Below, piece by piece: positions 1-53,560 of a stretch of 53,560 bases of DNA. A program made the translations under genes and the position numbers. This DNA comes from an uncultured Bacteroidales bacterium (GTDB taxonomy: Bacteria; Bacteroidota; Bacteroidia; Bacteroidales; Paludibacteraceae), in NCBI GenBank assembly GCA_900319005.1, contig ONMV01000011.1, forward strand, positions 1-53,560. The letters are read 5' to 3'. The stretch's first letter is position 1, and every line of letters starts with the position of its first letter. Below the pieces are notes generated by a model. The model saw only the letters and a program-made list of their open reading frames with translations. It did no database searches and was not told where the DNA came from.

Positions 1-1
1 G

Positions 2-934
2 GATTCGTTCGTAGCAGCTTATCCTAAGAAGAGTGGTTACACCACTAAGACATTCCTTAACACCACTAGTGGTGTGCGCCAGTTTATCTCCTCACTTCCT
101 AAGGACTGCCATTGCGTAATGGAAGCTACCGGCAACTACAGCATGCTTCTCCTTTATTTGCTCCAGCAGGCTAACATTACCGTTAGCATGGAGAATCCGC
201 AGAAGATTAAGCATTTCGCTCGTGCTATGCTCTCCACTACTAAGACAGACGAGATTGATGCTAAACTGATTGCTATGTATGGCGAGAAGATGGAGCCAGC
301 GCCCTATAAGATTCCATCAGAGAGTATCATTCTGCTTAAGCAGAAACGTACTGTCCTTAGGCAACTTAAGAAGCAACTTACTGCAATGATCAATCTGCAG
401 CACTCTCTATCCGTCCTGCCTAAACAAGACCCTACTGCTAAAGTTGCTACAGAGCAAACCATTAAGTTTCTCCGTAAGCAGATCTCCAAATTAGAGGATG
501 AGATTACTAATCTATCTAATAAAGAGTTTAAACGCCAAATGGAGTTGCTCACTTCCATTAAAGGTATTGGCGAAAATATCGCTTCTGCACTTATAATGGC
601 TACAGGAGGTTTTACGTACTTTAGTAGTGCTAAACAGATTTCTCGGTTCCTGGGATTATGTCCCACTTACCAGCAATCAGGTACGTCAGTCAATGTCAAA
701 GGTCACATTAATCGCAATGGCGATACACATTTGCGAAGCCTTATGTATGTCGTCGCATTTTCATCTATTAGAAGCAATACTGCCTGTAAAGAAACTTACG
801 AGAGATTGCGATCAAGGGGTAAATCTGGTAGAGTCGCAATTATTGCCATTGCTAACAAACTTATCCGACAAGCATTTGCTGTTGTTACCAACAATCGACC
901 CTATATAGATGGATATGTATCATCATTAGCCTAA
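2..934 (+). CDS. IS110-family transposase, N-terminus cut by window edge
   Basis: This is the DNA-cutting enzyme of an IS110-type insertion sequence. The frame is already open at base 2, so the GTG at 74 is not the true start and the first catalytic Asp of the N-terminal DEDD domain lies outside the window. The remaining acidic residues are visible: Glu in VMEATGNY and the two Asp of DEIDAK. A helical linker follows, then the C-terminal Transposase_20 domain (SIKGIGENIASAL ... FLGLCPTYQQSG), whose Ser in QQSG is at the family's catalytic serine position. The frame looks intact to its TAA stop. Only about 100 bases separate the stop from the next promoter, so the right end of the element is short. 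In the IS110 subgroup the bridge-RNA region lies before the gene, here outside the window. Family call is firm; activity is unknown. Confidence 0.9.
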   Translation, partial: DSFVAAYPKKSGYTTKTFLNTTSGVRQFISSLPKDCHCVMEATGNYSMLLLYLLQQANITVSMENPQKIKHFARAMLSTTKTDEIDAKLIAMYGEKMEPAPYKIPSESIILLKQKRTVLRQLKKQLTAMINLQHSLSVLPKQDPTAKVATEQTIKFLRKQISKLEDEITNLSNKEFKRQMELLTSIKGIGENIASALIMATGGFTYFSSAKQISRFLGLCPTYQQSGTSVNVKGHINRNGDTHLRSLMYVVAFSSIRSNTACKETYERLRSRGKSGRVAIIAIANKLIRQAFAVVTNNRPYIDGYVSSLA

Positions 935-1035
935 AAAATCATTTTTTTGTCAATTTTTTAATATAGTTCGTTTAATGGCAACTACCTGCGGTGCGGAACG
1001 TGAACGCATTTTTTCAATACGTTCACTCACATTTA

Positions 1036-1067
1036 TTTGCGTATATCGGAAAATTGTTGTACCTTTG
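1036..1067 (+). promoter_or_regulatory. Bacteroidetes-type promoter of the nitroreductase gene
   Basis: TTTG at 1036-1039 and TACCTTTG at 1060-1067 are separated by exactly 20 bases. The start codon follows 26 bases after the -7 box. The promoter lies about 100 bases beyond the IS110 transposase stop, so the gene does not depend on the insertion sequence. Confidence 0.8.
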
Positions 1068-1093
1068 CACTCGTAAATGTAAACAACACCACA

Positions 1094-1768
1094 ATGACAC
1101 TCTTAGAAGCCATCCAAGCCCGCCACTCTGTGCGGCAGTACATAGACAAACCGATAGAAGCGGACAAACTGCAATCACTACGTGATACTATCGACCTCTG
1201 CAACCGCGAAGGCGGTACACATCTTCAGCTAGTAACAGACGAGCCGCTTGCTTTCAGTAAAAGCAACGCCCCTATGTATGGTAAGTTTACGAATGTGCGC
1301 AATTATATTGCAGTCGTCGCACCCAAAGTCAACCAAGGCAGCGAACTCGCTGGCTATTATGGTGAAAGGGTAGTGCTCCATGCGCAAACGCTCGGACTAA
1401 ACACCTGTTGGGTAGGCTTAACTTTCAAGAATATCAAAACTGCCTATACTATCGCACCCGGCGAAGAACTGAAAGCGGTCATTTCATTGGGCTACGGTGC
1501 TACACAAGGCGTGCAACACCCACAAAAGAAAACGATCGACGACGTAACAATCAATAAAACGAACCAACCCTTACCAGAATGGTTTGTCAAAGGAGTAGAA
1601 TCGGCACTCTTAGCGCCCACCGCTGTTAATCAACAGAAGTTCGCCTTTACTCTTAACGCAGACCTAAGTGTACAAACCCAAACTAAATTCTCCCTCATAG
1701 GCTATACCCATCTTGATCTTGGTATCGTCAAGTGTCATTTTGAACTCGCCTCCGGTCATAAGCTCTAA
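1094..1768 (+). CDS. nitroreductase-family protein
   Basis: A flavin-dependent NAD(P)H oxidoreductase of the nitroreductase fold, about 224 residues; the natural substrate cannot be read from sequence. The N-terminus LLEAIQARHSVRQY is the classic nitroreductase opening, whose Arg and Ser contact FMN phosphate. Further family signs are the mid-protein YYGERVVLHAQTLGLNTCWVG segment, the FKNIKTAYTIAPGEELKAVISLGYG strand-loop and the PEWFVKGVESALLAPTAVNQQKF motif near the C-terminus. The ATG at 1094 is chosen because family homology starts right after it and a promoter lies just upstream; the longer frame from 1037 runs through that promoter. It is monocistronic: IS110 lies upstream and a heptamer-like repeat and gene debris lie downstream. 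Confidence 0.85.
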   Translation: MTLLEAIQARHSVRQYIDKPIEADKLQSLRDTIDLCNREGGTHLQLVTDEPLAFSKSNAPMYGKFTNVRNYIAVVAPKVNQGSELAGYYGERVVLHAQTLGLNTCWVGLTFKNIKTAYTIAPGEELKAVISLGYGATQGVQHPQKKTIDDVTINKTNQPLPEWFVKGVESALLAPTAVNQQKFAFTLNADLSVQTQTKFSLIGYTHLDLGIVKCHFELASGHKL

Positions 1769-1787
1769 CCCTATACCCGCGCGACCT

Positions 1788-1824
1788 TTAATCCACTAAC
1801 CCTTAACCCTCTAACCCCTATTAC
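1788..1824. repeat. degenerate 7/8-bp tandem array 3' of the nitroreductase gene
   Basis: Units read roughly TTAATCCAC, TAACCCT, TAACCCTC, TAACCCC, TATTAC. The array begins 19 bases after the nitroreductase stop. It belongs to the dispersed heptamer class seen throughout the window. Confidence 0.6.
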
Positions 1825-1998
1825 TCTCGCGCTCCCTGCGGTCGCTCGAAAAAAGAAAGACCTATAGACCTTTTTTGAGAGAGACCATATCTTTTCTGCC
1901 CCGGTAGGGATAACCTGCGTTTGCCTCCCCGTGTATGCCTCATCGGTGGCGGAGTGGCGCTATGGGGTGCGGTGTGCGCCATGCGGTGTGTGGGCTGT

Positions 1999-2015
1999 GC
2001 GCGCCTGCGGCGCGC
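1999..2015. repeat. GC-rich perfect inverted repeat
   Basis: GCGCGCC and GGCGCGC flank a 3-base TGC loop, inside an unusually GC-rich stretch (about 1940-2036) directly before the aspartyl-tRNA synthetase fragment. It marks the junction where homology to the synthetase begins and is likely foreign to that gene. No function can be assigned. Confidence 0.5.
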
Positions 2016-2036
2016 GGGAGGGACAGAGCGCGTGGC

Positions 2037-2204
2037 ATGAATCCGGATGCTTTCCATTTCTACCTCGATACCTTCAAGAACGGCATGCCTCCTCATGGCG
2101 GCTTCGCCATCGGTCTCGAGCGTATCACGGCTTGCTTCCTCGGCATCGCCAACGTCAAAGAATGCTCGATGTTCCCGAGAGACATCAACCGCGTAGCACC
2201 TTAA
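2037..2204 (+). pseudogene. C-terminal fragment of an archaeal-type aspartyl-tRNA synthetase
   Basis: The 55 codons from ATG 2037 to TAA 2204 match the end of class II aspartyl-tRNA synthetases of the archaeal or non-discriminating type: NPDAFHFYLDTFKNGMPPHG, then a G-x-GLERI motif-3 segment carrying the ATP-binding Arg, then FPRDINRVAP at the terminus. The rest of the roughly 430-residue enzyme is missing. Upstream in-frame codons (1935-2036) are GC-rich and not synthetase-like. This is a 3' remnant, presumably left by a rearrangement; the IS110 element about 1 kb away could have contributed. A standard terminator follows directly, showing that the gene end was once in normal context. The motif assignment is strong; Asp versus Asn specificity of the ancestor is less certain. 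Confidence 0.75.
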
Positions 2205-2209
2205 TAGAG

Positions 2210-2237
2210 AATCCGCCAAGTTGGCGGATTTTTTATT
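2210..2237 (+). terminator. intrinsic terminator after the synthetase fragment
   Basis: A 10-bp stem (AATCCGCCAA / TTGGCGGATT) with a one-base loop is followed by a T-rich run. It lies 6 bases after the stop codon of the fragment and is a relic of the original transcription unit. Confidence 0.85.
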
Positions 2238-2607
2238 TCCTCCCCGCGCGCTGCTGACCCTTACAATGTACAAAGGTTCTTCGTGACGGAGGTACCGAAC
2301 ACAGGACATTGTGGGCAGATGTCGGCAGAGCCGATGTCGGAATTAAATCCCGACGCAATGGACCAAGAAAGGAGCGGCGTTTCCTATCCTCCATATATGG
2401 CGGATACGGGGTTATTATTTTGCGGATCTCGTGGAGACAGTCCGTATATGTTGTGTTAATCCTGTGTTAATGCTGTGTTAATCCTGTGTTGGAAACACGT
2501 GATTAAAAAGCGAGAGAAAGGGTATATAAAAAATTCGATATATGCAAGAGAAAAGTGCGTTTTTTGAGGCAATTCTGCAAAAGTGGTAGATATTCGGCTA
2601 ATTTATG
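2238..2607. other. non-coding stretch before the alcohol dehydrogenase operon
   Basis: No gene is recognisable on either strand in this stretch. It contains the 11-bp direct repeats at 2452-2491, a possible weak inverted pair (CAATGT near 2263 and ACATTG near 2307), and otherwise unremarkable sequence leading to the operon promoter. Confidence 0.6.
2452..2491. repeat. 11-bp direct repeats upstream of the alcohol dehydrogenase operon
   Basis: TGTGTTAATCC (2452), TGTGTTAATGC (2463) and TGTGTTAATCC (2474) are tandem and near-identical, followed by a partial copy at 2485. One unit spans about one helical turn, so the copies face the same side of the DNA. They sit about 120 bases upstream of the -33 box and could be binding sites for a regulator; this is inference. 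Confidence 0.6.
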
Positions 2608-2639
2608 TTTGCGTATCTCAAAAAAAAACAGTAATTTTG
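2608..2639 (+). promoter_or_regulatory. promoter of the redox operon
   Basis: TTTG 2608-2611, a 20-base spacer, then TAATTTTG 2632-2639. The alcohol dehydrogenase ATG follows 54 bases downstream. Confidence 0.8.
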
Positions 2640-2693
2640 CAGCAAAATTGAGATAATAAATTCATTAACGCAAATAAATGAAACAAAATAACT

Positions 2694-3881
2694 ATGCAAA
2701 ACTTTGATTATCAGACACCGACACGCCTTATTTTTGGTGAAGGCGTAGTAGAGAAACTGCAGAAAGTAATGAGCGGTTTCGGCAAGAAAATACTCCTGAC
2801 TTACGGCGGAGGCAGTATAAAGAAAATACCGGCTTTCAGAGGTAAAGCAGGCAGTTTGTATGAGTATGTGCGGGAGACGCTGAAGGATTTTGAGGTGGTG
2901 GAACTGAGCGGTATTCAGCCGAATCCGAAATATGATCCTTCGGTATTGGAAGGTGTGCGGTTGTGCAAGGAGCACAAGGTGGATGTGATTCTTTCGGTCG
3001 GCGGCGGAAGTGTGCTGGATTGCTCGAAAGCGATTGCAGCAGGTGCTTGTTATGATGGTGATCCATGGGATTTGATTTCGTACAAAGTGAAAGCACAGGC
3101 TGCTCTGCCGATAGTGGATATTATCACGTTAGCGGCTACGGGAAGCGAGTACGACTGCGGCGGAGTTATTTCCAGAACGGAGACGAACGACAAAATCGGT
3201 TATATGGATCGGCACTTGTTCCCTGCCGTTTCGTTCTTGGATCCGACATATACGTTCTCGGTCAGCCGGAAACAGACGGCCGCCGGTATTGCGGACGCGA
3301 TGAACCACACCATGGAGCAGTATTTTGTGGAGGACGCGACGTTGCTGAATGACGGTTTCTGCGAGTCGATGTTGCGCTCGCTTATGGCGAACGGACGCAA
3401 GTGTATTGAGAACCCCGAGGATTACAAGGCGCGCGCAGAGATGATGCTCGCTTGTACGTATGGTTGCAACGGTATTTTGGCGCTCGGTAACAGCGAGAGC
3501 GGATGGCCATGTCACGGAATTGAGCACGCTTTGAGCGCGTATTACGATATTACGCACGGCGAGGGTTTGGCGATTATCACTCCGCGGTGGATGAAGCATA
3601 TCCTGAACGAGCGCACTTTGCCGCGGTTCGTGAAATACGGCGTGAATGTGTTCGGAATTGACGCTTCGTTGGACGAATGGACGATTGCGAACAAGGCGAT
3701 TGAGGCGACTTATGCGTTCTTTGAGTCGATCGGCATTCCGATGCACCTGCGCGAAGTGGGAATCGACGATAGCCGGTTGGACGAGATGGCACATCATATC
3801 GCTGTGAATGAGGGACTTGAGAATGCTTATGCGGCTCTGACAGAGAAGGACATCAAAGAGATTCTGGTGGCAAGTTTGTAA
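2694..3881 (+). CDS. iron-containing alcohol dehydrogenase (YqhD/BDH-like)
   Basis: A type III NAD(P)H- and metal-dependent alcohol dehydrogenase, likely reducing aldehydes to alcohols. The 395 residues match the usual length. The N-terminal dinucleotide-binding half carries VILSVGGGSVLDCSKAIA near residues 93-110 and the ITLAATGSEYD segment typical of butanol dehydrogenase/YqhD. The C-terminal half supplies metal ligands: Asp and His in GIADAMNHTMEQYF and two His in CHGIEHALSAYYDITHGEG. It is the first gene of a co-directional set, with 40 bases to the next gene and a promoter with direct repeats upstream. Grouping with a flavodoxin-like reductase and a carboxymuconolactone-decarboxylase/cupin protein suggests carbonyl or redox stress handling. 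The substrate is unknown. Confidence 0.9.
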   Translation: MQNFDYQTPTRLIFGEGVVEKLQKVMSGFGKKILLTYGGGSIKKIPAFRGKAGSLYEYVRETLKDFEVVELSGIQPNPKYDPSVLEGVRLCKEHKVDVILSVGGGSVLDCSKAIAAGACYDGDPWDLISYKVKAQAALPIVDIITLAATGSEYDCGGVISRTETNDKIGYMDRHLFPAVSFLDPTYTFSVSRKQTAAGIADAMNHTMEQYFVEDATLLNDGFCESMLRSLMANGRKCIENPEDYKARAEMMLACTYGCNGILALGNSESGWPCHGIEHALSAYYDITHGEGLAIITPRWMKHILNERTLPRFVKYGVNVFGIDASLDEWTIANKAIEATYAFFESIGIPMHLREVGIDDSRLDEMAHHIAVNEGLENAYAALTEKDIKEILVASL

Positions 3882-3921
3882 GAACAAAACATCACACATA
3901 AAACATAACACAGAATACATT

Positions 3922-4437
3922 ATGAACGTATTGATTCTTCAGGCTTCGCCGAGAGCGAAGGGTAACACCGCTTGGATGGCGGAGGAGTACAAAAACGCAG
4001 CCGAGGCTGCAGGTCATAACGTGACGCTCGTCAATGTGGCGCACAAACATATCGCAGGCTGTCTGGCGTGCGAGTACTGCCACGGCAAGGGCAACGGTGC
4101 GTGCATCCAGAAAGACGACATGCAGGAACTCTATCCGCTGATGGCAGAGGCGGAAGTGCTGGTTTTGGCTGCTCCGATCTATTATTTCACGCTTTGCGCG
4201 CAGATCCAGGCGCCTATTCAACGAATGTACTGCGTTAACGCGCCGGCTAAAGTAAAGAAGATGGCGTTGCTCTGTTCGTCTTATTCGCCGGGTGTGTATG
4301 ATGGCGCGACGGCTGAATTCCGCGACATCTGCAACTACTGGCATGCCGAGAATATGGGCATTGTAACTGCTAAAATCGACGAGCAAAAGACAGACGCTAC
4401 TAAACAAAAGATTGTTGAGTTGGTAGCGAAACTATGA
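3922..4437 (+). CDS. flavodoxin-like NAD(P)H-dependent FMN reductase
   Basis: A 171-residue flavodoxin-fold oxidoreductase. The N-terminal VLILQASPRAKGNTAWMAE is the phosphate-binding loop (SPR-x-x-GNT) of the NADPH-dependent FMN reductase family. CLACEYCHGKGNGACIQKDD, with four Cys, resembles the Cys-rich loop of iron-sulfur-flavoprotein-like members, although no cluster can be claimed. VLAAPIYYFTLCAQIQAPIQR contacts the flavin isoalloxazine in relatives. It overlaps the next gene by 4 bases (ATGA), a sign of translational coupling. It is probably a redox partner or quinone/nitro reductase in this operon. Confidence 0.87.
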   Translation: MNVLILQASPRAKGNTAWMAEEYKNAAEAAGHNVTLVNVAHKHIAGCLACEYCHGKGNGACIQKDDMQELYPLMAEAEVLVLAAPIYYFTLCAQIQAPIQRMYCVNAPAKVKKMALLCSSYSPGVYDGATAEFRDICNYWHAENMGIVTAKIDEQKTDATKQKIVELVAKL

Positions 4438-5501
4438 GAAAATTCATGACCCTTGCTTTGGCAGCTTTGCTGGTTGCATGCAGTCCAAAGCAGCAGACAG
4501 AAACAAAAGATATGAATCAACTTTCGTTTACAACGGAGCAGGCAGCGTGGATGAGTGCCATCGCTTGCGATGAGGCAAAGGGCGATTTGATGGCATTGGA
4601 GTCGGCTATTCATAACGGGTTAGAGGCGGAATTGACGGTTAGCCAGATCAAGGAAGCACTCTCGCAACTCTATGCTTATACGGGTTTTCCGCGGAGTCTG
4701 AATGCTTTGGGCGTGTTGCAGCGTGTTATCGGAGATCGTCAAGCGAAAGGTGTGAAGGTTATTATGGGTGAGGATGCAAGTCCGCTTGGCGAAGATTACG
4801 ATGCACTTAAAGAAGGTACGCGCGTGCAGACGCAGTTGGTGGGCAAGGCTTTTGAGTATGAGTTTGCAGAAGCGACGGATTATTACCTGAAAGCGCATTT
4901 GTTCGGAGATATTTTTGCCCGCGATAACTTGACGTACGCTGACCGTGAGTTGGTGACCGTTTCTGCGTTGAGTGGTCTCGAAGGCGTGGAGCCGCAACTG
5001 AAAGCACACATCGCCGGAGCACGCAATATGGGTGTGACCGAAGAGCAGTTACAAGATATCGTAGTGGCTCTTGCCGCAAATGGTCTTTTGAACGAAGCAG
5101 GGCGCTTGGCAGGATTACTTCAAACGGAGTGGCCGCAAGGCAAATCGAATGATGCTTACGCGCAGTATTTCACAGGACAGAGTTTCTTGCAACCGTATTT
5201 CGGCGGTGTGGCGAATGTGACGTTCGAACCGCGTTGCCGCAACAACTGGCATGTTCACCACGGAGCGGTACAAGTGCTAATCTGCGTGAGCGGCAAGGGT
5301 TGGTATCAGGAGTGGAACAAGCCTGCTGTTCCGCTTACACCGGGAACCGTGATTGCTATTCCTGAAGGCGTCAAACACTGGCATGGAGCCGCTGAGGACT
5401 CGTGGATGCAGCATTTGGCGATTCATACCCAAGAGCAACCGGACGCTACGAACGAATGGCTCGAACCCGTTAATGACACACAATACAATTCTGTACAATA
5501 A
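4434..5501 (+). CDS. lipoprotein: carboxymuconolactone decarboxylase-like domains plus cupin
   Basis: An exported 355-residue lipoprotein. MRKFMTLALAALLVAC is a signal peptide with lipobox LVAC, so the mature protein would be lipidated at about Cys16. Two AhpD/CMD-like helical units follow (about residues 40-110 and 140-215; the second includes ADRELVTVSALSGLEGVEPQ). A C-terminal cupin (about 235-345) has metal-ligand-like His in NNWHVHHGAVQ and EGVKHWHGA. This CMD-plus-cupin fusion is common in Bacteroidales beside alcohol dehydrogenases and hydrolases. The CMD units do not show a clear CxxC peroxidase pair, so antioxidant activity is not supported. Start and stop are shared with its neighbours (4-base overlap before, 1-base overlap after), indicating one coupled operon. 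Confidence 0.87.
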   Translation: MRKFMTLALAALLVACSPKQQTETKDMNQLSFTTEQAAWMSAIACDEAKGDLMALESAIHNGLEAELTVSQIKEALSQLYAYTGFPRSLNALGVLQRVIGDRQAKGVKVIMGEDASPLGEDYDALKEGTRVQTQLVGKAFEYEFAEATDYYLKAHLFGDIFARDNLTYADRELVTVSALSGLEGVEPQLKAHIAGARNMGVTEEQLQDIVVALAANGLLNEAGRLAGLLQTEWPQGKSNDAYAQYFTGQSFLQPYFGGVANVTFEPRCRNNWHVHHGAVQVLICVSGKGWYQEWNKPAVPLTPGTVIAIPEGVKHWHGAAEDSWMQHLAIHTQEQPDATNEWLEPVNDTQYNSVQ

Positions 5502-6665
5502 TGAGAAAGTTATTCACCCTTATGCTTGCAGCCCTCGCGTTAGCTGCTTGCACAAATTCAAATGACAAAATGAATAATTGTGAAAATAACACATGGGACA
5601 AAGTATTCCCGCTTAGTGAGAAAGTAAACCACAAAAAGGTATCCTTTAAGACCCAGTACGGCTTTACGTTGGTTGGAGATTTATACCAACCGAAGGGACT
5701 AAGTGACCCATACGGCGAAGCAGATCGTTCGACCGAAGGGAGATTAGAAGTACCAAGTACCAAATACGCCGCTATCGCGGTGTCGGGTCCTTTTGGCGCA
5801 ACCAAAGAGCAGAGTTCGGGTCTGTATGCGATGAAGATGGCGGAACGCGGGTTTGTGGCTTTGGCTTTTGATCCTTCTTTTACAGGCGAGAGTTCGGGTG
5901 AACCCCGTAGAACGGCTTCGCCGGATATCAATACCGAGGACTTCATGGCAGCGGTGGATTTCCTTTCCAAACTGCCCGAAGTGGATGCTAATCGCATCGG
6001 TATCATCGGTATATGCGGATGGGGTGGTATTGCGCTTAATGCGGCGGCAGCGGATACGCGAATCAAAGCGACGGTGGCTTCAACGATGTACGACATGACG
6101 CGCGTCAGCGGTAACGGGTATTTCGATTCCGCTGACACCGAAGAGGCACGTCACGAAGCGCGTGTGGCACTCGCCGCACAACGTCTTGCAGACCCTGCTG
6201 CTATGGCAGGAGGCGTGATAGACCCACTGCCGGACGATGCACCGCAGGCAGTTCGTCAAGGACTACCACGATTACTACAAGACCGCCCGTGGCTACCATG
6301 CGCGTAGCGGTAACTCGAATGACGGTTGGCGTGTCATCGGCACGCAGGCTTATGCCAACAGCCGTTTCCTGTATTATATCAACGAGATCCGTTCGGCGGT
6401 TCTGATCATGCACGGCGAGAACGCCCACAGCCGTTATTTCGGCGAAGCGGTGTACCATTACATGGTGGACGGCAAAGCAGACGGCTACAAAACCGTGGTC
6501 GCTCCGAATCCGTGTCCTGAGAACAAAGAGCTGCTTATCATTCCGGACGCTTCGCATTGCGATCTCTATGATGGCGGTTATACCGAACCGGCAGGCAAAG
6601 GCGAACCCAAGAACCTCATCCCGTGGGATAAGTTGGCTGAGTTCTTTGAGAAAAATCTAAAGTAA
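5501..6665 (+). pseudogene. dienelactone-hydrolase-like alpha/beta hydrolase lipoprotein, frameshifted
   Basis: A lipoprotein hydrolase split over two frames. The first part starts at ATG 5501 with MRKLFTLMLAALALAAC (lipobox ending at Cys17) and contains the nucleophile elbow GIIGICGWGGIAL, with Cys as in dienelactone hydrolases. Near 6244 the frame breaks: GCAGGCAG at 6244-6251 is a 4-bp tandem duplication. Removing one copy joins DDAPQ directly to FVKDYHDYYKTARGYH, and the reading continues to 6665 with the acid-bearing MHGENAHS loop and the catalytic His of PDASHCDLYD. As sequenced, the first frame ends at 6307. The duplication could be a true inactivating mutation or an assembly error. 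It is the last gene of the redox operon, overlapping the preceding stop by one base. Confidence 0.85.
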
Positions 6666-6682
6666 GAAGGCTCAAAGGGAGG

Positions 6683-8866
6683 TTATAGTTTCGCCTGAAT
6701 GCTCACTTTTGCCCAAGCGCCGGGTTGGAGGATTCCGCCGTAGTCGTAATAGCGCGTATGGGTGATATTTGTACACTCGGCAGCGACACGCAGGTAGCGG
6801 TTCTGCCAATAGATAGAACCATCCAATAACCATACGGGCTGATAGTTCTGCACAGCCCCTTCGGCATTGTTGAACTGACCTTCTCGTTTCTGAAAGCGCA
6901 CCGTCCAGGAAGCGCCAAAACCTTTGTAGATACCATGCTCCAGACGGATAGACAGTTTATGACTCAGGTAATCGAGATAGCGTGAACCCGTCTCTTTGAG
7001 GTCCAAGTTCAGATAGGTGTATGCGTAATCGACCGCCACACAACGCAGCCATTCGTTAAGCCGGTATGCGATAGAAAGTTCTATGCCTGTAGCATCCACA
7101 CGTTGCTGATTCTGTGCGTGATACGGTCGTTTCGTATCTTCCGGCACATACACCCAGTCGATGATGTCTCTTCCCCATCGGTAGTACCAATCGGCGGACA
7201 AAGTGAGCATGCCTTTGTCCGATTTGTCATTTGAGATTTGAGATTTGACATTTCCTAATTTCCATTCTCCTTTGTAGCCGACTGAGAGGAGCCATGCTTT
7301 TTCGGGATTGAGGTTGCGGTTACCCAGTTGGTTTCCGGCGTTATAATAGAGATCGGTGAACGTGGGCATGCGCAGCGAGCGGTTGGCATTCAGATAAACG
7401 GTTCCGCCTTTTTTGAAGTCATAGCCGATGTTTGCTCCTCCACCCAGATGGTGTCCGAATTGGGAGTTGTATGTGCCGTTGATGCCGATGGAAGCGGCTA
7501 AACCTGCATAATAGAAGCTTTGTTCGGCATAGTAGTTTGTATGGAAACGATTACCTCCTTTGACCAGATCCAATACGCGAACTTGGGATAGCGGAAAACC
7601 TTCTACATTCGGTACTTGTCCGTTTGGATTGATGGTGTCACCAAGGTTCGTAGAGTGCATGTTTTCATTACGGATACTGATTCCGAAGGATGTGGTTCCC
7701 ACACGCGAAGCATAATGGGCAGCCAGCGCGGCGGAAGCGGTCTGCGCGAAGTGAAAATTACCGTACAGTCGCTGTCCGCGATGCCATTCGTAGCGGTCGT
7801 AGTTAGCGCGATAAGCCGCTTGAGCGTCTAAGCGCCATGCCCCCCAGCGATGTGCGTACTTGGCGGACGCAAAAGCTGTACGCGTGGCGTCAAACTGGTC
7901 TTGCGACCCAAAACCATAACCCATTCCCAACCCTGCATCTTTCCATTGCGCACCGGCCTGCACATCGAGTTCTCTCCATCGTGTCTGGAAATAGAGGTTC
8001 ACCAGTTGAAAATCCGAGTTACGGCATGCAATGGCTTCTTTCTCCGTGGGTTGTGGTGCCAGATAACCTTCCGCCCGCGAGTAATCCGCCGCAATGTTGA
8101 ATTGTGCCTCTTTGTGTGCCACGGATGCCGCCACCTGCGGATGAAACCAACCGTTCATGCCCCCGTCCAGACGTAAAATAGTTTGAGAGGTTGTACCTCT
8201 GTTTGAAGTTGTTTGCGCTTCGCTGTTAGAAACAGTTTGTTTCGTGACGATATTGATTGCTCCGGAGAAGGCTCCGTGCAGATGTGCCGAGGTGCCTTGC
8301 AACACTTCGATGCGCTCAATCATCGCCGGTGTAATCGGCAGGTTCAGCGCATAATGCCCCGTATGGAAGTCGCTCATACTCACGCCGTTGAGCAACACAA
8401 GGACTTGGTCGAACGTGCCGCCGCGCATACTGATGTCGGCCTGTGCACCGTTAGCTCCCCGTGTCCGCACATCCAGCCCCGGCAGGTATTGCAGGATATC
8501 CGCCACGGTCTGTATCGGCAACGCCTCTATCTCGGCGTGCGATACCTGTGTGATAAGACGGAAGGCTTCCGAATGAACTTCAGCTTTCTGAGAAACGACC
8601 AACACCTCCTGAAGACTAAGTTGCCGGTCGGTTAAGGGGATGGAATCCGCCGTTCCCGATGAATTTTCCGCCATGGTCGGTATGCAGAACAAGCCGCAGA
8701 GGGCAACTGCTACGCTCTTACCATGCTTGAGCATCTCCAGATCGGTCATATAACCCGCCACGTGTCCGATAGTCACCTCGCGGTGAAGTGAACGGAAAGC
8801 GGCGTACGCCTTGTGGCAGAACCGACGGAAACGGATTCCTGTTTTGAATGAATAATTTTTGAACAT
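6683..8866 (-). CDS. TonB-dependent outer membrane receptor
   Basis: A 727-residue outer-membrane gated barrel for TonB-driven uptake; the ligand is unknown. The start is ATG 8866, because the frame upstream runs through low-complexity and promoter sequence. The N-terminus has RFCHKAYAAFRSLHREVTIG, a pattern common before the signal region of Bacteroidales receptors, then a hydrophobic export segment. The plug follows (DILQYLPGLDVRTRGANGAQ ... DISMRGGTFDQVLVLLNGV ... IERIEVLQGTSAHLHG ... GAINIVTKQ), then a beta barrel ending in an aromatic strand. The overall pattern resembles BtuB/CirA-like vitamin or siderophore receptors, with no SusC-type N-terminal domain. An in-frame 42-base heptamer array inserts about 14 residues in a likely surface loop (about residues 535-548). 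It is convergent with the hydrolase and divergent from the thioesterase. Confidence 0.9.
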   Translation of the reverse strand: MFKNYSFKTGIRFRRFCHKAYAAFRSLHREVTIGHVAGYMTDLEMLKHGKSVAVALCGLFCIPTMAENSSGTADSIPLTDRQLSLQEVLVVSQKAEVHSEAFRLITQVSHAEIEALPIQTVADILQYLPGLDVRTRGANGAQADISMRGGTFDQVLVLLNGVSMSDFHTGHYALNLPITPAMIERIEVLQGTSAHLHGAFSGAINIVTKQTVSNSEAQTTSNRGTTSQTILRLDGGMNGWFHPQVAASVAHKEAQFNIAADYSRAEGYLAPQPTEKEAIACRNSDFQLVNLYFQTRWRELDVQAGAQWKDAGLGMGYGFGSQDQFDATRTAFASAKYAHRWGAWRLDAQAAYRANYDRYEWHRGQRLYGNFHFAQTASAALAAHYASRVGTTSFGISIRNENMHSTNLGDTINPNGQVPNVEGFPLSQVRVLDLVKGGNRFHTNYYAEQSFYYAGLAASIGINGTYNSQFGHHLGGGANIGYDFKKGGTVYLNANRSLRMPTFTDLYYNAGNQLGNRNLNPEKAWLLSVGYKGEWKLGNVKSQISNDKSDKGMLTLSADWYYRWGRDIIDWVYVPEDTKRPYHAQNQQRVDATGIELSIAYRLNEWLRCVAVDYAYTYLNLDLKETGSRYLDYLSHKLSIRLEHGIYKGFGASWTVRFQKREGQFNNAEGAVQNYQPVWLLDGSIYWQNRYLRVAAECTNITHTRYYDYGGILQPGAWAKVSIQAKL
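7222..7263. repeat. six-unit heptamer array inside the TonB receptor gene
   Basis: ATTTGTC, ATTTGAG, ATTTGAG, ATTTGAC, ATTTCCT, AATTTCC: six consecutive 7-base units, 42 bases in all, which is 14 codons and keeps the reading frame. The encoded peptide on the minus strand is close to LGNVKSQISNDKSD, unlike the surrounding barrel strands. Confidence 0.8.
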
Positions 8867-8895
8867 TTGAATAGGTGCTTTTTGTAAAAAGCGCG

Positions 8896-8927
8896 CAAAG
8901 TTACAAAAAATAATTGAAAATTGAAAA
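8896..8927 (-). promoter_or_regulatory. possible promoter of the TonB receptor gene
   Basis: The -7 box TAACTTTG (minus strand, 8896-8903) is clear, but at the usual 20-base distance the -33 position reads TTTT instead of TTTG. The ATG is 29 bases downstream. It is weaker than the other promoters in the window, which may mean that an activator is needed. Confidence 0.5.
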
Positions 8928-8941
8928 TAAAAAACAGAAAA

Positions 8942-8973
8942 TTTGCATAATTCATGTTTTTTTTGTACTTTTG
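8942..8973 (+). promoter_or_regulatory. promoter of the acyl-ACP thioesterase gene
   Basis: TTTG 8942-8945, 20-base spacer, TACTTTTG 8966-8973. The ATG is 19 bases downstream. Confidence 0.8.
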
Positions 8974-8992
8974 CATTCTCAAAGTATAAATT

Positions 8993-9787
8993 ATGGAATC
9001 GTATACTCATCGTTATTCACTTACCGCAGCGGATATAGACACGCGTTACCGGATGACGCCGAGTGCCGTGTTGTTGTATTATCAGGATTGTTGGGCGCGC
9101 TATATGGCTTGTCTGCATCTGGCGGCATTTGATATCGTTAAGCAACACCGCATATGGGTCATTACAGAGTTCAACGCGTGGTTTGAGGATCAGACGGCTC
9201 TTTGGTCGGACGATATCGACGTGACCGTATGGAATAGCGAAGTGGGTACGCTGCGGCTTTATGCAGAGTTCCGTGTGAAGCGGTCGGATGGGGTAGAGAT
9301 TGCGCATGGATACGGTTGTTGGACGCTGTTGGATACCGAGGCGCATCGTTTGGCTCCGACGACGCCTTTCCAGCCCCAGATCCCTGTGATGCCGGAAATG
9401 ACTTCGGAGACCCATCGGAAACGTCGATTTATGACGGAAGGTATTCATCTGCAACAGGTTGAGCACCGCGTCAATCCGATTAACCTTGATTTCAACGGAC
9501 ATGTCAACAACCGCACATACCTCTCGATTGCTATGCAATCAGCGGATGAGGCATTTATGGATACGTATGCGATTCGGTGTTTGACTATTCATTGGCTGAA
9601 GGAGACTTTCCTCGGCGATACGCTCACCTGCCGTCTGACCTTGCTGCCAAACGAAACAGCAGAAACGAGGTACCATTACCTGCAGACAATCGCGCGAAAC
9701 GATGCCGAGACCGCGGCTCAGGTCTATTCTGAATGGAAACCACGCACGGAGCAGACTGACGTCTCGACTCATGCTCCGAGAAAATGA
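8993..9787 (+). CDS. acyl-ACP thioesterase
   Basis: A FatA/FatB-type thioesterase that releases fatty acids from acyl carrier protein. It has 264 residues, as usual for bacterial members with two hotdog folds. The first hotdog contains TAADIDTRYRMTPSAVLLYYQDC and IWVITEFNAWFEDQTALWSD. The second begins near residue 150 and contains NPINLDFNGHVNNRTYLSIA, where the Asn and His of the FNGHVNN motif are the family's catalytic region. The gene has its own promoter and a short leader of about 10-15 bases. No terminator is obvious before tsaC. No fatty-acid genes adjoin, so its role is inferred from family alone. Confidence 0.9.
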   Translation: MESYTHRYSLTAADIDTRYRMTPSAVLLYYQDCWARYMACLHLAAFDIVKQHRIWVITEFNAWFEDQTALWSDDIDVTVWNSEVGTLRLYAEFRVKRSDGVEIAHGYGCWTLLDTEAHRLAPTTPFQPQIPVMPEMTSETHRKRRFMTEGIHLQQVEHRVNPINLDFNGHVNNRTYLSIAMQSADEAFMDTYAIRCLTIHWLKETFLGDTLTCRLTLLPNETAETRYHYLQTIARNDAETAAQVYSEWKPRTEQTDVSTHAPRK

Positions 9788-9901
9788 TTGTCAATGATCT
9801 GATGCCGGCCTATATAGTTAATTCAAGAAATTAATCGCTTATATGAAAACGACTTTAAATCTTCGAATTCGCTCTCTTTCGGGCGATTTTCTCTTTTTTT
9901 A

Positions 9902-9933
9902 TTTGCATATCTCGCAAAAAAGCCGTACCTTTG
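9902..9933 (+). promoter_or_regulatory. promoter of tsaC
   Basis: TTTG 9902-9905, 20-base spacer, TACCTTTG 9926-9933. The ATG at 9943 comes only 9 bases after the -7 box, so the mRNA should be leaderless or nearly so. Confidence 0.8.
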
Positions 9934-9942
9934 TGCCCGATT

Positions 9943-10572
9943 ATGATAAACAAACAATACGATAGCGACGATCTAAAAGAAGCGCTCAATGTCCTCCGTT
10001 CCGGAGGTATCATTGTCTATCCGACCGATACCGTCTGGGGGATTGGATGCGATGCAACCAATCCACAGGCGGTCAAACGCATCTATGACCTCAAACAGCG
10101 GGAGGATTCCAAATCTATGCTTGTCCTTCTTGACTCCGCTGCCAAGCTCGATTACTATGTCGATGTTCCCGATGCCGCGGAAAGGCTTTTGGGAGTACTG
10201 AATACAGAACGCTTCCCTGACGGAACAAACCTCCATTCACAAGAGGTCTCCGCCAAGCCCTTGACCATTATCTATCCCCATGCCCGCAACTTGGCGCAGA
10301 ACCTCATTGCCCAAGATGGATCGGTCGGTATTAGAATCACGAACGAGACTTTCAGCAAGGAGCTATGCGCGCGACTGAAACGACCGATCGTGTCCACCAG
10401 TGCGAACATCAGCGGGCAGCCAACCGCCCGTTTCTTTCATGAAATAGATGAGAGAATCTTGAACGGAGCGGACTACGTCTGCCGTTTCCGAAGAGACGAT
10501 CAGACCCCTCACGCACCCAGCAGCATAATCAAAGTGAACGCTGATAACTCTTTTATTATCATCCGACAATAA
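9943..10572 (+). CDS. tsaC: L-threonylcarbamoyladenylate synthase (Sua5/YwlC/TsaC family)
   Basis: Makes threonylcarbamoyl-AMP from Thr, bicarbonate and ATP for the t6A37 modification of ANN-decoding tRNAs. It has 209 residues from ATG 9943; an in-frame TTG at 9931 lies inside the promoter and is rejected. Diagnostic motifs are IIVYPTDTVWGIGCDA, IYDLKQREDSKSMLVLL, SVGIRITNETFSKELCARL and RPIVSTSANISGQP. Between YVDVPDAAERLL and AKPLTIIYP there are about 15 more residues than I expect from Bacteroides relatives (around NTERFPDGTNLHSQ), possibly an insertion. A heptamer array lies right after the stop. The gene is followed in the same direction by the sugar transferase. Confidence 0.9.
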   Translation: MINKQYDSDDLKEALNVLRSGGIIVYPTDTVWGIGCDATNPQAVKRIYDLKQREDSKSMLVLLDSAAKLDYYVDVPDAAERLLGVLNTERFPDGTNLHSQEVSAKPLTIIYPHARNLAQNLIAQDGSVGIRITNETFSKELCARLKRPIVSTSANISGQPTARFFHEIDERILNGADYVCRFRRDDQTPHAPSSIIKVNADNSFIIIRQ

Positions 10573-10573
10573 A

Positions 10574-10602
10574 TTGTACCTTGTACTTTGTCCCTTTGTA
10601 CT
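10574..10602. repeat. heptamer array after the tsaC stop codon
   Basis: TTGTACC, TTGTACT, TTGTCCC, TTTGTACT. It starts 2 bases after the tsaC stop and fills most of the 37-base gap before the next gene. Confidence 0.7.
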
Positions 10603-10609
10603 TTAACTT

Positions 10610-11881
10610 ATGACTTTACGGCGTAAACAGCAATTAGGATATATCTTGGCTGACCTCATCAGTAGCGAACTGGTGTGGTTGTGCTTCTTGGGATTCCGGT
10701 GGATTGTATATGAAGGACGTGCCGAATGGGTAGGAGAGGTTTTGGTGCCCGCTTTTGATTTCTGGCACCCTCTCTTGGTCTATCCTCTCGTCTGCCTGAT
10801 GGTTTATTATCTCTCCGGATATTACCTGCGACCCTTCCAGAAACCTCTTTGGAGAGAGTTCTTGAGAACATTTGTTTCCTCCGCTATCATCGCGTTGTTT
10901 TTCTTTTTTATCATCATCATTGATGATTACGTCGAGGATTACAATCGTTATCTGGTCTCTTTGGGCGTCCTCTTCGGACTACAGTTTGTGTTGAGTTATA
11001 TACCTCGTCTCACTATCACGCTGCTCTCCCGACGAAGGGGAATACTGAGGACGCTGACGATTCACTCTATGGAGGAGGCTAAATCTCTGAATGCCGGCGA
11101 ACAGGATGAGATCATCCTCGATTTGCCCGAGGGCTATACCGATCGGGAGTTATATGCCATTATTGCCTGTCTTTACCCCCTCTCCTGCGAGATCAGTATG
11201 GTTCCCCGCGTGTATGATATGCTTACCGGAGCGGCGCGTATCGATCATCTGAACAGACCCTCTCTCATTCGTATTACCGAGCAGGCTATGAGCGATGCCG
11301 AGATATGTATCAAACGAGCCTTCGATGTGGTTGTTTCCGCTTTGGGCTTGGTTTTGCTCGCACCGCTCTTTGCTCTCTTTGCTTTACTAATCAAATGTTC
11401 TTCCAAAGGTCCGGTTTTCTATTCTCAGGAACGCATCGGGCTTTACGGAATACCCTTCAAGATATACAAGTTCCGCACAATGATAACCGGCGCCGAATCG
11501 GATGGGATTCCCCATCTGACGCAGGGAAACGATCCGCGTATTACGCCTCTCGGGCGATGGCTACGAAAATACCGGCTGGATGAGTTACCGCAGTTATGGA
11601 ATATCCTTCTCGGCGAGATGTCTATCGTCGGTCCACGTCCCGAGAGACCCTATTTCATCGAACAAATCATGAAAGAGGCGCCATACTACTGTCTCCTTTA
11701 CAAAGTCAGACCCGGACTGACCAGCTGGGGACCTATACGAGTCGGATACACCGATACAATGGAGAAAATGATTGAACGGCTGAACTGCGATGTAGTCTAT
11801 GTAGAGAATATGTCGCTGCTGCTGGATATGAAAATATTATTCTTTACTGTAGGAGTTATTATTCATGGAAAAGGACAATAA
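10610..11881 (+). CDS. polyprenyl-phosphate sugar-1-phosphate transferase (bacterial sugar transferase family)
   Basis: Starts glycan assembly by moving a sugar-phosphate from a UDP-sugar to undecaprenyl phosphate at the inner membrane. It has 423 residues. Four or five hydrophobic segments in the first ~140 residues and a poorly conserved middle region form the WcaJ/WbaP-like N-terminal half. The C-terminal catalytic domain begins near residue 230 with CIKRAFDVVVSALGLVLLAP and continues with VFYSQERIGLYGIPFKIYKF, the catalytic-type RLDELPQLWNILLGEMSIVG and PRPERPYF. No other capsule or O-antigen genes are in the window, so the pathway is unspecified. Its 3' end overlaps the start of xseB by 17 bases. 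Confidence 0.9.
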   Translation: MTLRRKQQLGYILADLISSELVWLCFLGFRWIVYEGRAEWVGEVLVPAFDFWHPLLVYPLVCLMVYYLSGYYLRPFQKPLWREFLRTFVSSAIIALFFFFIIIIDDYVEDYNRYLVSLGVLFGLQFVLSYIPRLTITLLSRRRGILRTLTIHSMEEAKSLNAGEQDEIILDLPEGYTDRELYAIIACLYPLSCEISMVPRVYDMLTGAARIDHLNRPSLIRITEQAMSDAEICIKRAFDVVVSALGLVLLAPLFALFALLIKCSSKGPVFYSQERIGLYGIPFKIYKFRTMITGAESDGIPHLTQGNDPRITPLGRWLRKYRLDELPQLWNILLGEMSIVGPRPERPYFIEQIMKEAPYYCLLYKVRPGLTSWGPIRVGYTDTMEKMIERLNCDVVYVENMSLLLDMKILFFTVGVIIHGKGQ

Positions 11882-12053
11882 ACTGACGTACGACGAGGCG
11901 CTCGTTCGCGCAGAACAACTTATTGAACAACTCGAAAAAAAAGAGGCGCTTAGTATGGATGAATACAAGCGCCTCGCCTTAGAAGTCTCTACATTGCTTA
12001 AGCAATGCAAAGACGAGATTTCGAAAATGGCTACAAGCCTAAACTCTCTTTGA
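11865..12053 (+). CDS. xseB: exodeoxyribonuclease VII small subunit
   Basis: The 62-residue helical small subunit binds the large XseA nuclease that degrades single-stranded DNA. LTYDEALVRAEQLIEQLEKK, the following SMDEYKRLALEVSTLLKQC and the terminal coiled-coil pattern match XseB. Start ATG 11865 lies within the last 17 bases of the sugar transferase gene, so translation is probably coupled. Its end overlaps the convergent phosphomannomutase gene by 23 bases. XseA is not in the window, so subunit supply is unlinked here. Confidence 0.8.
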   Translation: MEKDNKLTYDEALVRAEQLIEQLEKKEALSMDEYKRLALEVSTLLKQCKDEISKMATSLNSL

Positions 12054-13818
12054 TTGCCGGTACACGTGCTTCCGCTTCTGCGGTGCAACGCTCGTAGTCT
12101 GCTCCGGTGAAGGGTTTGCCGATCTCGGTCTTAACCGGAATCTCGAAGTAGAACTTTATCTTCGGCTCTGTTCCTGACGGACGAACGGAAACCTTCAAAC
12201 CGCCTTCCGTGAAGTACTGCAGTACGTTACTCGTCGCGTTCAACGCCATTTCGAATTTCTCATTTTCCCATTTACCATTGACCAATTTCTTCTGCTCCAG
12301 GGTCTTGTAGTCCTTGATGAGGCATACTTTCTCGCCTGCAATCTCCATTGGCGGGTTCTCACGGTAGTTCTTCATCATTGCCTGGATCTCCTCGGCACCT
12401 GTCTTACCCGGACGTACAACATTGATCGTGGTCTCACGTTGGAAACCGTAGTCGGCGTAGATCTTGAGCAGGTAATCATAGAGGGTCATGCCGTTATCCT
12501 TTGCGTACGCAGCGATCTCGCAGATGAGGCAGATAGCCGAAGGCGAACATTTGTCGCGTACAGCATCGTACGGCAGGAAGCCGAAGCTCTCCTCACCACC
12601 ACCGATATATTTGCGTTTGCCTTCCCACATACGGATACGGTTGGCAATCCATTTGAAGCCTGTGTATTCGTCGGTGAGGGTGACACCCTGTGCGTCCGCA
12701 ATCTTACGGATGAGCTCGGAGGTCACGATGGTCTTGACGATATACATATCGTCGCGGAACTTACCCAGACGCTTCATGTTGTTGATGATGTAGTAGTGGA
12801 ACATGATGTTGGTCTGGTTACCGTTGATGATGACCCACTCGCCTTTGTCATTACGGCAAACTATGGCGATACGGTCCGCGTCCGGGTCGGAAGCGATAAC
12901 CAGATCGGCACCAAGCTTGGTGCCTAACTTCATACCGAGGGTCATAGCTTCAGCGTTCTCCGGGTTCGGGGAAACGACAGTCGGGAAATTACCATCGATC
13001 ACCATCTGCTCGGGCACTACGTGGATGTTCTGGAATCCCCATGAACGCAGACACATCGGTACAATCTGACGTCCGGCTCCGTGCATCGGCGTATAGACGA
13101 TGTTGAGATCTTTCTGACGGTTGATCGACTCCTGGTCAATGAGTACGTCATGAACTGCCATCATGTAATCGTAGTCCATTTCGCCGCCGATGATCTCGAT
13201 GAGGTCTTTGTTCGCCTCCCATTTGACATCCTCCATGCGCACTTTGTTCACCTCGTCAATGATACCTTGGTCATGCGGCTGAAGCACCTGCGAGCCATCC
13301 TCCCAGTATGCTTTGTAACCATTGTACTCTTTGGGGTTGTGCGAAGCGGTTACGTTCACACCGCCCTGACATTTGAGGTGACGGATAGCGAAGGAAACCT
13401 CCGGTGTCGGACGAAGCGACTCAAAGAGATAGACCTTGATACCGTTAGCAGAGAAGATATTCGCTACCGTCTCAGCAAACATACGTCCGTTATTACGGCA
13501 GTCATGCCCTACAACGACGGCTACCCGTCCGTTCTGTACATTCTGGAAGCCACCCTGTTTCTGCACTTTGAGCAGATAGTTAGCGTAACCCTGGGTAGCC
13601 ATGGCTACGATATACTTATTCATTCGGTTCGTACCCGGTCCCATAATACCGCGGAGACCACCGGTACCAAATTCGAGGGTGCGATAGAAAGCGTCGATGA
13701 GCTCGGTCTTGTCCTCTGCTTCCATCATGGCTTTCACTTGTGCGCGAGTTTCCGCGTCAAAAGGTTCCTTGGCCCAAACCTCAGCAACCTCCATAACTTT
13801 TTTCAATTCTTCGTTCAT
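12031..13818 (-). CDS. phosphoglucomutase/phosphomannomutase (alpha-D-phosphohexomutase)
   Basis: Interconverts hexose 1- and 6-phosphates. The 595 residues fit the long PGM2-like bacterial branch. The four domains carry, in order, the phosphoserine loop VTASHNPKEYNGYK, the Mg-binding loop SDPDADRIAI, the sugar-binding GGGEESFGFLP, and the phosphate-binding RPSGTEPKIKFYFEI near the C-terminus. It is last in the hflX-hpt-pgm run on the minus strand. The gap from hpt is 47 bases and is mostly a heptamer array. Its stop overlaps the convergent xseB gene, and no terminator is visible between them. Glucose versus mannose preference cannot be told from sequence. Confidence 0.92.
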   Translation of the reverse strand: MNEELKKVMEVAEVWAKEPFDAETRAQVKAMMEAEDKTELIDAFYRTLEFGTGGLRGIMGPGTNRMNKYIVAMATQGYANYLLKVQKQGGFQNVQNGRVAVVVGHDCRNNGRMFAETVANIFSANGIKVYLFESLRPTPEVSFAIRHLKCQGGVNVTASHNPKEYNGYKAYWEDGSQVLQPHDQGIIDEVNKVRMEDVKWEANKDLIEIIGGEMDYDYMMAVHDVLIDQESINRQKDLNIVYTPMHGAGRQIVPMCLRSWGFQNIHVVPEQMVIDGNFPTVVSPNPENAEAMTLGMKLGTKLGADLVIASDPDADRIAIVCRNDKGEWVIINGNQTNIMFHYYIINNMKRLGKFRDDMYIVKTIVTSELIRKIADAQGVTLTDEYTGFKWIANRIRMWEGKRKYIGGGEESFGFLPYDAVRDKCSPSAICLICEIAAYAKDNGMTLYDYLLKIYADYGFQRETTINVVRPGKTGAEEIQAMMKNYRENPPMEIAGEKVCLIKDYKTLEQKKLVNGKWENEKFEMALNATSNVLQYFTEGGLKVSVRPSGTEPKIKFYFEIPVKTEIGKPFTGADYERCTAEAEARVPAIKESLGL

Positions 13819-13832
13819 GGTGATTAATGTTA

Positions 13833-13870
13833 AATTGTTATTTATTGTTAATTATCAATTATCAACTATT
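13833..13870. repeat. heptamer array at the hpt stop codon
   Basis: AATTGTT, a 10-base variant, then AATTATC, AATTATC, AACTATT. The last unit contains CTA, which is the TAG stop of hpt on the minus strand. The array fills the hpt-pgm gap. Confidence 0.75.
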
Positions 13871-14408
13871 CTTTGACTTTATAAATAGCGTCCAAGTTTC
13901 GCACAAATCCGTCAAAATCAAGGCCGTAGCCAATGACGAACTCATCGGTTATCTCATGTCCGATATAATCCGGTTTGGCATCGTCGTACTCTAATTTATT
14001 GGGTTTGAAGAGCATTGTAGCTACTTTGACCGAGTTAGCGCCCTGTGCCCGCAAATGCGCTTTCAGCTGATGAATGGTCAGACCGGAATCTACCACGTCC
14101 TCCACGATAATCACATCGCGGTTTTCCACCACTTGCTGCAAGGGTACGATGAACTCCAACTGCCCCGTAGAAGACATGCCCCAATAGGAACTGACACGAA
14201 TGAACGTCACTTCGCAACGTACCCCCTTGAGCGCGCGCATCAAGTCCGCCGCAAAGACAAAAGCACCGTTTAAAATAACTACAAAGAGCGGTTCTTTGTC
14301 GTGATAATCGTTACTGATGCGATCTGCTACTTGAGACACATCTTTCGCTATTTGTTGAGGGGTTAACCACTCTTCAAAATGATAACCTTGTTCGTCAATC
14401 GTCCTCAT
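13866..14408 (-). CDS. hpt: hypoxanthine phosphoribosyltransferase
   Basis: A purine-salvage enzyme converting hypoxanthine or guanine plus PRPP to IMP or GMP. It has 180 residues from ATG 14408, chosen because family homology (RTIDEQGYHFEEWLTPQQI) begins there; a longer frame from 14429 enters hflX. PRPP is bound by VIIVEDVVDSGLTIHQL, with the paired acidic residues of the family, and the purine pocket contains DYIGHEITDEFVIGYGLDFD. VILNGAFVFAADLMRAL is the N-terminal substrate loop. The start overlaps the hflX stop by 14 bases, so the two are likely co-translated. The stop codon lies in a heptamer unit. Confidence 0.93.
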   Translation of the reverse strand: MRTIDEQGYHFEEWLTPQQIAKDVSQVADRISNDYHDKEPLFVVILNGAFVFAADLMRALKGVRCEVTFIRVSSYWGMSSTGQLEFIVPLQQVVENRDVIIVEDVVDSGLTIHQLKAHLRAQGANSVKVATMLFKPNKLEYDDAKPDYIGHEITDEFVIGYGLDFDGFVRNLDAIYKVKE

Positions 14409-15735
14409 AATGTTGAAATAAGAAATCATTATACGGGTAACGCTTTACGTGGATCGCTTTTATACGATCGTACATTAACTTACGTAAAGTGTCTATGTTT
14501 TCTTTGTTTTTTGCGGAAATGAAGATGCAGTCCTCTCCGAGCCGTGCCATCCACGTCTTCTGCAGATCCTCTAAGGAATAATTCTCCCGTTGAAACGGTG
14601 TGAGATCATCTTCCTCTTTCGGGGTGTAAGTAAAATTATCTATCTTATTGAACACCACAATTTGCGGGATAGGGACCCCTCCCGGTTTCGACTCAAGGGA
14701 GGAGACGCGCTCCCATGGATTGCGCTCCTTCTTGCTCTCCCTCTCTTGTGGAGAGGGTTGGGGTGAGGTTATTTCCCTAATCGTCTGTTCCACCACTTCG
14801 TATTGTTCTTCGAAATTAGGGTGACTGATATCTACCACGTGGATTAGCAGATCTGCCTCGCGTACTTCGTCTAAGGTCGATTTGAACGATTCCACCAGGT
14901 GGTGAGGCAGTTTGCGAATGAACCCGACGGTGTCGGAGAGCAGGAAAGGCAGGTTTTCAATCGTCACTTTGCGAACCGTCGTGTCCAGCGTTGCGAAGAG
15001 TTTGTTCTCTGCGAACACATCGGATTTGGAAAGGAGGTTCATCAGTGTCGATTTGCCGACGTTCGTATAACCGACGAGTGCCACGCGTACCATCTTTCCT
15101 CGATGTTGGCGTTGGGTGGCCATCTGTTTGTCGATGGTCTTGAGTTGTTCCCGTAACAAAGCAATACGCTGTCCGATGACACGCTTATCCGCCTCAATCT
15201 GGGTCTCACCCATACCGCGGTTCGTGCCTCCACCGCCTCGTTGACGATCCAAGTGACTCCACATCCTCGTCAGACGTGGCAACATGTATTGCAGATGTGC
15301 CATCTCAACCTGCGTTTTCGCATAACTCGTCTGCGCACGTTGCAGGAAAATCTCCAAAATAAGGATTGTGCGGTCGATCACACGCACGTCCGGCTTGCCC
15401 TTGTGGTTCAGCGCTTTCTCTATGTTTCGAATCTGTCTCGGACTCAACTCATCGTCAAAGATCACCACATCGATGACGGTCTCCCTCCCTTGAGGGAAGG
15501 ACAGGGGAGAGGTTTGAATAAACTGGTCAATCTCCTCTAACTTTCCTTCCCCAACGTACGTAGCCGTATTAGGCTGATCCAAGCGCTGAGTAAACCGTTT
15601 GGCGGGCACAATACCATGCGTGTCGGCGAGGAATGCCAACTCGTCGAGGTATTCTTTTGTGCGGTCTTCCGGCTGGCTCGGAGTGATCAGTCCGACCAAC
15701 ACCGCGTGTTCAATATAGGGCTTGATTTCAATCAT
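14395..15735 (-). CDS. hflX: ribosome-associated GTPase HflX with two in-frame repeat insertions
   Basis: A ribosome-binding GTPase that splits or rescues stalled ribosomes. It has 446 residues. The N-terminal HflX domain (THGIVPAKRFTQRLDQPNTA ... FDDELSPRQIRNIEKALN) and coiled coil lead to RGGGGTNRGMGETQIEADKR. The G domain has G1 VALVGYTNVGKST, G3 LSDTVGFIRKLP and G4 VVFNKIDNF. Two stretches are foreign: SPLSFPQGRE at about residues 75-84, and about 35 residues (320-354, beginning TSPQPSPQERE) inserted just before the NKID motif. Both coincide with C/T-rich palindromic DNA elements. All core GTPase motifs are kept, so the protein is probably functional. It heads the hflX-hpt-pgm operon, with its start 13 bases after the -7 box. 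Confidence 0.93.
   Translation of the reverse strand: MIEIKPYIEHAVLVGLITPSQPEDRTKEYLDELAFLADTHGIVPAKRFTQRLDQPNTATYVGEGKLEEIDQFIQTSPLSFPQGRETVIDVVIFDDELSPRQIRNIEKALNHKGKPDVRVIDRTILILEIFLQRAQTSYAKTQVEMAHLQYMLPRLTRMWSHLDRQRGGGGTNRGMGETQIEADKRVIGQRIALLREQLKTIDKQMATQRQHRGKMVRVALVGYTNVGKSTLMNLLSKSDVFAENKLFATLDTTVRKVTIENLPFLLSDTVGFIRKLPHHLVESFKSTLDEVREADLLIHVVDISHPNFEEQYEVVEQTIREITSPQPSPQERESKKERNPWERVSSLESKPGGVPIPQIVVFNKIDNFTYTPKEEDDLTPFQRENYSLEDLQKTWMARLGEDCIFISAKNKENIDTLRKLMYDRIKAIHVKRYPYNDFLFQHYEDD
14672..14778. repeat. C/T-rich palindromic insertion in hflX, copy 1
   Basis: Contains CTCCCTCTCTTGTGGAGAGG and CTCAAGGGAGGAG-type inverted segments. It encodes about 35 residues (start TSPQPSPQERE, end SKPGGVP) that interrupt the GTPase domain between G3 and G4 without a frameshift. 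It is related in composition to the elements at 15481, 31107 and 32754. Confidence 0.75.
15481..15513. repeat. C/T-rich palindromic insertion in hflX, copy 2
   Basis: CTCCCTCCCTTGAGGGAAGG followed by ACAGGGGAGAGG. It encodes SPLSFPQGRE on the minus strand, inside a loop of the N-terminal HflX domain. Confidence 0.75.
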
Positions 15736-15748
15736 GACAATTCGGCTA

Positions 15749-15780
15749 CAAAGTTACAGCTTTTTTATGATATGTGCAAA
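15749..15780 (-). promoter_or_regulatory. promoter of the hflX-hpt-pgm operon
   Basis: On the minus strand, TTTG at 15780-15777, 20-base spacer, TAACTTTG at 15756-15749. The hflX ATG at 15735 is 13 bases downstream, giving a very short leader. The -33 box abuts the rpsO terminator. Confidence 0.8.
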
Positions 15781-15781
15781 T

Positions 15782-15817
15782 AAAAAGAAAAAAAGTGACA
15801 CAAAAAAGTCACTTTTT
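15782..15817 (-). terminator. rpsO terminator
   Basis: A 10-bp stem (AAAAAGTGAC / GTCACTTTTT) with an 8-base loop, then a T-rich tail on the minus strand. It lies about 30 bases after the rpsO stop and directly before the hflX promoter. Confidence 0.88.
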
Positions 15818-15849
15818 CTCTTTTTTTTACGTAATTTACGTAAGGTAGA

Positions 15850-16119
15850 TTACTTACGAATACCGAGTTCTTTGATGATAGCACGATAACGCTCAATGTC
15901 TTTTGCCTTCAGGTAATCCAACATGCGACGACGCTTACCAACAAGTGAAGTCAGTGCGCGCTCGGTACCGAAGTCCTTGCGGTTTTCCTTCAGGTGCTCG
16001 GTCAAGTGATTGATACGGAAGGTGAATAAAGCGATTTGGCTCTCAGCAGAACCGGTGTTCTTAGCGTCGTTGCCGTATTTAGCGAACAACTCTGCTTTCT
16101 TCTCAGAAGTTAAATACAT
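15850..16119 (-). CDS. rpsO: 30S ribosomal protein S15
   Basis: An 89-residue primary 16S rRNA-binding protein of the small subunit platform. The sequence is complete and typical: KAELFAKYGNDAKNTGSAES, then QIALFTFRINHLTEHLKENR, then LVGKRRRMLDYLKAKDIERY, ending ELGIRK. It is monocistronic, with its own promoter, a 143-base leader and a strong terminator. The leader holds a heptamer-like array next to the start and an A/T-stemmed hairpin near its 5' end, so autoregulation as in other S15 genes is possible but not shown. Confidence 0.97.
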   Translation of the reverse strand: MYLTSEKKAELFAKYGNDAKNTGSAESQIALFTFRINHLTEHLKENRKDFGTERALTSLVGKRRRMLDYLKAKDIERYRAIIKELGIRK

Positions 16120-16123
16120 AAAT

Positions 16124-16181
16124 CATTTACGATTTGTTCATTTACCATTTGGTCATTTTTCATTCGACCATTGGGCAAATG
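16124..16181. repeat. degenerate 7/8-bp array in the rpsO leader
   Basis: Units CATTTAC, GATTTGTT, CATTTAC, CATTTGGT, CATTTTT, CATTCGAC, CATTGGG. It starts 5 bases upstream of the rpsO ATG, so it covers the ribosome-landing region of the mRNA. This is one of the few arrays placed 5' of a gene. Confidence 0.65.
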
Positions 16182-16262
16182 CGAGTTAAACAATGTCGGC
16201 TAAAGGAGTATCGCGTGGATAACAACTTCGCCGGATTTACTGCTTTTTCGCAAAAAAGCGTG

Positions 16263-16294
16263 CAAAAGTACTGCTTTTTTTTGAATTGACCAAA
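16263..16294 (-). promoter_or_regulatory. promoter of rpsO
   Basis: On the minus strand, TTTG at 16294-16291, 20-base spacer, TACTTTTG at 16270-16263. The leader starts with a hairpin at 16242-16259 (GCTTTTT / AAAAAGC). Confidence 0.78.
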
Positions 16295-16321
16295 TATTTT
16301 GACAAAAATCTGCTAATTTAT

Positions 16322-17203
16322 TTACTTTTTTAGTTGGAAAGGGAATGAACCGATCATGTTTCCATCGCAAAAGAAGTCTATTGTATAGAATCCATCAACA
16401 GCTTTCCCCAGCGCTTGATAGCACGTACCTTCATATGCTTCGCCTGTATATTCGATTTGTTGCGTCAGCGAGTACGGTATCTCGTCGCTCTCGAAAGCAA
16501 AGAGGTGTTCTTCATCCTCTCCTATCAGATTACCATTCGGATCCATAACCCGTACATACAGATCTTTGAGTCCCGGCGTGCAGGTGATGTTTTTCGCTAT
16601 TATGAAGTCAAACTGCAGTTTGCGTAGATGACTCACCATGCGCGTTTTGTGGTCGTTCTTATTGAGCATCGTCACTGTGCAGGCTGTGACCTCCATCATC
16701 GATGCGCGAGTGACCGTCTCAGCCAATTGAGAATTGACAATTTCCAATTGAGAATTCTGCTCTTTGACTTGCTGGTTCTCCGCTCTATATTGTTGGTTTT
16801 CTGCTGTTAATCTGGCATTTGTGGCATTGAGCGAATCGATCTGGCGTACATAATCTTTCATGACCGTGCGGACGGTAGCTAACTCTTTTTTTAGCTCTGC
16901 AATCTTCCGTGCATTGGATGCCTTGGTATGACGCAATTCTTCGAGTAAGTCCTGTACGCGTTGTTGCTCTCTGCTCAGCAGATCTTGCAGCGAGTCGTTT
17001 CGGATATCCATCTGTTGATACCCGTCGAACTGAATGGCTAAATCCTCGTACTCCTCTTGCAGTTCCTCTTTTTCAATCGTCATCTGTTCTAAAATCTCGT
17101 TCAGTTCGTTACGCTGCGTCATGTTCCATGCCACTAAACCGACAATAACCGCCACTAACAGGACGATGAGAAACCATATTTGTTTGTTTTTTTGCTCTGT
17201 CAT
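16322..17203 (-). CDS. membrane-anchored coiled-coil protein of unknown function
   Basis: A 293-residue protein I do not recognise by name. After a short charged N-terminus (MTEQKNKQ), one transmembrane helix IWFLIVLLVAVIVGLVAWNM spans about residues 9-28. Residues 30-165 are a long coiled coil rich in Glu, Gln, Leu and Arg. The last 120 residues look globular and beta-rich (VTACTVTMLNKNDHKTRMVS ... LKDLYVRVMDPNGNLIGEDE). It is probably inner-membrane anchored with a periplasmic globular end. A 35-base heptamer array adds QNSQLEIVNSQL-like residues at about 149-160, at the end of the coiled coil. It overlaps the murF stop by 4 bases and is the last gene of the envelope operon. Confidence 0.75.
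   Translation of the reverse strand: MTEQKNKQIWFLIVLLVAVIVGLVAWNMTQRNELNEILEQMTIEKEELQEEYEDLAIQFDGYQQMDIRNDSLQDLLSREQQRVQDLLEELRHTKASNARKIAELKKELATVRTVMKDYVRQIDSLNATNARLTAENQQYRAENQQVKEQNSQLEIVNSQLAETVTRASMMEVTACTVTMLNKNDHKTRMVSHLRKLQFDFIIAKNITCTPGLKDLYVRVMDPNGNLIGEDEEHLFAFESDEIPYSLTQQIEYTGEAYEGTCYQALGKAVDGFYTIDFFCDGNMIGSFPFQLKK
16725..16759. repeat. five-unit heptamer array in the coiled-coil gene
   Basis: AATTGAG, AATTGAC, AATTTCC, AATTGAG, AATTCTG: five 7-base units read in frame, at the boundary of coiled coil and globular domain. Confidence 0.78.
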
Positions 17204-18378
17204 AATAACGTAATCACTTTCTCTAATTGGTTGCTACGGCTTCCTTTAAGCAAAACAGTGTAACCGATGATCGGTTCTTGTCTGAGGAAGGCGCACAACG
17301 CTTCTACGTTCTCAAAAATCGGGTAAGGAGCTGTTGTCTCTTTATATTCCTCACCCACTAATAATACCTTATCCGCTTTGCGTTCCAGCAGCATGTTGAC
17401 GATGTTCTGATGCTCCTGTGCACTATATTCTCCTAATTCGCGCATCGCTCCAAGGATGTAACAATTTCCTTTGAAGGCATTGATAGCAGCCTGCATAGAA
17501 GTCGGATTGGCGTTATAGGCATCAATCACCAGGGTGTTCTTTTCTGTCTGCATCAACTGAGAACGGTTATTGGAGGGTATATACGCGCGGATGGCAGCTA
17601 AACCCCTTGTTTCCGCAACACCGAAATACAACCCCACGCGAAGTGCCGCAGAGACGTTCTCGGCATTGTAGTTGCCTACTAAATGAGTACCTTCCGGCAT
17701 CGTGCCCGTAGAATAATTGACAATTGACAATTGACAGTTGACAATTTGTTTTTTTGCTTCTTCTAACATCTTATCCAGATAATGGTTGTCTTCGTTGAGG
17801 AAGACAGTACCCTTATGGGCGACGAGGTAATCGTACAACTCCCGTTTAGTAGTTTGCACGCCTTCGAAAGAGCCGAAACCCTGTAGATGCGCTTTTCCGA
17901 CGTTGGTAATAAGACCGAAATTAGGTTCCGCAATCTCCACGAGCTCTTTGATGTCTCCCGGATGGCTGGCTCCCATTTCTACGATAGCCATCTCATGCGC
18001 GCGCGTTATATTTAATAAGGTGAGCGGCACTCCGAGGCTGTTATTCAGGTTGCCTTGCGTGTAATAGATATTGTATTTCGTTTTTAGCACCGCGGCGCAA
18101 AGTTCCTTGGTTGTCGTCTTGCCGTTAGTGCCGGTGATGGCTAAGATGGGCAGCCCTAATTCGCGACGCCAAGCGCGCGCAAGATCTTGTACTTCCGCAA
18201 GAGCGTTTTCTCCGCAGATGACGTACTCTGCTCCTTGCGCTTTTGCTTGCTCTACGAAATCGTTACCATCGAAATGCTCCCCTTTTAGTGCAACAAAGAT
18301 AGAGCCGGAAGTGACCTTCCGGCTATCTGTTGTAACTTGGAGCGCTTCTTTATTTTTTATTAGGAAGTTCCAATCCAT
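17200..18378 (-). CDS. murF: UDP-N-acetylmuramoyl-tripeptide--D-alanyl-D-alanine ligase
   Basis: Adds D-Ala-D-Ala to the muramyl tripeptide, the last cytoplasmic step of the peptidoglycan precursor. It has 392 residues from ATG 18378; the longer frame from 18399 runs into the MFS gene. The N-terminal domain has VTTDSRKVTSGSIFVALKGE, the ATP loop ILAITGTNGKTTTKE near residue 100, then VEMGASHPGDIKEL and LITNVGKAHLQGFG. The C-terminal domain has VIDAYNANPTSMQAAI and LGAMRELGEYS. Between FLNEDNHYLDKM and EGTHLVGNYNAENV the central domain is shorter than I expect for Bacteroides MurF. It also contains a heptamer-array peptide (QIVNCQLSIVNY, about residues 210-221), suggesting that the array replaced native sequence. 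Its start overlaps the MFS gene by 29 bases. Confidence 0.93.
   Translation of the reverse strand: MDWNFLIKNKEALQVTTDSRKVTSGSIFVALKGEHFDGNDFVEQAKAQGAEYVICGENALAEVQDLARAWRRELGLPILAITGTNGKTTTKELCAAVLKTKYNIYYTQGNLNNSLGVPLTLLNITRAHEMAIVEMGASHPGDIKELVEIAEPNFGLITNVGKAHLQGFGSFEGVQTTKRELYDYLVAHKGTVFLNEDNHYLDKMLEEAKKQIVNCQLSIVNYSTGTMPEGTHLVGNYNAENVSAALRVGLYFGVAETRGLAAIRAYIPSNNRSQLMQTEKNTLVIDAYNANPTSMQAAINAFKGNCYILGAMRELGEYSAQEHQNIVNMLLERKADKVLLVGEEYKETTAPYPIFENVEALCAFLRQEPIIGYTVLLKGSRSNQLEKVITLL
17715..17749. repeat. five-unit heptamer array in murF
   Basis: AATTGAC, AATTGAC, AATTGAC, AGTTGAC, AATTTGT: the cleanest array in the window, 35 bases, inside the coding frame of an essential-type gene. Confidence 0.85.
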
Positions 18379-19720
18379 AGTTTTTCTTTTTGTCCTCAAT
18401 CTTCAATGCAAGACTCAGCAGAAAAGCCAGAACACCGAATGATGCAAAGACACACATCGGTACGAGGTATCCGTTGGTCGCCACGCGCAGTTTACCAATC
18501 AGCAGCGGCACGAGGCACAAACCAATATTTTGTACCCAGAAAATCAAACAATAAGCCGAACCTAACACTTTCTCATCTATGATCTTAGGCACAGAGGGCC
18601 ACATCGATGCCGGAACGAGCGAGAAACTCACACCAAGAACCAGGATGGTAACAAGCGCTAAAGTCTTGCTCGGATAAGCCGGCAGCACAAAGGCGAAGAC
18701 GCAATGACAAGCAATCATGATTACTGCTCCGAGCAACATCATCGAAGCACCTTTTCCTTTGTAGTCAATGAACGCGCCAAGGAATGGCGTTAGAACCATC
18801 GCTAAGATCGGGAACCACTTGAAGAGCCCTGCAGCCTCGGCATTGGAGATCGAAAGTGTCTCTTCGAGGAAGTTAGTTGCAAAACGCTGGAATGGGAAGA
18901 TGGCAGAATAGTAGAGCACGCAGAGGAGCGCTACAATCCAGAACATCTTCGATTGGAAGATCTGACCCAGATCCGATACATGGAACTCATCCTCCGGATC
19001 TTTCTCCGCCGTTGCTTCACCGATAGCTACGAGTTGGTTGTCAAACTTTGTATCCATAATCGTGAAGACGAAGAAATTGAGCAAGCCGATTACCAAAAGG
19101 AGTGAAGCGAAGAGAAGGGGAGCCGTTACGGAGTTTGTGCCGTCTATAGCGAATTTCTCACTAAGCATCGGAGCGAGCCACATTGCGCCAAAGACGCCGA
19201 GACGTGCTATCGCCATCTCCAGACCCATTGCGAGCGCCATTTCTTTGCCTTTGAACCATTTGGCGAGGATCTTACTAACCGTTGTGCCAGCCATCTCGCA
19301 ACCACAACCGAAAATCATGAAACCGAACAAAGCCAACTTAGCGCTACCGGGCATCGAAGGCCACCACGCGTTGAGCCATTCGACCGTGTTGGCATCTGTC
19401 CATGAGATGCCCCAGTACTTGATAGCTGCTCCGATGACCATTAGACTTGCACTGAGCAGCCCCGTAAAACGGACGCCCATCTTATCGAGGATGATACCTG
19501 CCAGAATGAGGAATCCGAAGACGTTCAGCAGATATTCTCCTGCTGCGTATGTGCCGAAGACACCTTGGTCCCAACCGATGGTATCGTTCAAAAGGGAAGC
19601 CAGAGGGGAGAGAATGTCCACGAACATGTACGCGAAGAACATCATTGATGCCACGAGTACCAACACCGTCCACCGCGCAGCTGCACTATCGCGAAGTGTT
19701 TGTTGAATTGCTTTTACCAT
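18350..19720 (-). CDS. major facilitator superfamily transporter
   Basis: A 456-residue inner-membrane secondary transporter with about twelve hydrophobic segments. MFS signs are ILDKMGVRFTGLL after helix 2 and FIDYKGKGASMMLLG in the second half; the two halves are joined by a hydrophilic loop (GEATAEKDPEDEFHVSDLGQ). The overall pattern resembles nitrate/oxalate-formate-type MFS proteins, but the substrate cannot be inferred. The start lies inside the 3' end of a 41-codon ORF and the stop lies inside murF, so the gene is embedded in a tightly coupled operon. The link to envelope genes hints at a cell-wall metabolite, but this is only context. Confidence 0.88.
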   Translation of the reverse strand: MVKAIQQTLRDSAAARWTVLVLVASMMFFAYMFVDILSPLASLLNDTIGWDQGVFGTYAAGEYLLNVFGFLILAGIILDKMGVRFTGLLSASLMVIGAAIKYWGISWTDANTVEWLNAWWPSMPGSAKLALFGFMIFGCGCEMAGTTVSKILAKWFKGKEMALAMGLEMAIARLGVFGAMWLAPMLSEKFAIDGTNSVTAPLLFASLLLVIGLLNFFVFTIMDTKFDNQLVAIGEATAEKDPEDEFHVSDLGQIFQSKMFWIVALLCVLYYSAIFPFQRFATNFLEETLSISNAEAAGLFKWFPILAMVLTPFLGAFIDYKGKGASMMLLGAVIMIACHCVFAFVLPAYPSKTLALVTILVLGVSFSLVPASMWPSVPKIIDEKVLGSAYCLIFWVQNIGLCLVPLLIGKLRVATNGYLVPMCVFASFGVLAFLLSLALKIEDKKKNYGLELPNKK

Positions 19721-19811
19721 ACTTATAGGAATATGAATTTTTCTTTTTTAGCCATTCCGCTTTCTTCTTTTCGTACTCGGCGTAATGGCTTTCCAAATAG
19801 CCGTCAGCCAT
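19686..19811 (-). CDS. small conserved-looking ORF between skp and the MFS gene
   Basis: A 41-codon frame from ATG 19811 to TAG 19686, reading MADGYLESHYAEYEKKKAEW then a lysine-rich tail. It has no membrane segment and is strongly helical and charged. It resembles the short MADxxLExxxxEYxxRK-type proteins I recall from Bacteroidales genomes (sometimes mislabelled dehydrogenase), which supports it as a real gene. It sits in the 129-base gap between the second skp-like gene and the MFS transporter and overlaps the latter by 35 bases. Function is unknown. Confidence 0.55.
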   Translation of the reverse strand: MADGYLESHYAEYEKKKAEWLKKKNSYSYKYGKSNSTNTSR

Positions 19812-19814
19812 AAA

Positions 19815-19853
19815 TAAATGTACAAAGTGTCAATGTACGATGTACAATTTTAC
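19815..19853. repeat. degenerate array at the stop of the skp-like gene
   Basis: Units of the GTACA type (ATGTACA, AAGTGTC, AATGTACG, ATGTACAA). It runs from the stop codon of the skp-like gene to just before the 41-codon ORF. Confidence 0.6.
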
Positions 19854-20341
19854 TTAATACCCAATTCTTTCTTAACAGCTGGAGTGGCATCGGTAGCATC
19901 GGTACCGATATGAACCATTGCTGCGGAGTCGAAAATATAGGTGTATCCCTCGCGCTCACCAACAGCTTTGATAGCTTTGGACATTTTCTCATGTACCGGA
20001 GCCAACAGTTCTTGTTGTTTTTTCTGAATATCCTGCTCTGCGGTCTGATAGAAAAGCTGGATACGTTGCTGCATCTCCTGCAATTCCTGCTGACGAATCT
20101 GCTTAACAGCGTCCGCCATAGTAGCTTCTTGGGATTGATAATCTTGCAGTTTCTTCTGGAACTCCTCCTGCATCGAAGTCAATTGGGACTCGTACTGGGC
20201 GTTTACCGTATCCATTTTCAGTTTCACTTGCGCCACTTCCGGCATCTGAGCAAAGAGCTCTTGCGTGTTAATGTGACCGAATTTCTGAGCGCTGGCAAGC
20301 ATCGGCAAAGCCAGCATGATTGTAATAATAATTTTTTTCAT
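19850..20341 (-). CDS. OmpH/Skp-family periplasmic chaperone (second copy)
   Basis: A 163-residue periplasmic chaperone for unfolded outer-membrane proteins. Signal peptide MKKIIITIMLALPMLASAQ is followed by FGHINTQELFAQMPE, the first strand of the Skp body. Long helical arms rich in Gln (about residues 40-115) follow, then the C-terminal strand region GYTYIFDSAAMVHIG. It is paired with another Skp-like gene 43 bases upstream and with bamA, the usual Bacteroidetes order. The ending in GIK is typical of the family. Confidence 0.88.
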   Translation of the reverse strand: MKKIIITIMLALPMLASAQKFGHINTQELFAQMPEVAQVKLKMDTVNAQYESQLTSMQEEFQKKLQDYQSQEATMADAVKQIRQQELQEMQQRIQLFYQTAEQDIQKKQQELLAPVHEKMSKAIKAVGEREGYTYIFDSAAMVHIGTDATDATPAVKKELGIK

Positions 20342-20353
20342 TGTAGTATTTTT

Positions 20354-20375
20354 TTATTCGTTATTTCGTTATTAG
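20354..20375. repeat. short degenerate array between the two skp-like genes
   Basis: TTATTCG, TTATTTCG, TTATTAG. It lies 10 bases after the stop of the first skp-like gene. Confidence 0.5.
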
Positions 20376-20384
20376 GGGTGGGAT

Positions 20385-20903
20385 TTATTTTGCACCCAGT
20401 TTCTGGAGAATCTGGTCAGAAACATCCAGTTTGGAGGACATATAAATCAAAGCCGGGTCGGCAGAACGGTCCTTGACAATATCAATGCGTTTCTCGTTTG
20501 CCAAATCCTGAATAGCCGTGTATATTTCGTCCTGGATAGGGCGGATGAGAGCTTCGCGTTTCTTGTATAACTCGCCTTCCTGTCCGAAATACTTGCGTTT
20601 GAGTTCCAATACTTCTTGCTCTTTCTGCACAATCTCCTGTTCTCTTTTGGTGCGCATCGTCTCGGAGAGGAATATCTGCTCCGTTTGATAATTGGTTGCC
20701 ATCACACGTGCTTCCTGCTGCGCTGCGTCCACTTCTTTCTGCCAGCGTTTGGAGAGCATCGTTAACTGTTCGTTTGCTTGCTCGTATTGCGGCAGATTCT
20801 TCAGGATATATTGCATATCAATATATGCTACCGATTGATCCTTAGCAAAAGCTGTGCCAAAGCTCATCACAGCTGCCATTACTATTAAGATTGTCCTTTT
20901 CAT
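20385..20903 (-). CDS. OmpH/Skp-family periplasmic chaperone (first copy)
   Basis: A 172-residue periplasmic chaperone. Signal peptide MKRTILIVMAAVMSFGTAFA is followed by KDQSVAYIDMQYILKNLPQY, a helical arm region (MLSKRWQKEVDAAQQEARVM ... REQEIVQKEQEVLELKRKYF) and the closing strand segment RIDIVKDRSADPALIYMSSK. It lies 18 bases after bamA and before the second copy, so both Skp-like proteins are made together with the insertase they feed. The two copies differ clearly and look like an old duplication. Confidence 0.9.
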   Translation of the reverse strand: MKRTILIVMAAVMSFGTAFAKDQSVAYIDMQYILKNLPQYEQANEQLTMLSKRWQKEVDAAQQEARVMATNYQTEQIFLSETMRTKREQEIVQKEQEVLELKRKYFGQEGELYKKREALIRPIQDEIYTAIQDLANEKRIDIVKDRSADPALIYMSSKLDVSDQILQKLGAK

Positions 20904-20921
20904 TTTCTTATTTTATTATTG

Positions 20922-23501
20922 TTACATTTCTTGTCCAAGCACGAAGTGGAACTGACTACCGCTGTAGTTTCTGCTTCCGTTAATTTCATCGAATCCCCAA
21001 CCCCAGTCTATACCGAGCAGACCGAACATCGGCAGGAAGAAGCGGACACCCACACCGGCAGAACGCTTGAGATCGAATGGGTTATACTCCTCTATGTTCG
21101 CGAAGCAGTTACCGGCCTCCAAGAAACCGAGTACCCATATGGTGGCATTCTGCTCCAGCGTAATAGGATATCTCATCTCGATGGTAAACTTATTGTACAA
21201 ATATCCCATGTTGCGTCCTGTATAGGCATCGTACGGAGTGAGTGAGCCTGCTGCGTAACCACGCATGGATATATATTCGGTTTGATAACCTCCCGTGTAT
21301 CCAGCCATTCCGTCACCACCCATTGTATAGGTTTCTACAGGCGATTTCTTGTATTTGTTGTAGTGCCCGAGATAACCAAATTCCGCACGGGTCATGAGTA
21401 CCAGTTTGCTGTCCCGGGTAAGGGGAGTAAACACTTTTCCCTTGAACGTCCATTTATGATACTCAATAAGGTGGTATTTCTCTTCCGGTGTCAGGGTGGA
21501 GTAGTCTTTTTTTTCAAAGAGCGACCAAGGCGGTGTCAGTTTGACACCTAAGCTGAACTGCGAACCGCGACGCGTATAAATCGGGTTGTCGATAGACGAA
21601 CGACTGATTTGCAGGTTCAGCGCCAAGTTGTGCATGGTACCATTAGCCACTTGCATGTAAGCCCAATCACGCATCCAGAAGAGCGTATAGCTCAGCTCGG
21701 TATAGAACATGAAATAATCATCCGGCCAACGGAGACGTTTACCATAACCGAGTGCAAAACCGAACTGGCGAATGAACTTGCCTTTATCCGCCTCTGCCTC
21801 CGCTATCTGCTGGTAATAATTCGAGTTGCCGGAATAGTAGTAATAATCCGAATAGGAGTTATAGAGGTTTTGGTATGCCCGTTGGTAACGGCTGGAATAA
21901 CCTGTTTGGTTATAGAAGAAGAAGCTGGCACTGAGGCTGTTAGGACGCTTTCCGCCTAACCAAGGCTCAAGGAAAGACAGCGAAACCGATGTCGAGTAGA
22001 TACCATTCGTACGCAAGTTGATGGAGAAAGTCTGACCTTCACCTTGCGGCACGATACGATAGGATTTTTTATTGAAGAGGTTCTGGATGGCGAAGTTGGT
22101 GAACTTGAAGCCGATCGAGCCGGTAATACCAGTAGCTCCCCAACCGAGGGAGAACTCCACTTGGTCGCTGGACTTAGTCTCCAGATTATAAGTGATATCC
22201 ACCGTTCCGTTCTCGGGATCGGGTTGAATATCCGGAACCAATTTCTCTTGGTCGAAATGCCCCATCTGCGCCAACTCACGCAACGAACGCATAATATCCG
22301 ATTGGGAGTATAGTTGTCCCGGTTTTGTATATAACTCACGTCGAACTACGTGCTCGTAAACACGCGTGTTGCCGACAATCTTGATATTATTGATGGTCGC
22401 CGGTTTGCCTTCGTATAAGCGCATTTCGAAATCGATGGAGTCATTCTCCACATTCACCTCAACGGGTTCTACGTTAAAGAAGAGATAACCGCGGTCTGTG
22501 TACAGTTTGCTGACGGCATCGTCGTCGGTCTGCAAGCGCTCGTTGAGCGTCTTCAGGTTATATACATCTCCCGGTTTGACGCCTAACGTTGCGTCCAGAT
22601 ATTCATAGGGATAGATGGTGTTTCCGACCCATTTGATGGAGCGGATGTAGTATTTATCCCCCTCGCTGATGGTCATATAGACGTCAACGCGGTTCTTCTT
22701 CGTTGGGCTCGGAACCACGGAGTCCGCTACGATATAAGCGTCACGATAACCCACTTCGTTATATTTATCAATCACCGCTTGTTTGTCTTTCTCGTACTCT
22801 GCATCTACGAATTTCTTCGTGCGGAACATGTTGATAATATGGTTATCATTCGTCTTTTTCATCGCCTTGTTAATCTGTAGGTGACTCAAGGCTTTGTTTC
22901 CGGTGATATAGATTTTTCCTACTTTGGTCTTGGCTTTCTTGTCTACTGCTACTAAAACGCGCACGTAGCCTTTATGGTCAGGGTCGGGTTTCTGGACAAT
23001 ATGTATCTCGGCATTGTGGAATCCTTTGTCGGCGAGGAATTTCTTAATAACCGTCTTGGCATGATCCTCCACGTTCGGCGTCATTTGTGCGCCCGGACGG
23101 ATACCTGCTTTAATCTCTACATCCTCCCGCTCGCTTTTCTTGAGACCCTCGTACTTGACTTCGCTGATACGGGGACGCTGCGCCAGTTCGATGACTAACC
23201 AGATTTTATTGCCCTCTATCTTCTTCGCTTTGATTTTGACGTTAGAGAAAAGACCTTGTTTCCAGAACCTTTTGATGGCTTTGGTGATCTGCGGACCCGG
23301 TACGTCAACTTTATCTCCGACAGCCAAACCGGAGAATCCAATCAGCACGAAATCCTCGTAGTTATCAGCGCCTTCTACTTCGATACCGGCAATCTCGTAG
23401 GTTTTACTCGACAAACCGTACTCGATGTCCTGCGCGAAAACACCGATGCTGAAGAGCAAAAAGAATATGATATTAATGAATCTGTTCACTTGTTTTTCCA
23501 A
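20922..23501 (-). CDS. bamA: outer membrane protein assembly factor BamA
   Basis: The essential insertase for outer-membrane beta-barrel proteins; 859 residues. A signal segment ([16 protein letters not shown]) is followed by POTRA repeats over about residues 35-430 (for example [40 protein letters not shown]) and a 16-strand Omp85 barrel with [14 protein letters not shown] and [20 protein letters not shown]. It ends in FHFVLGQEM, whose penultimate-region Phe is usual for barrels. The annotated start is a TTG inside the last 29 bases of uppS; a GTG four codons later is an equally possible start. An unusually long surface loop rich in Tyr and Ser ([17 protein letters not shown]) is notable. 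Confidence 0.93.
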
Positions 23502-24213
23502 ATCTACGTTCTCTCTTCTGATAATCTACAATGGCTTTGTAGAACTCTTCTTCTGTGAACTCCGGCCATAAGCAATCCGTGAAATACAGCTCGCTGTATG
23601 CCAGTTGCCAAAGCAGGAAATTGCTGATACGATACTCACCGCTGGTACGAATGAGGAGATCCGGATCCGGCATCTCGCGGGTGGTCATGAGGCTGCTTAC
23701 GAGCTGTTCATTCACATCCTCGGCACGCAGTTCTCCTGCTTGTGCACGACGAACGGCAGTACGCATTGCCTCCGTGATTTCCCATCGGGAGGAATAGCTA
23801 AGTGCTATCACCATCGTCAGTCCCGTGTTTTGGTTTGTCTGCTCAATGCAACTGAGGAATTTCTGTTTCGTACCTTCCGGTAAGCGCTCGATATCACCGA
23901 TTGTCTGCAGACGAACATTGTTGTTCATGAGCGTCGGGGTCTCTTTCACAATCGTATCAACCAACAAGGTCATTAAAGCATCTACTTCCTCCTTGGGTCT
24001 GTTCCAGTTCTCCGTGGAGAAGGTGTAAAGCGTCAGATACTCAATGCCCAACTTGGTTGCTGCTACGGTGATGTTATGCACGGTTTCTACCCCTTGCTTA
24101 TGCCCGAACATACGTGCCAGACCTTGTTTCTTTGCCCATCGGCCGTTACCATCCATAATGATGGCGATGTGGCGCGGCAGGGACGATTTGTCTATTTGTT
24201 CTTTATAATCCAT
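23473..24213 (-). CDS. uppS: isoprenyl transferase (undecaprenyl diphosphate synthase)
   Basis: Condenses isopentenyl diphosphate onto farnesyl diphosphate to make the C55 lipid carrier for peptidoglycan and other glycans. The 246 residues are typical. [16 protein letters not shown] holds the catalytic Asp and the P-loop-like Asn-Gly-Arg, and [20 protein letters not shown] and [20 protein letters not shown] bind the diphosphates. It stands directly before bamA with a 29-base overlap and 5 bases after the DUF6089-type gene, which is the conserved Bacteroidetes order. Confidence 0.95.
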
Positions 24214-24218
24214 TGTCT

Positions 24219-24935
24219 TTAAAAATTACATATCCGGCATACTTTCTTGGCCTTGGCGAACTCAAAAACAAGCCCGACCGTAAACATCCCTGTCAGGTCG
24301 CAGTTCATCCAATTCCAGCCGTTGAGCTGATGCTTGTTATCCAACGCATCGCGGCTCTCCAAGTTATCCGCCATGTATATATTATGCTGCCATGCAATAT
24401 TCATGCCAATGAAGCGATGAAACTTCCATTTGAATCCGATTCCCAGTGGGATATATGCTGTTGCATGTGTTCCGCGGGATAAAGCCGCCTTGTCTCCGAT
24501 GCCGTACATGCCTGCGCCGATACCTAAGAAAATATACGGGGTGTAAGGGCGGATACGCTTGTCGTATTTATTGGAAGTGCCGAAACGGAAAAAATTGAAC
24601 TCCGCCATTACGTCCACGTTGATCATCTGGTTCTGCCAACGGGTGTCCAGCTTATGGCCGCGTATGTCAAAATCACTGCCGGCAATGCGCTGCCCCGACA
24701 CTTTCGCCTGAATAGCCCAGCGCTTGGTGAATTTATACCGGAAATGAATGCCGTACGCCTCGCGGATGTTCGTGAAAATATGCGGCGCGGCATCTCCAAC
24801 ATAATACCCGAATCCTCCCTGTACACCTAATTCGCACAAGTACGGCTGGTCCGTACTGAGCACTTGCGCACGTGTTTCTACGCTTGCACACGCAAGCACT
24901 AACACGCTCGTTATTATATAGATGTACCGCTTCAT
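24219..24935 (-). CDS. DUF6089-like outer membrane beta-barrel protein
   Basis: A 238-residue exported protein with alternating hydrophobic strands typical of an 8-stranded barrel. [20 protein letters not shown] is a signal peptide. ATG 24935 is preferred over ATG 24968 because AGGAGAAG precedes it and the signal peptide then starts the protein. Strand patterns include [34 protein letters not shown] and [19 protein letters not shown]. Proteins of this type precede uppS-bamA in many Bacteroidetes, which supports an envelope-assembly link, but no biochemical role is known to me. It is the first gene of the long envelope operon, with a strong promoter 49 bases upstream. Confidence 0.8.
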
Positions 24936-24984
24936 TCTTCTCCTGCGCACACGCGCATAATAATTCATATTACAAAATCGGGCG

Positions 24985-25016
24985 CAAAGGTACAAAAAAA
25001 AATGGATATATGCAAA
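24985..25016 (-). promoter_or_regulatory. promoter of the DUF6089-uppS-bamA-skp-murF operon
   Basis: On the minus strand, TTTG at 25016-25013, 20-base spacer, TACCTTTG at 24992-24985. The radA terminator hairpin starts 2 bases beyond the -33 box. It is the only recognisable promoter for at least nine downstream genes. Confidence 0.82.
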
Positions 25017-25017
25017 T

Positions 25018-25042
25018 AAATCTGCACTTTTGATGCAGATTT
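25018..25042 (-). terminator. terminator downstream of radA
   Basis: A 9-bp perfect stem (AAATCTGCA / TGCAGATTT) with a 7-base loop. On the minus strand it is followed by TATTTGCATAT, so the T tract is short and merges with the -33 element of the next promoter. It probably ends the dnaN-DUF4954-rnz-radA transcript. Confidence 0.7.
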
Positions 25043-25164
25043 ATCGATTATCGTGTCCGTTTGGATTAATTGGATTTGTACATGAAGTGCTTTTTAGAAT
25101 TATTTCGCCAACCGGCATTGTATTCCTGACGAACATAAAAAGAGAAATAATCGGTTCATGGTAT

Positions 25165-26523
25165 TTAATTTTTTATGAGTAAGCGAAAAGCGTCCGTCAC
25201 TTTCTTAACCGGCACAATCTCAATAGAGTAGCGCCCTGTCTCTACCTTTTGCTCGGCAGGGATGAGGATGCGACGGAAACCTAATTTCTGGGCTTCGGAG
25301 ATACGTTGTTCGATGCGGTTGACCGGGCGAATCTCTCCTGCCAAACCCACTTCTCCGCAAAGGCATGTACCTGCGTCCAAGGCGATGTCCATATTACTGC
25401 TCAGAACGGCAGCCAGAACCGCCAGATCAATAGCAGGGTCTTGCACTTTGAGGCCACCTGCTATATTGAGGAAGACATCTTTTTGGAGCAGTTTGAAACC
25501 CACGCGTTTCTCCAAGACAGCCAATAACATGTTTAGTCGCCGTCCGTCAAACCCGGTAGAGGAGCGCTGCGGCGTACCATAAGCGGCAGAGGAGACGAGT
25601 GCTTGTACTTCGATAAGGAACGGTCTTACCCCTTCGACTGCTGCGGCGATAGCGATGCCGCTCAAGCCTTCTCGAGCTGTAGAGAGCAGTAATTCCGAGG
25701 GATTAGTCACTTCCCTCAGACCATCCTGCCGCATCTCATAGATTCCGATCTCGGACGTTGAGCCGAACCGGTTCTTCTGCGCACGCAGAATACGGTACAT
25801 ATATTGCTGGTCGCCCTCGAATTGCAGCACGGTGTCCACGATGTGTTCCAATACTTTAGGCCCCGCCAGCGAACCTTCTTTGTTAATATGTCCGATTATG
25901 ATGAACGGTATATTGCGCGTTTTGGCAAACTCCAAAATTCGAGCAGCACACTCGCGTACTTGCGTGAGGCTGCCGATGGAGGCTTCAACTACCTCTGTGC
26001 CAATTGTTTGGATGGAGTCAATGACTACTATCTCGGGTTCCAGTTCTTTTACCTGCTCCAAGATGCGCTCTAACGACGTCTCGGAAGAAATGTATAAATT
26101 TTCCGCATTGCCGGCTAAGCGTTCGGCGCGCAGTTTGAGTTGGCGTACGGACTCCTCTCCGGAAGCGTAGAAGGTCTTTCGCTCGCCTTGTTGCATGAGC
26201 ACTTGGAGCGCGAGGGTTGATTTGCCGATACCGGGTTCACCGCCCAAGAGCACAAGACTTCCCGGAACCAGACCTCCTCCTAAGACACGATTAAACTCGC
26301 CGTTAAACATGTCAATCCGCATCTCGTTGGTAGCGACAACGTCTTGCAGACGCTTCGGCTGACTCGTCTTTGAAATCTGACGGCTGACGGCTGAATGCTG
26401 ATGGCTTTCAATCACCTCCTCTTCATACGTGCCCCATTCGCCGCAGATAGGACAGCGTCCTAACATCTGCGGAGCTTTAGCACCGCAGGACGAACAGACA
26501 TATTGGATAGTTGACTTTGCCAT
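25165..26523 (-). CDS. radA: DNA repair protein RadA
   Basis: A RecA-related helicase for branch migration in recombination; 452 residues. The N-terminal zinc finger has C10-x2-C13 and C24-x2-C27. Walker A is GGEPGIGKST (about residue 94), Walker B is in EIVVIDSIQTI, and the RadA-specific motif KNRFGST lies near 260. The C-terminal Lon-like domain (SSAAYGTPQRSSTGFDGRRL ... LCGEVGLAGEIRPVNRIEQR) completes the architecture. A heptamer array adds about ten residues (SHQHSAVSRQISK region, about 38-50) in the linker between zinc finger and ATPase, where length should be tolerated. It is the last gene of the dnaN-DUF4954-rnz-radA run. Confidence 0.95.
   Translation of the reverse strand: MAKSTIQYVCSSCGAKAPQMLGRCPICGEWGTYEEEVIESHQHSAVSRQISKTSQPKRLQDVVATNEMRIDMFNGEFNRVLGGGLVPGSLVLLGGEPGIGKSTLALQVLMQQGERKTFYASGEESVRQLKLRAERLAGNAENLYISSETSLERILEQVKELEPEIVVIDSIQTIGTEVVEASIGSLTQVRECAARILEFAKTRNIPFIIIGHINKEGSLAGPKVLEHIVDTVLQFEGDQQYMYRILRAQKNRFGSTSEIGIYEMRQDGLREVTNPSELLLSTAREGLSGIAIAAAVEGVRPFLIEVQALVSSAAYGTPQRSSTGFDGRRLNMLLAVLEKRVGFKLLQKDVFLNIAGGLKVQDPAIDLAVLAAVLSSNMDIALDAGTCLCGEVGLAGEIRPVNRIEQRISEAQKLGFRRILIPAEQKVETGRYSIEIVPVKKVTDAFRLLIKN
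26377..26404. repeat. four-unit heptamer array in radA
   Basis: CTGACGG, CTGACGG, CTGAATG, CTGATGG. This is GC-richer than the other arrays but keeps the 7-base period and is read in frame. Confidence 0.78.
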
Positions 26524-26549
26524 TTTTTACATCGTGCATAGATGCGCGA

Positions 26550-27410
26550 TTAGAGAGTTATAACGTCGTTTTCCTCTGCAAGGATAGTGTTATCGAAGAT
26601 GGGTTTGGCCTCTTGCAAGAAGAGATTATGGTCTTCAACCCGTGCGGAATAATGACCCAAAATCAGTTTTTTTGCCTTTGCCATCTTGGCTATCGTAGCC
26701 GCTTCGGCTGCCGTAGAGTGTTTGACCTCTTTGCTTCGGGCTCCGTGTTCCTGCAAGAAAGTGGATTCGTGATAAAGCGTATCCACATCTTCGATGATAG
26801 GAATGATTTTCTCGCTGTACTGGGTGTCCGAACAATAGGCGTAACGCTTGTGGGTCTCATGGCTGAATGAACCGTCTTCGTTCTTCACCCGATGGGTCTC
26901 CTTGAAGAGAAAACCGCAGGTGGGTACACCATGTTTGAGAGGAATAGTTTCCACGGAAACAGTGCGATCCTCAAAAATGACCTCATGCTTGCGCGGATTG
27001 ATAGGATGAAAAATGATGTCGTATAACCGATCGTTCGCGTGGTACTCCAGAAGCGGCTTGAGTAGTTTCTCCAAATCCGGATGAGCGTAAATATGCATGG
27101 GCTGCGTACGTTTGAGCATGCCCAGCGTGGTAAGCAACCCGATCAGACCGAAACAGTGGTCTCCATGTAGGTGCGAAATGAAGATGTTATACAGTCTGGA
27201 GGTGTGTACCCCCAGTTTCTGCATCGTCAGGATGACCCCTTCGCCGCAATCAACGAGAAAGGACTTGTCGCACAACTCCACCAACTGCGCCGAAGGCGAG
27301 GTGGTCCTCGTCGGCTTGGCACTTCCGCATCCTAATATGGTTACTTTTCCTTCGCTCAAAATCTTCAAATTGTTAAATCTTAAAATCTTCAATTTGTGCA
27401 AGTTTGGCAA
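26550..27410 (-). CDS. rnz: ribonuclease Z
   Basis: A zinc endonuclease that trims the 3' trailer of tRNA precursors, which matters here because none of the window's tRNAs encodes CCA. It has up to 286 residues. Metallo-beta-lactamase motifs are SHLHGDHCFG (HxHxDH), DTQYSEK and the His of LILGHYSAR; the exosite arm lies around PINPRKHEVIFEDR. The true fold begins at KVTILGCGSAKPT. The preceding ~20 residues (MPNLHKLKILRFNNLKILSE) come from a heptamer-like array shared with the end of the upstream gene. The start is therefore uncertain: ATG 27410 overlaps DUF4954 by 38 bases, while a TTG just before SEGKVTIL is the alternative. Confidence 0.92.
   Translation of the reverse strand: MPNLHKLKILRFNNLKILSEGKVTILGCGSAKPTRTTSPSAQLVELCDKSFLVDCGEGVILTMQKLGVHTSRLYNIFISHLHGDHCFGLIGLLTTLGMLKRTQPMHIYAHPDLEKLLKPLLEYHANDRLYDIIFHPINPRKHEVIFEDRTVSVETIPLKHGVPTCGFLFKETHRVKNEDGSFSHETHKRYAYCSDTQYSEKIIPIIEDVDTLYHESTFLQEHGARSKEVKHSTAAEAATIAKMAKAKKLILGHYSARVEDHNLFLQEAKPIFDNTILAEENDVITL
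27356..27404. repeat. degenerate array across the DUF4954 stop and the rnz start
   Basis: Units such as AAATCTTC, AAATTGTT, AAATCTT, AAAATCTTC, AATTTG. The array encodes both the last residues of DUF4954 (AQIEDFKI) and the first ~18 of rnz in another frame. Confidence 0.65.
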
Positions 27411-29364
27411 GAACTCGATCGCCCAATTCGCTCTTTGTTTTGATATGTTCCAGCACAGCTTTTACGAATGAGTTGGACTCGAAATTACCGCGTACCTCTT
27501 CGAAATCCGCTTCGGCTTGTTCGCGGTCTCCGTCCACGCCAAAACCGGTTTGGCTGTTGAGATCGAACTCCTTTCGTGCATCGTTATACACCATTTTGTC
27601 CAATTCGACTACCGCCTCTTTCCATTCCTCAACCGTTTTGCGCAGTTGTTCCAGCGTCACTTGTTCTACGGAGCAACCCCAAACCTGCTCTAATTTTTCA
27701 CACGCCCAAGTCCATTCGTACGAGTAGTAGTTGGCGTGCATCTCTATGAGACGTTTCTGGATATCGGTTAGGCTGAGTGCCCCTTTCTCGATGTCGTCCA
27801 ACAGACGTTTTACTTCGTTCTTCGGCGCAATCAAACCCGCCATATCCACCCAATCTCCGGCTCCGATTGTACTATCCGGCCGTAACACGGAACGGATGTC
27901 GTCTATCGTGTGCCATTCTTTCTTTTCTAACCTGCTAATCAGGCTGTTACCGAGAAATTTCTGAATGCCGATAGTGTATAGCTCCCGCCCGTGACGAAGC
28001 GAACTGTTCCTGATCTTGCAGTTTCGATAACCGTACACTTCTGTGTTTTCTCCTCCTAAAGCTTGCAATTCGTTCAGTACTTCCCTGCCGCGCCACATTT
28101 TCTGCACGGTATATGGGCTTAGAAGGTTGAAATTGATCTGGTCTAACTTATTCGGATCTTTTCGGTTGTCACGTTTCGGCCATTTCTGTGCATCGCGGAT
28201 CGTACCTACGGTACGCAGGTTCGCTCCGGGCACCAGATAACTCTCCGAGTTGTTCTCTATCAGATACGAGAAAGGTAGCTCTGAAGTGTCCGCATGGTGG
28301 GTGTGACGTCCCATGACGAGACTGAAAGCACCTACTTTGGAGGGCCAGAGTAGATAACTGTCGCTGGTTGTTTTGGCACCTCGTTCGGCAATGCCCTGAT
28401 GAATCGGACCGAGTTTGTACATGTGGTTCGACTGGTTGGAACCCGAGCCGGCATTCAGGAACGAGAACATACCTGCGATGAGGAGTGTTGATTTATGGTG
28501 GGTCACGGTGTACGGTCCTGCGAAGATTGCGCACGCTTCTCCGTGCATTCCTTGACAGTTGCTAAAGAAGAGACTTTCGCCCGCCGAGTAGTGCTTGTCG
28601 AAGATACAGCCTTGCCCAACAAAGCACTTGTCCACCAAGGTCGAGTCGCCTATTTCAACACCCGAAGCAATAATGAAATCGGTACATTTGACGCCGCTAC
28701 CCAAGCGAATAGGAGCCGCTTCATTCGAATTGAGAGTACCGTTTTTCAGACGACTCACGCCGTTCAGTTCCGCATAATCGCCGATGCGGACATTCTTTAT
28801 ACTGCCGCAGTTCAGGATTCGTACATGATCGCCGATAAAGCCGTGGTCCGAAGCCTGCGCCTCCGCGTACGCATCTATTTGCCGCTCCAACTCATGAATC
28901 ATCGCCGGACGATGACGATAAAGCGTCAGAATATACGCCAAACTGGCGCTCAATTCGTTGAAAATAGGTATCTCGCGACCACCGCCTTCGTTCATCACCG
29001 GTACGCGTACGCCGTTGCCGAACGTGGAACGGCGATCCACTAGGATTGCGTTCACATTCTCAATGCAGGTGTGCGCTCCGATATGATAATTGGCGATGTA
29101 ATTATGGATGTTGTATAGGTGTGCATCGTCGCCTACCTCGCAGTTGTGCAAGGTGGCATTGTAGATTCCTGAGTGAATCGTCAGTCCTCCGGGCAACTCT
29201 ATCTCGCATCCGAAAACACCCAGTTGGTTGTGTCCGGAGAAAGTGGTGTTGCGCACGTATCTGGCATCGAATGCTTCGGCTACCTCCACGTCCGCCCAGT
29301 TACGGGCACTACATCCCTGTGCCTCCATCTGCGCGATCTCTTGTCGCGATAATTTTCTATACAT
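27373..29364 (-). CDS. DUF4954-family protein (left-handed beta-helix)
   Basis: A 663-residue cytoplasmic protein with no signal peptide. The first half is built of hexapeptide-like turns (CEVGDDAHLYNIHNYIANYH, IGDYAELNGVSRL, VEIGDSTLVDKCFVGQGC), as in sugar-nucleotide or acyl transferases with a left-handed beta-helix. The second half is helical (EKKEWHTIDDIRSVLRPDST onward). This matches the Bacteroidetes/spirochete family DUF4954, whose substrate is not known to me. It lies between dnaN (61 bases away) and rnz (overlapping). The C-terminal residues are encoded by a repeat array. Confidence 0.82.
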   Translation of the reverse strand: MYRKLSRQEIAQMEAQGCSARNWADVEVAEAFDARYVRNTTFSGHNQLGVFGCEIELPGGLTIHSGIYNATLHNCEVGDDAHLYNIHNYIANYHIGAHTCIENVNAILVDRRSTFGNGVRVPVMNEGGGREIPIFNELSASLAYILTLYRHRPAMIHELERQIDAYAEAQASDHGFIGDHVRILNCGSIKNVRIGDYAELNGVSRLKNGTLNSNEAAPIRLGSGVKCTDFIIASGVEIGDSTLVDKCFVGQGCIFDKHYSAGESLFFSNCQGMHGEACAIFAGPYTVTHHKSTLLIAGMFSFLNAGSGSNQSNHMYKLGPIHQGIAERGAKTTSDSYLLWPSKVGAFSLVMGRHTHHADTSELPFSYLIENNSESYLVPGANLRTVGTIRDAQKWPKRDNRKDPNKLDQINFNLLSPYTVQKMWRGREVLNELQALGGENTEVYGYRNCKIRNSSLRHGRELYTIGIQKFLGNSLISRLEKKEWHTIDDIRSVLRPDSTIGAGDWVDMAGLIAPKNEVKRLLDDIEKGALSLTDIQKRLIEMHANYYSYEWTWACEKLEQVWGCSVEQVTLEQLRKTVEEWKEAVVELDKMVYNDARKEFDLNSQTGFGVDGDREQAEADFEEVRGNFESNSFVKAVLEHIKTKSELGDRVLAKLAQIEDFKI

Positions 29365-29425
29365 AATCGGTCTATGCTCTATCAGCGTAGCGGTCTATAT
29401 TCTATCAGGCCGCAGGCCGGTCTCT

Positions 29426-30550
29426 TTAATCGTTCAGCAACATCGGCATAAGCAGCATCAGTACGTCTTCGTTCTCCTGGTTCTCAGCCGGAAGGATGAG
29501 GCCTGCGCGTGCCGGATCTGCCAGTTTCAACTGTACTTCTGTGCTCTCAATCGAGCTCAGCAGGTCGATTAGGAACGGCGCCTTGAAACCGATGGCCATC
29601 GGTGTGCCGTTGTAATCGCAACTGATGGTTTCTTCTGCGCTGGTCGAGAAATCGATGTCCTGTGCGGAGATTTTGATTTGGTTCTCGCTGAGCGCCAGAC
29701 GAAGCTGTGCGGTACCGTTGTTAGCGAAGACAGCTACACGCTTGCAAGCGTTGATAATCGTCTGACGGTCAACGGTTACCACGTTTTGGTTACCCTGTGG
29801 AATAACGGCGTTGTAGTTCGGGAAACGACCCTCGATCTGACGGCAAACGATGATTGTGCTGCCAAACTCAAAACGGGCGTTCTTGGCGCCAAACGTAACT
29901 TTTACTTCGTTCTCCTCTTTCGCCAATAGGTTCTTCAGCAGCCCTGCGGGTTTCTTGGGCAGAATGAAACTTGCCTCTGCGCCGGCAGCTACGCTGGTGT
30001 TCGTATAACGAACCAAACGGTGTGCGTCGGTTGCTACCATCGTCACTTTGTCTGCTGCGATGTCGAAGAATATACCGTTCATAACGGGACGCAAGTCGTC
30101 GTCCGCCGTGCAGAAAATGGTCTTCTCAATTGCACTCTGCAGTACGTTTGCCGGCAATGCGATCTGACGTGCTTCTGCTTCTGCGGCAGGCATCTCCGGA
30201 TACTCGTTGCCGTTAACGCCAACGAACGAATAGGTACCGTTCTGGCTTATCATGTTGACTGCGAAATTATTCTCGTCAATGGTGAATGCCAGCGGTTGCT
30301 CACTGAACTCCTTGAGGGTCTCCAACAGCAACTTGGCTGCCGAAGCTACTTTGCCGTTTCCTTCTGCGCCCTCCACCTCGATACTTGTGCGGATGGTCGT
30401 CTCGCCGTCCGAGGCGGTTAACATCAACTCGTTACCAACCAAATCAAACAGCACGTCGTCCAGAATAGGCAGCGCGTTCTTGTTGTTAATCACACGGCTT
30501 ACAGCCTGCAATTGAGAAAAGAGTTTCGAACTCGATACATTGAATTTCAT
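29426..30550 (-). CDS. dnaN: DNA polymerase III subunit beta (sliding clamp)
   Basis: The ring-shaped processivity clamp of the replicative polymerase; 374 residues, three similar domains. MKFNVSSSKLFSQLQAVSRV opens domain 1. ATDAHRLVRYTNTSV and EGRFPNYNAVIPQ mark domain 2. The C-terminal LLMPMLLND corresponds to the MPM(R)-type end that borders the peptide-binding cleft. dnaN is separate from dnaA here, as is usual in Bacteroidetes. It has its own promoter, overlapping that of the divergent murI, and heads the dnaN-DUF4954-rnz-radA run. Confidence 0.95.
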   Translation of the reverse strand: MKFNVSSSKLFSQLQAVSRVINNKNALPILDDVLFDLVGNELMLTASDGETTIRTSIEVEGAEGNGKVASAAKLLLETLKEFSEQPLAFTIDENNFAVNMISQNGTYSFVGVNGNEYPEMPAAEAEARQIALPANVLQSAIEKTIFCTADDDLRPVMNGIFFDIAADKVTMVATDAHRLVRYTNTSVAAGAEASFILPKKPAGLLKNLLAKEENEVKVTFGAKNARFEFGSTIIVCRQIEGRFPNYNAVIPQGNQNVVTVDRQTIINACKRVAVFANNGTAQLRLALSENQIKISAQDIDFSTSAEETISCDYNGTPMAIGFKAPFLIDLLSSIESTEVQLKLADPARAGLILPAENQENEDVLMLLMPMLLND

Positions 30551-30607
30551 ATACGTATAGTTTTAATATTTTTTACAATTTTATTGTAATTGTTAACAAA
30601 TAGCGTG

Positions 30608-30639
30608 CAAAGATACACTTTTTTTTGCACATATGCAAA
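30608..30639 (-). promoter_or_regulatory. promoter of dnaN
   Basis: On the minus strand, TTTG at 30639-30636, 20-base spacer, TATCTTTG at 30615-30608. It overlaps the murI promoter on the other strand by 16 bases. Confidence 0.82.
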
Positions 30640-30655
30640 TTTTTTTGTAATTTTG
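30624..30655 (+). promoter_or_regulatory. promoter of murI
   Basis: TTTG 30624-30627, 20-base spacer, TAATTTTG 30648-30655. The murI ATG is 9 bases downstream, so the mRNA is nearly leaderless. The two facing -33 boxes form TTTGCA-CATA-TGCAAA. Confidence 0.82.
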
Positions 30656-30664
30656 CAGCGGATT

Positions 30665-31594
30665 ATGGCAAAAATAGGTGTTTTTGATAGCGGATACGGT
30701 GGTCTGACCATTCTGGATGCCATCCGTCGCGAGCTTCCCGAGTATGATTATGTCTATCTTGGGGACAATGCCCGTGCACCTTATGGTACGCACTCGTTCG
30801 ATGTCATCTATCGGTACACCCTTCAGGCCGTTCAATATCTCATCAACAAAAACTGTGCCTTAATCATTCTGGCGTGCAATACCGCCTCTGCGAAAGCGCT
30901 GAGAACCATTCAGCAGCATGACCTGCCGTTAATAAATGATCAAAGGGTAAATGACCAAAGGGTAAATGTCTTGGGCGTCATTCGTCCGACGGTAGAAGCG
31001 GTGCCGGCTATCACCAAAAATGGACATGTCGGCATTCTTGCCACTCCGGCTACCGTCTCCTCTGAGAGTTATGTGCTGGAGTTGGAGAAAATCTCACATA
31101 GTGAAGCTCCCTCCCTTGAGGGGAGGGCGGGGGGAAAGGTTTGTCCGCTTGTCATTACTCAACAAGCCTGCCCGCTCTGGGTGCCGCTCATCGAGGCTGG
31201 CGAACATAACGGACCGGGCACCAAGTATTTCATCGGCAAGTACCTGCGTGAGATACTCGCCAAAGATCCGCAGATTGACACCCTCGTGCTCGGTTGTACC
31301 CACTATCCGCTCATGAAAGAGCAAATCGACAACTGGCTCGAGTTTCGTCATGAACTGGATGAGTCGGAATTCCCTCTTCCGGTGAATTCACCAAGGGTGA
31401 CTACTATTGCACAAGGCGAACTCGAAGCCAAGTCTCTCGCGGATTATCTGCATCGTCACCCCGAGTACCGAGACCAACTCTCCACTAACGGGACATGCTC
31501 CTATCTGACTACAGAAAATGCGGACCGCTTCTCGCAATCCGCATCTCAATTTATCGGTTCACCTGTTCAGGCGGAGCACATAGCGCTTTCCTAA
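30665..31594 (+). CDS. murI: glutamate racemase with two in-frame repeat insertions
   Basis: Supplies D-glutamate for peptidoglycan; 309 residues from ATG 30665. The longer frame from 30590 crosses both promoters and is rejected. The fold opens with KIGVFDSGYGGLTILDAI. The two catalytic Cys lie in ILACNTASAKALR and LVLGCTHYPLMKE. YLGDNARAPYGTHS binds substrate. Two stretches look foreign: INDQRVNDQRVN (about residues 89-101, from a 15-base tandem repeat) and EAPSLEGRAGGK (about 148-159, from a C/T-rich palindromic element). Both are in loops and keep the frame. It is convergent with sufB, with 7 bases between stops. In many Bacteroides murI follows the skp genes; here it is elsewhere. Confidence 0.94.
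   Translation: MAKIGVFDSGYGGLTILDAIRRELPEYDYVYLGDNARAPYGTHSFDVIYRYTLQAVQYLINKNCALIILACNTASAKALRTIQQHDLPLINDQRVNDQRVNVLGVIRPTVEAVPAITKNGHVGILATPATVSSESYVLELEKISHSEAPSLEGRAGGKVCPLVITQQACPLWVPLIEAGEHNGPGTKYFIGKYLREILAKDPQIDTLVLGCTHYPLMKEQIDNWLEFRHELDESEFPLPVNSPRVTTIAQGELEAKSLADYLHRHPEYRDQLSTNGTCSYLTTENADRFSQSASQFIGSPVQAEHIALS
30934..30970. repeat. 15-bp tandem repeat in murI
   Basis: AAATGATCAAAGGGT at 30934-30948, AAATGACCAAAGGGT at 30949-30963, then AAATGTC. Each unit is 7+8 bases and encodes five residues (NDQRV), so it is frame-neutral. Confidence 0.8.
31107..31141. repeat. C/T-rich palindromic insertion in murI
   Basis: CTCCCTCCCTTGAGGGGAGG followed by GCGGGGGGAAAGG. It shares its core with the hflX element at 15481. 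It encodes EAPSLEGRAGGK in frame. Confidence 0.78.
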
Positions 31595-31601
31595 TGGTGA
31601 A

Positions 31602-33059
31602 TTATCCGATACTCCCCTCTAAACTTACTTGCAGCAGTTTCTGGGCTTCGACGGCAAACTCCATGGGCAGTTTGTCCATCACCTCTTTGGCGTAGCCGTT
31701 AACGATGAGACCGACTGCGTCTTCGAGGGAAATACCCCGCTGCTGGCAGTAGAAGAGCTGGTCTTCATTGATCTTGGAGGTTGTTGCCTCGTGCTCCACT
31801 GTCGCCGTAGGGTTGGAGATGATCATGTCCGGAAAAGTGTGCGCGCCGCATTTATCGCCCAACAACAAACTGTCGCATTGGCTGTAATTGCGGGCGTTTT
31901 CGGCATGAATGCCCATCTTGACGAGTCCGCGGTACGCGTTCTGGCTATGCCCGGCGGAGATACCCTTGGAGACGATACGAGAACGGGTGTTTTTGCCGAT
32001 GTGGATCATCTTTGTGCCCGTATCCGCCTGTTGGTAGTTATTGGTGAGCGCCACCGAGTAGAACTCGGCGGTGGAGTTATCCCCTTTTAATATACAACTC
32101 GGATATTTCCATGTAATTGCACTTCCGGTCTCGACTTGCGTCCAACTCAACCGCGCATTCTCATGAGTAATACCTCGCTTCGTGACGAAATTATAGATAC
32201 CTCCTTTCCCGTTTTTGTCACCGGGATACCAGTTCTGGACGGTCGAATATTTGACTTCGGCGTCCTTATGAACGATGATCTCAACAATCGCTGCGTGAAG
32301 TTGGTTTTCATCGCGCATAGGCGCTGTACATCCCTCTAAATAAGACAGATAAGCGCCTTCGTCTGCTACCAGCAAAGTCCGCTCAAACTGACCCGTCTTA
32401 CCGGCATTGATGCGGAAATAGGTGCTCAGTTCCATCGGGCAGCGGACGCCTTTGGGTACATACACAAACGAACCGTCACTGAACACTGCAGAGTTAAGCG
32501 CCGCGTAGAAATTATCGGTCGGAGGGACCACACTTCCCAAGTATTTCTTGACCAAGTCCGGGTATTCCTTTACCGCCTCGCTGATCGAACAGAAAATGAT
32601 ACCCTTCTCCGCCAAGGTCTCCCTAAACGTCGTCTTCACGCTCACGCTGTCCATGACTGCATCGACCGCCATGTTTCCCGCGAGTGCTGCCCGTTCCTCC
32701 AAAGGAATACCAAGTTTGTCGAAGGTCTTCATAATCTCAGCGTCGATCTCTTCCTCCCTTCCTTTTAGGGAAGGGTCGGGGTTAGGCTCCTTCTTCGTTT
32801 TGGGAGCAGCATAGTATGAGATAGCTTGAAAATCGATATTGGGAATATTCAAGTGCGCCCAGGTGGGGACAGACATGGTCTGCCATTTGCGGAAAGCTTT
32901 CAATCTGAACTCAAGCAACCATTCTGGCTCGTGCTTCTTCGCGGAAATAAGCCGAACGATATCTTCGTTCAGACCCGCAGGTACAATCTCCGTCTCTACA
33001 TCCGTCGTGAAGCCGTACTTGTACTCCTGCGAAGTGATATCTTGAATAAGGGAATCCAA
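31602..33059 (-). CDS. sufB: Fe-S cluster assembly scaffold protein SufB
   Basis: The scaffold subunit of the SufBCD iron-sulfur assembly machine; 485 residues. Recognisable segments are [80 protein letters not shown] and [20 protein letters not shown]. The start is a TTG at 33059: no in-frame ATG fits and a stop lies two codons upstream. A C/T-rich element replaces or extends the loop after [14 protein letters not shown] (about residues 89-102). The gene stands alone: its downstream neighbour is convergent murI and its upstream neighbour is tRNA-Cys, so sufC, sufD and sufS must be elsewhere. Confidence 0.93.
32754..32793. repeat. C/T-rich palindromic insertion in sufB
   Basis: CTTCCCTTTTAGGGAAGGG-like inverted segments within CCTCCCTTCCTTTTAGGGAA and GGGTCGGGGTTAGGCTCC. 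It encodes [13 protein letters not shown] in frame, in the linker before [17 protein letters not shown]. Confidence 0.72.
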
Positions 33060-33090
33060 TTCTTAATGTTTAATTCTTAATTTTTAATTC
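33056..33090. repeat. heptamer array at the sufB start codon
   Basis: CCAATTC, TTAATGT, TTAATTC, TTAATTT, TTAATTC. The first unit contains CAA, the minus-strand TTG start of sufB. The array fills the space between that start and the tRNA-Cys terminator. Confidence 0.75.
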
Positions 33091-33120
33091 AAAAAGAGCC
33101 ACCCTTGGTCGGGCGGCTCT
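33091..33120 (-). terminator. terminator or attenuator between tRNA-Cys and sufB
   Basis: On the minus strand, GAGCCGCCC GACCAA GGGTGGCTC TTTTT: an 8-of-9-bp stem with a T run. It lies 3 bases after tRNA-Cys and 31 bases before sufB. No other promoter for sufB is visible, so read-through here may set its expression. Confidence 0.85.
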
Positions 33121-33123
33121 CTG

Positions 33124-33195
33124 AGGCCGGTAGCGGAGTCAAACCGCTCTAAACGGTTTTGCAGACCGCTGACTAAGTCGCTCATCCAACCGGCC
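33124..33195 (-). tRNA. tRNA-Cys (GCA)
   Basis: 72 bases. Acceptor GGCCGGT pairs with ACCGGCC. Anticodon arm GCGGT-CTGCAAA-ACCGT carries GCA. T arm AGCGG-TTTGACT-CCGCT. The discriminator is U73, the cysteine identity base. The D stem is weak. CCA is not encoded. Confidence 0.93.
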
Positions 33196-33199
33196 AAAA

Positions 33200-33236
33200 C
33201 TTTACCAATTGGCCATTTATGATGTACCATTTAGCA
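33200..33236. repeat. degenerate 7/8-bp array in the tRNA-Cys 5' leader
   Basis: ACTTTACC, AATTGGCC, ATTTATG, ATGTACC, ATTTAGC. It lies between the tRNA-Cys promoter and the mature 5' end. Confidence 0.55.
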
Positions 33237-33246
33237 AAAGCGGGTG

Positions 33247-33278
33247 CAAAGGTACAATATTTTTTTGAAATGACCAAA
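33247..33278 (-). promoter_or_regulatory. promoter of tRNA-Cys (and possibly sufB)
   Basis: On the minus strand, TTTG at 33278-33275, 20-base spacer, TACCTTTG at 33254-33247. The mature tRNA 5' end is 51 bases downstream. Confidence 0.8.
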
Positions 33279-33306
33279 TTTTTAGGCAAAAAAATGCAAA
33301 TATGCG

Positions 33307-34167
33307 TTAAAAAAGGCTCAAATCGGCTTCGGAGATGGTTCCTTTCGGGCGTTTTTTGCCCCGTGAAGGCGTTTTCGGGGTCTCCTTTGTACATTGTACA
33401 TCTCCCCTTAGTACCTTATCTATGATCTCACGGGTTTGATCATCGGTCCATTGACATTTATTGATAATCCAATCGAGATAACTTTTGTCGATGCGCATCA
33501 TCGATTCGATGGATTCGCCTTTGTGGGCACCCTGTGTGAGGTAGTAGTAACTGCCTTTCTTGGTGAGCCATCGGTCGAAACAGATGAACCCGAACTCATC
33601 GCGTTGTGCCCATTTCCAGCCGTGTGCGGTTATCTGAGCTTTAAATACCTCTATCGTTGCCATGACGTCATCGAGCGAGTTATGGGCTCCTTCAAAAGGA
33701 TGGCCGTAGTATCGGGTGTATGCCGCGGTGAGGTTGTTGCGTACTTTCTCGCCGTTCTCATCTACCATCCCGGCTGTGTGAATACGCTCCAGTAGCAACG
33801 CGTCGTACCATGTACGTCCTTCAAAAGAGAACTCCAAACCAAGTCGCTTGAGGTTATAATGGAGAATGGGCGCGTCATAACCGTTTCCATTATAGGAGAG
33901 GAAATCGCAGCCTTTGGTAAACGCTATGAAATCGTTGTAAACGCTTCTCAGACTCACTCCGTTCTCCAGCAGGAACGGCTTACTGATATGATGCACCGCC
34001 TCGGCTTCGGCTGGAATAGTGAACTCGCCTTCCGGGAGGATATACCAATCGCGTTGGTCTATAACCGACCAATCGGAAGTCTCTATTTTCACCAGAGAGA
34101 GCTGGATAATATGCTCTTTCTGTACATCGAGACCGGTCGTCTCTGTGTCAAAACAAACTAATTGCAT
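33307..34167 (-). CDS. DEDDh 3'-5' exonuclease (DnaQ-like)
   Basis: A 286-residue exonuclease of the DnaQ superfamily. Motif Exo I is VCFDTETTGLD (catalytic Asp and Glu), Exo II is FLSYNGNGYDAPIL with its Asp, and Exo III is GAHNSLDDVMAT with the His-x4-Asp spacing of DEDDh enzymes. The C-terminal third contains QGAHKGESIESMMRIDKSYL and DWIINKCQWTDDQTREII, a zinc-independent small domain also found at the end of Bacteroidetes exonucleases. Near the end, VQCTKETPKTPSRGKKRP includes residues from a heptamer pair. It could act in repair or proofreading; the polymerase alpha subunit is not nearby. Confidence 0.88.
   Translation of the reverse strand: MQLVCFDTETTGLDVQKEHIIQLSLVKIETSDWSVIDQRDWYILPEGEFTIPAEAEAVHHISKPFLLENGVSLRSVYNDFIAFTKGCDFLSYNGNGYDAPILHYNLKRLGLEFSFEGRTWYDALLLERIHTAGMVDENGEKVRNNLTAAYTRYYGHPFEGAHNSLDDVMATIEVFKAQITAHGWKWAQRDEFGFICFDRWLTKKGSYYYLTQGAHKGESIESMMRIDKSYLDWIINKCQWTDDQTREIIDKVLRGDVQCTKETPKTPSRGKKRPKGTISEADLSLF
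33387..33400. repeat. heptamer pair in the exonuclease gene
   Basis: TTGTACA twice in tandem, read in frame as part of VQCTKE in the C-terminal tail. The same VQCTK peptide arises from arrays in the rRNA methyltransferase and both large surface proteins. Confidence 0.65.
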
Positions 34168-34186
34168 AAATCGTCCTTATTTTCCT

Positions 34187-34227
34187 TCGTACATACATCG
34201 TACATCGTACATTTGTCCTTCGTACAT
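34187..34227. repeat. GTACAT-type array between the rRNA methyltransferase and the exonuclease
   Basis: Units CGTACATA, CATCGTACAT, CGTACAT, TTGTCCTT, CGTACAT. It begins 5 bases after the methyltransferase stop. Confidence 0.68.
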
Positions 34228-34232
34228 GGGAA

Positions 34233-35471
34233 TTATTCTACGTAGAGAACAAGTCCTTTCAAGTATTCCCCTTCGGGGTGGTAGATATTGATTGGGTGAT
34301 CTTGGGGTTGATGGAGCTGGTGAAGAATCCGCACTTTGCGTCCCACTTGCGCGGCAGCAGAGAAGACAGCCAAACGGAATGCCTCTTTATCCACAGCCTG
34401 CGAACAGGAGAATGTAAACAAGATACCTCCCGGGCGAATCATCTCAATCGCTTTCGCATTGATCCGCTGATAGCCCCTTAACGCATTCTTCACCGCATCC
34501 CGATGTTTTGCAAAAGCCGGCGGATCAAGAATAATCAGGTCAAAAGTGCGACCTTCGGACTTCTGCTTGCTCAGGTACTCAAACGCGTCGGCTGCAACGG
34601 CTTTGTGGTTCGTTGCTTCAGGAAAATTCTTCGCCACATTGATGTTCACGAGATCAATCGCTTTCTGGCTCACATCGACCGAATCCACGGATTTAGCCCC
34701 GCCTCGCAAGGCGTACAGAGAGAAACCTCCGGTGTAGCAGAACATATTCAACACGTCCTTATCCTTGGCGTAGCGCTCCACAAGCGCGCGGTTCTCCCGC
34801 TGGTCAATGAAGAAACCTGTCTTCTGGCCTCTCAACCAGTCGATGCGGAACTGAAGCCCGTTCTCTATACTCCAAAACTCGTCCTTTGTACATTGTACAT
34901 CGTCATTTTGTACTTTAATCCATCCCGTCTTCTCTCCCTCAATCGGCGCCTTGAAGGGCAGGGTGTCATCGCTCTTATAATAGATGTTTTTAACTTGCGG
35001 CACTTCCGCCAGAATCGCTTCTGCTATCTCTTTCCGACTCACATGCATGCCTACCGAATGTGCCTGAATAACAGCGGTTTCTGCATAAACGTCCACAATC
35101 AGACCCGGTAGAAAATCTCCCTCTCCATGGACAAGGCGGAAAGTGTTGTTCTCCTTTGTGCCTTGTACATTAGCTAAACCAAGGGTTTGGCGTACTTTAT
35201 ATGCCGCGCGGATACGTTCTACCCAGAAGTCTTTGGGTAACTCTTCTACGCCGAACGCAAGAATCCGCACGGCGATAGAACCTATTTGCCAATGACCGAC
35301 GCCTAATGGCTCTTTCGAAGCGGAGTACACCGCTACGATCTCGCCTTCTTCAGGCGCATCGCTTTGATGCTTGGCATCTAACTCTACGCGAGCGATAGCT
35401 CCGCTGAACACCCAGGGATGAAAACGCTTGAGCGACTCCTCTTTATGTGGTTTTAAATATACAGTCGTCAT
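34233..35471 (-). CDS. class I SAM-dependent rRNA methyltransferase (RlmI-like)
   Basis: A probable 23S rRNA (cytosine-C5) methyltransferase; 412 residues from ATG 35471. The five extra residues upstream come from a repeat array. A PUA-like N-terminal domain (YLKPHKEESLKRFHPWVFSG ... GHWQIGSIAVRILAFG) precedes the Rossmann methyltransferase domain with GFFIDQRENRALVERY, DVLNMFCYTGGFSLYALRGG (SAM loop) and DLIILDPPAFAKHRDAV. FTFSCSQAVDKEAF carries a Cys at the motif VI position. Two array-derived stretches, VQGTKEN (about residues 98-104) and VQNDDVQCTKDE (about 185-196), lie in loops before the catalytic domain. Confidence 0.9.
   Translation of the reverse strand: MTTVYLKPHKEESLKRFHPWVFSGAIARVELDAKHQSDAPEEGEIVAVYSASKEPLGVGHWQIGSIAVRILAFGVEELPKDFWVERIRAAYKVRQTLGLANVQGTKENNTFRLVHGEGDFLPGLIVDVYAETAVIQAHSVGMHVSRKEIAEAILAEVPQVKNIYYKSDDTLPFKAPIEGEKTGWIKVQNDDVQCTKDEFWSIENGLQFRIDWLRGQKTGFFIDQRENRALVERYAKDKDVLNMFCYTGGFSLYALRGGAKSVDSVDVSQKAIDLVNINVAKNFPEATNHKAVAADAFEYLSKQKSEGRTFDLIILDPPAFAKHRDAVKNALRGYQRINAKAIEMIRPGGILFTFSCSQAVDKEAFRLAVFSAAAQVGRKVRILHQLHQPQDHPINIYHPEGEYLKGLVLYVE
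34884..34918. repeat. GTACAT-type array inside the rRNA methyltransferase gene
   Basis: TTTGTACA, TTGTACA, TCGTCAT, TTTGTACT: encodes VQNDDVQCTKDE in frame. Confidence 0.72.
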
Positions 35472-35477
35472 CCTTTC

Positions 35478-35512
35478 AACTTTCAACTTTCAATTTTCAA
35501 CTTTCAACTATT
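35478..35512. repeat. heptamer array between the nucleosidase and the rRNA methyltransferase
   Basis: AACTTTC, AACTTTC, AATTTTC, AACTTTC, AACTATTCC. The terminal unit contains the CTA that is the nucleosidase TAG stop. Confidence 0.8.
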
Positions 35513-35999
35513 CCACTCCGTGTGTGAGGTTATGGTAGGCGTGGAGCGAGAGGTTGTCGCTCACGTGCTTGAAACTATGCAGGTTCTTGAAACCGAGCGC
35601 AGCGATGAAAGCCAACTCCATGTCGAAGACGCAGTCTTTGTAGTCCGAAGCCAGCACAAAATCGCAGTTGGTGTAGCAGGGAGCCTGAAGGCAATTTGAG
35701 ATGTGAGATGTGAGATGTGAGATTTTGAGTTCGGGCTCCGGGTACGTCACATTGGGGTGATTTAGCCGCGCTTCGGTTACTTCAACCCAGGTGCCCAAAT
35801 CGAAGTTCGCACTACCAGCATAGCCGATGTTATAGAGTTCGGCTTCGCGGTCGAGGTTTTGCAACGAACGGATGATATTGATTGCTCCCACACCGGTGTA
35901 GATGATCTCGGCGTCGGCGAGGTCCAAACCCAGTTTTTCCTTCACCTGGGCTATCAATCCGTACTCGCCTTCTTCTGCCATAATGATATATTTTGCCAT
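35508..35999 (-). CDS. phosphorylase/nucleosidase-superfamily protein
   Basis: A 163-residue protein of the purine nucleoside phosphorylase/MTA nucleosidase fold. The start is ATG 35999, just after a promoter; the longer frame to 36095 crosses that promoter and the tRNA-Met gene. AEIIYTGVGAINIIRSL matches the phosphate/ribose loop, ELYNIGYAGSANFDLGTWVE the GYAG loop, and FVLASDYKDCVFDMELAFIA the ME-type active-site strand near the C-terminus. It is shorter than standard MtnN (about 230). A heptamer array adds KISHLTSHISNCLQ-like residues (about 91-102) in the middle. Probably a nucleoside or AMP-related hydrolase of the Bacteroidetes short branch. Confidence 0.72.
   Translation of the reverse strand: MAKYIIMAEEGEYGLIAQVKEKLGLDLADAEIIYTGVGAINIIRSLQNLDREAELYNIGYAGSANFDLGTWVEVTEARLNHPNVTYPEPELKISHLTSHISNCLQAPCYTNCDFVLASDYKDCVFDMELAFIAALGFKNLHSFKHVSDNLSLHAYHNLTHGVE
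35697..35724. repeat. four-unit heptamer array in the nucleosidase gene
   Basis: TGAGATG, TGAGATG, TGAGATG, TGAGATT, read in frame on the minus strand as KISHLTSHIS. Confidence 0.85.
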
Positions 36000-36018
36000 A
36001 TTGAATTGAATTTGGCTG

Positions 36019-36050
36019 CAAAGGTACAAAAAAAATCTCATATACGCAAG
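36019..36050 (-). promoter_or_regulatory. promoter of the nucleosidase gene
   Basis: On the minus strand, CTTG (a TTTG variant) at 36050-36047, 20-base spacer, TACCTTTG at 36026-36019. The ATG is 19 bases downstream. Confidence 0.72.
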
Positions 36051-36071
36051 TGTATACGAGATTTTTCTTTG

Positions 36072-36143
<72 letters not shown>

Positions 36144-36173
36144 ATATAACACCATTTTTTTCAAATGGGGCTG

Positions 36174-36205
36174 CAAAAGTACTGCTTTTTTTTGATATAC
36201 GCAAA
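36174..36205 (-). promoter_or_regulatory. promoter of initiator tRNA-Met
   Basis: On the minus strand, TTTG at 36205-36202, 20-base spacer, TACTTTTG at 36181-36174. The tRNA 5' end is 30 bases downstream. The divergent promoter of the nuclease-like gene starts 16 bases away. Confidence 0.8.
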
Positions 36206-36220
36206 TTTTTTGCAGATTTT

Positions 36221-36252
36221 TTTGCATATATACGTATTTTTTTGTAATTTTG
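36221..36252 (+). promoter_or_regulatory. promoter of the secreted nuclease-like gene
   Basis: TTTG 36221-36224, 20-base spacer, TAATTTTG 36245-36252. The ATG is 21 bases downstream. Confidence 0.82.
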
Positions 36253-36273
36253 CGCCATTATTCGACATCAATT

Positions 36274-37551
36274 ATGAGAAAACATTTATTTTTTGCGTTG
36301 TTTTTATGCTCGCTGACGGTTGCTGTTCGTGCGGTGGAGCGTGTTTCTTTAGAAACCCTTCAGTCCGATTGGTCCAAATACACCAACCGGATGGTACAAG
36401 TGACTACGCCGCTTATTGTTTGCGGTAGTTTCTATGACTCACTCGTCCTTGCACCTGAGAGGCTCTATTGTCCGGAAGAGCGGGCGGTGGGGCTCGCCGA
36501 TGGTGACAGTACGGCTTATTGGCAGATCGTGGAATCCAATCGTGCGAACTCGATCGTGATTCATTGCCGCAACCAATATTATAAGGTCCGCACGGGTGAT
36601 CGCGTGCGCACATTCAAGGCGCGCGTGACGAGTGATCGGCATTTCGTAACGGGGCAAGGCGTCAAGACCTCTCATGCTCCGCTCGATAAACTGCCCAAGC
36701 CCCGCAAGAACGAACTCCGCATCGTAGGTGCGAATATAGAGAATTACTTCGCAGACCTTGGCGGTTATGCTCATAAGCGCACTACTCCTGCCCAACAGGC
36801 GCTCCAGACGCGCAAACTTGTCTCCGCGCTATGCGCCATGCATGCCGACCTCTTCGCTTTCTGCGAGATGCAGGTGGGCGACAAAGCACCGAAGATGTTG
36901 TTGGCGGAGCTGAATAAGCATGGCCATTATGCGTATGTTACCATGCCGATGGATAATATGGACCGGATTGGTTGTTGTTTTGTGTATAACACCGACCGGA
37001 TTCAGCCTTACGAATCGCCCCTCTCGGCATACCATGACTCGACCAGCCATTACTACGCGAGGATGTTTGCGCAGGGATTTGAGGATCGTGCTTCCGGCGA
37101 GCGATTCATCGTCTCGCTCAACCATCTCAAATCCAAACGTCCCGGACGTACGCAGTATAGTACCAACCTCAAACGGATGGAGAACACCGACTCCTTGCTC
37201 GCGATGTTACCGCAAGCAATCACCTTGTACGGCGATTCGGATATTCTGCTTCTCGGCGATTATAACTGCTATACGCAGGAGCAACCTATTCAGACAATCG
37301 TTCGTGCGGGTTATGAAGACCAGATAAACCGTTTCTGCCCGGATAACTATTCCTATGTCTATAAGGGCGAGATTGGCTATCTCGACCGCTGTTTTGCCAA
37401 TCCCTCGATGGCAAAGTATATCGTGCGTGTGCGTCCTTGGCACGTCAATGCTGATTGGTATTACCAGCATGGCGCTTTCAAACAGAAAGATACCTCCATG
37501 CATCGCTACTCCGACCACGAGCCGATTATCGTAGATGTGAAGTTCAAATGA
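36274..37551 (+). CDS. secreted endonuclease/exonuclease/phosphatase-family protein
   Basis: A 425-residue exported protein. MRKHLFFALFLCSLTVAVRA is a signal peptide; ATG 36274 is preferred over a TTG inside the promoter. Residues 25-140 form an OB-fold-like domain (DWSKYTNRMVQVTTPLIVCG ... RTGDRVRTFKARV), also seen before EEP domains in Bacteroidetes extracellular nucleases. The EEP domain begins at LRIVGANIENYFADLG. It has the acidic AFCEMQVGDKAP region, FIVSLNHLKSK, ILLLGDYNCYTQEQP and the closing His pair region YSDHEPIIVDVKF, matching metal-dependent DNase I-like active sites. Likely degrades extracellular nucleic acid or dephosphorylates a substrate outside the cytoplasm. Confidence 0.88.
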   Translation: MRKHLFFALFLCSLTVAVRAVERVSLETLQSDWSKYTNRMVQVTTPLIVCGSFYDSLVLAPERLYCPEERAVGLADGDSTAYWQIVESNRANSIVIHCRNQYYKVRTGDRVRTFKARVTSDRHFVTGQGVKTSHAPLDKLPKPRKNELRIVGANIENYFADLGGYAHKRTTPAQQALQTRKLVSALCAMHADLFAFCEMQVGDKAPKMLLAELNKHGHYAYVTMPMDNMDRIGCCFVYNTDRIQPYESPLSAYHDSTSHYYARMFAQGFEDRASGERFIVSLNHLKSKRPGRTQYSTNLKRMENTDSLLAMLPQAITLYGDSDILLLGDYNCYTQEQPIQTIVRAGYEDQINRFCPDNYSYVYKGEIGYLDRCFANPSMAKYIVRVRPWHVNADWYYQHGAFKQKDTSMHRYSDHEPIIVDVKFK

Positions 37552-37591
37552 TCGTGATTACGTGATTACGAAAATCGTCCAATCGTCAATC

Positions 37592-37626
37592 AAAAAACGG
37601 GCAGTTATTGAAACTGTCCGTTTTTT
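37592..37626. terminator. bidirectional terminator between the nuclease-like gene and tRNA-Arg
   Basis: AAAAAACGGGCAGTT-ATTGA-AACTGTCCGTTTTTT: an approximately 15-bp A/T-flanked stem with one G-T-type mismatch, giving a T run in both directions. It serves the plus-strand gene and the minus-strand tRNA. Confidence 0.88.
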
Positions 37627-37627
37627 G

Positions 37628-37701
37628 TGACCCCGCTGGGGCTCAAACCCAGAACCTTCAGAACCGGAATCTGACACTCTATTCAATTGAGCTACGGGGC
37701 C
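37628..37701 (-). tRNA. tRNA-Arg (CCG)
   Basis: 74 bases. Acceptor GGCCCCG / CGGGGTC, anticodon arm TCAGA-TTCCGGT-TCTGA with anticodon CCG, T arm CTGGG-TTTGAGC-CCCAG, discriminator A. CCA is not encoded. No clear promoter is visible upstream in the 90 bases before the Zn-peptidase stop, so it may be read from that operon. Confidence 0.92.
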
Positions 37702-37760
37702 CGGAGCGTCCTCCCGACGGAACGGGAGAATCGGCTTCCGCCTAAGAGGGTAATTCCTCC

Positions 37761-37802
37761 AACTATCAATTATCAACTATCAATTCTCAATTCTCAATCT
37801 CT
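37761..37802. repeat. six-unit heptamer array at the Zn-peptidase stop codon
   Basis: AACTATC, AATTATC, AACTATC, AATTCTC, AATTCTC, AATCTCT: six units, 42 bases, entering the last codons of the peptidase gene. Confidence 0.85.
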
Positions 37803-38480
37803 CCTTCCTCCCATGAAAATGAGGATGTAGTAGATCAGTGTAGCGAGTGAGCTGAGGGCTGCTACTACGTATGTATAAGCAGCGCTGCGGAGGGCGTCGG
37901 ACGCCATCGCAATGGTCTCTCTTCTGGTAAGACCCGACTCTTCCAACCAGTTCACTGCTCTGCGGCTGGCGTCGATCTCTACTGGCAGCGTCACAAAGGC
38001 GAAGAGGGTGGTGGTGGCAAACAGTACTATACCCACCAGCATCAGCGTCGGAAAAGTCTCTATTGTCAGCATGCCGATCAGCAGTATCCACGTCATCCAT
38101 TTGCTGGAGAATGATACGACAGGTACCAGAGCCGACCGCATCTTCAGCGGCGCATATGCCATCGCGTGTTGCACTGCGTGACCGCACTCGTGTGCCGCTA
38201 CTGCTGCTGCGGCTATATTAGCGCCGTTATAAACCGCCTCCGACAGATTAACCGTCTTCGTAGCTGGGTTGTAATGGTCGGTCAATTGGCCGCTGATACA
38301 GGTCACTTTGACATCGTCAATACCGTTCTCACGCAGCATCTTGAGCGCTACGTCCCTTCCGGTCATCGGTAAACTCTCCTTGCTGTATTTCTCGAACTTG
38401 CGCTCCAGCGACGAAGAAACGATCCAACTCGCAATCGCGATGACGATGAATAATATCCAATAGATCGATATACTGCTCAT
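37794..38480 (-). CDS. membrane zinc metallopeptidase (YugP-like, Zn_peptidase_2)
   Basis: A 228-residue integral membrane protein. An N-terminal helix (IYWILFIVIAIASWIVSS) precedes a cytosolic domain with DHYNPATKTVNLSEAVYNG and the zinc site AAHECGHAVQHA (HExxH). Three further membrane helices follow (WMTWILLIGMLTIETFPTLM and others), and LPVEIDASRRAVNWLEESG likely carries the third ligand region. This order matches the neutral zinc metallopeptidase family PF04298. It overlaps the upstream Fur-family gene by 4 bases (ATGA), so they are co-translated. The physiological substrate is unknown. The stop lies inside a heptamer array. Confidence 0.88.
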   Translation of the reverse strand: MSSISIYWILFIVIAIASWIVSSSLERKFEKYSKESLPMTGRDVALKMLRENGIDDVKVTCISGQLTDHYNPATKTVNLSEAVYNGANIAAAAVAAHECGHAVQHAMAYAPLKMRSALVPVVSFSSKWMTWILLIGMLTIETFPTLMLVGIVLFATTTLFAFVTLPVEIDASRRAVNWLEESGLTRRETIAMASDALRSAAYTYVVAALSSLATLIYYILIFMGGRRD

Positions 38481-38941
38481 TTTTCAGTTTGTATTTTCGG
38501 TTTGCGGCAGTGCTTACATTCGCCGTAGATCAGCAGGGTATAGCGCTGCATGTCAAAATTTATATATTTGCGCACCCGTATAAGGTGGTCGATGGCTTTG
38601 TCTTTAATCTCCGAGACGCGTCCGCATTTGCTGCATTGTATCTGCATGTATGTCTGCTTCCCGGGGATCACTTCGTATTGTGTGGCGCTTTTTCCCCGCT
38701 GCCTGTCTATGGCATGCAGGATCTGCGCGGTGATGAATAACTCCAGCGAGTTATACACGGTTGCTACAGATATGCGTTCCGCCGCGCAGGCTTTTGCCAG
38801 TTGTTCCGCGGTGAATAAAGGAGGCAGCATACATGCCTGCTCTAAAACCATCTCCCGAACACGTGACTTACGCATGTTGCGTGCGCTGATGTATTCGTTC
38901 AATTTGAGTAGTGCCGCTTCGTATGTCTTTTGTCCTTTCAC
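38477..38941 (-). CDS. Fur-family transcriptional regulator
   Basis: A 154-residue metal-dependent repressor-type protein. The winged-helix half contains KSRVREMVLEQACMLPPLFT, AEQLAKACAAERISVATVYN and SLELFITAQIL, with the Fur recognition-helix pattern SVATVYNSL. The dimer/metal half has two CxxC zinc pairs, CSKCGRVSE and CKHCRKP. The classic His-rich regulatory site is reduced, so Fur versus PerR/Zur type is open. It starts with GTG 38941, overlapping the GNAT stop by 4 bases, and overlaps the Zn-peptidase start: three coupled genes. Possible targets could include this operon. Confidence 0.88.
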   Translation of the reverse strand: MKGQKTYEAALLKLNEYISARNMRKSRVREMVLEQACMLPPLFTAEQLAKACAAERISVATVYNSLELFITAQILHAIDRQRGKSATQYEVIPGKQTYMQIQCSKCGRVSEIKDKAIDHLIRVRKYINFDMQRYTLLIYGECKHCRKPKIQTEK

Positions 38942-40068
38942 AGCGGTTTGATATATGCCCTATGGCGCTTATGTTGCTTATGGTCGAACTGCATAAAGAA
39001 CGACAGCACTTTGGTGTTGGTCTCCAGCATACTGGTGGTCTCCAGCGTGTGGATGCCGTATTGATTGATAAGCGGTATCTGGTCTTGCAGGAAGAGCGCA
39101 TTGATGCCCTTGTCCTGATAGTCCGGCCTAACGGCGATGAGCAGGAAACTGAATCGCTCCATCTTTTTCGCCTTCAGCGCTTTGATGAGGTGATACCATC
39201 CGAAGGGGAATAGTTTGCCTCCGCTCTTGCGTAGCGCCGGCGCTATATCCGGCATACCCAATCCGACGCCCACCAGCTCCTCTTTCTCATTCACAACCAG
39301 CGTCACGAAATCGAAGTTCAGGAACTGGAAGTACATATCTTTGTAGTAGTTCTTCTGCTTGTCGGTCATGGGCTGGAAATTGTAGAGCTTCTGATAAGCT
39401 GCATCAATCACGTCCATGTACTCGATACCGAATCGTTTTACCAACTCGCGTGAGTTCTTCACTTTGACGATCTTAACATGATAGCGTTGCTTCACCATCT
39501 CAGCCAAACGGTCGATACGCTCCGGCACGTCTTTGGGAGGGAAAACCTGTAACTCTATCCAGTCCGCCTCTTTGACCAGTCCATAGGCATCGATGTGGTT
39601 CACGTAATACGGATAATTATAGAGTGAAGCCATCACAGCCGGATATTCATATCCCTCCAACAGCAAGCCCTCATGGTCAAAATCCGTGAATCCGACCGGA
39701 CCATTCAAGGCGTCCATGCCTCTCTCTTTGCCCCATGCTACAACGGTATCCAGCAATGCTTTGCTGACTTCTTTATCGTCTATAAAATCGAACCATCCGA
39801 AGCGCACATGCTTGAATCCCCATTTCTCGTTCGCGCGGCGGTTGATGATGCCGGCTATGCGTCCCACGGGTTTTCCTTCTCGGTAAGCCATCCATAATTG
39901 GTAATCGCATACCTCCAAAGCCGGATTCTTCTCTGCATCAAAGCAGTTCATCTCGTCGAAGAACAACGGCGGGCAGTAATACGGACAATCCGCATACAAG
40001 TCATTAGCGAACTGAATGAACTGTCTCAGTTCCCGTTTGGTGTGTATTTCGCGAATCTCAACTGCCAT
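38938..40068 (-). CDS. GNAT-superfamily acetyltransferase-like protein
   Basis: A 376-residue cytosolic protein with no signal peptide. The N-terminal part (KRELRQFIQFANDLYADCPY ... PVGRIAGIINRRANEKWGFK) and C-terminal part (FSFLLIAVRPDYQDKGINAL ... HTLETTSMLETNTKVLSFFM) together show the GNAT acyl-CoA fold, with the R/Q-x-x-G-like pantetheine loop at DYQDKGINA. The family is widespread in Bacteroidetes (YghO-like). The substrate is unknown; the middle region may bind a larger acceptor. It is the first gene of a three-gene coupled operon with the Fur-family and Zn-peptidase genes. An 11-bp inverted repeat lies 23-58 bases upstream of its start and could be an operator. Confidence 0.8.
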   Translation of the reverse strand: MAVEIREIHTKRELRQFIQFANDLYADCPYYCPPLFFDEMNCFDAEKNPALEVCDYQLWMAYREGKPVGRIAGIINRRANEKWGFKHVRFGWFDFIDDKEVSKALLDTVVAWGKERGMDALNGPVGFTDFDHEGLLLEGYEYPAVMASLYNYPYYVNHIDAYGLVKEADWIELQVFPPKDVPERIDRLAEMVKQRYHVKIVKVKNSRELVKRFGIEYMDVIDAAYQKLYNFQPMTDKQKNYYKDMYFQFLNFDFVTLVVNEKEELVGVGLGMPDIAPALRKSGGKLFPFGWYHLIKALKAKKMERFSFLLIAVRPDYQDKGINALFLQDQIPLINQYGIHTLETTSMLETNTKVLSFFMQFDHKQHKRHRAYIKPL

Positions 40069-40090
40069 TTTATGTGTGGTTTATTTATCC

Positions 40091-40126
40091 CCGATTAAAA
40101 TGCTAGTGCAACGATATTTTAATCGG
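40091..40126. repeat. perfect 11-bp inverted repeat upstream of the GNAT operon
   Basis: CCGATTAAAAT and ATTTTAATCGG flank a 14-base loop. It lacks a T run and sits where the promoter of the GNAT-Fur-peptidase operon should be, so an operator is as likely as a terminator. The usual TTTG-N20-TANNTTTG promoter is not seen here. Confidence 0.65.
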
Positions 40127-40132
40127 AAAGGA

Positions 40133-40188
40133 GGAAGCGCGATAATTACACGAATTACGTAGTAATGAAGTTATTAATCGCCGCTTCC
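40133..40188. repeat. long imperfect inverted repeat beside the duplicated tRNA end
   Basis: GGAAGCG-C-GAT pairs with ATC-G-C-CGCTTCC across about 33 bases. It ends 3 bases before the duplicated tRNA-Ala 3' sequence, so it may be the end of a degraded integrated element. Confidence 0.5.
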
Positions 40189-40191
40189 GAC

Positions 40192-40211
40192 GTGGAGCAT
40201 AGGGGAGTCGA
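40192..40211. repeat. duplicated 3' end of tRNA-Ala (possible attachment-site scar)
   Basis: These 20 bases are identical to 40308-40327, the acceptor and T-loop end of tRNA-Ala. No tRNA body precedes them; the neighbouring bases instead form two small hairpins (ATTGCC-TTAT-GGCAAT at 40213-40228 and GCCCTTTAGGGC at 40235-40246). A direct repeat of a tRNA 3' end is the usual footprint of site-specific integration. Confidence 0.7.
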
Positions 40212-40284
40212 CAATTGCCTTATGGCAATAATCGTGCCCTTTAGGGCTAAGAACCTGGGTTTGAATCCCCTTCTCATGATCCCT

Positions 40285-40307
40285 AAAAGGCGTCCTTTAC
40301 GCCTTTT
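40285..40307 (-). terminator. terminator of the tmRNA-tRNA-Ala transcript
   Basis: AAAAGGCG and CGCCTTTT form an 8-bp stem with a 7-base loop, one base after the tRNA-Ala 3' end on the minus strand. The stem itself ends in TTTT. Confidence 0.72.
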
Positions 40308-40308
40308 G

Positions 40309-40381
40309 TGGAGCATAGGGGAGTCGAACCCCTGACCTCAACATTGCGAACGTTGCGCTCTACCAACTGAGCTAATACCCC
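40309..40381 (-). tRNA. tRNA-Ala (CGC)
   Basis: 73 bases. Acceptor GGGGTAT / ATGCTCC contains the G3-U70 wobble pair that defines alanine. Anticodon arm CAACG-TTCGCAA-TGTTG gives anticodon CGC, T arm CAGGGG-type with TTCGACT, discriminator A. CCA is not encoded. Its 5' end is only one nucleotide from the tmRNA 3' end. Confidence 0.9.
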
Positions 40382-40382
40382 G

Positions 40383-40773
40383 TGGAGCTAACGGGAGTCG
40401 AACCCGTGTCCAAACAAGGAATACTTGTGCTTTCTACACGCTTATCTTGGCCTTCGTTTTCGTTCGGCAGCAAGACCCAAGCCACCAACCGCCGACTTAT
40501 CTGCTAAGATTTCGAAACCGCATCGCAGCCTGCGATCTCTATTCTGTGAATTTCCGCACCGCTATATCCATTGAGCCCACAGACTCGGCTTGGAGCGATG
40601 TCTCGTTCAGGCGCCTTGCACCCGAAATAAGGCTAATCTACTATACTTCGATTAGGCAGCGAGAGCATACTCATAGTTGCCAGTTATATTTTGAAGCGAT
40701 ATTAACGAGCGTTGCTTCATTGCTCGGCGTGCTTACACAACCATTCTACCTGCTGTCAAAACCAGATAGCCCC
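40383..40773 (-). ncRNA. ssrA: transfer-messenger RNA (tmRNA)
   Basis: A 391-base RNA that rescues stalled ribosomes and tags their peptides for proteolysis. The ends form the alanine tRNA-like domain: 5' GGGGCTA pairs with 3' TAGCTCC (with G3-U70), the T arm is ACGGG-TTCGACT-CCCGT, discriminator A. The tag frame on the minus strand ends at TAA 40652-40654 and reads GNYEYALAA from GGC at 40681, fitting the Bacteroidetes GxxNYALAA pattern. The promoter lies 11 bases upstream of the 5' end. Open frames on the plus strand here are only antisense shadows. SmpB is not in the window. Confidence 0.93.
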
Positions 40774-40784
40774 AAAATGGACTG

Positions 40785-40816
40785 CAAAATTACTGCTTTT
40801 TTTTGAATTGTGCAAA
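40785..40816 (-). promoter_or_regulatory. promoter of tmRNA and tRNA-Ala
   Basis: On the minus strand, TTTG at 40816-40813, 20-base spacer, TAATTTTG at 40792-40785. Transcription should begin within a few bases of the mature tmRNA 5' end. Confidence 0.82.
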
Positions 40817-40831
40817 TTTTTGAGGTCTTTT

Positions 40832-40863
40832 TTTGCGTATGTCATTTTTTTTCTGTAATTTTG
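40832..40863 (+). promoter_or_regulatory. promoter of the GH105/88-type gene
   Basis: TTTG 40832-40835, 20-base spacer, TAATTTTG 40856-40863. The ATG is 19 bases downstream. It is back to back with the tmRNA promoter. Confidence 0.82.
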
Positions 40864-40882
40864 CACACAAATTATATTACAT

Positions 40883-42055
40883 ATGAAACGAATTATCCTT
40901 TTATTGGTTTTGGCAGTCTTTCTGATGACTGCATGTACTGAAAGTAACCCCTACCTGCAAACGGCGGAGTCGGTTGCGCTGTCCGAGATGAAGCATAACC
41001 CCGAGATGTGGACCTGCGATGGAGCCCCCAAACCCAAATGGGAGTACACGCCGACACTCATGGCGCGCGCGTTCCTTGAGTTATATGCGCGTACGGGCGA
41101 CACGGCTTATCTCAACCATGTGCAGCGGTTTGCCGACCTCTTCATCGGCGAAGATGGTTCGATTCTCACCTATAAGCAAAGCCTCTATAACATGGATCGC
41201 ATCCAGGGCGGTAATTTCCTTATCATGCTCAATGCCATCAATCCACAACCCCGATACAGCATCGCTATCGAGACGCTGCGTGACCAGCTGCGCGAGCAGC
41301 CCCGTACGGAGGAAGGCGGGTTCTGGCATAAGCAGATTTATCCCCACCAGATGTGGCTTGACGGACTCTTTACCGGCACTACTTTCTATGCCCGCTATGC
41401 GGCGTGGAAACCCGAACCCGAAGCTTGGTCGGATATAGCTAACCAGTTCCTCGTGGTCGATAAGCACACGCTCAAGGCGAACGGACTCAACCATCACGGT
41501 TGGGACCAGAGCCGCCAGATGGGGTGGAGTGACTCCATTACCGGTTGCAGTCCTGAGACATGGGGACGCGCGGAAGGATGGTATGTCATGGCGCTATGCG
41601 ATGTGCTCGAACTGATGCCGGCGGACCAACCCGAACGTCCGGCGTTGGAGGCTATCCTCAACCGCGTCATGGGAGCCCTGCTGACTGTGCAGGATCCCGA
41701 GACCCATCTATGGTATCAAGTGCCCGACCGTGCCGGAGAAGAAGGCAATTACTTGGAATCCACTTGCTCCGCGATGTACTGCTTTGCGATGGCGAAAGGC
41801 GTACGGCTCGGCATCCTGCCCGAGGAGTATAAAAATGAAGCCATCCAAGTCATGGACGGCCTCAAGACCTATAAACTGCGCACTAATGAAGATGGTACTC
41901 TTTCGCTGATCGATTGTTGTGCGGTAGCGGGTTTGGGCGGTAATCCCTATCGGGATGGCACCTATTCCTATTATGTGAACGAGCGTATCCGTGAGGATGA
42001 CCCCAAAGGAGTGGCACCTCTTATTCTGGCTGCGCTCGAACTGTCCCAACTCTAA
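40883..42055 (+). CDS. glycoside hydrolase family 105/88-type lipoprotein
   Basis: A probable unsaturated rhamnogalacturonyl (or glucuronyl) hydrolase; 390 residues. MKRIILLLVLAVFLMTAC is a lipoprotein signal peptide with Cys18. The rest is an (alpha/alpha)6 barrel. The catalytic-type Asp lies in NMDRIQGGNFLIMLNAI, the second acidic region in YPHQMWLDGLFTGTTFYARY, the family motif WGRAEGWYVMALCDVLELMP in the middle, and the substrate-facing LESTCSAMYCFAMAKGVRLG near the end. It would cleave the terminal unsaturated uronic acid left by polysaccharide lyases, at the outer membrane or periplasm. No lyase or SusCD pair adjoins. Its last 4 bases overlap the convergent small-peptide gene. Confidence 0.88.
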   Translation: MKRIILLLVLAVFLMTACTESNPYLQTAESVALSEMKHNPEMWTCDGAPKPKWEYTPTLMARAFLELYARTGDTAYLNHVQRFADLFIGEDGSILTYKQSLYNMDRIQGGNFLIMLNAINPQPRYSIAIETLRDQLREQPRTEEGGFWHKQIYPHQMWLDGLFTGTTFYARYAAWKPEPEAWSDIANQFLVVDKHTLKANGLNHHGWDQSRQMGWSDSITGCSPETWGRAEGWYVMALCDVLELMPADQPERPALEAILNRVMGALLTVQDPETHLWYQVPDRAGEEGNYLESTCSAMYCFAMAKGVRLGILPEEYKNEAIQVMDGLKTYKLRTNEDGTLSLIDCCAVAGLGGNPYRDGTYSYYVNERIREDDPKGVAPLILAALELSQL

Positions 42056-42195
42056 AAAACTCTCTTCTTCGGAGCCTCGTTTCCTACTTTGGGTCCGGTG
42101 GAAGAACCCGCTAATGCGATGGGCGTCATGACTCTTTCGGCAGTCATTACGTCCATCTTCATTTCCGGCGTTATATATCTCTTTAACTCTTTCAT
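42052..42195 (-). CDS. small peptide gene (47 residues) downstream of the 657-residue surface protein
   Basis: ATG 42195 to TAG 42052 reads MKELKRYITPEMKMDVMTAE, then a Gly/Ser/Pro-rich middle and the basic end APKKRVF. It has no signal peptide or membrane helix. The next small ORF at 45111 shares the layout K-x-Y-x-x-P-x-M near the N-terminus, VM in the middle and APK(K/R)R near the end, so both look like one family. It lies 30 bases after the surface-protein gene, probably on the same transcript. Similar short MKKY-x-x-P proteins are common in Bacteroidales; their function is unknown to me. Confidence 0.65.
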   Translation of the reverse strand: MKELKRYITPEMKMDVMTAERVMTPIALAGSSTGPKVGNEAPKKRVF

Positions 42196-42200
42196 TTCTC

Positions 42201-42228
42201 TAAATCCTAAATCCTAAACCCTAAACTA
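42201..42228. repeat. four-unit heptamer array at the stop of the 657-residue protein gene
   Basis: TAAATCC, TAAATCC, TAAACCC, TAAACTA. The last unit contains the CTA that forms the minus-strand TAG stop. The CCCTAAA-like look is coincidental. Confidence 0.82.
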
Positions 42229-44199
42229 TTTCATCCTTCCCGTCACATCGTACATCCGTCCGTCCCGGAGGATATATACATGTCCGTCAATAATCACCTT
42301 GGTACATTGTACTTTGTCACTTTGTACTTCGTCCACTCCTGTCGGCATCTTCGCTTGCAGCAGCAGGCCGTATCCTTCGGTTGTACCTTGTGCCAACTCG
42401 ATTTCGTAGGGGCTCTCGTTGAGGTTACAGATGATCTTTCCCTCGTGCGTCAGGAAGACATCCGCTTCGCTTGCTGCCTGCATTGCAATCAAGTATCGGC
42501 CTGCTGCGGGAGCACGAAACGTAAGCGGGTAAGTGGCCTGACCGTTCACTAATGGGAAAGCCGCCGCGCATAACTGCGTACCATAAGCCGGAACCCATAT
42601 CTGCGCACATCGCGCATCGCCCATACTCATCTTCGCTACATCGCGCCCGATCTCGTAACTGTCACTATCCTCCTCGCCGGCGCGCAGAAAGAGTCGGTCC
42701 TCTTCTTCTCCGGCTTCGTTCATTAACCGCACAACATACGTCTTCTGCTCCATCGCGCTTAAAGCGCGCGCGGGCGCCAGCGCTATGCTGCCGATGTCAT
42801 CTCTCGTGACAGTGATAGCGCTTCCGTCCGATTGGTAGAAGAACGCGCTGCCCAACATCAGCTTCACGTCATCGCTGGCGCGCAGTTTGAATGCGTTAGC
42901 TTCGTGGTCAAGGAATTGCAAATCCAAAGAACCTATATGCGATTTGCCTAAATAGGGATTACCCAATCCGTTCCAACCGGCATGATCCGGGTTCGTAGAA
43001 GGAAACTCCTGCGTCGTCATCTGACTCGAACCGTTGACCACGTCGTTATAGAGCGCGGCTTCGGCTTGTTTCTTAAATCGCAGTGTCTTATAATCGGTGT
43101 CTCCAACGGAGATGATATAGAGCACACCGGGTTGCAGTACGCCGCTATGTTTCTTCCAAGCGTATTGCCCTTGCGCACGGATGTCTCCGTGGTAAGCCAT
43201 AATCGTATAGCCCGTTTCGAGAGCCAGTTTGGAGTCCTGGAAATAAACGCCGTCGGTGGCACTCACCTCAAAAGGAACAGAGAAAGCGTACCATCCGTAC
43301 GAAGCCTGTTCGGCGGGAGTTAACTCCAATTCAAAGAATACATCTCCGGTGGTGGTGATATGAGGGTTGGTGATCTCGGCGCATTTGCCGTTGCTGTCTC
43401 CAGATCCGGAAGCTGAGCCTAAAGCGCTCTTGATCGTCAGATCTTTGACTGTCAGCTCAGCCTCTCCTCCTATGGTTCCGCCTGCTTCGATGGTCAGACT
43501 CTCCATCTCTGTAGGCTCATCAATATTCATCGTCTCTCCGTCAGTTATCGTCGCTTCTCCACTCTTCGTGTACGTGAAAACTACATCATCGATGATCAGA
43601 TCTTCGTCACTACTGGAAGCGCCAGCCTTCGATAGCATGATTCTGATATAGTAATCGGTGTTCGGCGAAGAATTCGGAATGTCGTATGAAAAATAATAGG
43701 GAGTTGTGCTTAAAAATATACTCACCTGATTTGTAAACGGAGTCCAATCATTTCCGTTAGAAGAAAGCGCCCCGTTGCTCCACGTCGTCCATTTTGTACC
43801 ATCCGTAGAGTAGGATACGTTCATATAAATGATGCTCGCAGTGTTTTTTGCTTTGAATGTGATATTCGTCAGTCCTTTTATGGGTGTAGTAGTTCGTGCG
43901 TGACCAAATTTAGATGCCTCATTTTTATACCATCTTATCAGGCATGATTTCCCGTTGATTGCGCTTGCGTTTGATATAATATTACCATAATATATCTCCC
44001 ATCCAATGTTACAATCGCTTTCGGTTGTATTTAAATTTCTTATGGTTGGAATACCATAGGAACCTGTAGATGCTGTTTGGAAGCCTTCTGTTTTAGTCTC
44101 TGTTTCGCCCCATGCGTTTGTTAGTCCAAGCGTGAGCATCATAATCAGCGACACTGCTTTCTTGCCCATGCTGCGCATCGCGTTAAAGTGGATATACAT
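42226..44199 (-). CDS. secreted surface protein with sorting-like C-terminal tail (657 residues)
   Basis: An exported protein of unknown function. KKAVSLIMMLTLGLTNAWGE is the signal peptide; starts at 44199, 44178 or 44169 are all possible. Residues 35-215 form a beta-rich binding-like domain (DWTPFTNQVSIFLSTTPYYF ... DEDLIIDDVVFTYTKSG), followed by a short beta-solenoid-like stretch (MESLTIEAGGTIGGEAELTV). The C-terminal ~380 residues (YGWYAFSVPFEVSATDG, YHGDIRAQGQYAWKKHSGVL, GWNGLGNPYLGKSHIG, EGYGLLLQAKMPTGVDEV) are clearly homologous to the end of the giant protein at 46040. It ends with VIIDGHVYILRDGRMYDVTG, a short tail typical of Bacteroidales secreted proteins. Probably surface attached. 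It is followed by the small-peptide gene. Confidence 0.82.
   Translation of the reverse strand: MYIHFNAMRSMGKKAVSLIMMLTLGLTNAWGETETKTEGFQTASTGSYGIPTIRNLNTTESDCNIGWEIYYGNIISNASAINGKSCLIRWYKNEASKFGHARTTTPIKGLTNITFKAKNTASIIYMNVSYSTDGTKWTTWSNGALSSNGNDWTPFTNQVSIFLSTTPYYFSYDIPNSSPNTDYYIRIMLSKAGASSSDEDLIIDDVVFTYTKSGEATITDGETMNIDEPTEMESLTIEAGGTIGGEAELTVKDLTIKSALGSASGSGDSNGKCAEITNPHITTTGDVFFELELTPAEQASYGWYAFSVPFEVSATDGVYFQDSKLALETGYTIMAYHGDIRAQGQYAWKKHSGVLQPGVLYIISVGDTDYKTLRFKKQAEAALYNDVVNGSSQMTTQEFPSTNPDHAGWNGLGNPYLGKSHIGSLDLQFLDHEANAFKLRASDDVKLMLGSAFFYQSDGSAITVTRDDIGSIALAPARALSAMEQKTYVVRLMNEAGEEEDRLFLRAGEEDSDSYEIGRDVAKMSMGDARCAQIWVPAYGTQLCAAAFPLVNGQATYPLTFRAPAAGRYLIAMQAASEADVFLTHEGKIICNLNESPYEIELAQGTTEGYGLLLQAKMPTGVDEVQSDKVQCTKVIIDGHVYILRDGRMYDVTGRMK
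42300..42336. repeat. heptamer array before the C-terminal tail of the 657-residue protein
   Basis: TACATTG, TACTTTG, TCACTTTG, TACTTCG. It encodes VQSDKVQCTK directly before the sorting-like tail. The homologous position of the giant protein has the same array. Confidence 0.78.
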
Positions 44200-44239
44200 T
44201 CGTGTAGTGTTTTAATTGTTGTTTTTATTGTTAATGCTG

Positions 44240-44271
44240 CAAAAGTACTGCTTTTTTCTGACATACGCAAA
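44240..44271 (-). promoter_or_regulatory. promoter of the 657-residue surface protein gene
   Basis: On the minus strand, TTTG at 44271-44268, 20-base spacer, TACTTTTG at 44247-44240. It lies in the gap after the HigA antitoxin gene. Confidence 0.8.
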
Positions 44272-44313
44272 TATTTTTCCATTCTATGGAAATTATTTTA
44301 TGGAAAAAAATAC

Positions 44314-44625
44314 TCACAGCATTGCTGCTACGCGCGGGATTTTAGCTAACCATGTCAATAACTTGCGGTCTTGACGTGCTGTTTGCATGGTATATTTCGT
44401 TTGGATACTCATCAACGCATCTGCCGGAATATCCAATGCCGCTTCAAACATAAGCGCATTTGTCGGTGATAGCGGACGTTTACCGTTCAGCAATTCATTC
44501 AGAACCGTATACGACATATCTACTTGACGCGCAAACTCACGTTGCGAGATATGACGTGCTTCCATCTCTTCTTTAATTATTTCTCCCGGATGTACCGGAT
44601 AAAAAGAATAACCTAACGTTGCCAT
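44314..44625 (-). CDS. higA: HigA-family antitoxin
   Basis: A 103-residue XRE helix-turn-helix antitoxin. HPGEIIKEEMEARHISQREF is the standard HigA opening, and the recognition helix lies in ARQVDMSYTVLNELLNGKRP, followed by LSPTNALMFEAALDIPADAL. It neutralises the partner toxin encoded 3 bases upstream and should repress the shared promoter. Toxin-first order is the HigBA hallmark. It sits between the two large surface-protein loci. Confidence 0.93.
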   Translation of the reverse strand: MATLGYSFYPVHPGEIIKEEMEARHISQREFARQVDMSYTVLNELLNGKRPLSPTNALMFEAALDIPADALMSIQTKYTMQTARQDRKLLTWLAKIPRVAAML

Positions 44626-44628
44626 GAC

Positions 44629-44940
44629 TTATGCTTTATAATGGTTAGTAATGTCTTCTAATTTACAAATAGTTAGCACAGTTTCTCCCGGCTTGGAGTC
44701 CATTTGGAAGATTAAACGATAATGATAGTCGATACGCACAGAATACTCTTCATTTCCTATTGCCTCAAAATTTAACGAGTTAAAGCGGAATAAATCCTCC
44801 ATCCTGCTTACGGCATCTAATATTCCTACTACTCGCACATATTTCCGTACTACTTCCGGTTGATAGCGATGTTGTTTATCGTTTGTCTTGCCGGTATAAT
44901 ACAAGTCACTGAGGTAATCTTTTAGGAACTGTACGTCCAT
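44629..44940 (-). CDS. higB: HigB/RelE-family toxin
   Basis: A 103-residue ribosome-dependent mRNA interferase-type toxin. It has the HigB pattern: an N-terminal helix (FLKDYLSDLYYTGKTNDKQH), a conserved RMEDLFRFNSLNFEAIGNEE region and the core strands YSVRIDYHYRLIFQMD and VLTICKLEDITNHY, where Arg, His and Tyr occur as in active toxins. It is co-transcribed with higA from its own promoter, with a leader of about 15 bases. The module is likely a stability or stress element in this accessory region. Confidence 0.9.
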   Translation of the reverse strand: MDVQFLKDYLSDLYYTGKTNDKQHRYQPEVVRKYVRVVGILDAVSRMEDLFRFNSLNFEAIGNEEYSVRIDYHYRLIFQMDSKPGETVLTICKLEDITNHYKA

Positions 44941-44959
44941 ACTATTTGTAAATTTTGTG

Positions 44960-44991
44960 CAAAGGTACTACAAATTTTTGATATTCGCAAA
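44960..44991 (-). promoter_or_regulatory. promoter of higBA
   Basis: On the minus strand, TTTG at 44991-44988, 20-base spacer, TACCTTTG at 44967-44960. The toxin ATG is 19 bases downstream. The repeated AATTTTTGAT/AATTTTGTG words nearby could be HigA sites but are not clear palindromes. Confidence 0.8.
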
Positions 44992-45030
44992 TTTTGTGAA
45001 TGTTTTTTGAGTTTTTCTTACATTTTTATG

Positions 45031-45062
45031 GAAAAACAACAAACGGAGCGCCGAAACGCTCC
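45031..45062 (-). terminator. terminator downstream of the 56-residue peptide gene
   Basis: On the minus strand, GGAGCG-TTTCGG-CGCTCC followed by GTTTGTTGTTTTT. It separates the peptide/DUF2442 operon from higBA. Confidence 0.82.
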
Positions 45063-45069
45063 ATTTATC

Positions 45070-45110
45070 TCTAATTCCCTAACTCCTTCACTCGTTCATT
45101 CCTTCATTCC
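45070..45110. repeat. degenerate 8-bp array after the small-peptide stop
   Basis: TAATTCCC, TAACTCC, TTCACTCG, TTCATTCC, TTCATTCC. It begins at the stop codon of the peptide gene and leads to the terminator. Confidence 0.65.
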
Positions 45111-45281
45111 TTAGAACACCTTCGTGGAGTCGCTGTTTTGGATGACGGGATTGACGTCCATTCTCCTCTTAGGAGCTGTTCCCGCTTCCGGAGCTGAGTT
45201 AGAATTCAGGAGCATTACGCTCATATCCGCCAGCACTGGCTGCACGGTCATTTTTGGTTGTATGTAAGTATATTTTTTCAT
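45111..45281 (-). CDS. small peptide gene (56 residues)
   Basis: ATG 45281 to TAA 45111 reads MKKYTYIQPKMTVQPVLADM, then SVMLLNSNSAPEAGTAPKRR and a polar end STKVF. It has no signal peptide or membrane helix. It shares the N-terminal K-x-Y-x-x-P-x-M and the central VM...AP-x-x-G...APK(R/K)R plan with the 47-residue peptide at 42052, and the C-terminal VF ending also matches. It lies 16 bases after DUF2442 and before a terminator. I infer that a peptide of this family originally followed each large surface-protein gene and that other modules were inserted here. Confidence 0.65.
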   Translation of the reverse strand: MKKYTYIQPKMTVQPVLADMSVMLLNSNSAPEAGTAPKRRMDVNPVIQNSDSTKVF

Positions 45282-45297
45282 AATCGTGATATTCTAA

Positions 45298-45591
45298 TTA
45301 TACATTTGCTACATAGTCCAACTCATTGCGCTTAATCAGCAATGGATAGCGCTCAGGATGACGCAGAGATTCTATTTCCAAATCCACGTCTAACTTCGGC
45401 CATTCAATCGCATTGTTGCCGCTCATTCGAACATCCAATACTTCATTGATGGTTGCATCTCTCATCCACGGCACACGATTGTACGATAGGAAGTAATCCT
45501 CTCCTTGAACAGAGAGCATTATTCCACGATCGTTAATCATCAATACGTCCGCCAATGTGGAGTTGATATTGTTTTTTAAAGTATTCTGCAT
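45298..45591 (-). CDS. DUF2442-family protein
   Basis: A 97-residue protein with the DUF2442 pattern: DVLMINDRGIMLSVQGEDYF, LSYNRVPWMRDATINEVLDV and the terminal IEWPKLDVDLEIESLRHPER. In many genomes it is encoded right after a DUF4160 protein, and the pair is suspected to be a toxin-antitoxin-like or defence-linked module; the function is not proven. Here its start overlaps the DUF4160 gene by 59 bases in another frame, an unusually long overlap. The shorter start at Met 18 (LMINDRGIML) would cut the overlap to a few bases. Confidence 0.85.
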   Translation of the reverse strand: MQNTLKNNINSTLADVLMINDRGIMLSVQGEDYFLSYNRVPWMRDATINEVLDVRMSGNNAIEWPKLDVDLEIESLRHPERYPLLIKRNELDYVANV

Positions 45592-45784
45592 AAAGTTCTA
45601 CTATGCTTTGGATTTTGTTAATCTCATGTTGGCTAAAGTTACCTTTGTAGGCTATTTCTACTTTGGGTTCTAACCAAATCTTCGCTTCTTTGTCTTCCTT
45701 AATTATATGAATATGCATTCTTTCTTCCTCATTGGAATATATTTTAAATGCGTACCCTTTCTCTTTAAGGAATATTGGACTCAT
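45533..45784 (-). CDS. DUF4160-family protein
   Basis: An 83-residue protein with the DUF4160 pattern: SPIFLKEKGYAFKIYSNEEE, RMHIHIIKEDKEAKIWLEPK, VEIAYKGNFSQHEINKIQSI and the terminal YAEYFKKQYQLH. The conserved H-x-H-x-x and W-L-E-P regions are present. It forms an operon with DUF2442. The promoter's -33 box is supplied by the end of the 104-bp repeat. No enzymatic function is established; partner of a putative toxin-antitoxin pair is the best guess. Confidence 0.86.
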   Translation of the reverse strand: MSPIFLKEKGYAFKIYSNEEERMHIHIIKEDKEAKIWLEPKVEIAYKGNFSQHEINKIQSIVELYAEYFKKQYQLHIGGRIDD

Positions 45785-45805
45785 AGCAAATTTTTAATTC
45801 GGCTG

Positions 45806-45837
45806 CAAAGTTACTACAAAATAATCAAATATACAAA
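45806..45837 (-). promoter_or_regulatory. promoter of DUF4160-DUF2442, with -33 box inside a repeat
   Basis: On the minus strand, TTTG at 45837-45834, 20-base spacer, TAACTTTG at 45813-45806. The TTTG belongs to the last bases of the 104-bp repeat copy at 45827-45930. The ATG is 21 bases downstream. Confidence 0.75.
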
Positions 45838-45930
45838 TTTTTAGCGATAAAAATTCATTATGCTTGCATAAAGTGGAGTTTTAGCAGTAAAAAGTTGTTA
45901 TTTGCACGTTAGTGCGAACGTAATTTCGAA
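45827..45930. repeat. 104-bp direct repeat, copy 1
   Basis: Differs from copy 2 at only three positions (TTAGCG/TTAACG, GCTTGC/GCTCGC, GCAG/GCGG). It begins AAATATACAAAT and ends GTAATTTCGAA, with a small inverted segment around CGTTAGTGCGAACG. It supplies the -33 box of the DUF4160 promoter. Confidence 0.92.
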
Positions 45931-45968
45931 GGGTCCCTTTAGGGTAGTTGGTCGAAGTTACTTATTTG

Positions 45969-46072
45969 AAATATACAAATTTTTAACGATAAAAATTCAT
46001 TATGCTCGCATAAAGTGGAGTTTTAGCGGTAAAAAGTTGTTATTTGCACGTTAGTGCGAACGTAATTTCGAA
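45969..46072. repeat. 104-bp direct repeat, copy 2
   Basis: Same length and orientation as copy 1, offset by 142 bases. It overlaps the end of the giant surface-protein gene, so the last codons and stop of that gene are read from the repeat. The 38 bases between copies contain the palindromic GGGTCCCTTTAGGGT-like segment. Confidence 0.92.
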
Positions 46073-49000
46073 TCCCCCTCTATCCCCCTCCCATTTGCCG
46101 GTCACGTCGTACATCTGTCCGCCGCGGAGGATATATACGTGCTCGTCAATAATCACCTTGGTACATTGTCCTTTGTCACTTTGTACTTCGTCCACTCCCG
46201 TCGGCGTCATCGGCATCTTCGCTTGCAGCAGCAGACCGTAACCTTCGTTGTTGCCTTTTGCGAACTCATTGATGTACTCGCCCATCGAGAGATCCCAGAT
46301 GATCGCACCCTCGTAGGTCAGATACAGGTCGGCATTCTCCATTGCCGGAGCGGCGATGGTGTACTCGCCTGCCTTCGGTGCGTAGAGCGTCAGGTCATAA
46401 ACAGCCTGGTCGTTTGCCATCGGAGCGTAAACCATACAGAGCTTAGTGTTGTATGCCTTGCCGAAGATCTGTGCTACCTTCGGAGTCGAGGTCATCGTCA
46501 TCTTCGCGAGATCTTTACCGGTCTCGTACTCGTTGAGCGCATCCTCGGAAGCCGAGATATAGAGTTTGTCGGTGTATTCTTCGTTGCCGAAGGTCACTTT
46601 GACATCCTTGATCTCCTTCGCTGCCTGACGAGCCGGAGCGTAATTTGCACTTCCACTGGCTGCAGCGAACGTCATAGTGCCATCTTCAGTAGCTTGGATG
46701 AAGAACGGAGTACCTACTATGAAGTTTGTCTCATTCTCATTAAATGCCTCGTAGGTATAACTTGCTGGATTAAGCACTTGCGCTTTGTAAGCCACTTGAC
46801 CGTACATCAGCGTCGGGTTACCCACACCGTTCCAACCATTGTCATTGCCGCCGGTCGAGCTTGCATATTCATACAACGCTTTCGTGTTGCCGGCTACGAT
46901 AGCACCGTTAGCCGTCTTCTTGAAGCGGTAGGTCGTGCGCAAACCGTCAACGGTCATGAGGTAGAATGTACCCGGTACCAATACGCCGCGGAACTTCTTC
47001 CAACCGTAATTACCTGTTGCACGGATGTCTCCGTGGTAATCCATGATGGCGTAGTTCACTTCGTTCACTAACTTGTTGCCGTCGAGGTCATAGATACCGT
47101 TGATTGCATCAACCGGGAACGGAACGGTGAACGCGTGCCATTTCTCCGGATTACCGTTGTCACCGAGCGTAATGTCGATATAAGCATCTTCTTGTGCCTC
47201 GAAGTTCGATGCCGTTGCACCGTTCAACTGACCGGACTTACCGCTTGCCATCGTCGTCTCGATAGTGAACGTACCAACCACTGTCAGTTTGTTTGCATCC
47301 AAAACAACCTGTCCACCTGCCTCAACGGTCAAGTCGCCGATAGAAGCTGAGGCATCTACTGTCAGTATACCACCTTCGTGGATAACGATGTCAGAGCCTG
47401 CTGCATCAGATACATTCACGCTCTCACTATCGTTAATCTCAATCTTCGGAGCCTTGTAGTAAAGAACGACAGGGTTCTGTACACTCGAACTGCTTGCATA
47501 GCAAGAGAATACCGGGCTACCATTATTCGGATTATAACGCATTATGTTACGCGTGTTTGTTCCGGTAGCAGTAACTGTTGCTGCTCCTTCTTCACCGATG
47601 TTAATTGTCCATATACCATTAGCGTCACTATTCTCTGCTCGTTCGTGTAGATAGTTCTTTGTATCGCTGGATGCATAGAGGTATTTTCCTCCGTTCTCGA
47701 ACGTATATTTGCCAGCCTCCGGAATGCCCAATGTGAATTTAGCTACGGCATCAGAGATGGTCAATATACCATTGTTCTCCTCGATGGCAGCCGCAGTACG
47801 GTTGTTGCTGCCTTGTGCGCCTACTGCGTATGTAGCATCGGTATTGACGATGATATATTCCTTATCGGCTGCCAATTGGCTCGTAGCTGTTACCTTGATC
47901 CACTTATCGCTGGACTTACGAGCCCAAGTAGCGGTAACCGTTACATTGAATGCCGGCATTGTGAACTTACCATCCTCGATAACCAAAGTCTGCGTTTCGC
48001 TGTTATTATCCACATAAGTAGCTACCCACTGGTCGAAGAAGTAACCTGCGTTGCTCAAGCCACTTGCCGAAGCCAGAGTAACCTCATCGCCCTCATAGTA
48101 ATCGGTTGCATCCGTCGGCGTAGTACCTTGTGAACCGCTGGTGTTGTAGGTTACGTGGAATGACGGCAGTGCTGCCCATTGTGCGTAGAGCGTAATATCC
48201 TCTGTGAAGGTATATTCTTCACCTACCGTATAAGTAGTATTGCCATTCTTCCATCCTTCGAACGTATAACCCGTACGGCTCGGACCTGCAGCAATGACAG
48301 CCTTGTTGTTCTCTGCACGCTGTACACTCGGGTTCGGCATATTCGTTACCTCATCCTCTGTGTTCTTGTCGTAAGTTACCTTCGGAACCGGAGCGTAGTA
48401 CTTGTAGAGAGCAATAGATGATTGAGAATAATCATTGTAGCAAGAGAAGAGAGAACTACTGCTATTATGTTGTAACTTATTATTGGTATTTGTTCCTTGA
48501 GCCTCAACCTCTGCAACACCTGCACTTGTGATATCTTCAATAATCCAAGAACTATTGTTGCTTAATGTTGTCTCTGTTTTCAGATGGTTATTGCCCTTAC
48601 CACCACCTGCCGCATAGATATAACCTTCGTTCACTACATCGTAGAACGCCAGCGTATTTTCTATGTTACCTGCGCGAACCTCAAAGATAGCCGGAGCTGT
48701 TGTGTAAGTCAGTCTATGATCATTCTTGCTAATCGACTGCTGAGCGCGGTTATTGTTGTTCTGCGTATTGCTTATAGCCACATTGCTTGCAGCCGCCGCG
48801 ATGATCACATAGCTACCTGCGGTTACTTCTGCTGCATCGGTTACCAACATCCAGTCGCCGCCATTTGCCCACGGATACGGAGTCCAGTTAGCGGTGAAAG
48901 TGATTTCCTTACCACCTATAGCGGCGTCATCGGCTTGGATCTCGTAAGTGTCACCAACTGCATATTCCGCTTCGTTGTACGTCCAGCTTGCCAGAACGTG

Positions 49001-52000
49001 GTCTGCTTTCACTAACGCGCCCTTGTTCGGCATCGTCACTTCCTGACCCACGTATTTCTTCTCGCTTGCTGGAGCTGTACCCGTAGCATCGCCACCGTCA
49101 AAGACAACCGTTGCATATGCGTCTTCCTCTATATCCGCTTCAACCGTTACAGCATAAGCCGGCATATAGAACTGGTTGTTGGTCACAGTAACTGTTGTTT
49201 CTGCATCGCCTGTCTTATATACATTCCAACCATTGAAATGATAGTGGTCTGCCACGTTACGGCTCAATGTTACAACATCATTCTCTTGAGCGGAGGTCTT
49301 GTCTGCGCTGATCGTGCTACCGCCTGCATTCGCCGGCTGAGTAACCGTAACAGGCATATAAGACTCATCTACTTCATAATAGTACAGCTGATTATTGTCT
49401 GTGTAGAACTGACGCGAAGCGCTTACCGTGATCGAAATCGGTCCGGTTACATCTACCGTAGAAATAGCGTCAATAGCTTCGCCATTCAAAGTGGTTGCGA
49501 AACCTTCCACCGGAGTAACTGTTACTTGTCCGCCCGGAGCAATACCCACTGCATGCTCAGCATCTGCGCCTCCTACCGGCGATACATTCAGTTGAGCTAC
49601 TGCGCCCTTAGTCGAAATATCCGTAAGAGCAGTCGGAGCAATATAATGGGTTGTTACCTCATTCTCTGTGCGAGCCACCAAAATACCCGTTACATCACAA
49701 GCTGTTGCTGTCAACGGCAGATTAGCAGAACCCAAGAAGTGAATTGCGTCGTACAATTGACCGCTATTTGCAGAACCATCTTGCAATGCTACTTTATCGC
49801 TAGATGTTGCTTGTGCTTGGAAGTAAACATTAGATACCTTAATTAAGTTACCTGCGTAACTGCTCCATGCACCTGCGAAATCCAAGTTGTTGACAGCTTG
49901 TACTGTTGGCAATGTACCTTCCGAAGTAGCTACGTTCTCTACATCAGCTACCGTAATCATCGGAAGACCATAGTATGTAGAGCGTGTACCTTGTACATAT
50001 CCATCCAATTCAGAACCAACAGCCCAAGGATCATTTGCGTTTGGACGCTTGATAACCATCGCTGCTGTACCGTCTTGAATGTAGGAATAAGAACCTGTAA
50101 CACCTATTACAATCGCGTTTGCGCTTTCTTTATTAATAATCACGCGTGCCGTTGCTGCCTCTTGAGCATTGGCTGCCTGATAAGCGGCAATCGAGTTATA
50201 AACCGGATAGATAGTGTAGGCTGCCTCCGCTACAGGACTGCTATAACCATCCTCGTCAATAGCAATAGCCTTTATGGTCTTGCTGCTGCTTACGGAGAAG
50301 GCACCAGTAAATTCTGTGCTTTCATTGCTCGGAACAGATCCATCTTCGGTATAATAGATGGTTACATCATTTGTCTCGCTACTGATTGTTACATTCTGCG
50401 CGCCGTAATATGCACCTGCTACCGGATCAAAGGTCGGAGCTGCAACTACATTTGCCGGAGCGGCAAGATAGAGCGAGTGCAGAACCGTAGTCTTTTTAGC
50501 CATAGCCAAAGCATTATTGTTGCTACCGGAATACGTTCTGAACGTATTATCATAAACTCGCAGATGCGCCGAGTTTGCATTATATAACCAATCTCCGCTA
50601 CCTTCTTTCCAATAACTTTCTTCGCTATTTTTCCATGCTAATTTACCGGAAGAAGCAGCCGATGCATACAAATAACCATAGGTTGCGTTATACATCTTGT
50701 AGCCGACTACAACTTCTTCTTCGGTTACTGCTTGGAATTCAAGAATACAAGTTCCATCCGGAGCCTCTTCAGCTACTCCTTCGGTGAACGCAAAGGCAGT
50801 TGCAGTCTTCTGTCCGTGACCACTACTAATCGTACCATTGAAAGCATAATTATCTGTTGATACAAGCGCATAAGTGCCTTCGGTGACTGTACTAAGATCT
50901 GTAATCTTCGTCCAAACGTAACTCTCTGAACTACGCGAGAATACCGGATACAGCGTTATATTGCCCATAGGCGTATATTCGCCTGTTGCAAAGATAACTG
51001 CATCTGCATCTTCCTGCTCGGTGGAGTAATAAGTCGTGCTCCAACCTGCAAAGGTATAATCATTATTCTTACACGTACGTGCAGGGAGTTCTACCTTACC
51101 GGTTGCTACATTCTCATAGAGAACTACATCTGTGCCGGAATTATCACGTTTCATCAGCGTAACCGCCTTCAGCTGTTTGTAAACCGCGTAAAGCGTAATG
51201 TTTTCTTCCGGACGATACAATGCATCGGCTGTTAAACCTTCATCTACCGTTGTTTTATTCTCGGTAGCTGTCCAACCTAAGAATGCATAACCTGTTTCGG
51301 CGGTACAAGAAGGCAAGGTTACACCTGCACCTGCGCTCTCTTCTTCCAGTGCGCTCTCTGTACATGCATCGCAGTTCAACGCGCCATTGCTGCCTGCATT
51401 AAAGGTTACTGTATAAGCTACAGCCGGAATCTCTTGGAAGATAGCAGCAACCGTTACAGCCTCAGCCGGCATTGTGAATTGGTTGTTTCCGTCAACAGCG
51501 ATAGCCTCGCCACCTACGGTCTTCGTTACTGTCCATCCGATGAACTGGTAGCCTTCCGTTACGGATGCAACTGCCAATGTGATCGTTTGCTCGTATTGTG
51601 CAGTTGTATTGGTACTAACTGCCGCCGCGTCACCCACCTTAACGGTATAAGTTCCGTTCGACGGAGCGGTGTAAGTAACGGCATAGTTAGCTTTGCTGAA
51701 GGTAGCGGTTGCCGTCAGCGTTCCTTCGGTGTTAGCAGGAAGAGTGATGACTCCTGCGCTGTAACTTGCGCCGCCTATTCCGCTCAATGCAACACCGGTT
51801 AACTCATAACCCGTTGCCGGAGCTGCTACTACATCTACCGTAACATCATTTTCACCCGTCGTCTCAATCTCCGTAATTGCCGAAGCATTCTTGGCAAAAG
51901 AGATTGTACCGTTTCCATTTGTCGCAGGACTTAAAGCTACAATATAAGCGTGCGGGCAAGTAGTGTACCACTTCGTCCAAATGGGGGCAACTTTCTGAGT

Positions 52001-53560
52001 GACAACTACATCGTCAATGTAACCACGTTTTCCACTCTCTCCAATAGTGATCGTTGTTTCTTCAGTTCCTTCGAATTGGAAAGTAAATGTCTTGAATTCT
52101 GATGTAAGAGAATCTGTTGTGGATATATTTCGAGTATCATCACCAACTCTAACGTAAATTACTGTTGCGTCACTTCCAAATTGCTTTGCAGAAAGTTGAA
52201 CTGTAAAGGCATCTGACAAATCCAACTCCTTAGAAGTAATAGAACCTCTGTCATTCGAAGAACCGAATTTTATTGTACTATATGCTCCTTCATATACTTT
52301 ACCGGTGATTGTGAAATTATCAAGGGAAGTCAAGGCCGTATTGTTGTCAGACGTACGTTCGTTTGTAAACGTTTCATTCAACAACTCATTTGTACCACCC
52401 GGAGTTCCTTCTGCAAAGACTGCATAGTAATCTTTGTTGGCAGCCGAAATAGCAGAACCTATATTTGCAAGGCTCGGAGCGGAAATAGTAGAACCACCAT
52501 CAATTGCTCCTTCTTTCCAACCAACAAAGGTCAGATCCTCGCAATCCGTGAAAGCCGAGAAATCGCTCGGAACTTCATCATAATCCGTATTAGCCACATC
52601 TGTCTGCTCATGAACTTTCGTTCCGTTCACAAACCAATTAACCGTATAGGTCTCAAGAACCGTTAAATAAACATCAATAGTCTTATCCGTTGCGCCATCA
52701 TTACCATCGGAGATAGTAATCGTTCCTGCGTAATCACCAGCTGTGGTTGTATTTGCAGTAAGGGTAATTGTTGTCAATTCAACCGAACCACCTTCTTGCG
52801 TCAAACTATAACTGCTGAGCATAAAGGCCTCTTCATCACTAGAAAGTGTAATATTGTTGGATAAGTGGGCTCCTTCAACCGTAAATGTAGTACTGGTCGG
52901 AGCGCCTTTCTTAACCTCGTCAAAATCAATCTCATTGGTAGAAACGGTGATTTCAGGAACAATAGTTACGATACCGTCCACCTTAATATCAATAGTACCG
53001 GTCGCTTTGCTTGGACTAAGACTAATTGTCAGAACATTGTTTGCAACACTGCAGAACCAATCTTCATCTTTTTCGCCTGCATTTGTTACACTAACATTGG
53101 CTTCTATCTCCTCGTCCGTTGTCGGAAGGCGATAGCCTGCAGCAGCAGTAAATTGTATATCAACATCAGCACCTCCATTCGCACAAGTACTAGCCGGCAG
53201 ATCTGCGACCAGATTTACATGAGTTGAACTATTTGTATAGGTATAACCTATTGTACTAACATTCGTCACCGACTTACCATGTTCTACTCCATCACAGTAG
53301 GTGGTCGTATTATTATCTTTTATAGTTGTGATTGTTGCGTAATACTCTGTACAAGGTGTTAATGCATTAGCAGGAACTTCATAGGTGGTTACATTATTGG
53401 CAATATTGCCGGAAGTGTGAGCCAAGCCATCATTAGAAGCATTGTAGATTTTAATGATTGAGTGATCAATACCTGTCATGTCAGGATTGTCTCCCCAACT
53501 CCAACTTGCTTTCAGTCTTTTCGGATCTGGTGTATCCAACTGGCTCAAAGAAACCGACCC
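46040..53560 (-). CDS. giant multidomain surface protein, N-terminus beyond window
   Basis: An open frame of more than 2,500 codons that continues past the window end; the TTG at 53548 is not a real start. Domains run (residues from 53548): fibronectin-like 1-190; an anchor-D-like beta domain with EIDFDEVKKGAPTSTTFTVE 198-295; Listeria-Bacteroides/InlB-type repeats near 303-375, 700-870 and 1724-1880 (FVGWKEG, FLGWTATE, FEGWKNG); three copies of a WTKITDLSTVTEG-type module at about 874, 1559 and 1881, each closing with an LY-type strand; a CHB_HEX_C-type domain 1039-1110 (VTIYYTEDGSVPS); an OB-fold-like domain 1111-1300; and a C-terminal ~350-residue module homologous to the 657-residue protein. 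The tail VYILRGGQMYDVTGKW is followed by 16 residues read from repeat DNA. Likely a secreted adhesin or scaffold. Base use is compatible with its neighbours. Confidence 0.85.
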   Translation of the reverse strand, partial: GSVSLSQLDTPDPKRLKASWSWGDNPDMTGIDHSIIKIYNASNDGLAHTSGNIANNVTTYEVPANALTPCTEYYATITTIKDNNTTTYCDGVEHGKSVTNVSTIGYTYTNSSTHVNLVADLPASTCANGGADVDIQFTAAAGYRLPTTDEEIEANVSVTNAGEKDEDWFCSVANNVLTISLSPSKATGTIDIKVDGIVTIVPEITVSTNEIDFDEVKKGAPTSTTFTVEGAHLSNNITLSSDEEAFMLSSYSLTQEGGSVELTTITLTANTTTAGDYAGTITISDGNDGATDKTIDVYLTVLETYTVNWFVNGTKVHEQTDVANTDYDEVPSDFSAFTDCEDLTFVGWKEGAIDGGSTISAPSLANIGSAISAANKDYYAVFAEGTPGGTNELLNETFTNERTSDNNTALTSLDNFTITGKVYEGAYSTIKFGSSNDRGSITSKELDLSDAFTVQLSAKQFGSDATVIYVRVGDDTRNISTTDSLTSEFKTFTFQFEGTEETTITIGESGKRGYIDDVVVTQKVAPIWTKWYTTCPHAYIVALSPATNGNGTISFAKNASAITEIETTGENDVTVDVVAAPATGYELTGVALSGIGGASYSAGVITLPANTEGTLTATATFSKANYAVTYTAPSNGTYTVKVGDAAAVSTNTTAQYEQTITLAVASVTEGYQFIGWTVTKTVGGEAIAVDGNNQFTMPAEAVTVAAIFQEIPAVAYTVTFNAGSNGALNCDACTESALEEESAGAGVTLPSCTAETGYAFLGWTATENKTTVDEGLTADALYRPEENITLYAVYKQLKAVTLMKRDNSGTDVVLYENVATGKVELPARTCKNNDYTFAGWSTTYYSTEQEDADAVIFATGEYTPMGNITLYPVFSRSSESYVWTKITDLSTVTEGTYALVSTDNYAFNGTISSGHGQKTATAFAFTEGVAEEAPDGTCILEFQAVTEEEVVVGYKMYNATYGYLYASAASSGKLAWKNSEESYWKEGSGDWLYNANSAHLRVYDNTFRTYSGSNNNALAMAKKTTVLHSLYLAAPANVVAAPTFDPVAGAYYGAQNVTISSETNDVTIYYTEDGSVPSNESTEFTGAFSVSSSKTIKAIAIDEDGYSSPVAEAAYTIYPVYNSIAAYQAANAQEAATARVIINKESANAIVIGVTGSYSYIQDGTAAMVIKRPNANDPWAVGSELDGYVQGTRSTYYGLPMITVADVENVATSEGTLPTVQAVNNLDFAGAWSSYAGNLIKVSNVYFQAQATSSDKVALQDGSANSGQLYDAIHFLGSANLPLTATACDVTGILVARTENEVTTHYIAPTALTDISTKGAVAQLNVSPVGGADAEHAVGIAPGGQVTVTPVEGFATTLNGEAIDAISTVDVTGPISITVSASRQFYTDNNQLYYYEVDESYMPVTVTQPANAGGSTISADKTSAQENDVVTLSRNVADHYHFNGWNVYKTGDAETTVTVTNNQFYMPAYAVTVEADIEEDAYATVVFDGGDATGTAPASEKKYVGQEVTMPNKGALVKADHVLASWTYNEAEYAVGDTYEIQADDAAIGGKEITFTANWTPYPWANGGDWMLVTDAAEVTAGSYVIIAAAASNVAISNTQNNNNRAQQSISKNDHRLTYTTAPAIFEVRAGNIENTLAFYDVVNEGYIYAAGGGKGNNHLKTETTLSNNSSWIIEDITSAGVAEVEAQGTNTNNKLQHNSSSSLFSCYNDYSQSSIALYKYYAPVPKVTYDKNTEDEVTNMPNPSVQRAENNKAVIAAGPSRTGYTFEGWKNGNTTYTVGEEYTFTEDITLYAQWAALPSFHVTYNTSGSQGTTPTDATDYYEGDEVTLASASGLSNAGYFFDQWVATYVDNNSETQTLVIEDGKFTMPAFNVTVTATWARKSSDKWIKVTATSQLAADKEYIIVNTDATYAVGAQGSNNRTAAAIEENNGILTISDAVAKFTLGIPEAGKYTFENGGKYLYASSDTKNYLHERAENSDANGIWTINIGEEGAATVTATGTNTRNIMRYNPNNGSPVFSCYASSSSVQNPVVLYYKAPKIEINDSESVNVSDAAGSDIVIHEGGILTVDASASIGDLTVEAGGQVVLDANKLTVVGTFTIETTMASGKSGQLNGATASNFEAQEDAYIDITLGDNGNPEKWHAFTVPFPVDAINGIYDLDGNKLVNEVNYAIMDYHGDIRATGNYGWKKFRGVLVPGTFYLMTVDGLRTTYRFKKTANGAIVAGNTKALYEYASSTGGNDNGWNGVGNPTLMYGQVAYKAQVLNPASYTYEAFNENETNFIVGTPFFIQATEDGTMTFAAASGSANYAPARQAAKEIKDVKVTFGNEEYTDKLYISASEDALNEYETGKDLAKMTMTSTPKVAQIFGKAYNTKLCMVYAPMANDQAVYDLTLYAPKAGEYTIAAPAMENADLYLTYEGAIIWDLSMGEYINEFAKGNNEGYGLLLQAKMPMTPTGVDEVQSDKGQCTKVIIDEHVYILRGGQMYDVTGKWEGDRGGFEITFALTCK
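46157..46196. repeat. heptamer array before the C-terminal tail of the giant protein
   Basis: TACATTG, TCCTTTG, TCACTTTG, TACTTCG, encoding VQSDKGQCTK. It is in the same position as the array in the 657-residue protein, so it pre-dates their duplication or was copied with it. Confidence 0.75.

What the first reader, a model, noticed from the sequence alone, without database searches (positions are those of the whole stretch)
7222..46196. Degenerate heptamer arrays, constant in period but not in sequence, across the whole window
About 25 arrays of 3-6 units share a 7-bp (sometimes 7/8-bp) period, yet the unit differs from array to array: AATTGAC, AACTATC, AACTTTC, TGAGATG, ATTTGAG, CTGACGG, TTAATTC, TAAATCC, TTGTACA. 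Within an array the units vary at one or two bases. This differs from a dispersed mobile sequence, which would share sequence. It suggests a process that makes period-7 DNA locally, such as templated slippage or a polymerase that re-copies a 7-base word. Heptanucleotide short tandemly repeated repetitive sequences are known from filamentous cyanobacteria; I do not know of a description in Bacteroidales.
Basis: partly seen in the sequence, partly recalled or inferred. Interest (0 to 1): 0.88.

Follow-up and report, generated by a model that had tools for sequence, protein, structure and literature searches.

The report
Swappable heptamer repeats between and inside genes
A group of gut bacteria, many from ruminants, carries numerous short seven-letter tandem repeats between genes and inside flexible parts of proteins, and close relatives can hold a completely different repeat in exactly the same place; seven-letter repeats are known from other bacteria, but swapping on this scale appears unusual.

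Summary
The window holds 10 stretches with at least 17/21 matches at lag 7, against a mean of 0.0 in simulations; TRF gives 21 period-7 rows against 0.65. The sampled genome has 152 per Mb and 80 bamA-centred related loci 141 per Mb; other Bacteroidales families gave 2 in 464 kb.

The arrays are short (median about 32 bp) and sit in gene spacers, the RadA linker, a Mur-ligase site and probable signal peptides. Relatives can hold an unrelated repeat at the same slot: another heptamer, or period 8, 11, 15, or hairpin-like repeats. Three replaced patches profiled are sharply bounded; two others less clearly.

Arrays within a locus share units more than permuted ones; one 26-bp string lies in 7 places. 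So copying within the genome probably adds to local slippage. The copying mechanism is inferred.

MutS and MutL are found in this genome. Only two mobile-enzyme families were searched.

Heptamer repeats are known from cyanobacteria, Beggiatoaceae and a few Bacteroidetes. The coexisting families and frequent in-place exchange inside conserved genes make this a new variant.

The parts
3889..3919 (.). period-7 array (ACATAAC type) in the 40-bp gap between + strand ORFs 2694-3881 and 3922-4437
7222..7253 (-). period-7 array (ATTTGAC/ATTTGAG) inside the beta-barrel part of a TonB-dependent receptor ORF 6683-9010
8912..8941 (-). period-7 array (AATTGAA) near the N-terminus of the same ORF
13835..13869 (.). 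period-7 array (AATTATC) in the spacer between ORFs 12031-13818 and 13866-14429; L001 holds a different, period-8 sequence here
16117..16176 (.). 15-bp (7+8) repeat spacer, AAATGACCAAATGGT type; 12 relatives compared
16725..16749 (-). period-7 array (AATTGAC/AATTGAG) inside ORF 16322-17203 (weak ZapG-like match); kept in L001
17200..18399 (-). Mur ligase host ORF (Mur_ligase, Mur_ligase_M, Mur_ligase_C)
17715..17746 (-). period-7 array (AATTGAC; sense GTCAATT) inside the Mur-ligase ORF; kept in L001; 27 of 62 labelled tips have an 'empty' form of at most 16 bp
25165..26523 (-). RadA host ORF (Zn ribbon residues 8-34, ATPase match from residue 77)
26377..26401 (-). period-7 array (CTGACGG) in the RadA linker, about residues 41-49; other repeats or unrelated sequence in relatives
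27358..27389 (.). degenerate period-7/8 array at the junction of ORFs 26550-27410 and 27373-29364; 26 of 39 labelled tips have at most 24 bp here
30933..30968 (.). 15-bp unit array TAAATGACCAAAGGG; other sequences in 25 relatives compared
33063..33089 (.). period-7 array (TTAATTT/TTAATTC) next to the start of the SufBD-like ORF 31602-33059
34194..34212 (.). short period-7 array TACATCG (2.7 copies)
35473..35509 (-). period-7 array (sense TTGAAAG) at the junction of ORFs 34233-35486 and 35508-36095
35694..35723 (-). period-7 array TGAGATG inside ORF 35508-36095 (no Pfam match)
37760..37798 (-). period-7 array (AACTATC/AATTATC), 5.6 units, at the 3' edge of ORF 37794-38480
42200..42226 (.). period-7 array CTAAATC at the 3' edge of ORF 42226-44199
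42298..42329 (.). CTTTGTA period-7/8 array inside ORF 42226-44199; near-identical copy at 46157-46192
45068..45115 (.). period-8 array ACTCCTTC
46157..46192 (.). CTTTGTA period-7/8 array inside ORF 46040-53548

Best explanation
The arrays are short tandem-repeat inserts, mostly 4-5 heptamers (about 32 bp), also with 8-, 11- and 15-bp units, typical of this Paludibacteraceae lineage. They sit where DNA appears dispensable: gene-to-gene spacers, an interdomain linker, loops and probable signal peptides. SHOWN: the period-7 excess and its absence from the other sampled families; array presence/absence and unrelated arrays at one slot in relatives; local, bounded patches in the cases profiled; some unit-number changes; unit sharing within a locus. 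INFERRED: patches are written during replication or repair by a nascent strand switching to repeats elsewhere in the genome and slipping in 7-nt steps; the result survives where reading frame and protein fold allow, is usually near-neutral, and is occasionally recruited, for example as a signal peptide. Why 7 is preferred is unknown; a polymerase-contact length has been proposed (Mrazek 2007, seen only as cited in PMC4679880 and PMC4692102).
For: Period-7 excess: 10 vs 0.0; 60 in 394 kb and 225 in 1.59 Mb; other families 2 in 464 kb. Same slot, different repeat: RadA linker compared in 46 relatives, Mur-ligase site in 61, bamA spacer in 76. L005/L006 (overall identity 0.957) hold AAAGTTG x4 vs AGAGGTT x5, and CGACTAA vs an AAATGGT type, at the same sites. 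Three patch bins fall to 0.804-0.828 while both neighbouring 250-bp bins stay at 0.952-0.980. In 7 close pairs, 33 of 98 divergent patches are periodic at p<=0.01 on at least one side. Repeat-type labels change 26, 40, 20 and 12 times on the BamA tree; shuffled means 31.2, 42.3, 22.0, 12.4. Unit sharing within loci 0.188 vs 0.092 permuted, 0 of 1000; one 26-bp string in 7 places. In coding arrays, stop triplets sense/antisense are 10/74 and 66/285, as selection for open frames predicts.
Against: Template switching was not observed. Unit ORDER is shared little beyond shuffled order: 46 pairs at >=24/25 vs 22-30 in G000, no clear excess in G002, G007, G021. The local-seed test leans slightly to local origin: 5.07 vs 4.84 and 4.90, 10 of 42 with >=6/7. 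Two of five replaced sites profiled show only a small or no local dip (bins 0.928 and 0.936). The Mur-ligase slot keeps phylogenetic signal: 26 changes, equal to the minimum of 300 shuffles. Many arrays are kept: 9 of 26 comparisons at >=93% flank identity are conserved and 4 keep the unit. 65 of 98 divergent patches are not periodic. Only 7 of 27 length differences between related arrays are multiples of 7 (reciprocals counted, edges approximate). G021, the densest sample, has no MutL match, though it is 63% complete. A modest sense-strand purine bias in co-directional spacers (85 vs 48 arrays; 14 vs 9 in G000) would fit some function.
Confidence: 0.5

Rival explanations
1. Purely local replication slippage: each array grows by re-copying a 7-base word already at that place and drifts by point mutation. 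Differences between relatives are old arrays that decayed and were re-made from local sequence.
For: Unit-number changes of 7 and 28 bp in L011/L017, L012/L040 and L050/L054; a slight excess of the unit in the empty ortholog; no MutL match in G012, G016 and G021 and no MutS match in G018 among the genus genomes; the reported preference of bacterial repeats for 7 nt (PMC4679880, passages).
Against: Unit sharing between distant arrays of one locus (0 of 1000 permutations); a 26-bp string with a fixed unit order in 7 places; MutS and MutL both found in the window's own genome, and over cut-off in 39 of 41 and 37 of 41 genomes searched; replacement by unrelated arrays at 91-96% flank identity.
Confidence: 0.2
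2. A dedicated mobile or copying machinery (transposase, reverse transcriptase or targeting protein) inserts and exchanges these arrays.
For: Insert-like presence/absence and recurrent slots, a dispersed 26-bp string, genome-biased unit vocabularies.
Against: No shared end sequence or target duplication was noticed (by eye). Y1 transposase: 11 of 25 genus genomes have a match, best E 2.9e-8, none in G021. Reverse transcriptase: 5 of 25 genus genomes, none in G000 (85% complete) or G021 (63% complete). Only these two enzyme families were searched and no formal correlation was computed.
Confidence: 0.13
3. The arrays are selected binding or spacing elements: intercistronic translation or regulatory sites like those proposed for the TAACTGA repeats of Beggiatoaceae.
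For: 15 of 23 (G000) and 71 of 141 (related loci) co-directional spacer arrays lie within 20 nt of, or overlap, both the stop and the next start; sense strand slightly purine-rich. PMC4679880 (abstract) places its heptamers just upstream of start codons.
Against: 23 of 77 labelled bamA slots have at most 24 bp and no array; sequences can be unrelated between relatives; 22 of 54 and 89 of 257 arrays lie inside ORFs.
Confidence: 0.1
4. Slots are exchanged between species by homologous recombination in the conserved flanking genes.
For: The same repeat types recur at the same slot in distant genomes (Mur-ligase slot).
Against: At three replaced sites in L005/L006 and L046/L023 the bins on both sides keep the overall identity, so an imported tract would have to be very short; only these pairs were profiled for replacement.
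Confidence: 0.07

Closest known systems
TAACTGA direct repeats of marine Beggiatoaceae, some cyanobacteria and five Bacteroidetes (MacGregor 2015, PMC4679880; abstract, passages and sections 12, 15, 24 seen)
   Same: Heptamer direct repeats, mostly intergenic, often just before a start codon and sometimes overlapping an upstream stop; the stop-free strand is read inside ORFs; related genomes differ. Paludibacter propionicigenes, one host, gives its name to Paludibacteraceae (recalled).
   Different: There one heptamer dominates and related heptamers are rarely repeated; here TAACTGA doublets are 0 in about 2.39 Mb of this lineage while many other units occur, and unrelated repeats are found at one slot.
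Nostoc trnL intron P6b Class I/II repeats (PMC4476775; abstract and passages seen); the wider name STRR for cyanobacterial heptamers is recalled
   Same: Seven-nucleotide repeats; replacement of one repeat class by another at one fixed place is inferred there, repeatedly.
   Different: That case is one structured RNA stem-loop with two classes; here there are many slots, many repeat types, and protein-coding hosts.
GGGAATC and GGGGA(C/T)T heptamers of Xanthomonas and Nostoc (PMC4692102; abstract and passages seen)
   Same: Heptameric, intergenic, mostly between the same genes, with length and sequence variation between close relatives.
   Different: A G-rich unit that may fold into quadruplexes; units here are mostly A+T-rich and many.
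Rickettsia palindromic elements (recalled; only a search listing seen)
   Same: In-frame inserts in protein genes.
   Different: Palindromic families; here tandem short-period arrays of many kinds.

Membership tests
Heptanucleotide simple sequence repeats of bacteria (LSSR/STRR) | Excess of 7-bp tandem repeats over composition-matched sequence | tested here: met
   10 vs 0.0 in the window; TRF 21 vs 0.65
Heptanucleotide simple sequence repeats of bacteria (LSSR/STRR) | Dispersed over the genome, enriched between genes | tested here: met
   60 in 394 kb sampled; 32 of 54 arrays outside ORFs although ORFs cover 0.86 of the bases (simple ORF calls)
Heptanucleotide simple sequence repeats of bacteria (LSSR/STRR) | One or few unit sequences per genome (as in the published cases seen) | tested here: not met
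   60 arrays fall into 33 canonical units in G000
TAACTGA repeats | Tandem TAACTGA | tested here: not met
   0 TAACTGA doublets in the G000, 80-locus and G002-G010 sets
TAACTGA repeats | Located just upstream of start codons | tested here: met
   Median distance to the downstream start 9 and 6 nt in co-directional spacers
REP/BIME with RAYT transposase | Cognate Y1 (RAYT-type) transposase in the genome | tested here: inconclusive
   G000 has 2 weak matches (best 2.1e-6); 11 of 25 genus genomes have a match, G021 none
REP/BIME with RAYT transposase | Palindromic unit | tested here: not met
   4-nt palindromes in 0.454 of 328 heptamer units vs 0.422 shuffled (sd 0.021); only a 4-nt core was tested
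Mismatch-repair-deficient slippage | Loss of MutS or MutL in the array-bearing genome | tested here: not met
   Both found in G000; MutS over cut-off in 39 of 41, MutL in 37 of 41; missing ones include MutL in G012, G016, G021 and MutS in G018, of 92, 78, 63 and 54% completeness

The most novel reading that the evidence does not exclude
An active writing-over process in these bacteria repeatedly erases 30-60 bp at fixed permissive slots, including inside conserved proteins (RadA linker, a Mur ligase, the 5' end of bamA), and writes a new short-period array drawn from a genome-biased repertoire, using a copying machinery with a built-in 7-nt step that has not been described.
Probability: 0.18. 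Interest if true: 0.88.

Novelty: new variant of a known kind. Interest (0 to 1): 0.62.

Why it matters
Heptamer repeats have been noted in scattered bacteria, with a polymerase-length idea but little comparative data. Here a densely sampled lineage offers hundreds of arrays, several orthologous slots and pairs of relatives near 96% identity, so birth, growth, replacement and loss can be counted. It also suggests an unusual source of protein change: linkers, loops and probable signal peptides of conserved proteins overwritten by tandem heptamers, with reading frame as a main filter.

Tried and rejected
1) Mismatch-repair loss as the cause: not supported for this genome, MutS and MutL are found; a few incomplete genus genomes lack a match. 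2) RAYT or reverse-transcriptase mobilisation: no supporting distribution. 3) Palindromic heptamer cores folding back: no clear excess, 0.454 vs 0.422, sd 0.021. 4) Long-tract recombination: flanking bins unchanged at three sites. 5) Whole-array copying as a general rule: unit order exceeds shuffled order only at the strictest cut-offs in G000 and not in G002, G007 or G021. 6) Local seed: weak. 7) Nearby arrays as inverted copies: 7 of 33 close pairs against 20 of 617 far pairs, but 4 of the 7 come from one locus, L078; left open. 8) TTGTACA words as promoter boxes: considered on recall only; one search did not settle it. 9) Assembly artefact: judged unlikely because frames stay open and the records come from several projects, but not tested on reads.

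Limits: gene calls are longest-ORF calls. The 80 related loci all surround bamA, so they sample one region. Arrays near locus ends or without neighbours were dropped (54 of 60 and 257 of 268 kept). In one search, 12 random control sites were run; ten gave 0 or 1 periodic insert, two gave many (20 of 77, 15 of 25; mostly periods 6 and 9), so single-slot counts are not proof alone. The labels put 70 of 225 entries in 'other' and are rough. Reciprocal comparisons count twice. Outgroup samples are small for many genomes, and G039 had no readable bases.
Full report
What was checked. The window is contig C33 of a 2.18-Mb, 41-contig draft genome. Its BamA has relatives in MAGs titled Bacteroidales, Bacteroidia or Paludibacteraceae, many from ruminants; the nearest, L001, is 98% identical in its best segment. 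A lag scan found 10 period-7 stretches (>=17/21) against 0.0 in 20 order-3 Markov simulations, and TRF found 21 period-7 rows against 0.65. In 393,906 sampled bases of this genome (18%) there are 60, or 152 per Mb; in 80 related loci, all around bamA, 225 in 1.59 Mb. Other genus samples range from 38 per Mb (G004, 3 in 80 kb) to 250 (G021, 15 in 60 kb), with 0 in 11 kb of G012/G014. Fifteen genomes of other families with readable bases gave 2 in 463,891. Periods 11 and 8, and 14, 15, 16, 21, 22, are also raised in the lineage. Array length has a median of 31.5 bp in G000 and 32 in the 80 loci, with the commonest value 32 in both.

Where they lie. With simple ORF calls, of 54 arrays in G000, 22 are inside ORFs, 23 in co-directional spacers, 6 convergent and 3 divergent; in the other loci 89, 141, 18 and 9 of 257. 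In co-directional spacers 15 of 23 and 71 of 141 arrays reach within 20 nt of, or overlap, both the stop and the next start: the array is in effect the whole spacer. Inside ORFs the stop-poor strand is read (10/74 and 66/285 stop triplets sense/antisense). Hosts in the window include RadA, in the linker between its zinc ribbon and ATPase, a Mur ligase, at the end of the aligned part of the middle domain, and a TonB-dependent receptor barrel.

Same slot, other repeat. The RadA linker of the window reads as CAGCCGT-type heptamers; L001, 95% identical in RadA, has a period-8 CGAAATAT-type array; L011 has AGAGGTT, L013 GAAAGGC, several others a GCGGTCTGTCAG-type repeat, L018 a palindromic CCCTCCCC repeat; others show no clear repeat. 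Against L001, the arrays at 16725, 17715 and 27358 are kept while the sites at 13835, 16117, 26377 and 30933 differ. At the Mur-ligase site 27 of 62 labelled tips have at most 16 bp; others have GTCAATT heptamers, CCTAGG 11-mers, GCGGTC repeats or an AAATGACCAAATGGT repeat. Periodic inserts (p about <=0.02 on shuffles, periods 6-12) were 4 of 11, 15 of 60, 28 of 73, 14 of 46, 11 of 27, 9 of 25 and 1 of 6 testable inserts at seven slots; of 12 random control sites ten had 0 or 1, but two had many, at periods 6 and 9 (20 of 77 and 15 of 25; perhaps conserved coding sequence, not tested). On a BamA tree the repeat type at four slots changes 26, 40, 20 and 12 times; 300 label shuffles average 31.2, 42.3, 22.0 and 12.4. 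Only the Mur-ligase slot is clearly below its shuffles.

Close pairs. From 270 arrays with flanks, 2702 orthologous comparisons were made. At >=93% flank identity 26 comparisons split into 9 conserved, 4 same unit with changed length or units, 2 absent, 1 replaced by another periodic insert and 10 other sequence; at 90-93%, 32 split into 7 conserved, 7 conserved with indel, 3 same unit, 6 replaced by periodic, 3 absent and 6 other; at 85-90%, of 122, 13, 8, 4, 35, 27 and 35 for conserved, conserved with indel, same unit, replaced by periodic, absent and other. L005 and L006 hold AAAGTTG x4 against AGAGGTT x5 at one site and CGACTAA against an AAATGGT type at another. Identity profiles: L005/L006 bin 13750 is 0.824 between 0.972 and 0.976; L046/L023 bins 16000 and 19000 are 0.804 and 0.828 between 0.952 and 0.980; the other two replaced sites give bins of 0.928 and 0.936, the latter with neighbours no higher. 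Without conditioning on arrays, 33 of 98 divergent patches in seven close pairs are periodic at p<=0.01 on at least one side, with period 7 on 23 sides and 15 on 10. Of 27 length differences between related arrays 7 are multiples of 7, among them real unit gains in L011/L017, L012/L040 and L050/L054. Filled and empty forms differ by a multiple of 3 in 19 of 42 and of 7 in 6 of 42.

Shared vocabulary. Non-orthologous arrays of one locus share a unit in 0.188 of 313 pairs; permuting locus labels gives 0.092, maximum 0.154 in 1000. Within sampled genomes the share is 0.194 (G000), 0.136 (G002), 0.225 (G007), 0.184 (G021) and 0 of 3 pairs (G004); between them 0.039-0.09, except 0.183 for G000 with G021. 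In G000 the string AATTAAAAATTAAAAATTA(A/C)GAATTA lies in 7 places, with the variant unit third; the same words with the variant unit first were not found, and second once; flanks look unrelated by eye. Overall, shared unit order exceeds unit-shuffled arrays only at the strictest cut-offs (46 pairs vs 22-30 at >=24/25 in G000) and not in the other three genomes. So arrays share words more than whole texts.

Exaptation. In L023, L046 and L029 the heptamer array encodes the start, MKKLSIINYQLSIIIAALL, of the protein after bamA; L066 has a non-array start there (I think it Skp-like and secreted, not tested by a family search). The 5' end of bamA in L004, L040 and L041 holds CCTTTCAC-type arrays where the sister genomes L007, L012 and L014 do not (signal peptide inferred from position).

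Mechanism. The evidence fits near-neutral inserts made and changed by slippage plus copying of repeat words from elsewhere in the genome, filtered by reading frame and protein tolerance. The copying step is inferred. MutS and MutL are found in this genome; MutL has no match in G021, the densest sample, which is 63% complete. No reverse transcriptase is found in G000 and only two weak Y1 transposase matches. The preference for 7 is unexplained.

Comparison. PMC4679880 (abstract, passages, sections 12, 15 and 24) describes TAACTGA repeats with similar placement and reports them in five Bacteroidetes; PMC4476775 (abstract, passages) infers repeated replacement of one repeat class by another in a Nostoc intron; PMC4692102 (abstract, passages) finds sequence and length variation of heptamers between two Xanthomonas. 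Searches for Paludibacteraceae with tandem repeat (0 papers), heptanucleotide with tandem repeats and Bacteroidetes (1 paper) and related terms showed no description of this system in their listings; subscription journals are mostly not held. I file it as a new variant of bacterial heptanucleotide repeats.

Noticed in passing
L023:12645, L046:12639, L029:12633, L025:12651, L036:12660, L033:12642: Heptamer arrays encode the hydrophobic start (MKKLSIINYQLSIII type) of the protein after bamA; L005, L006 and L069 use an ATTCATT array instead.
   Followed up: partly
L004:9980 (vs L007), L012:10019 (array in L040), L014:8341 (array in L041): CCTTTCAC arrays at the 5' end of bamA in L004, L040 and L041, absent in the sister genomes; likely array-built signal peptides.
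   Followed up: partly
L002, L003, L005, L006, L016, L072 and others, bamA and RadA slots: A second repeat type, GACCGC/GCGGTC units often with AAAGAATAAAGAC spacers, uses the same slots as the heptamers.
   Followed up: no
L002, L036, L040, L041, L046, L066: CCTAGG-centred repeats, about 11 bp, at the same slots; period 11 is the strongest after 7 and its multiple 14 (65 stretches in 80 loci).
   Followed up: no
L078:458-556, L078:1386-1486, L078:11652-11818, L082:19014-19110, L087:3255-3313, L090:12611-12739: Neighbouring arrays in inverted orientation within 200 bp: 7 of 33 close pairs vs 20 of 617 far pairs; could be hairpins or inverted copying.
   Followed up: partly
window 42298-42329 and 46157-46192: Near-identical CTTTGTA arrays with similar flanks inside two ORFs (42226-44199 and the 2502-aa ORF 46040-53548), suggesting a duplicated segment.
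   Followed up: no
window 40380-40773: tmRNA gene on the minus strand; tRNAs at 36072-36143 and 37628-37701 lie within a few hundred bases of arrays.
   Followed up: no
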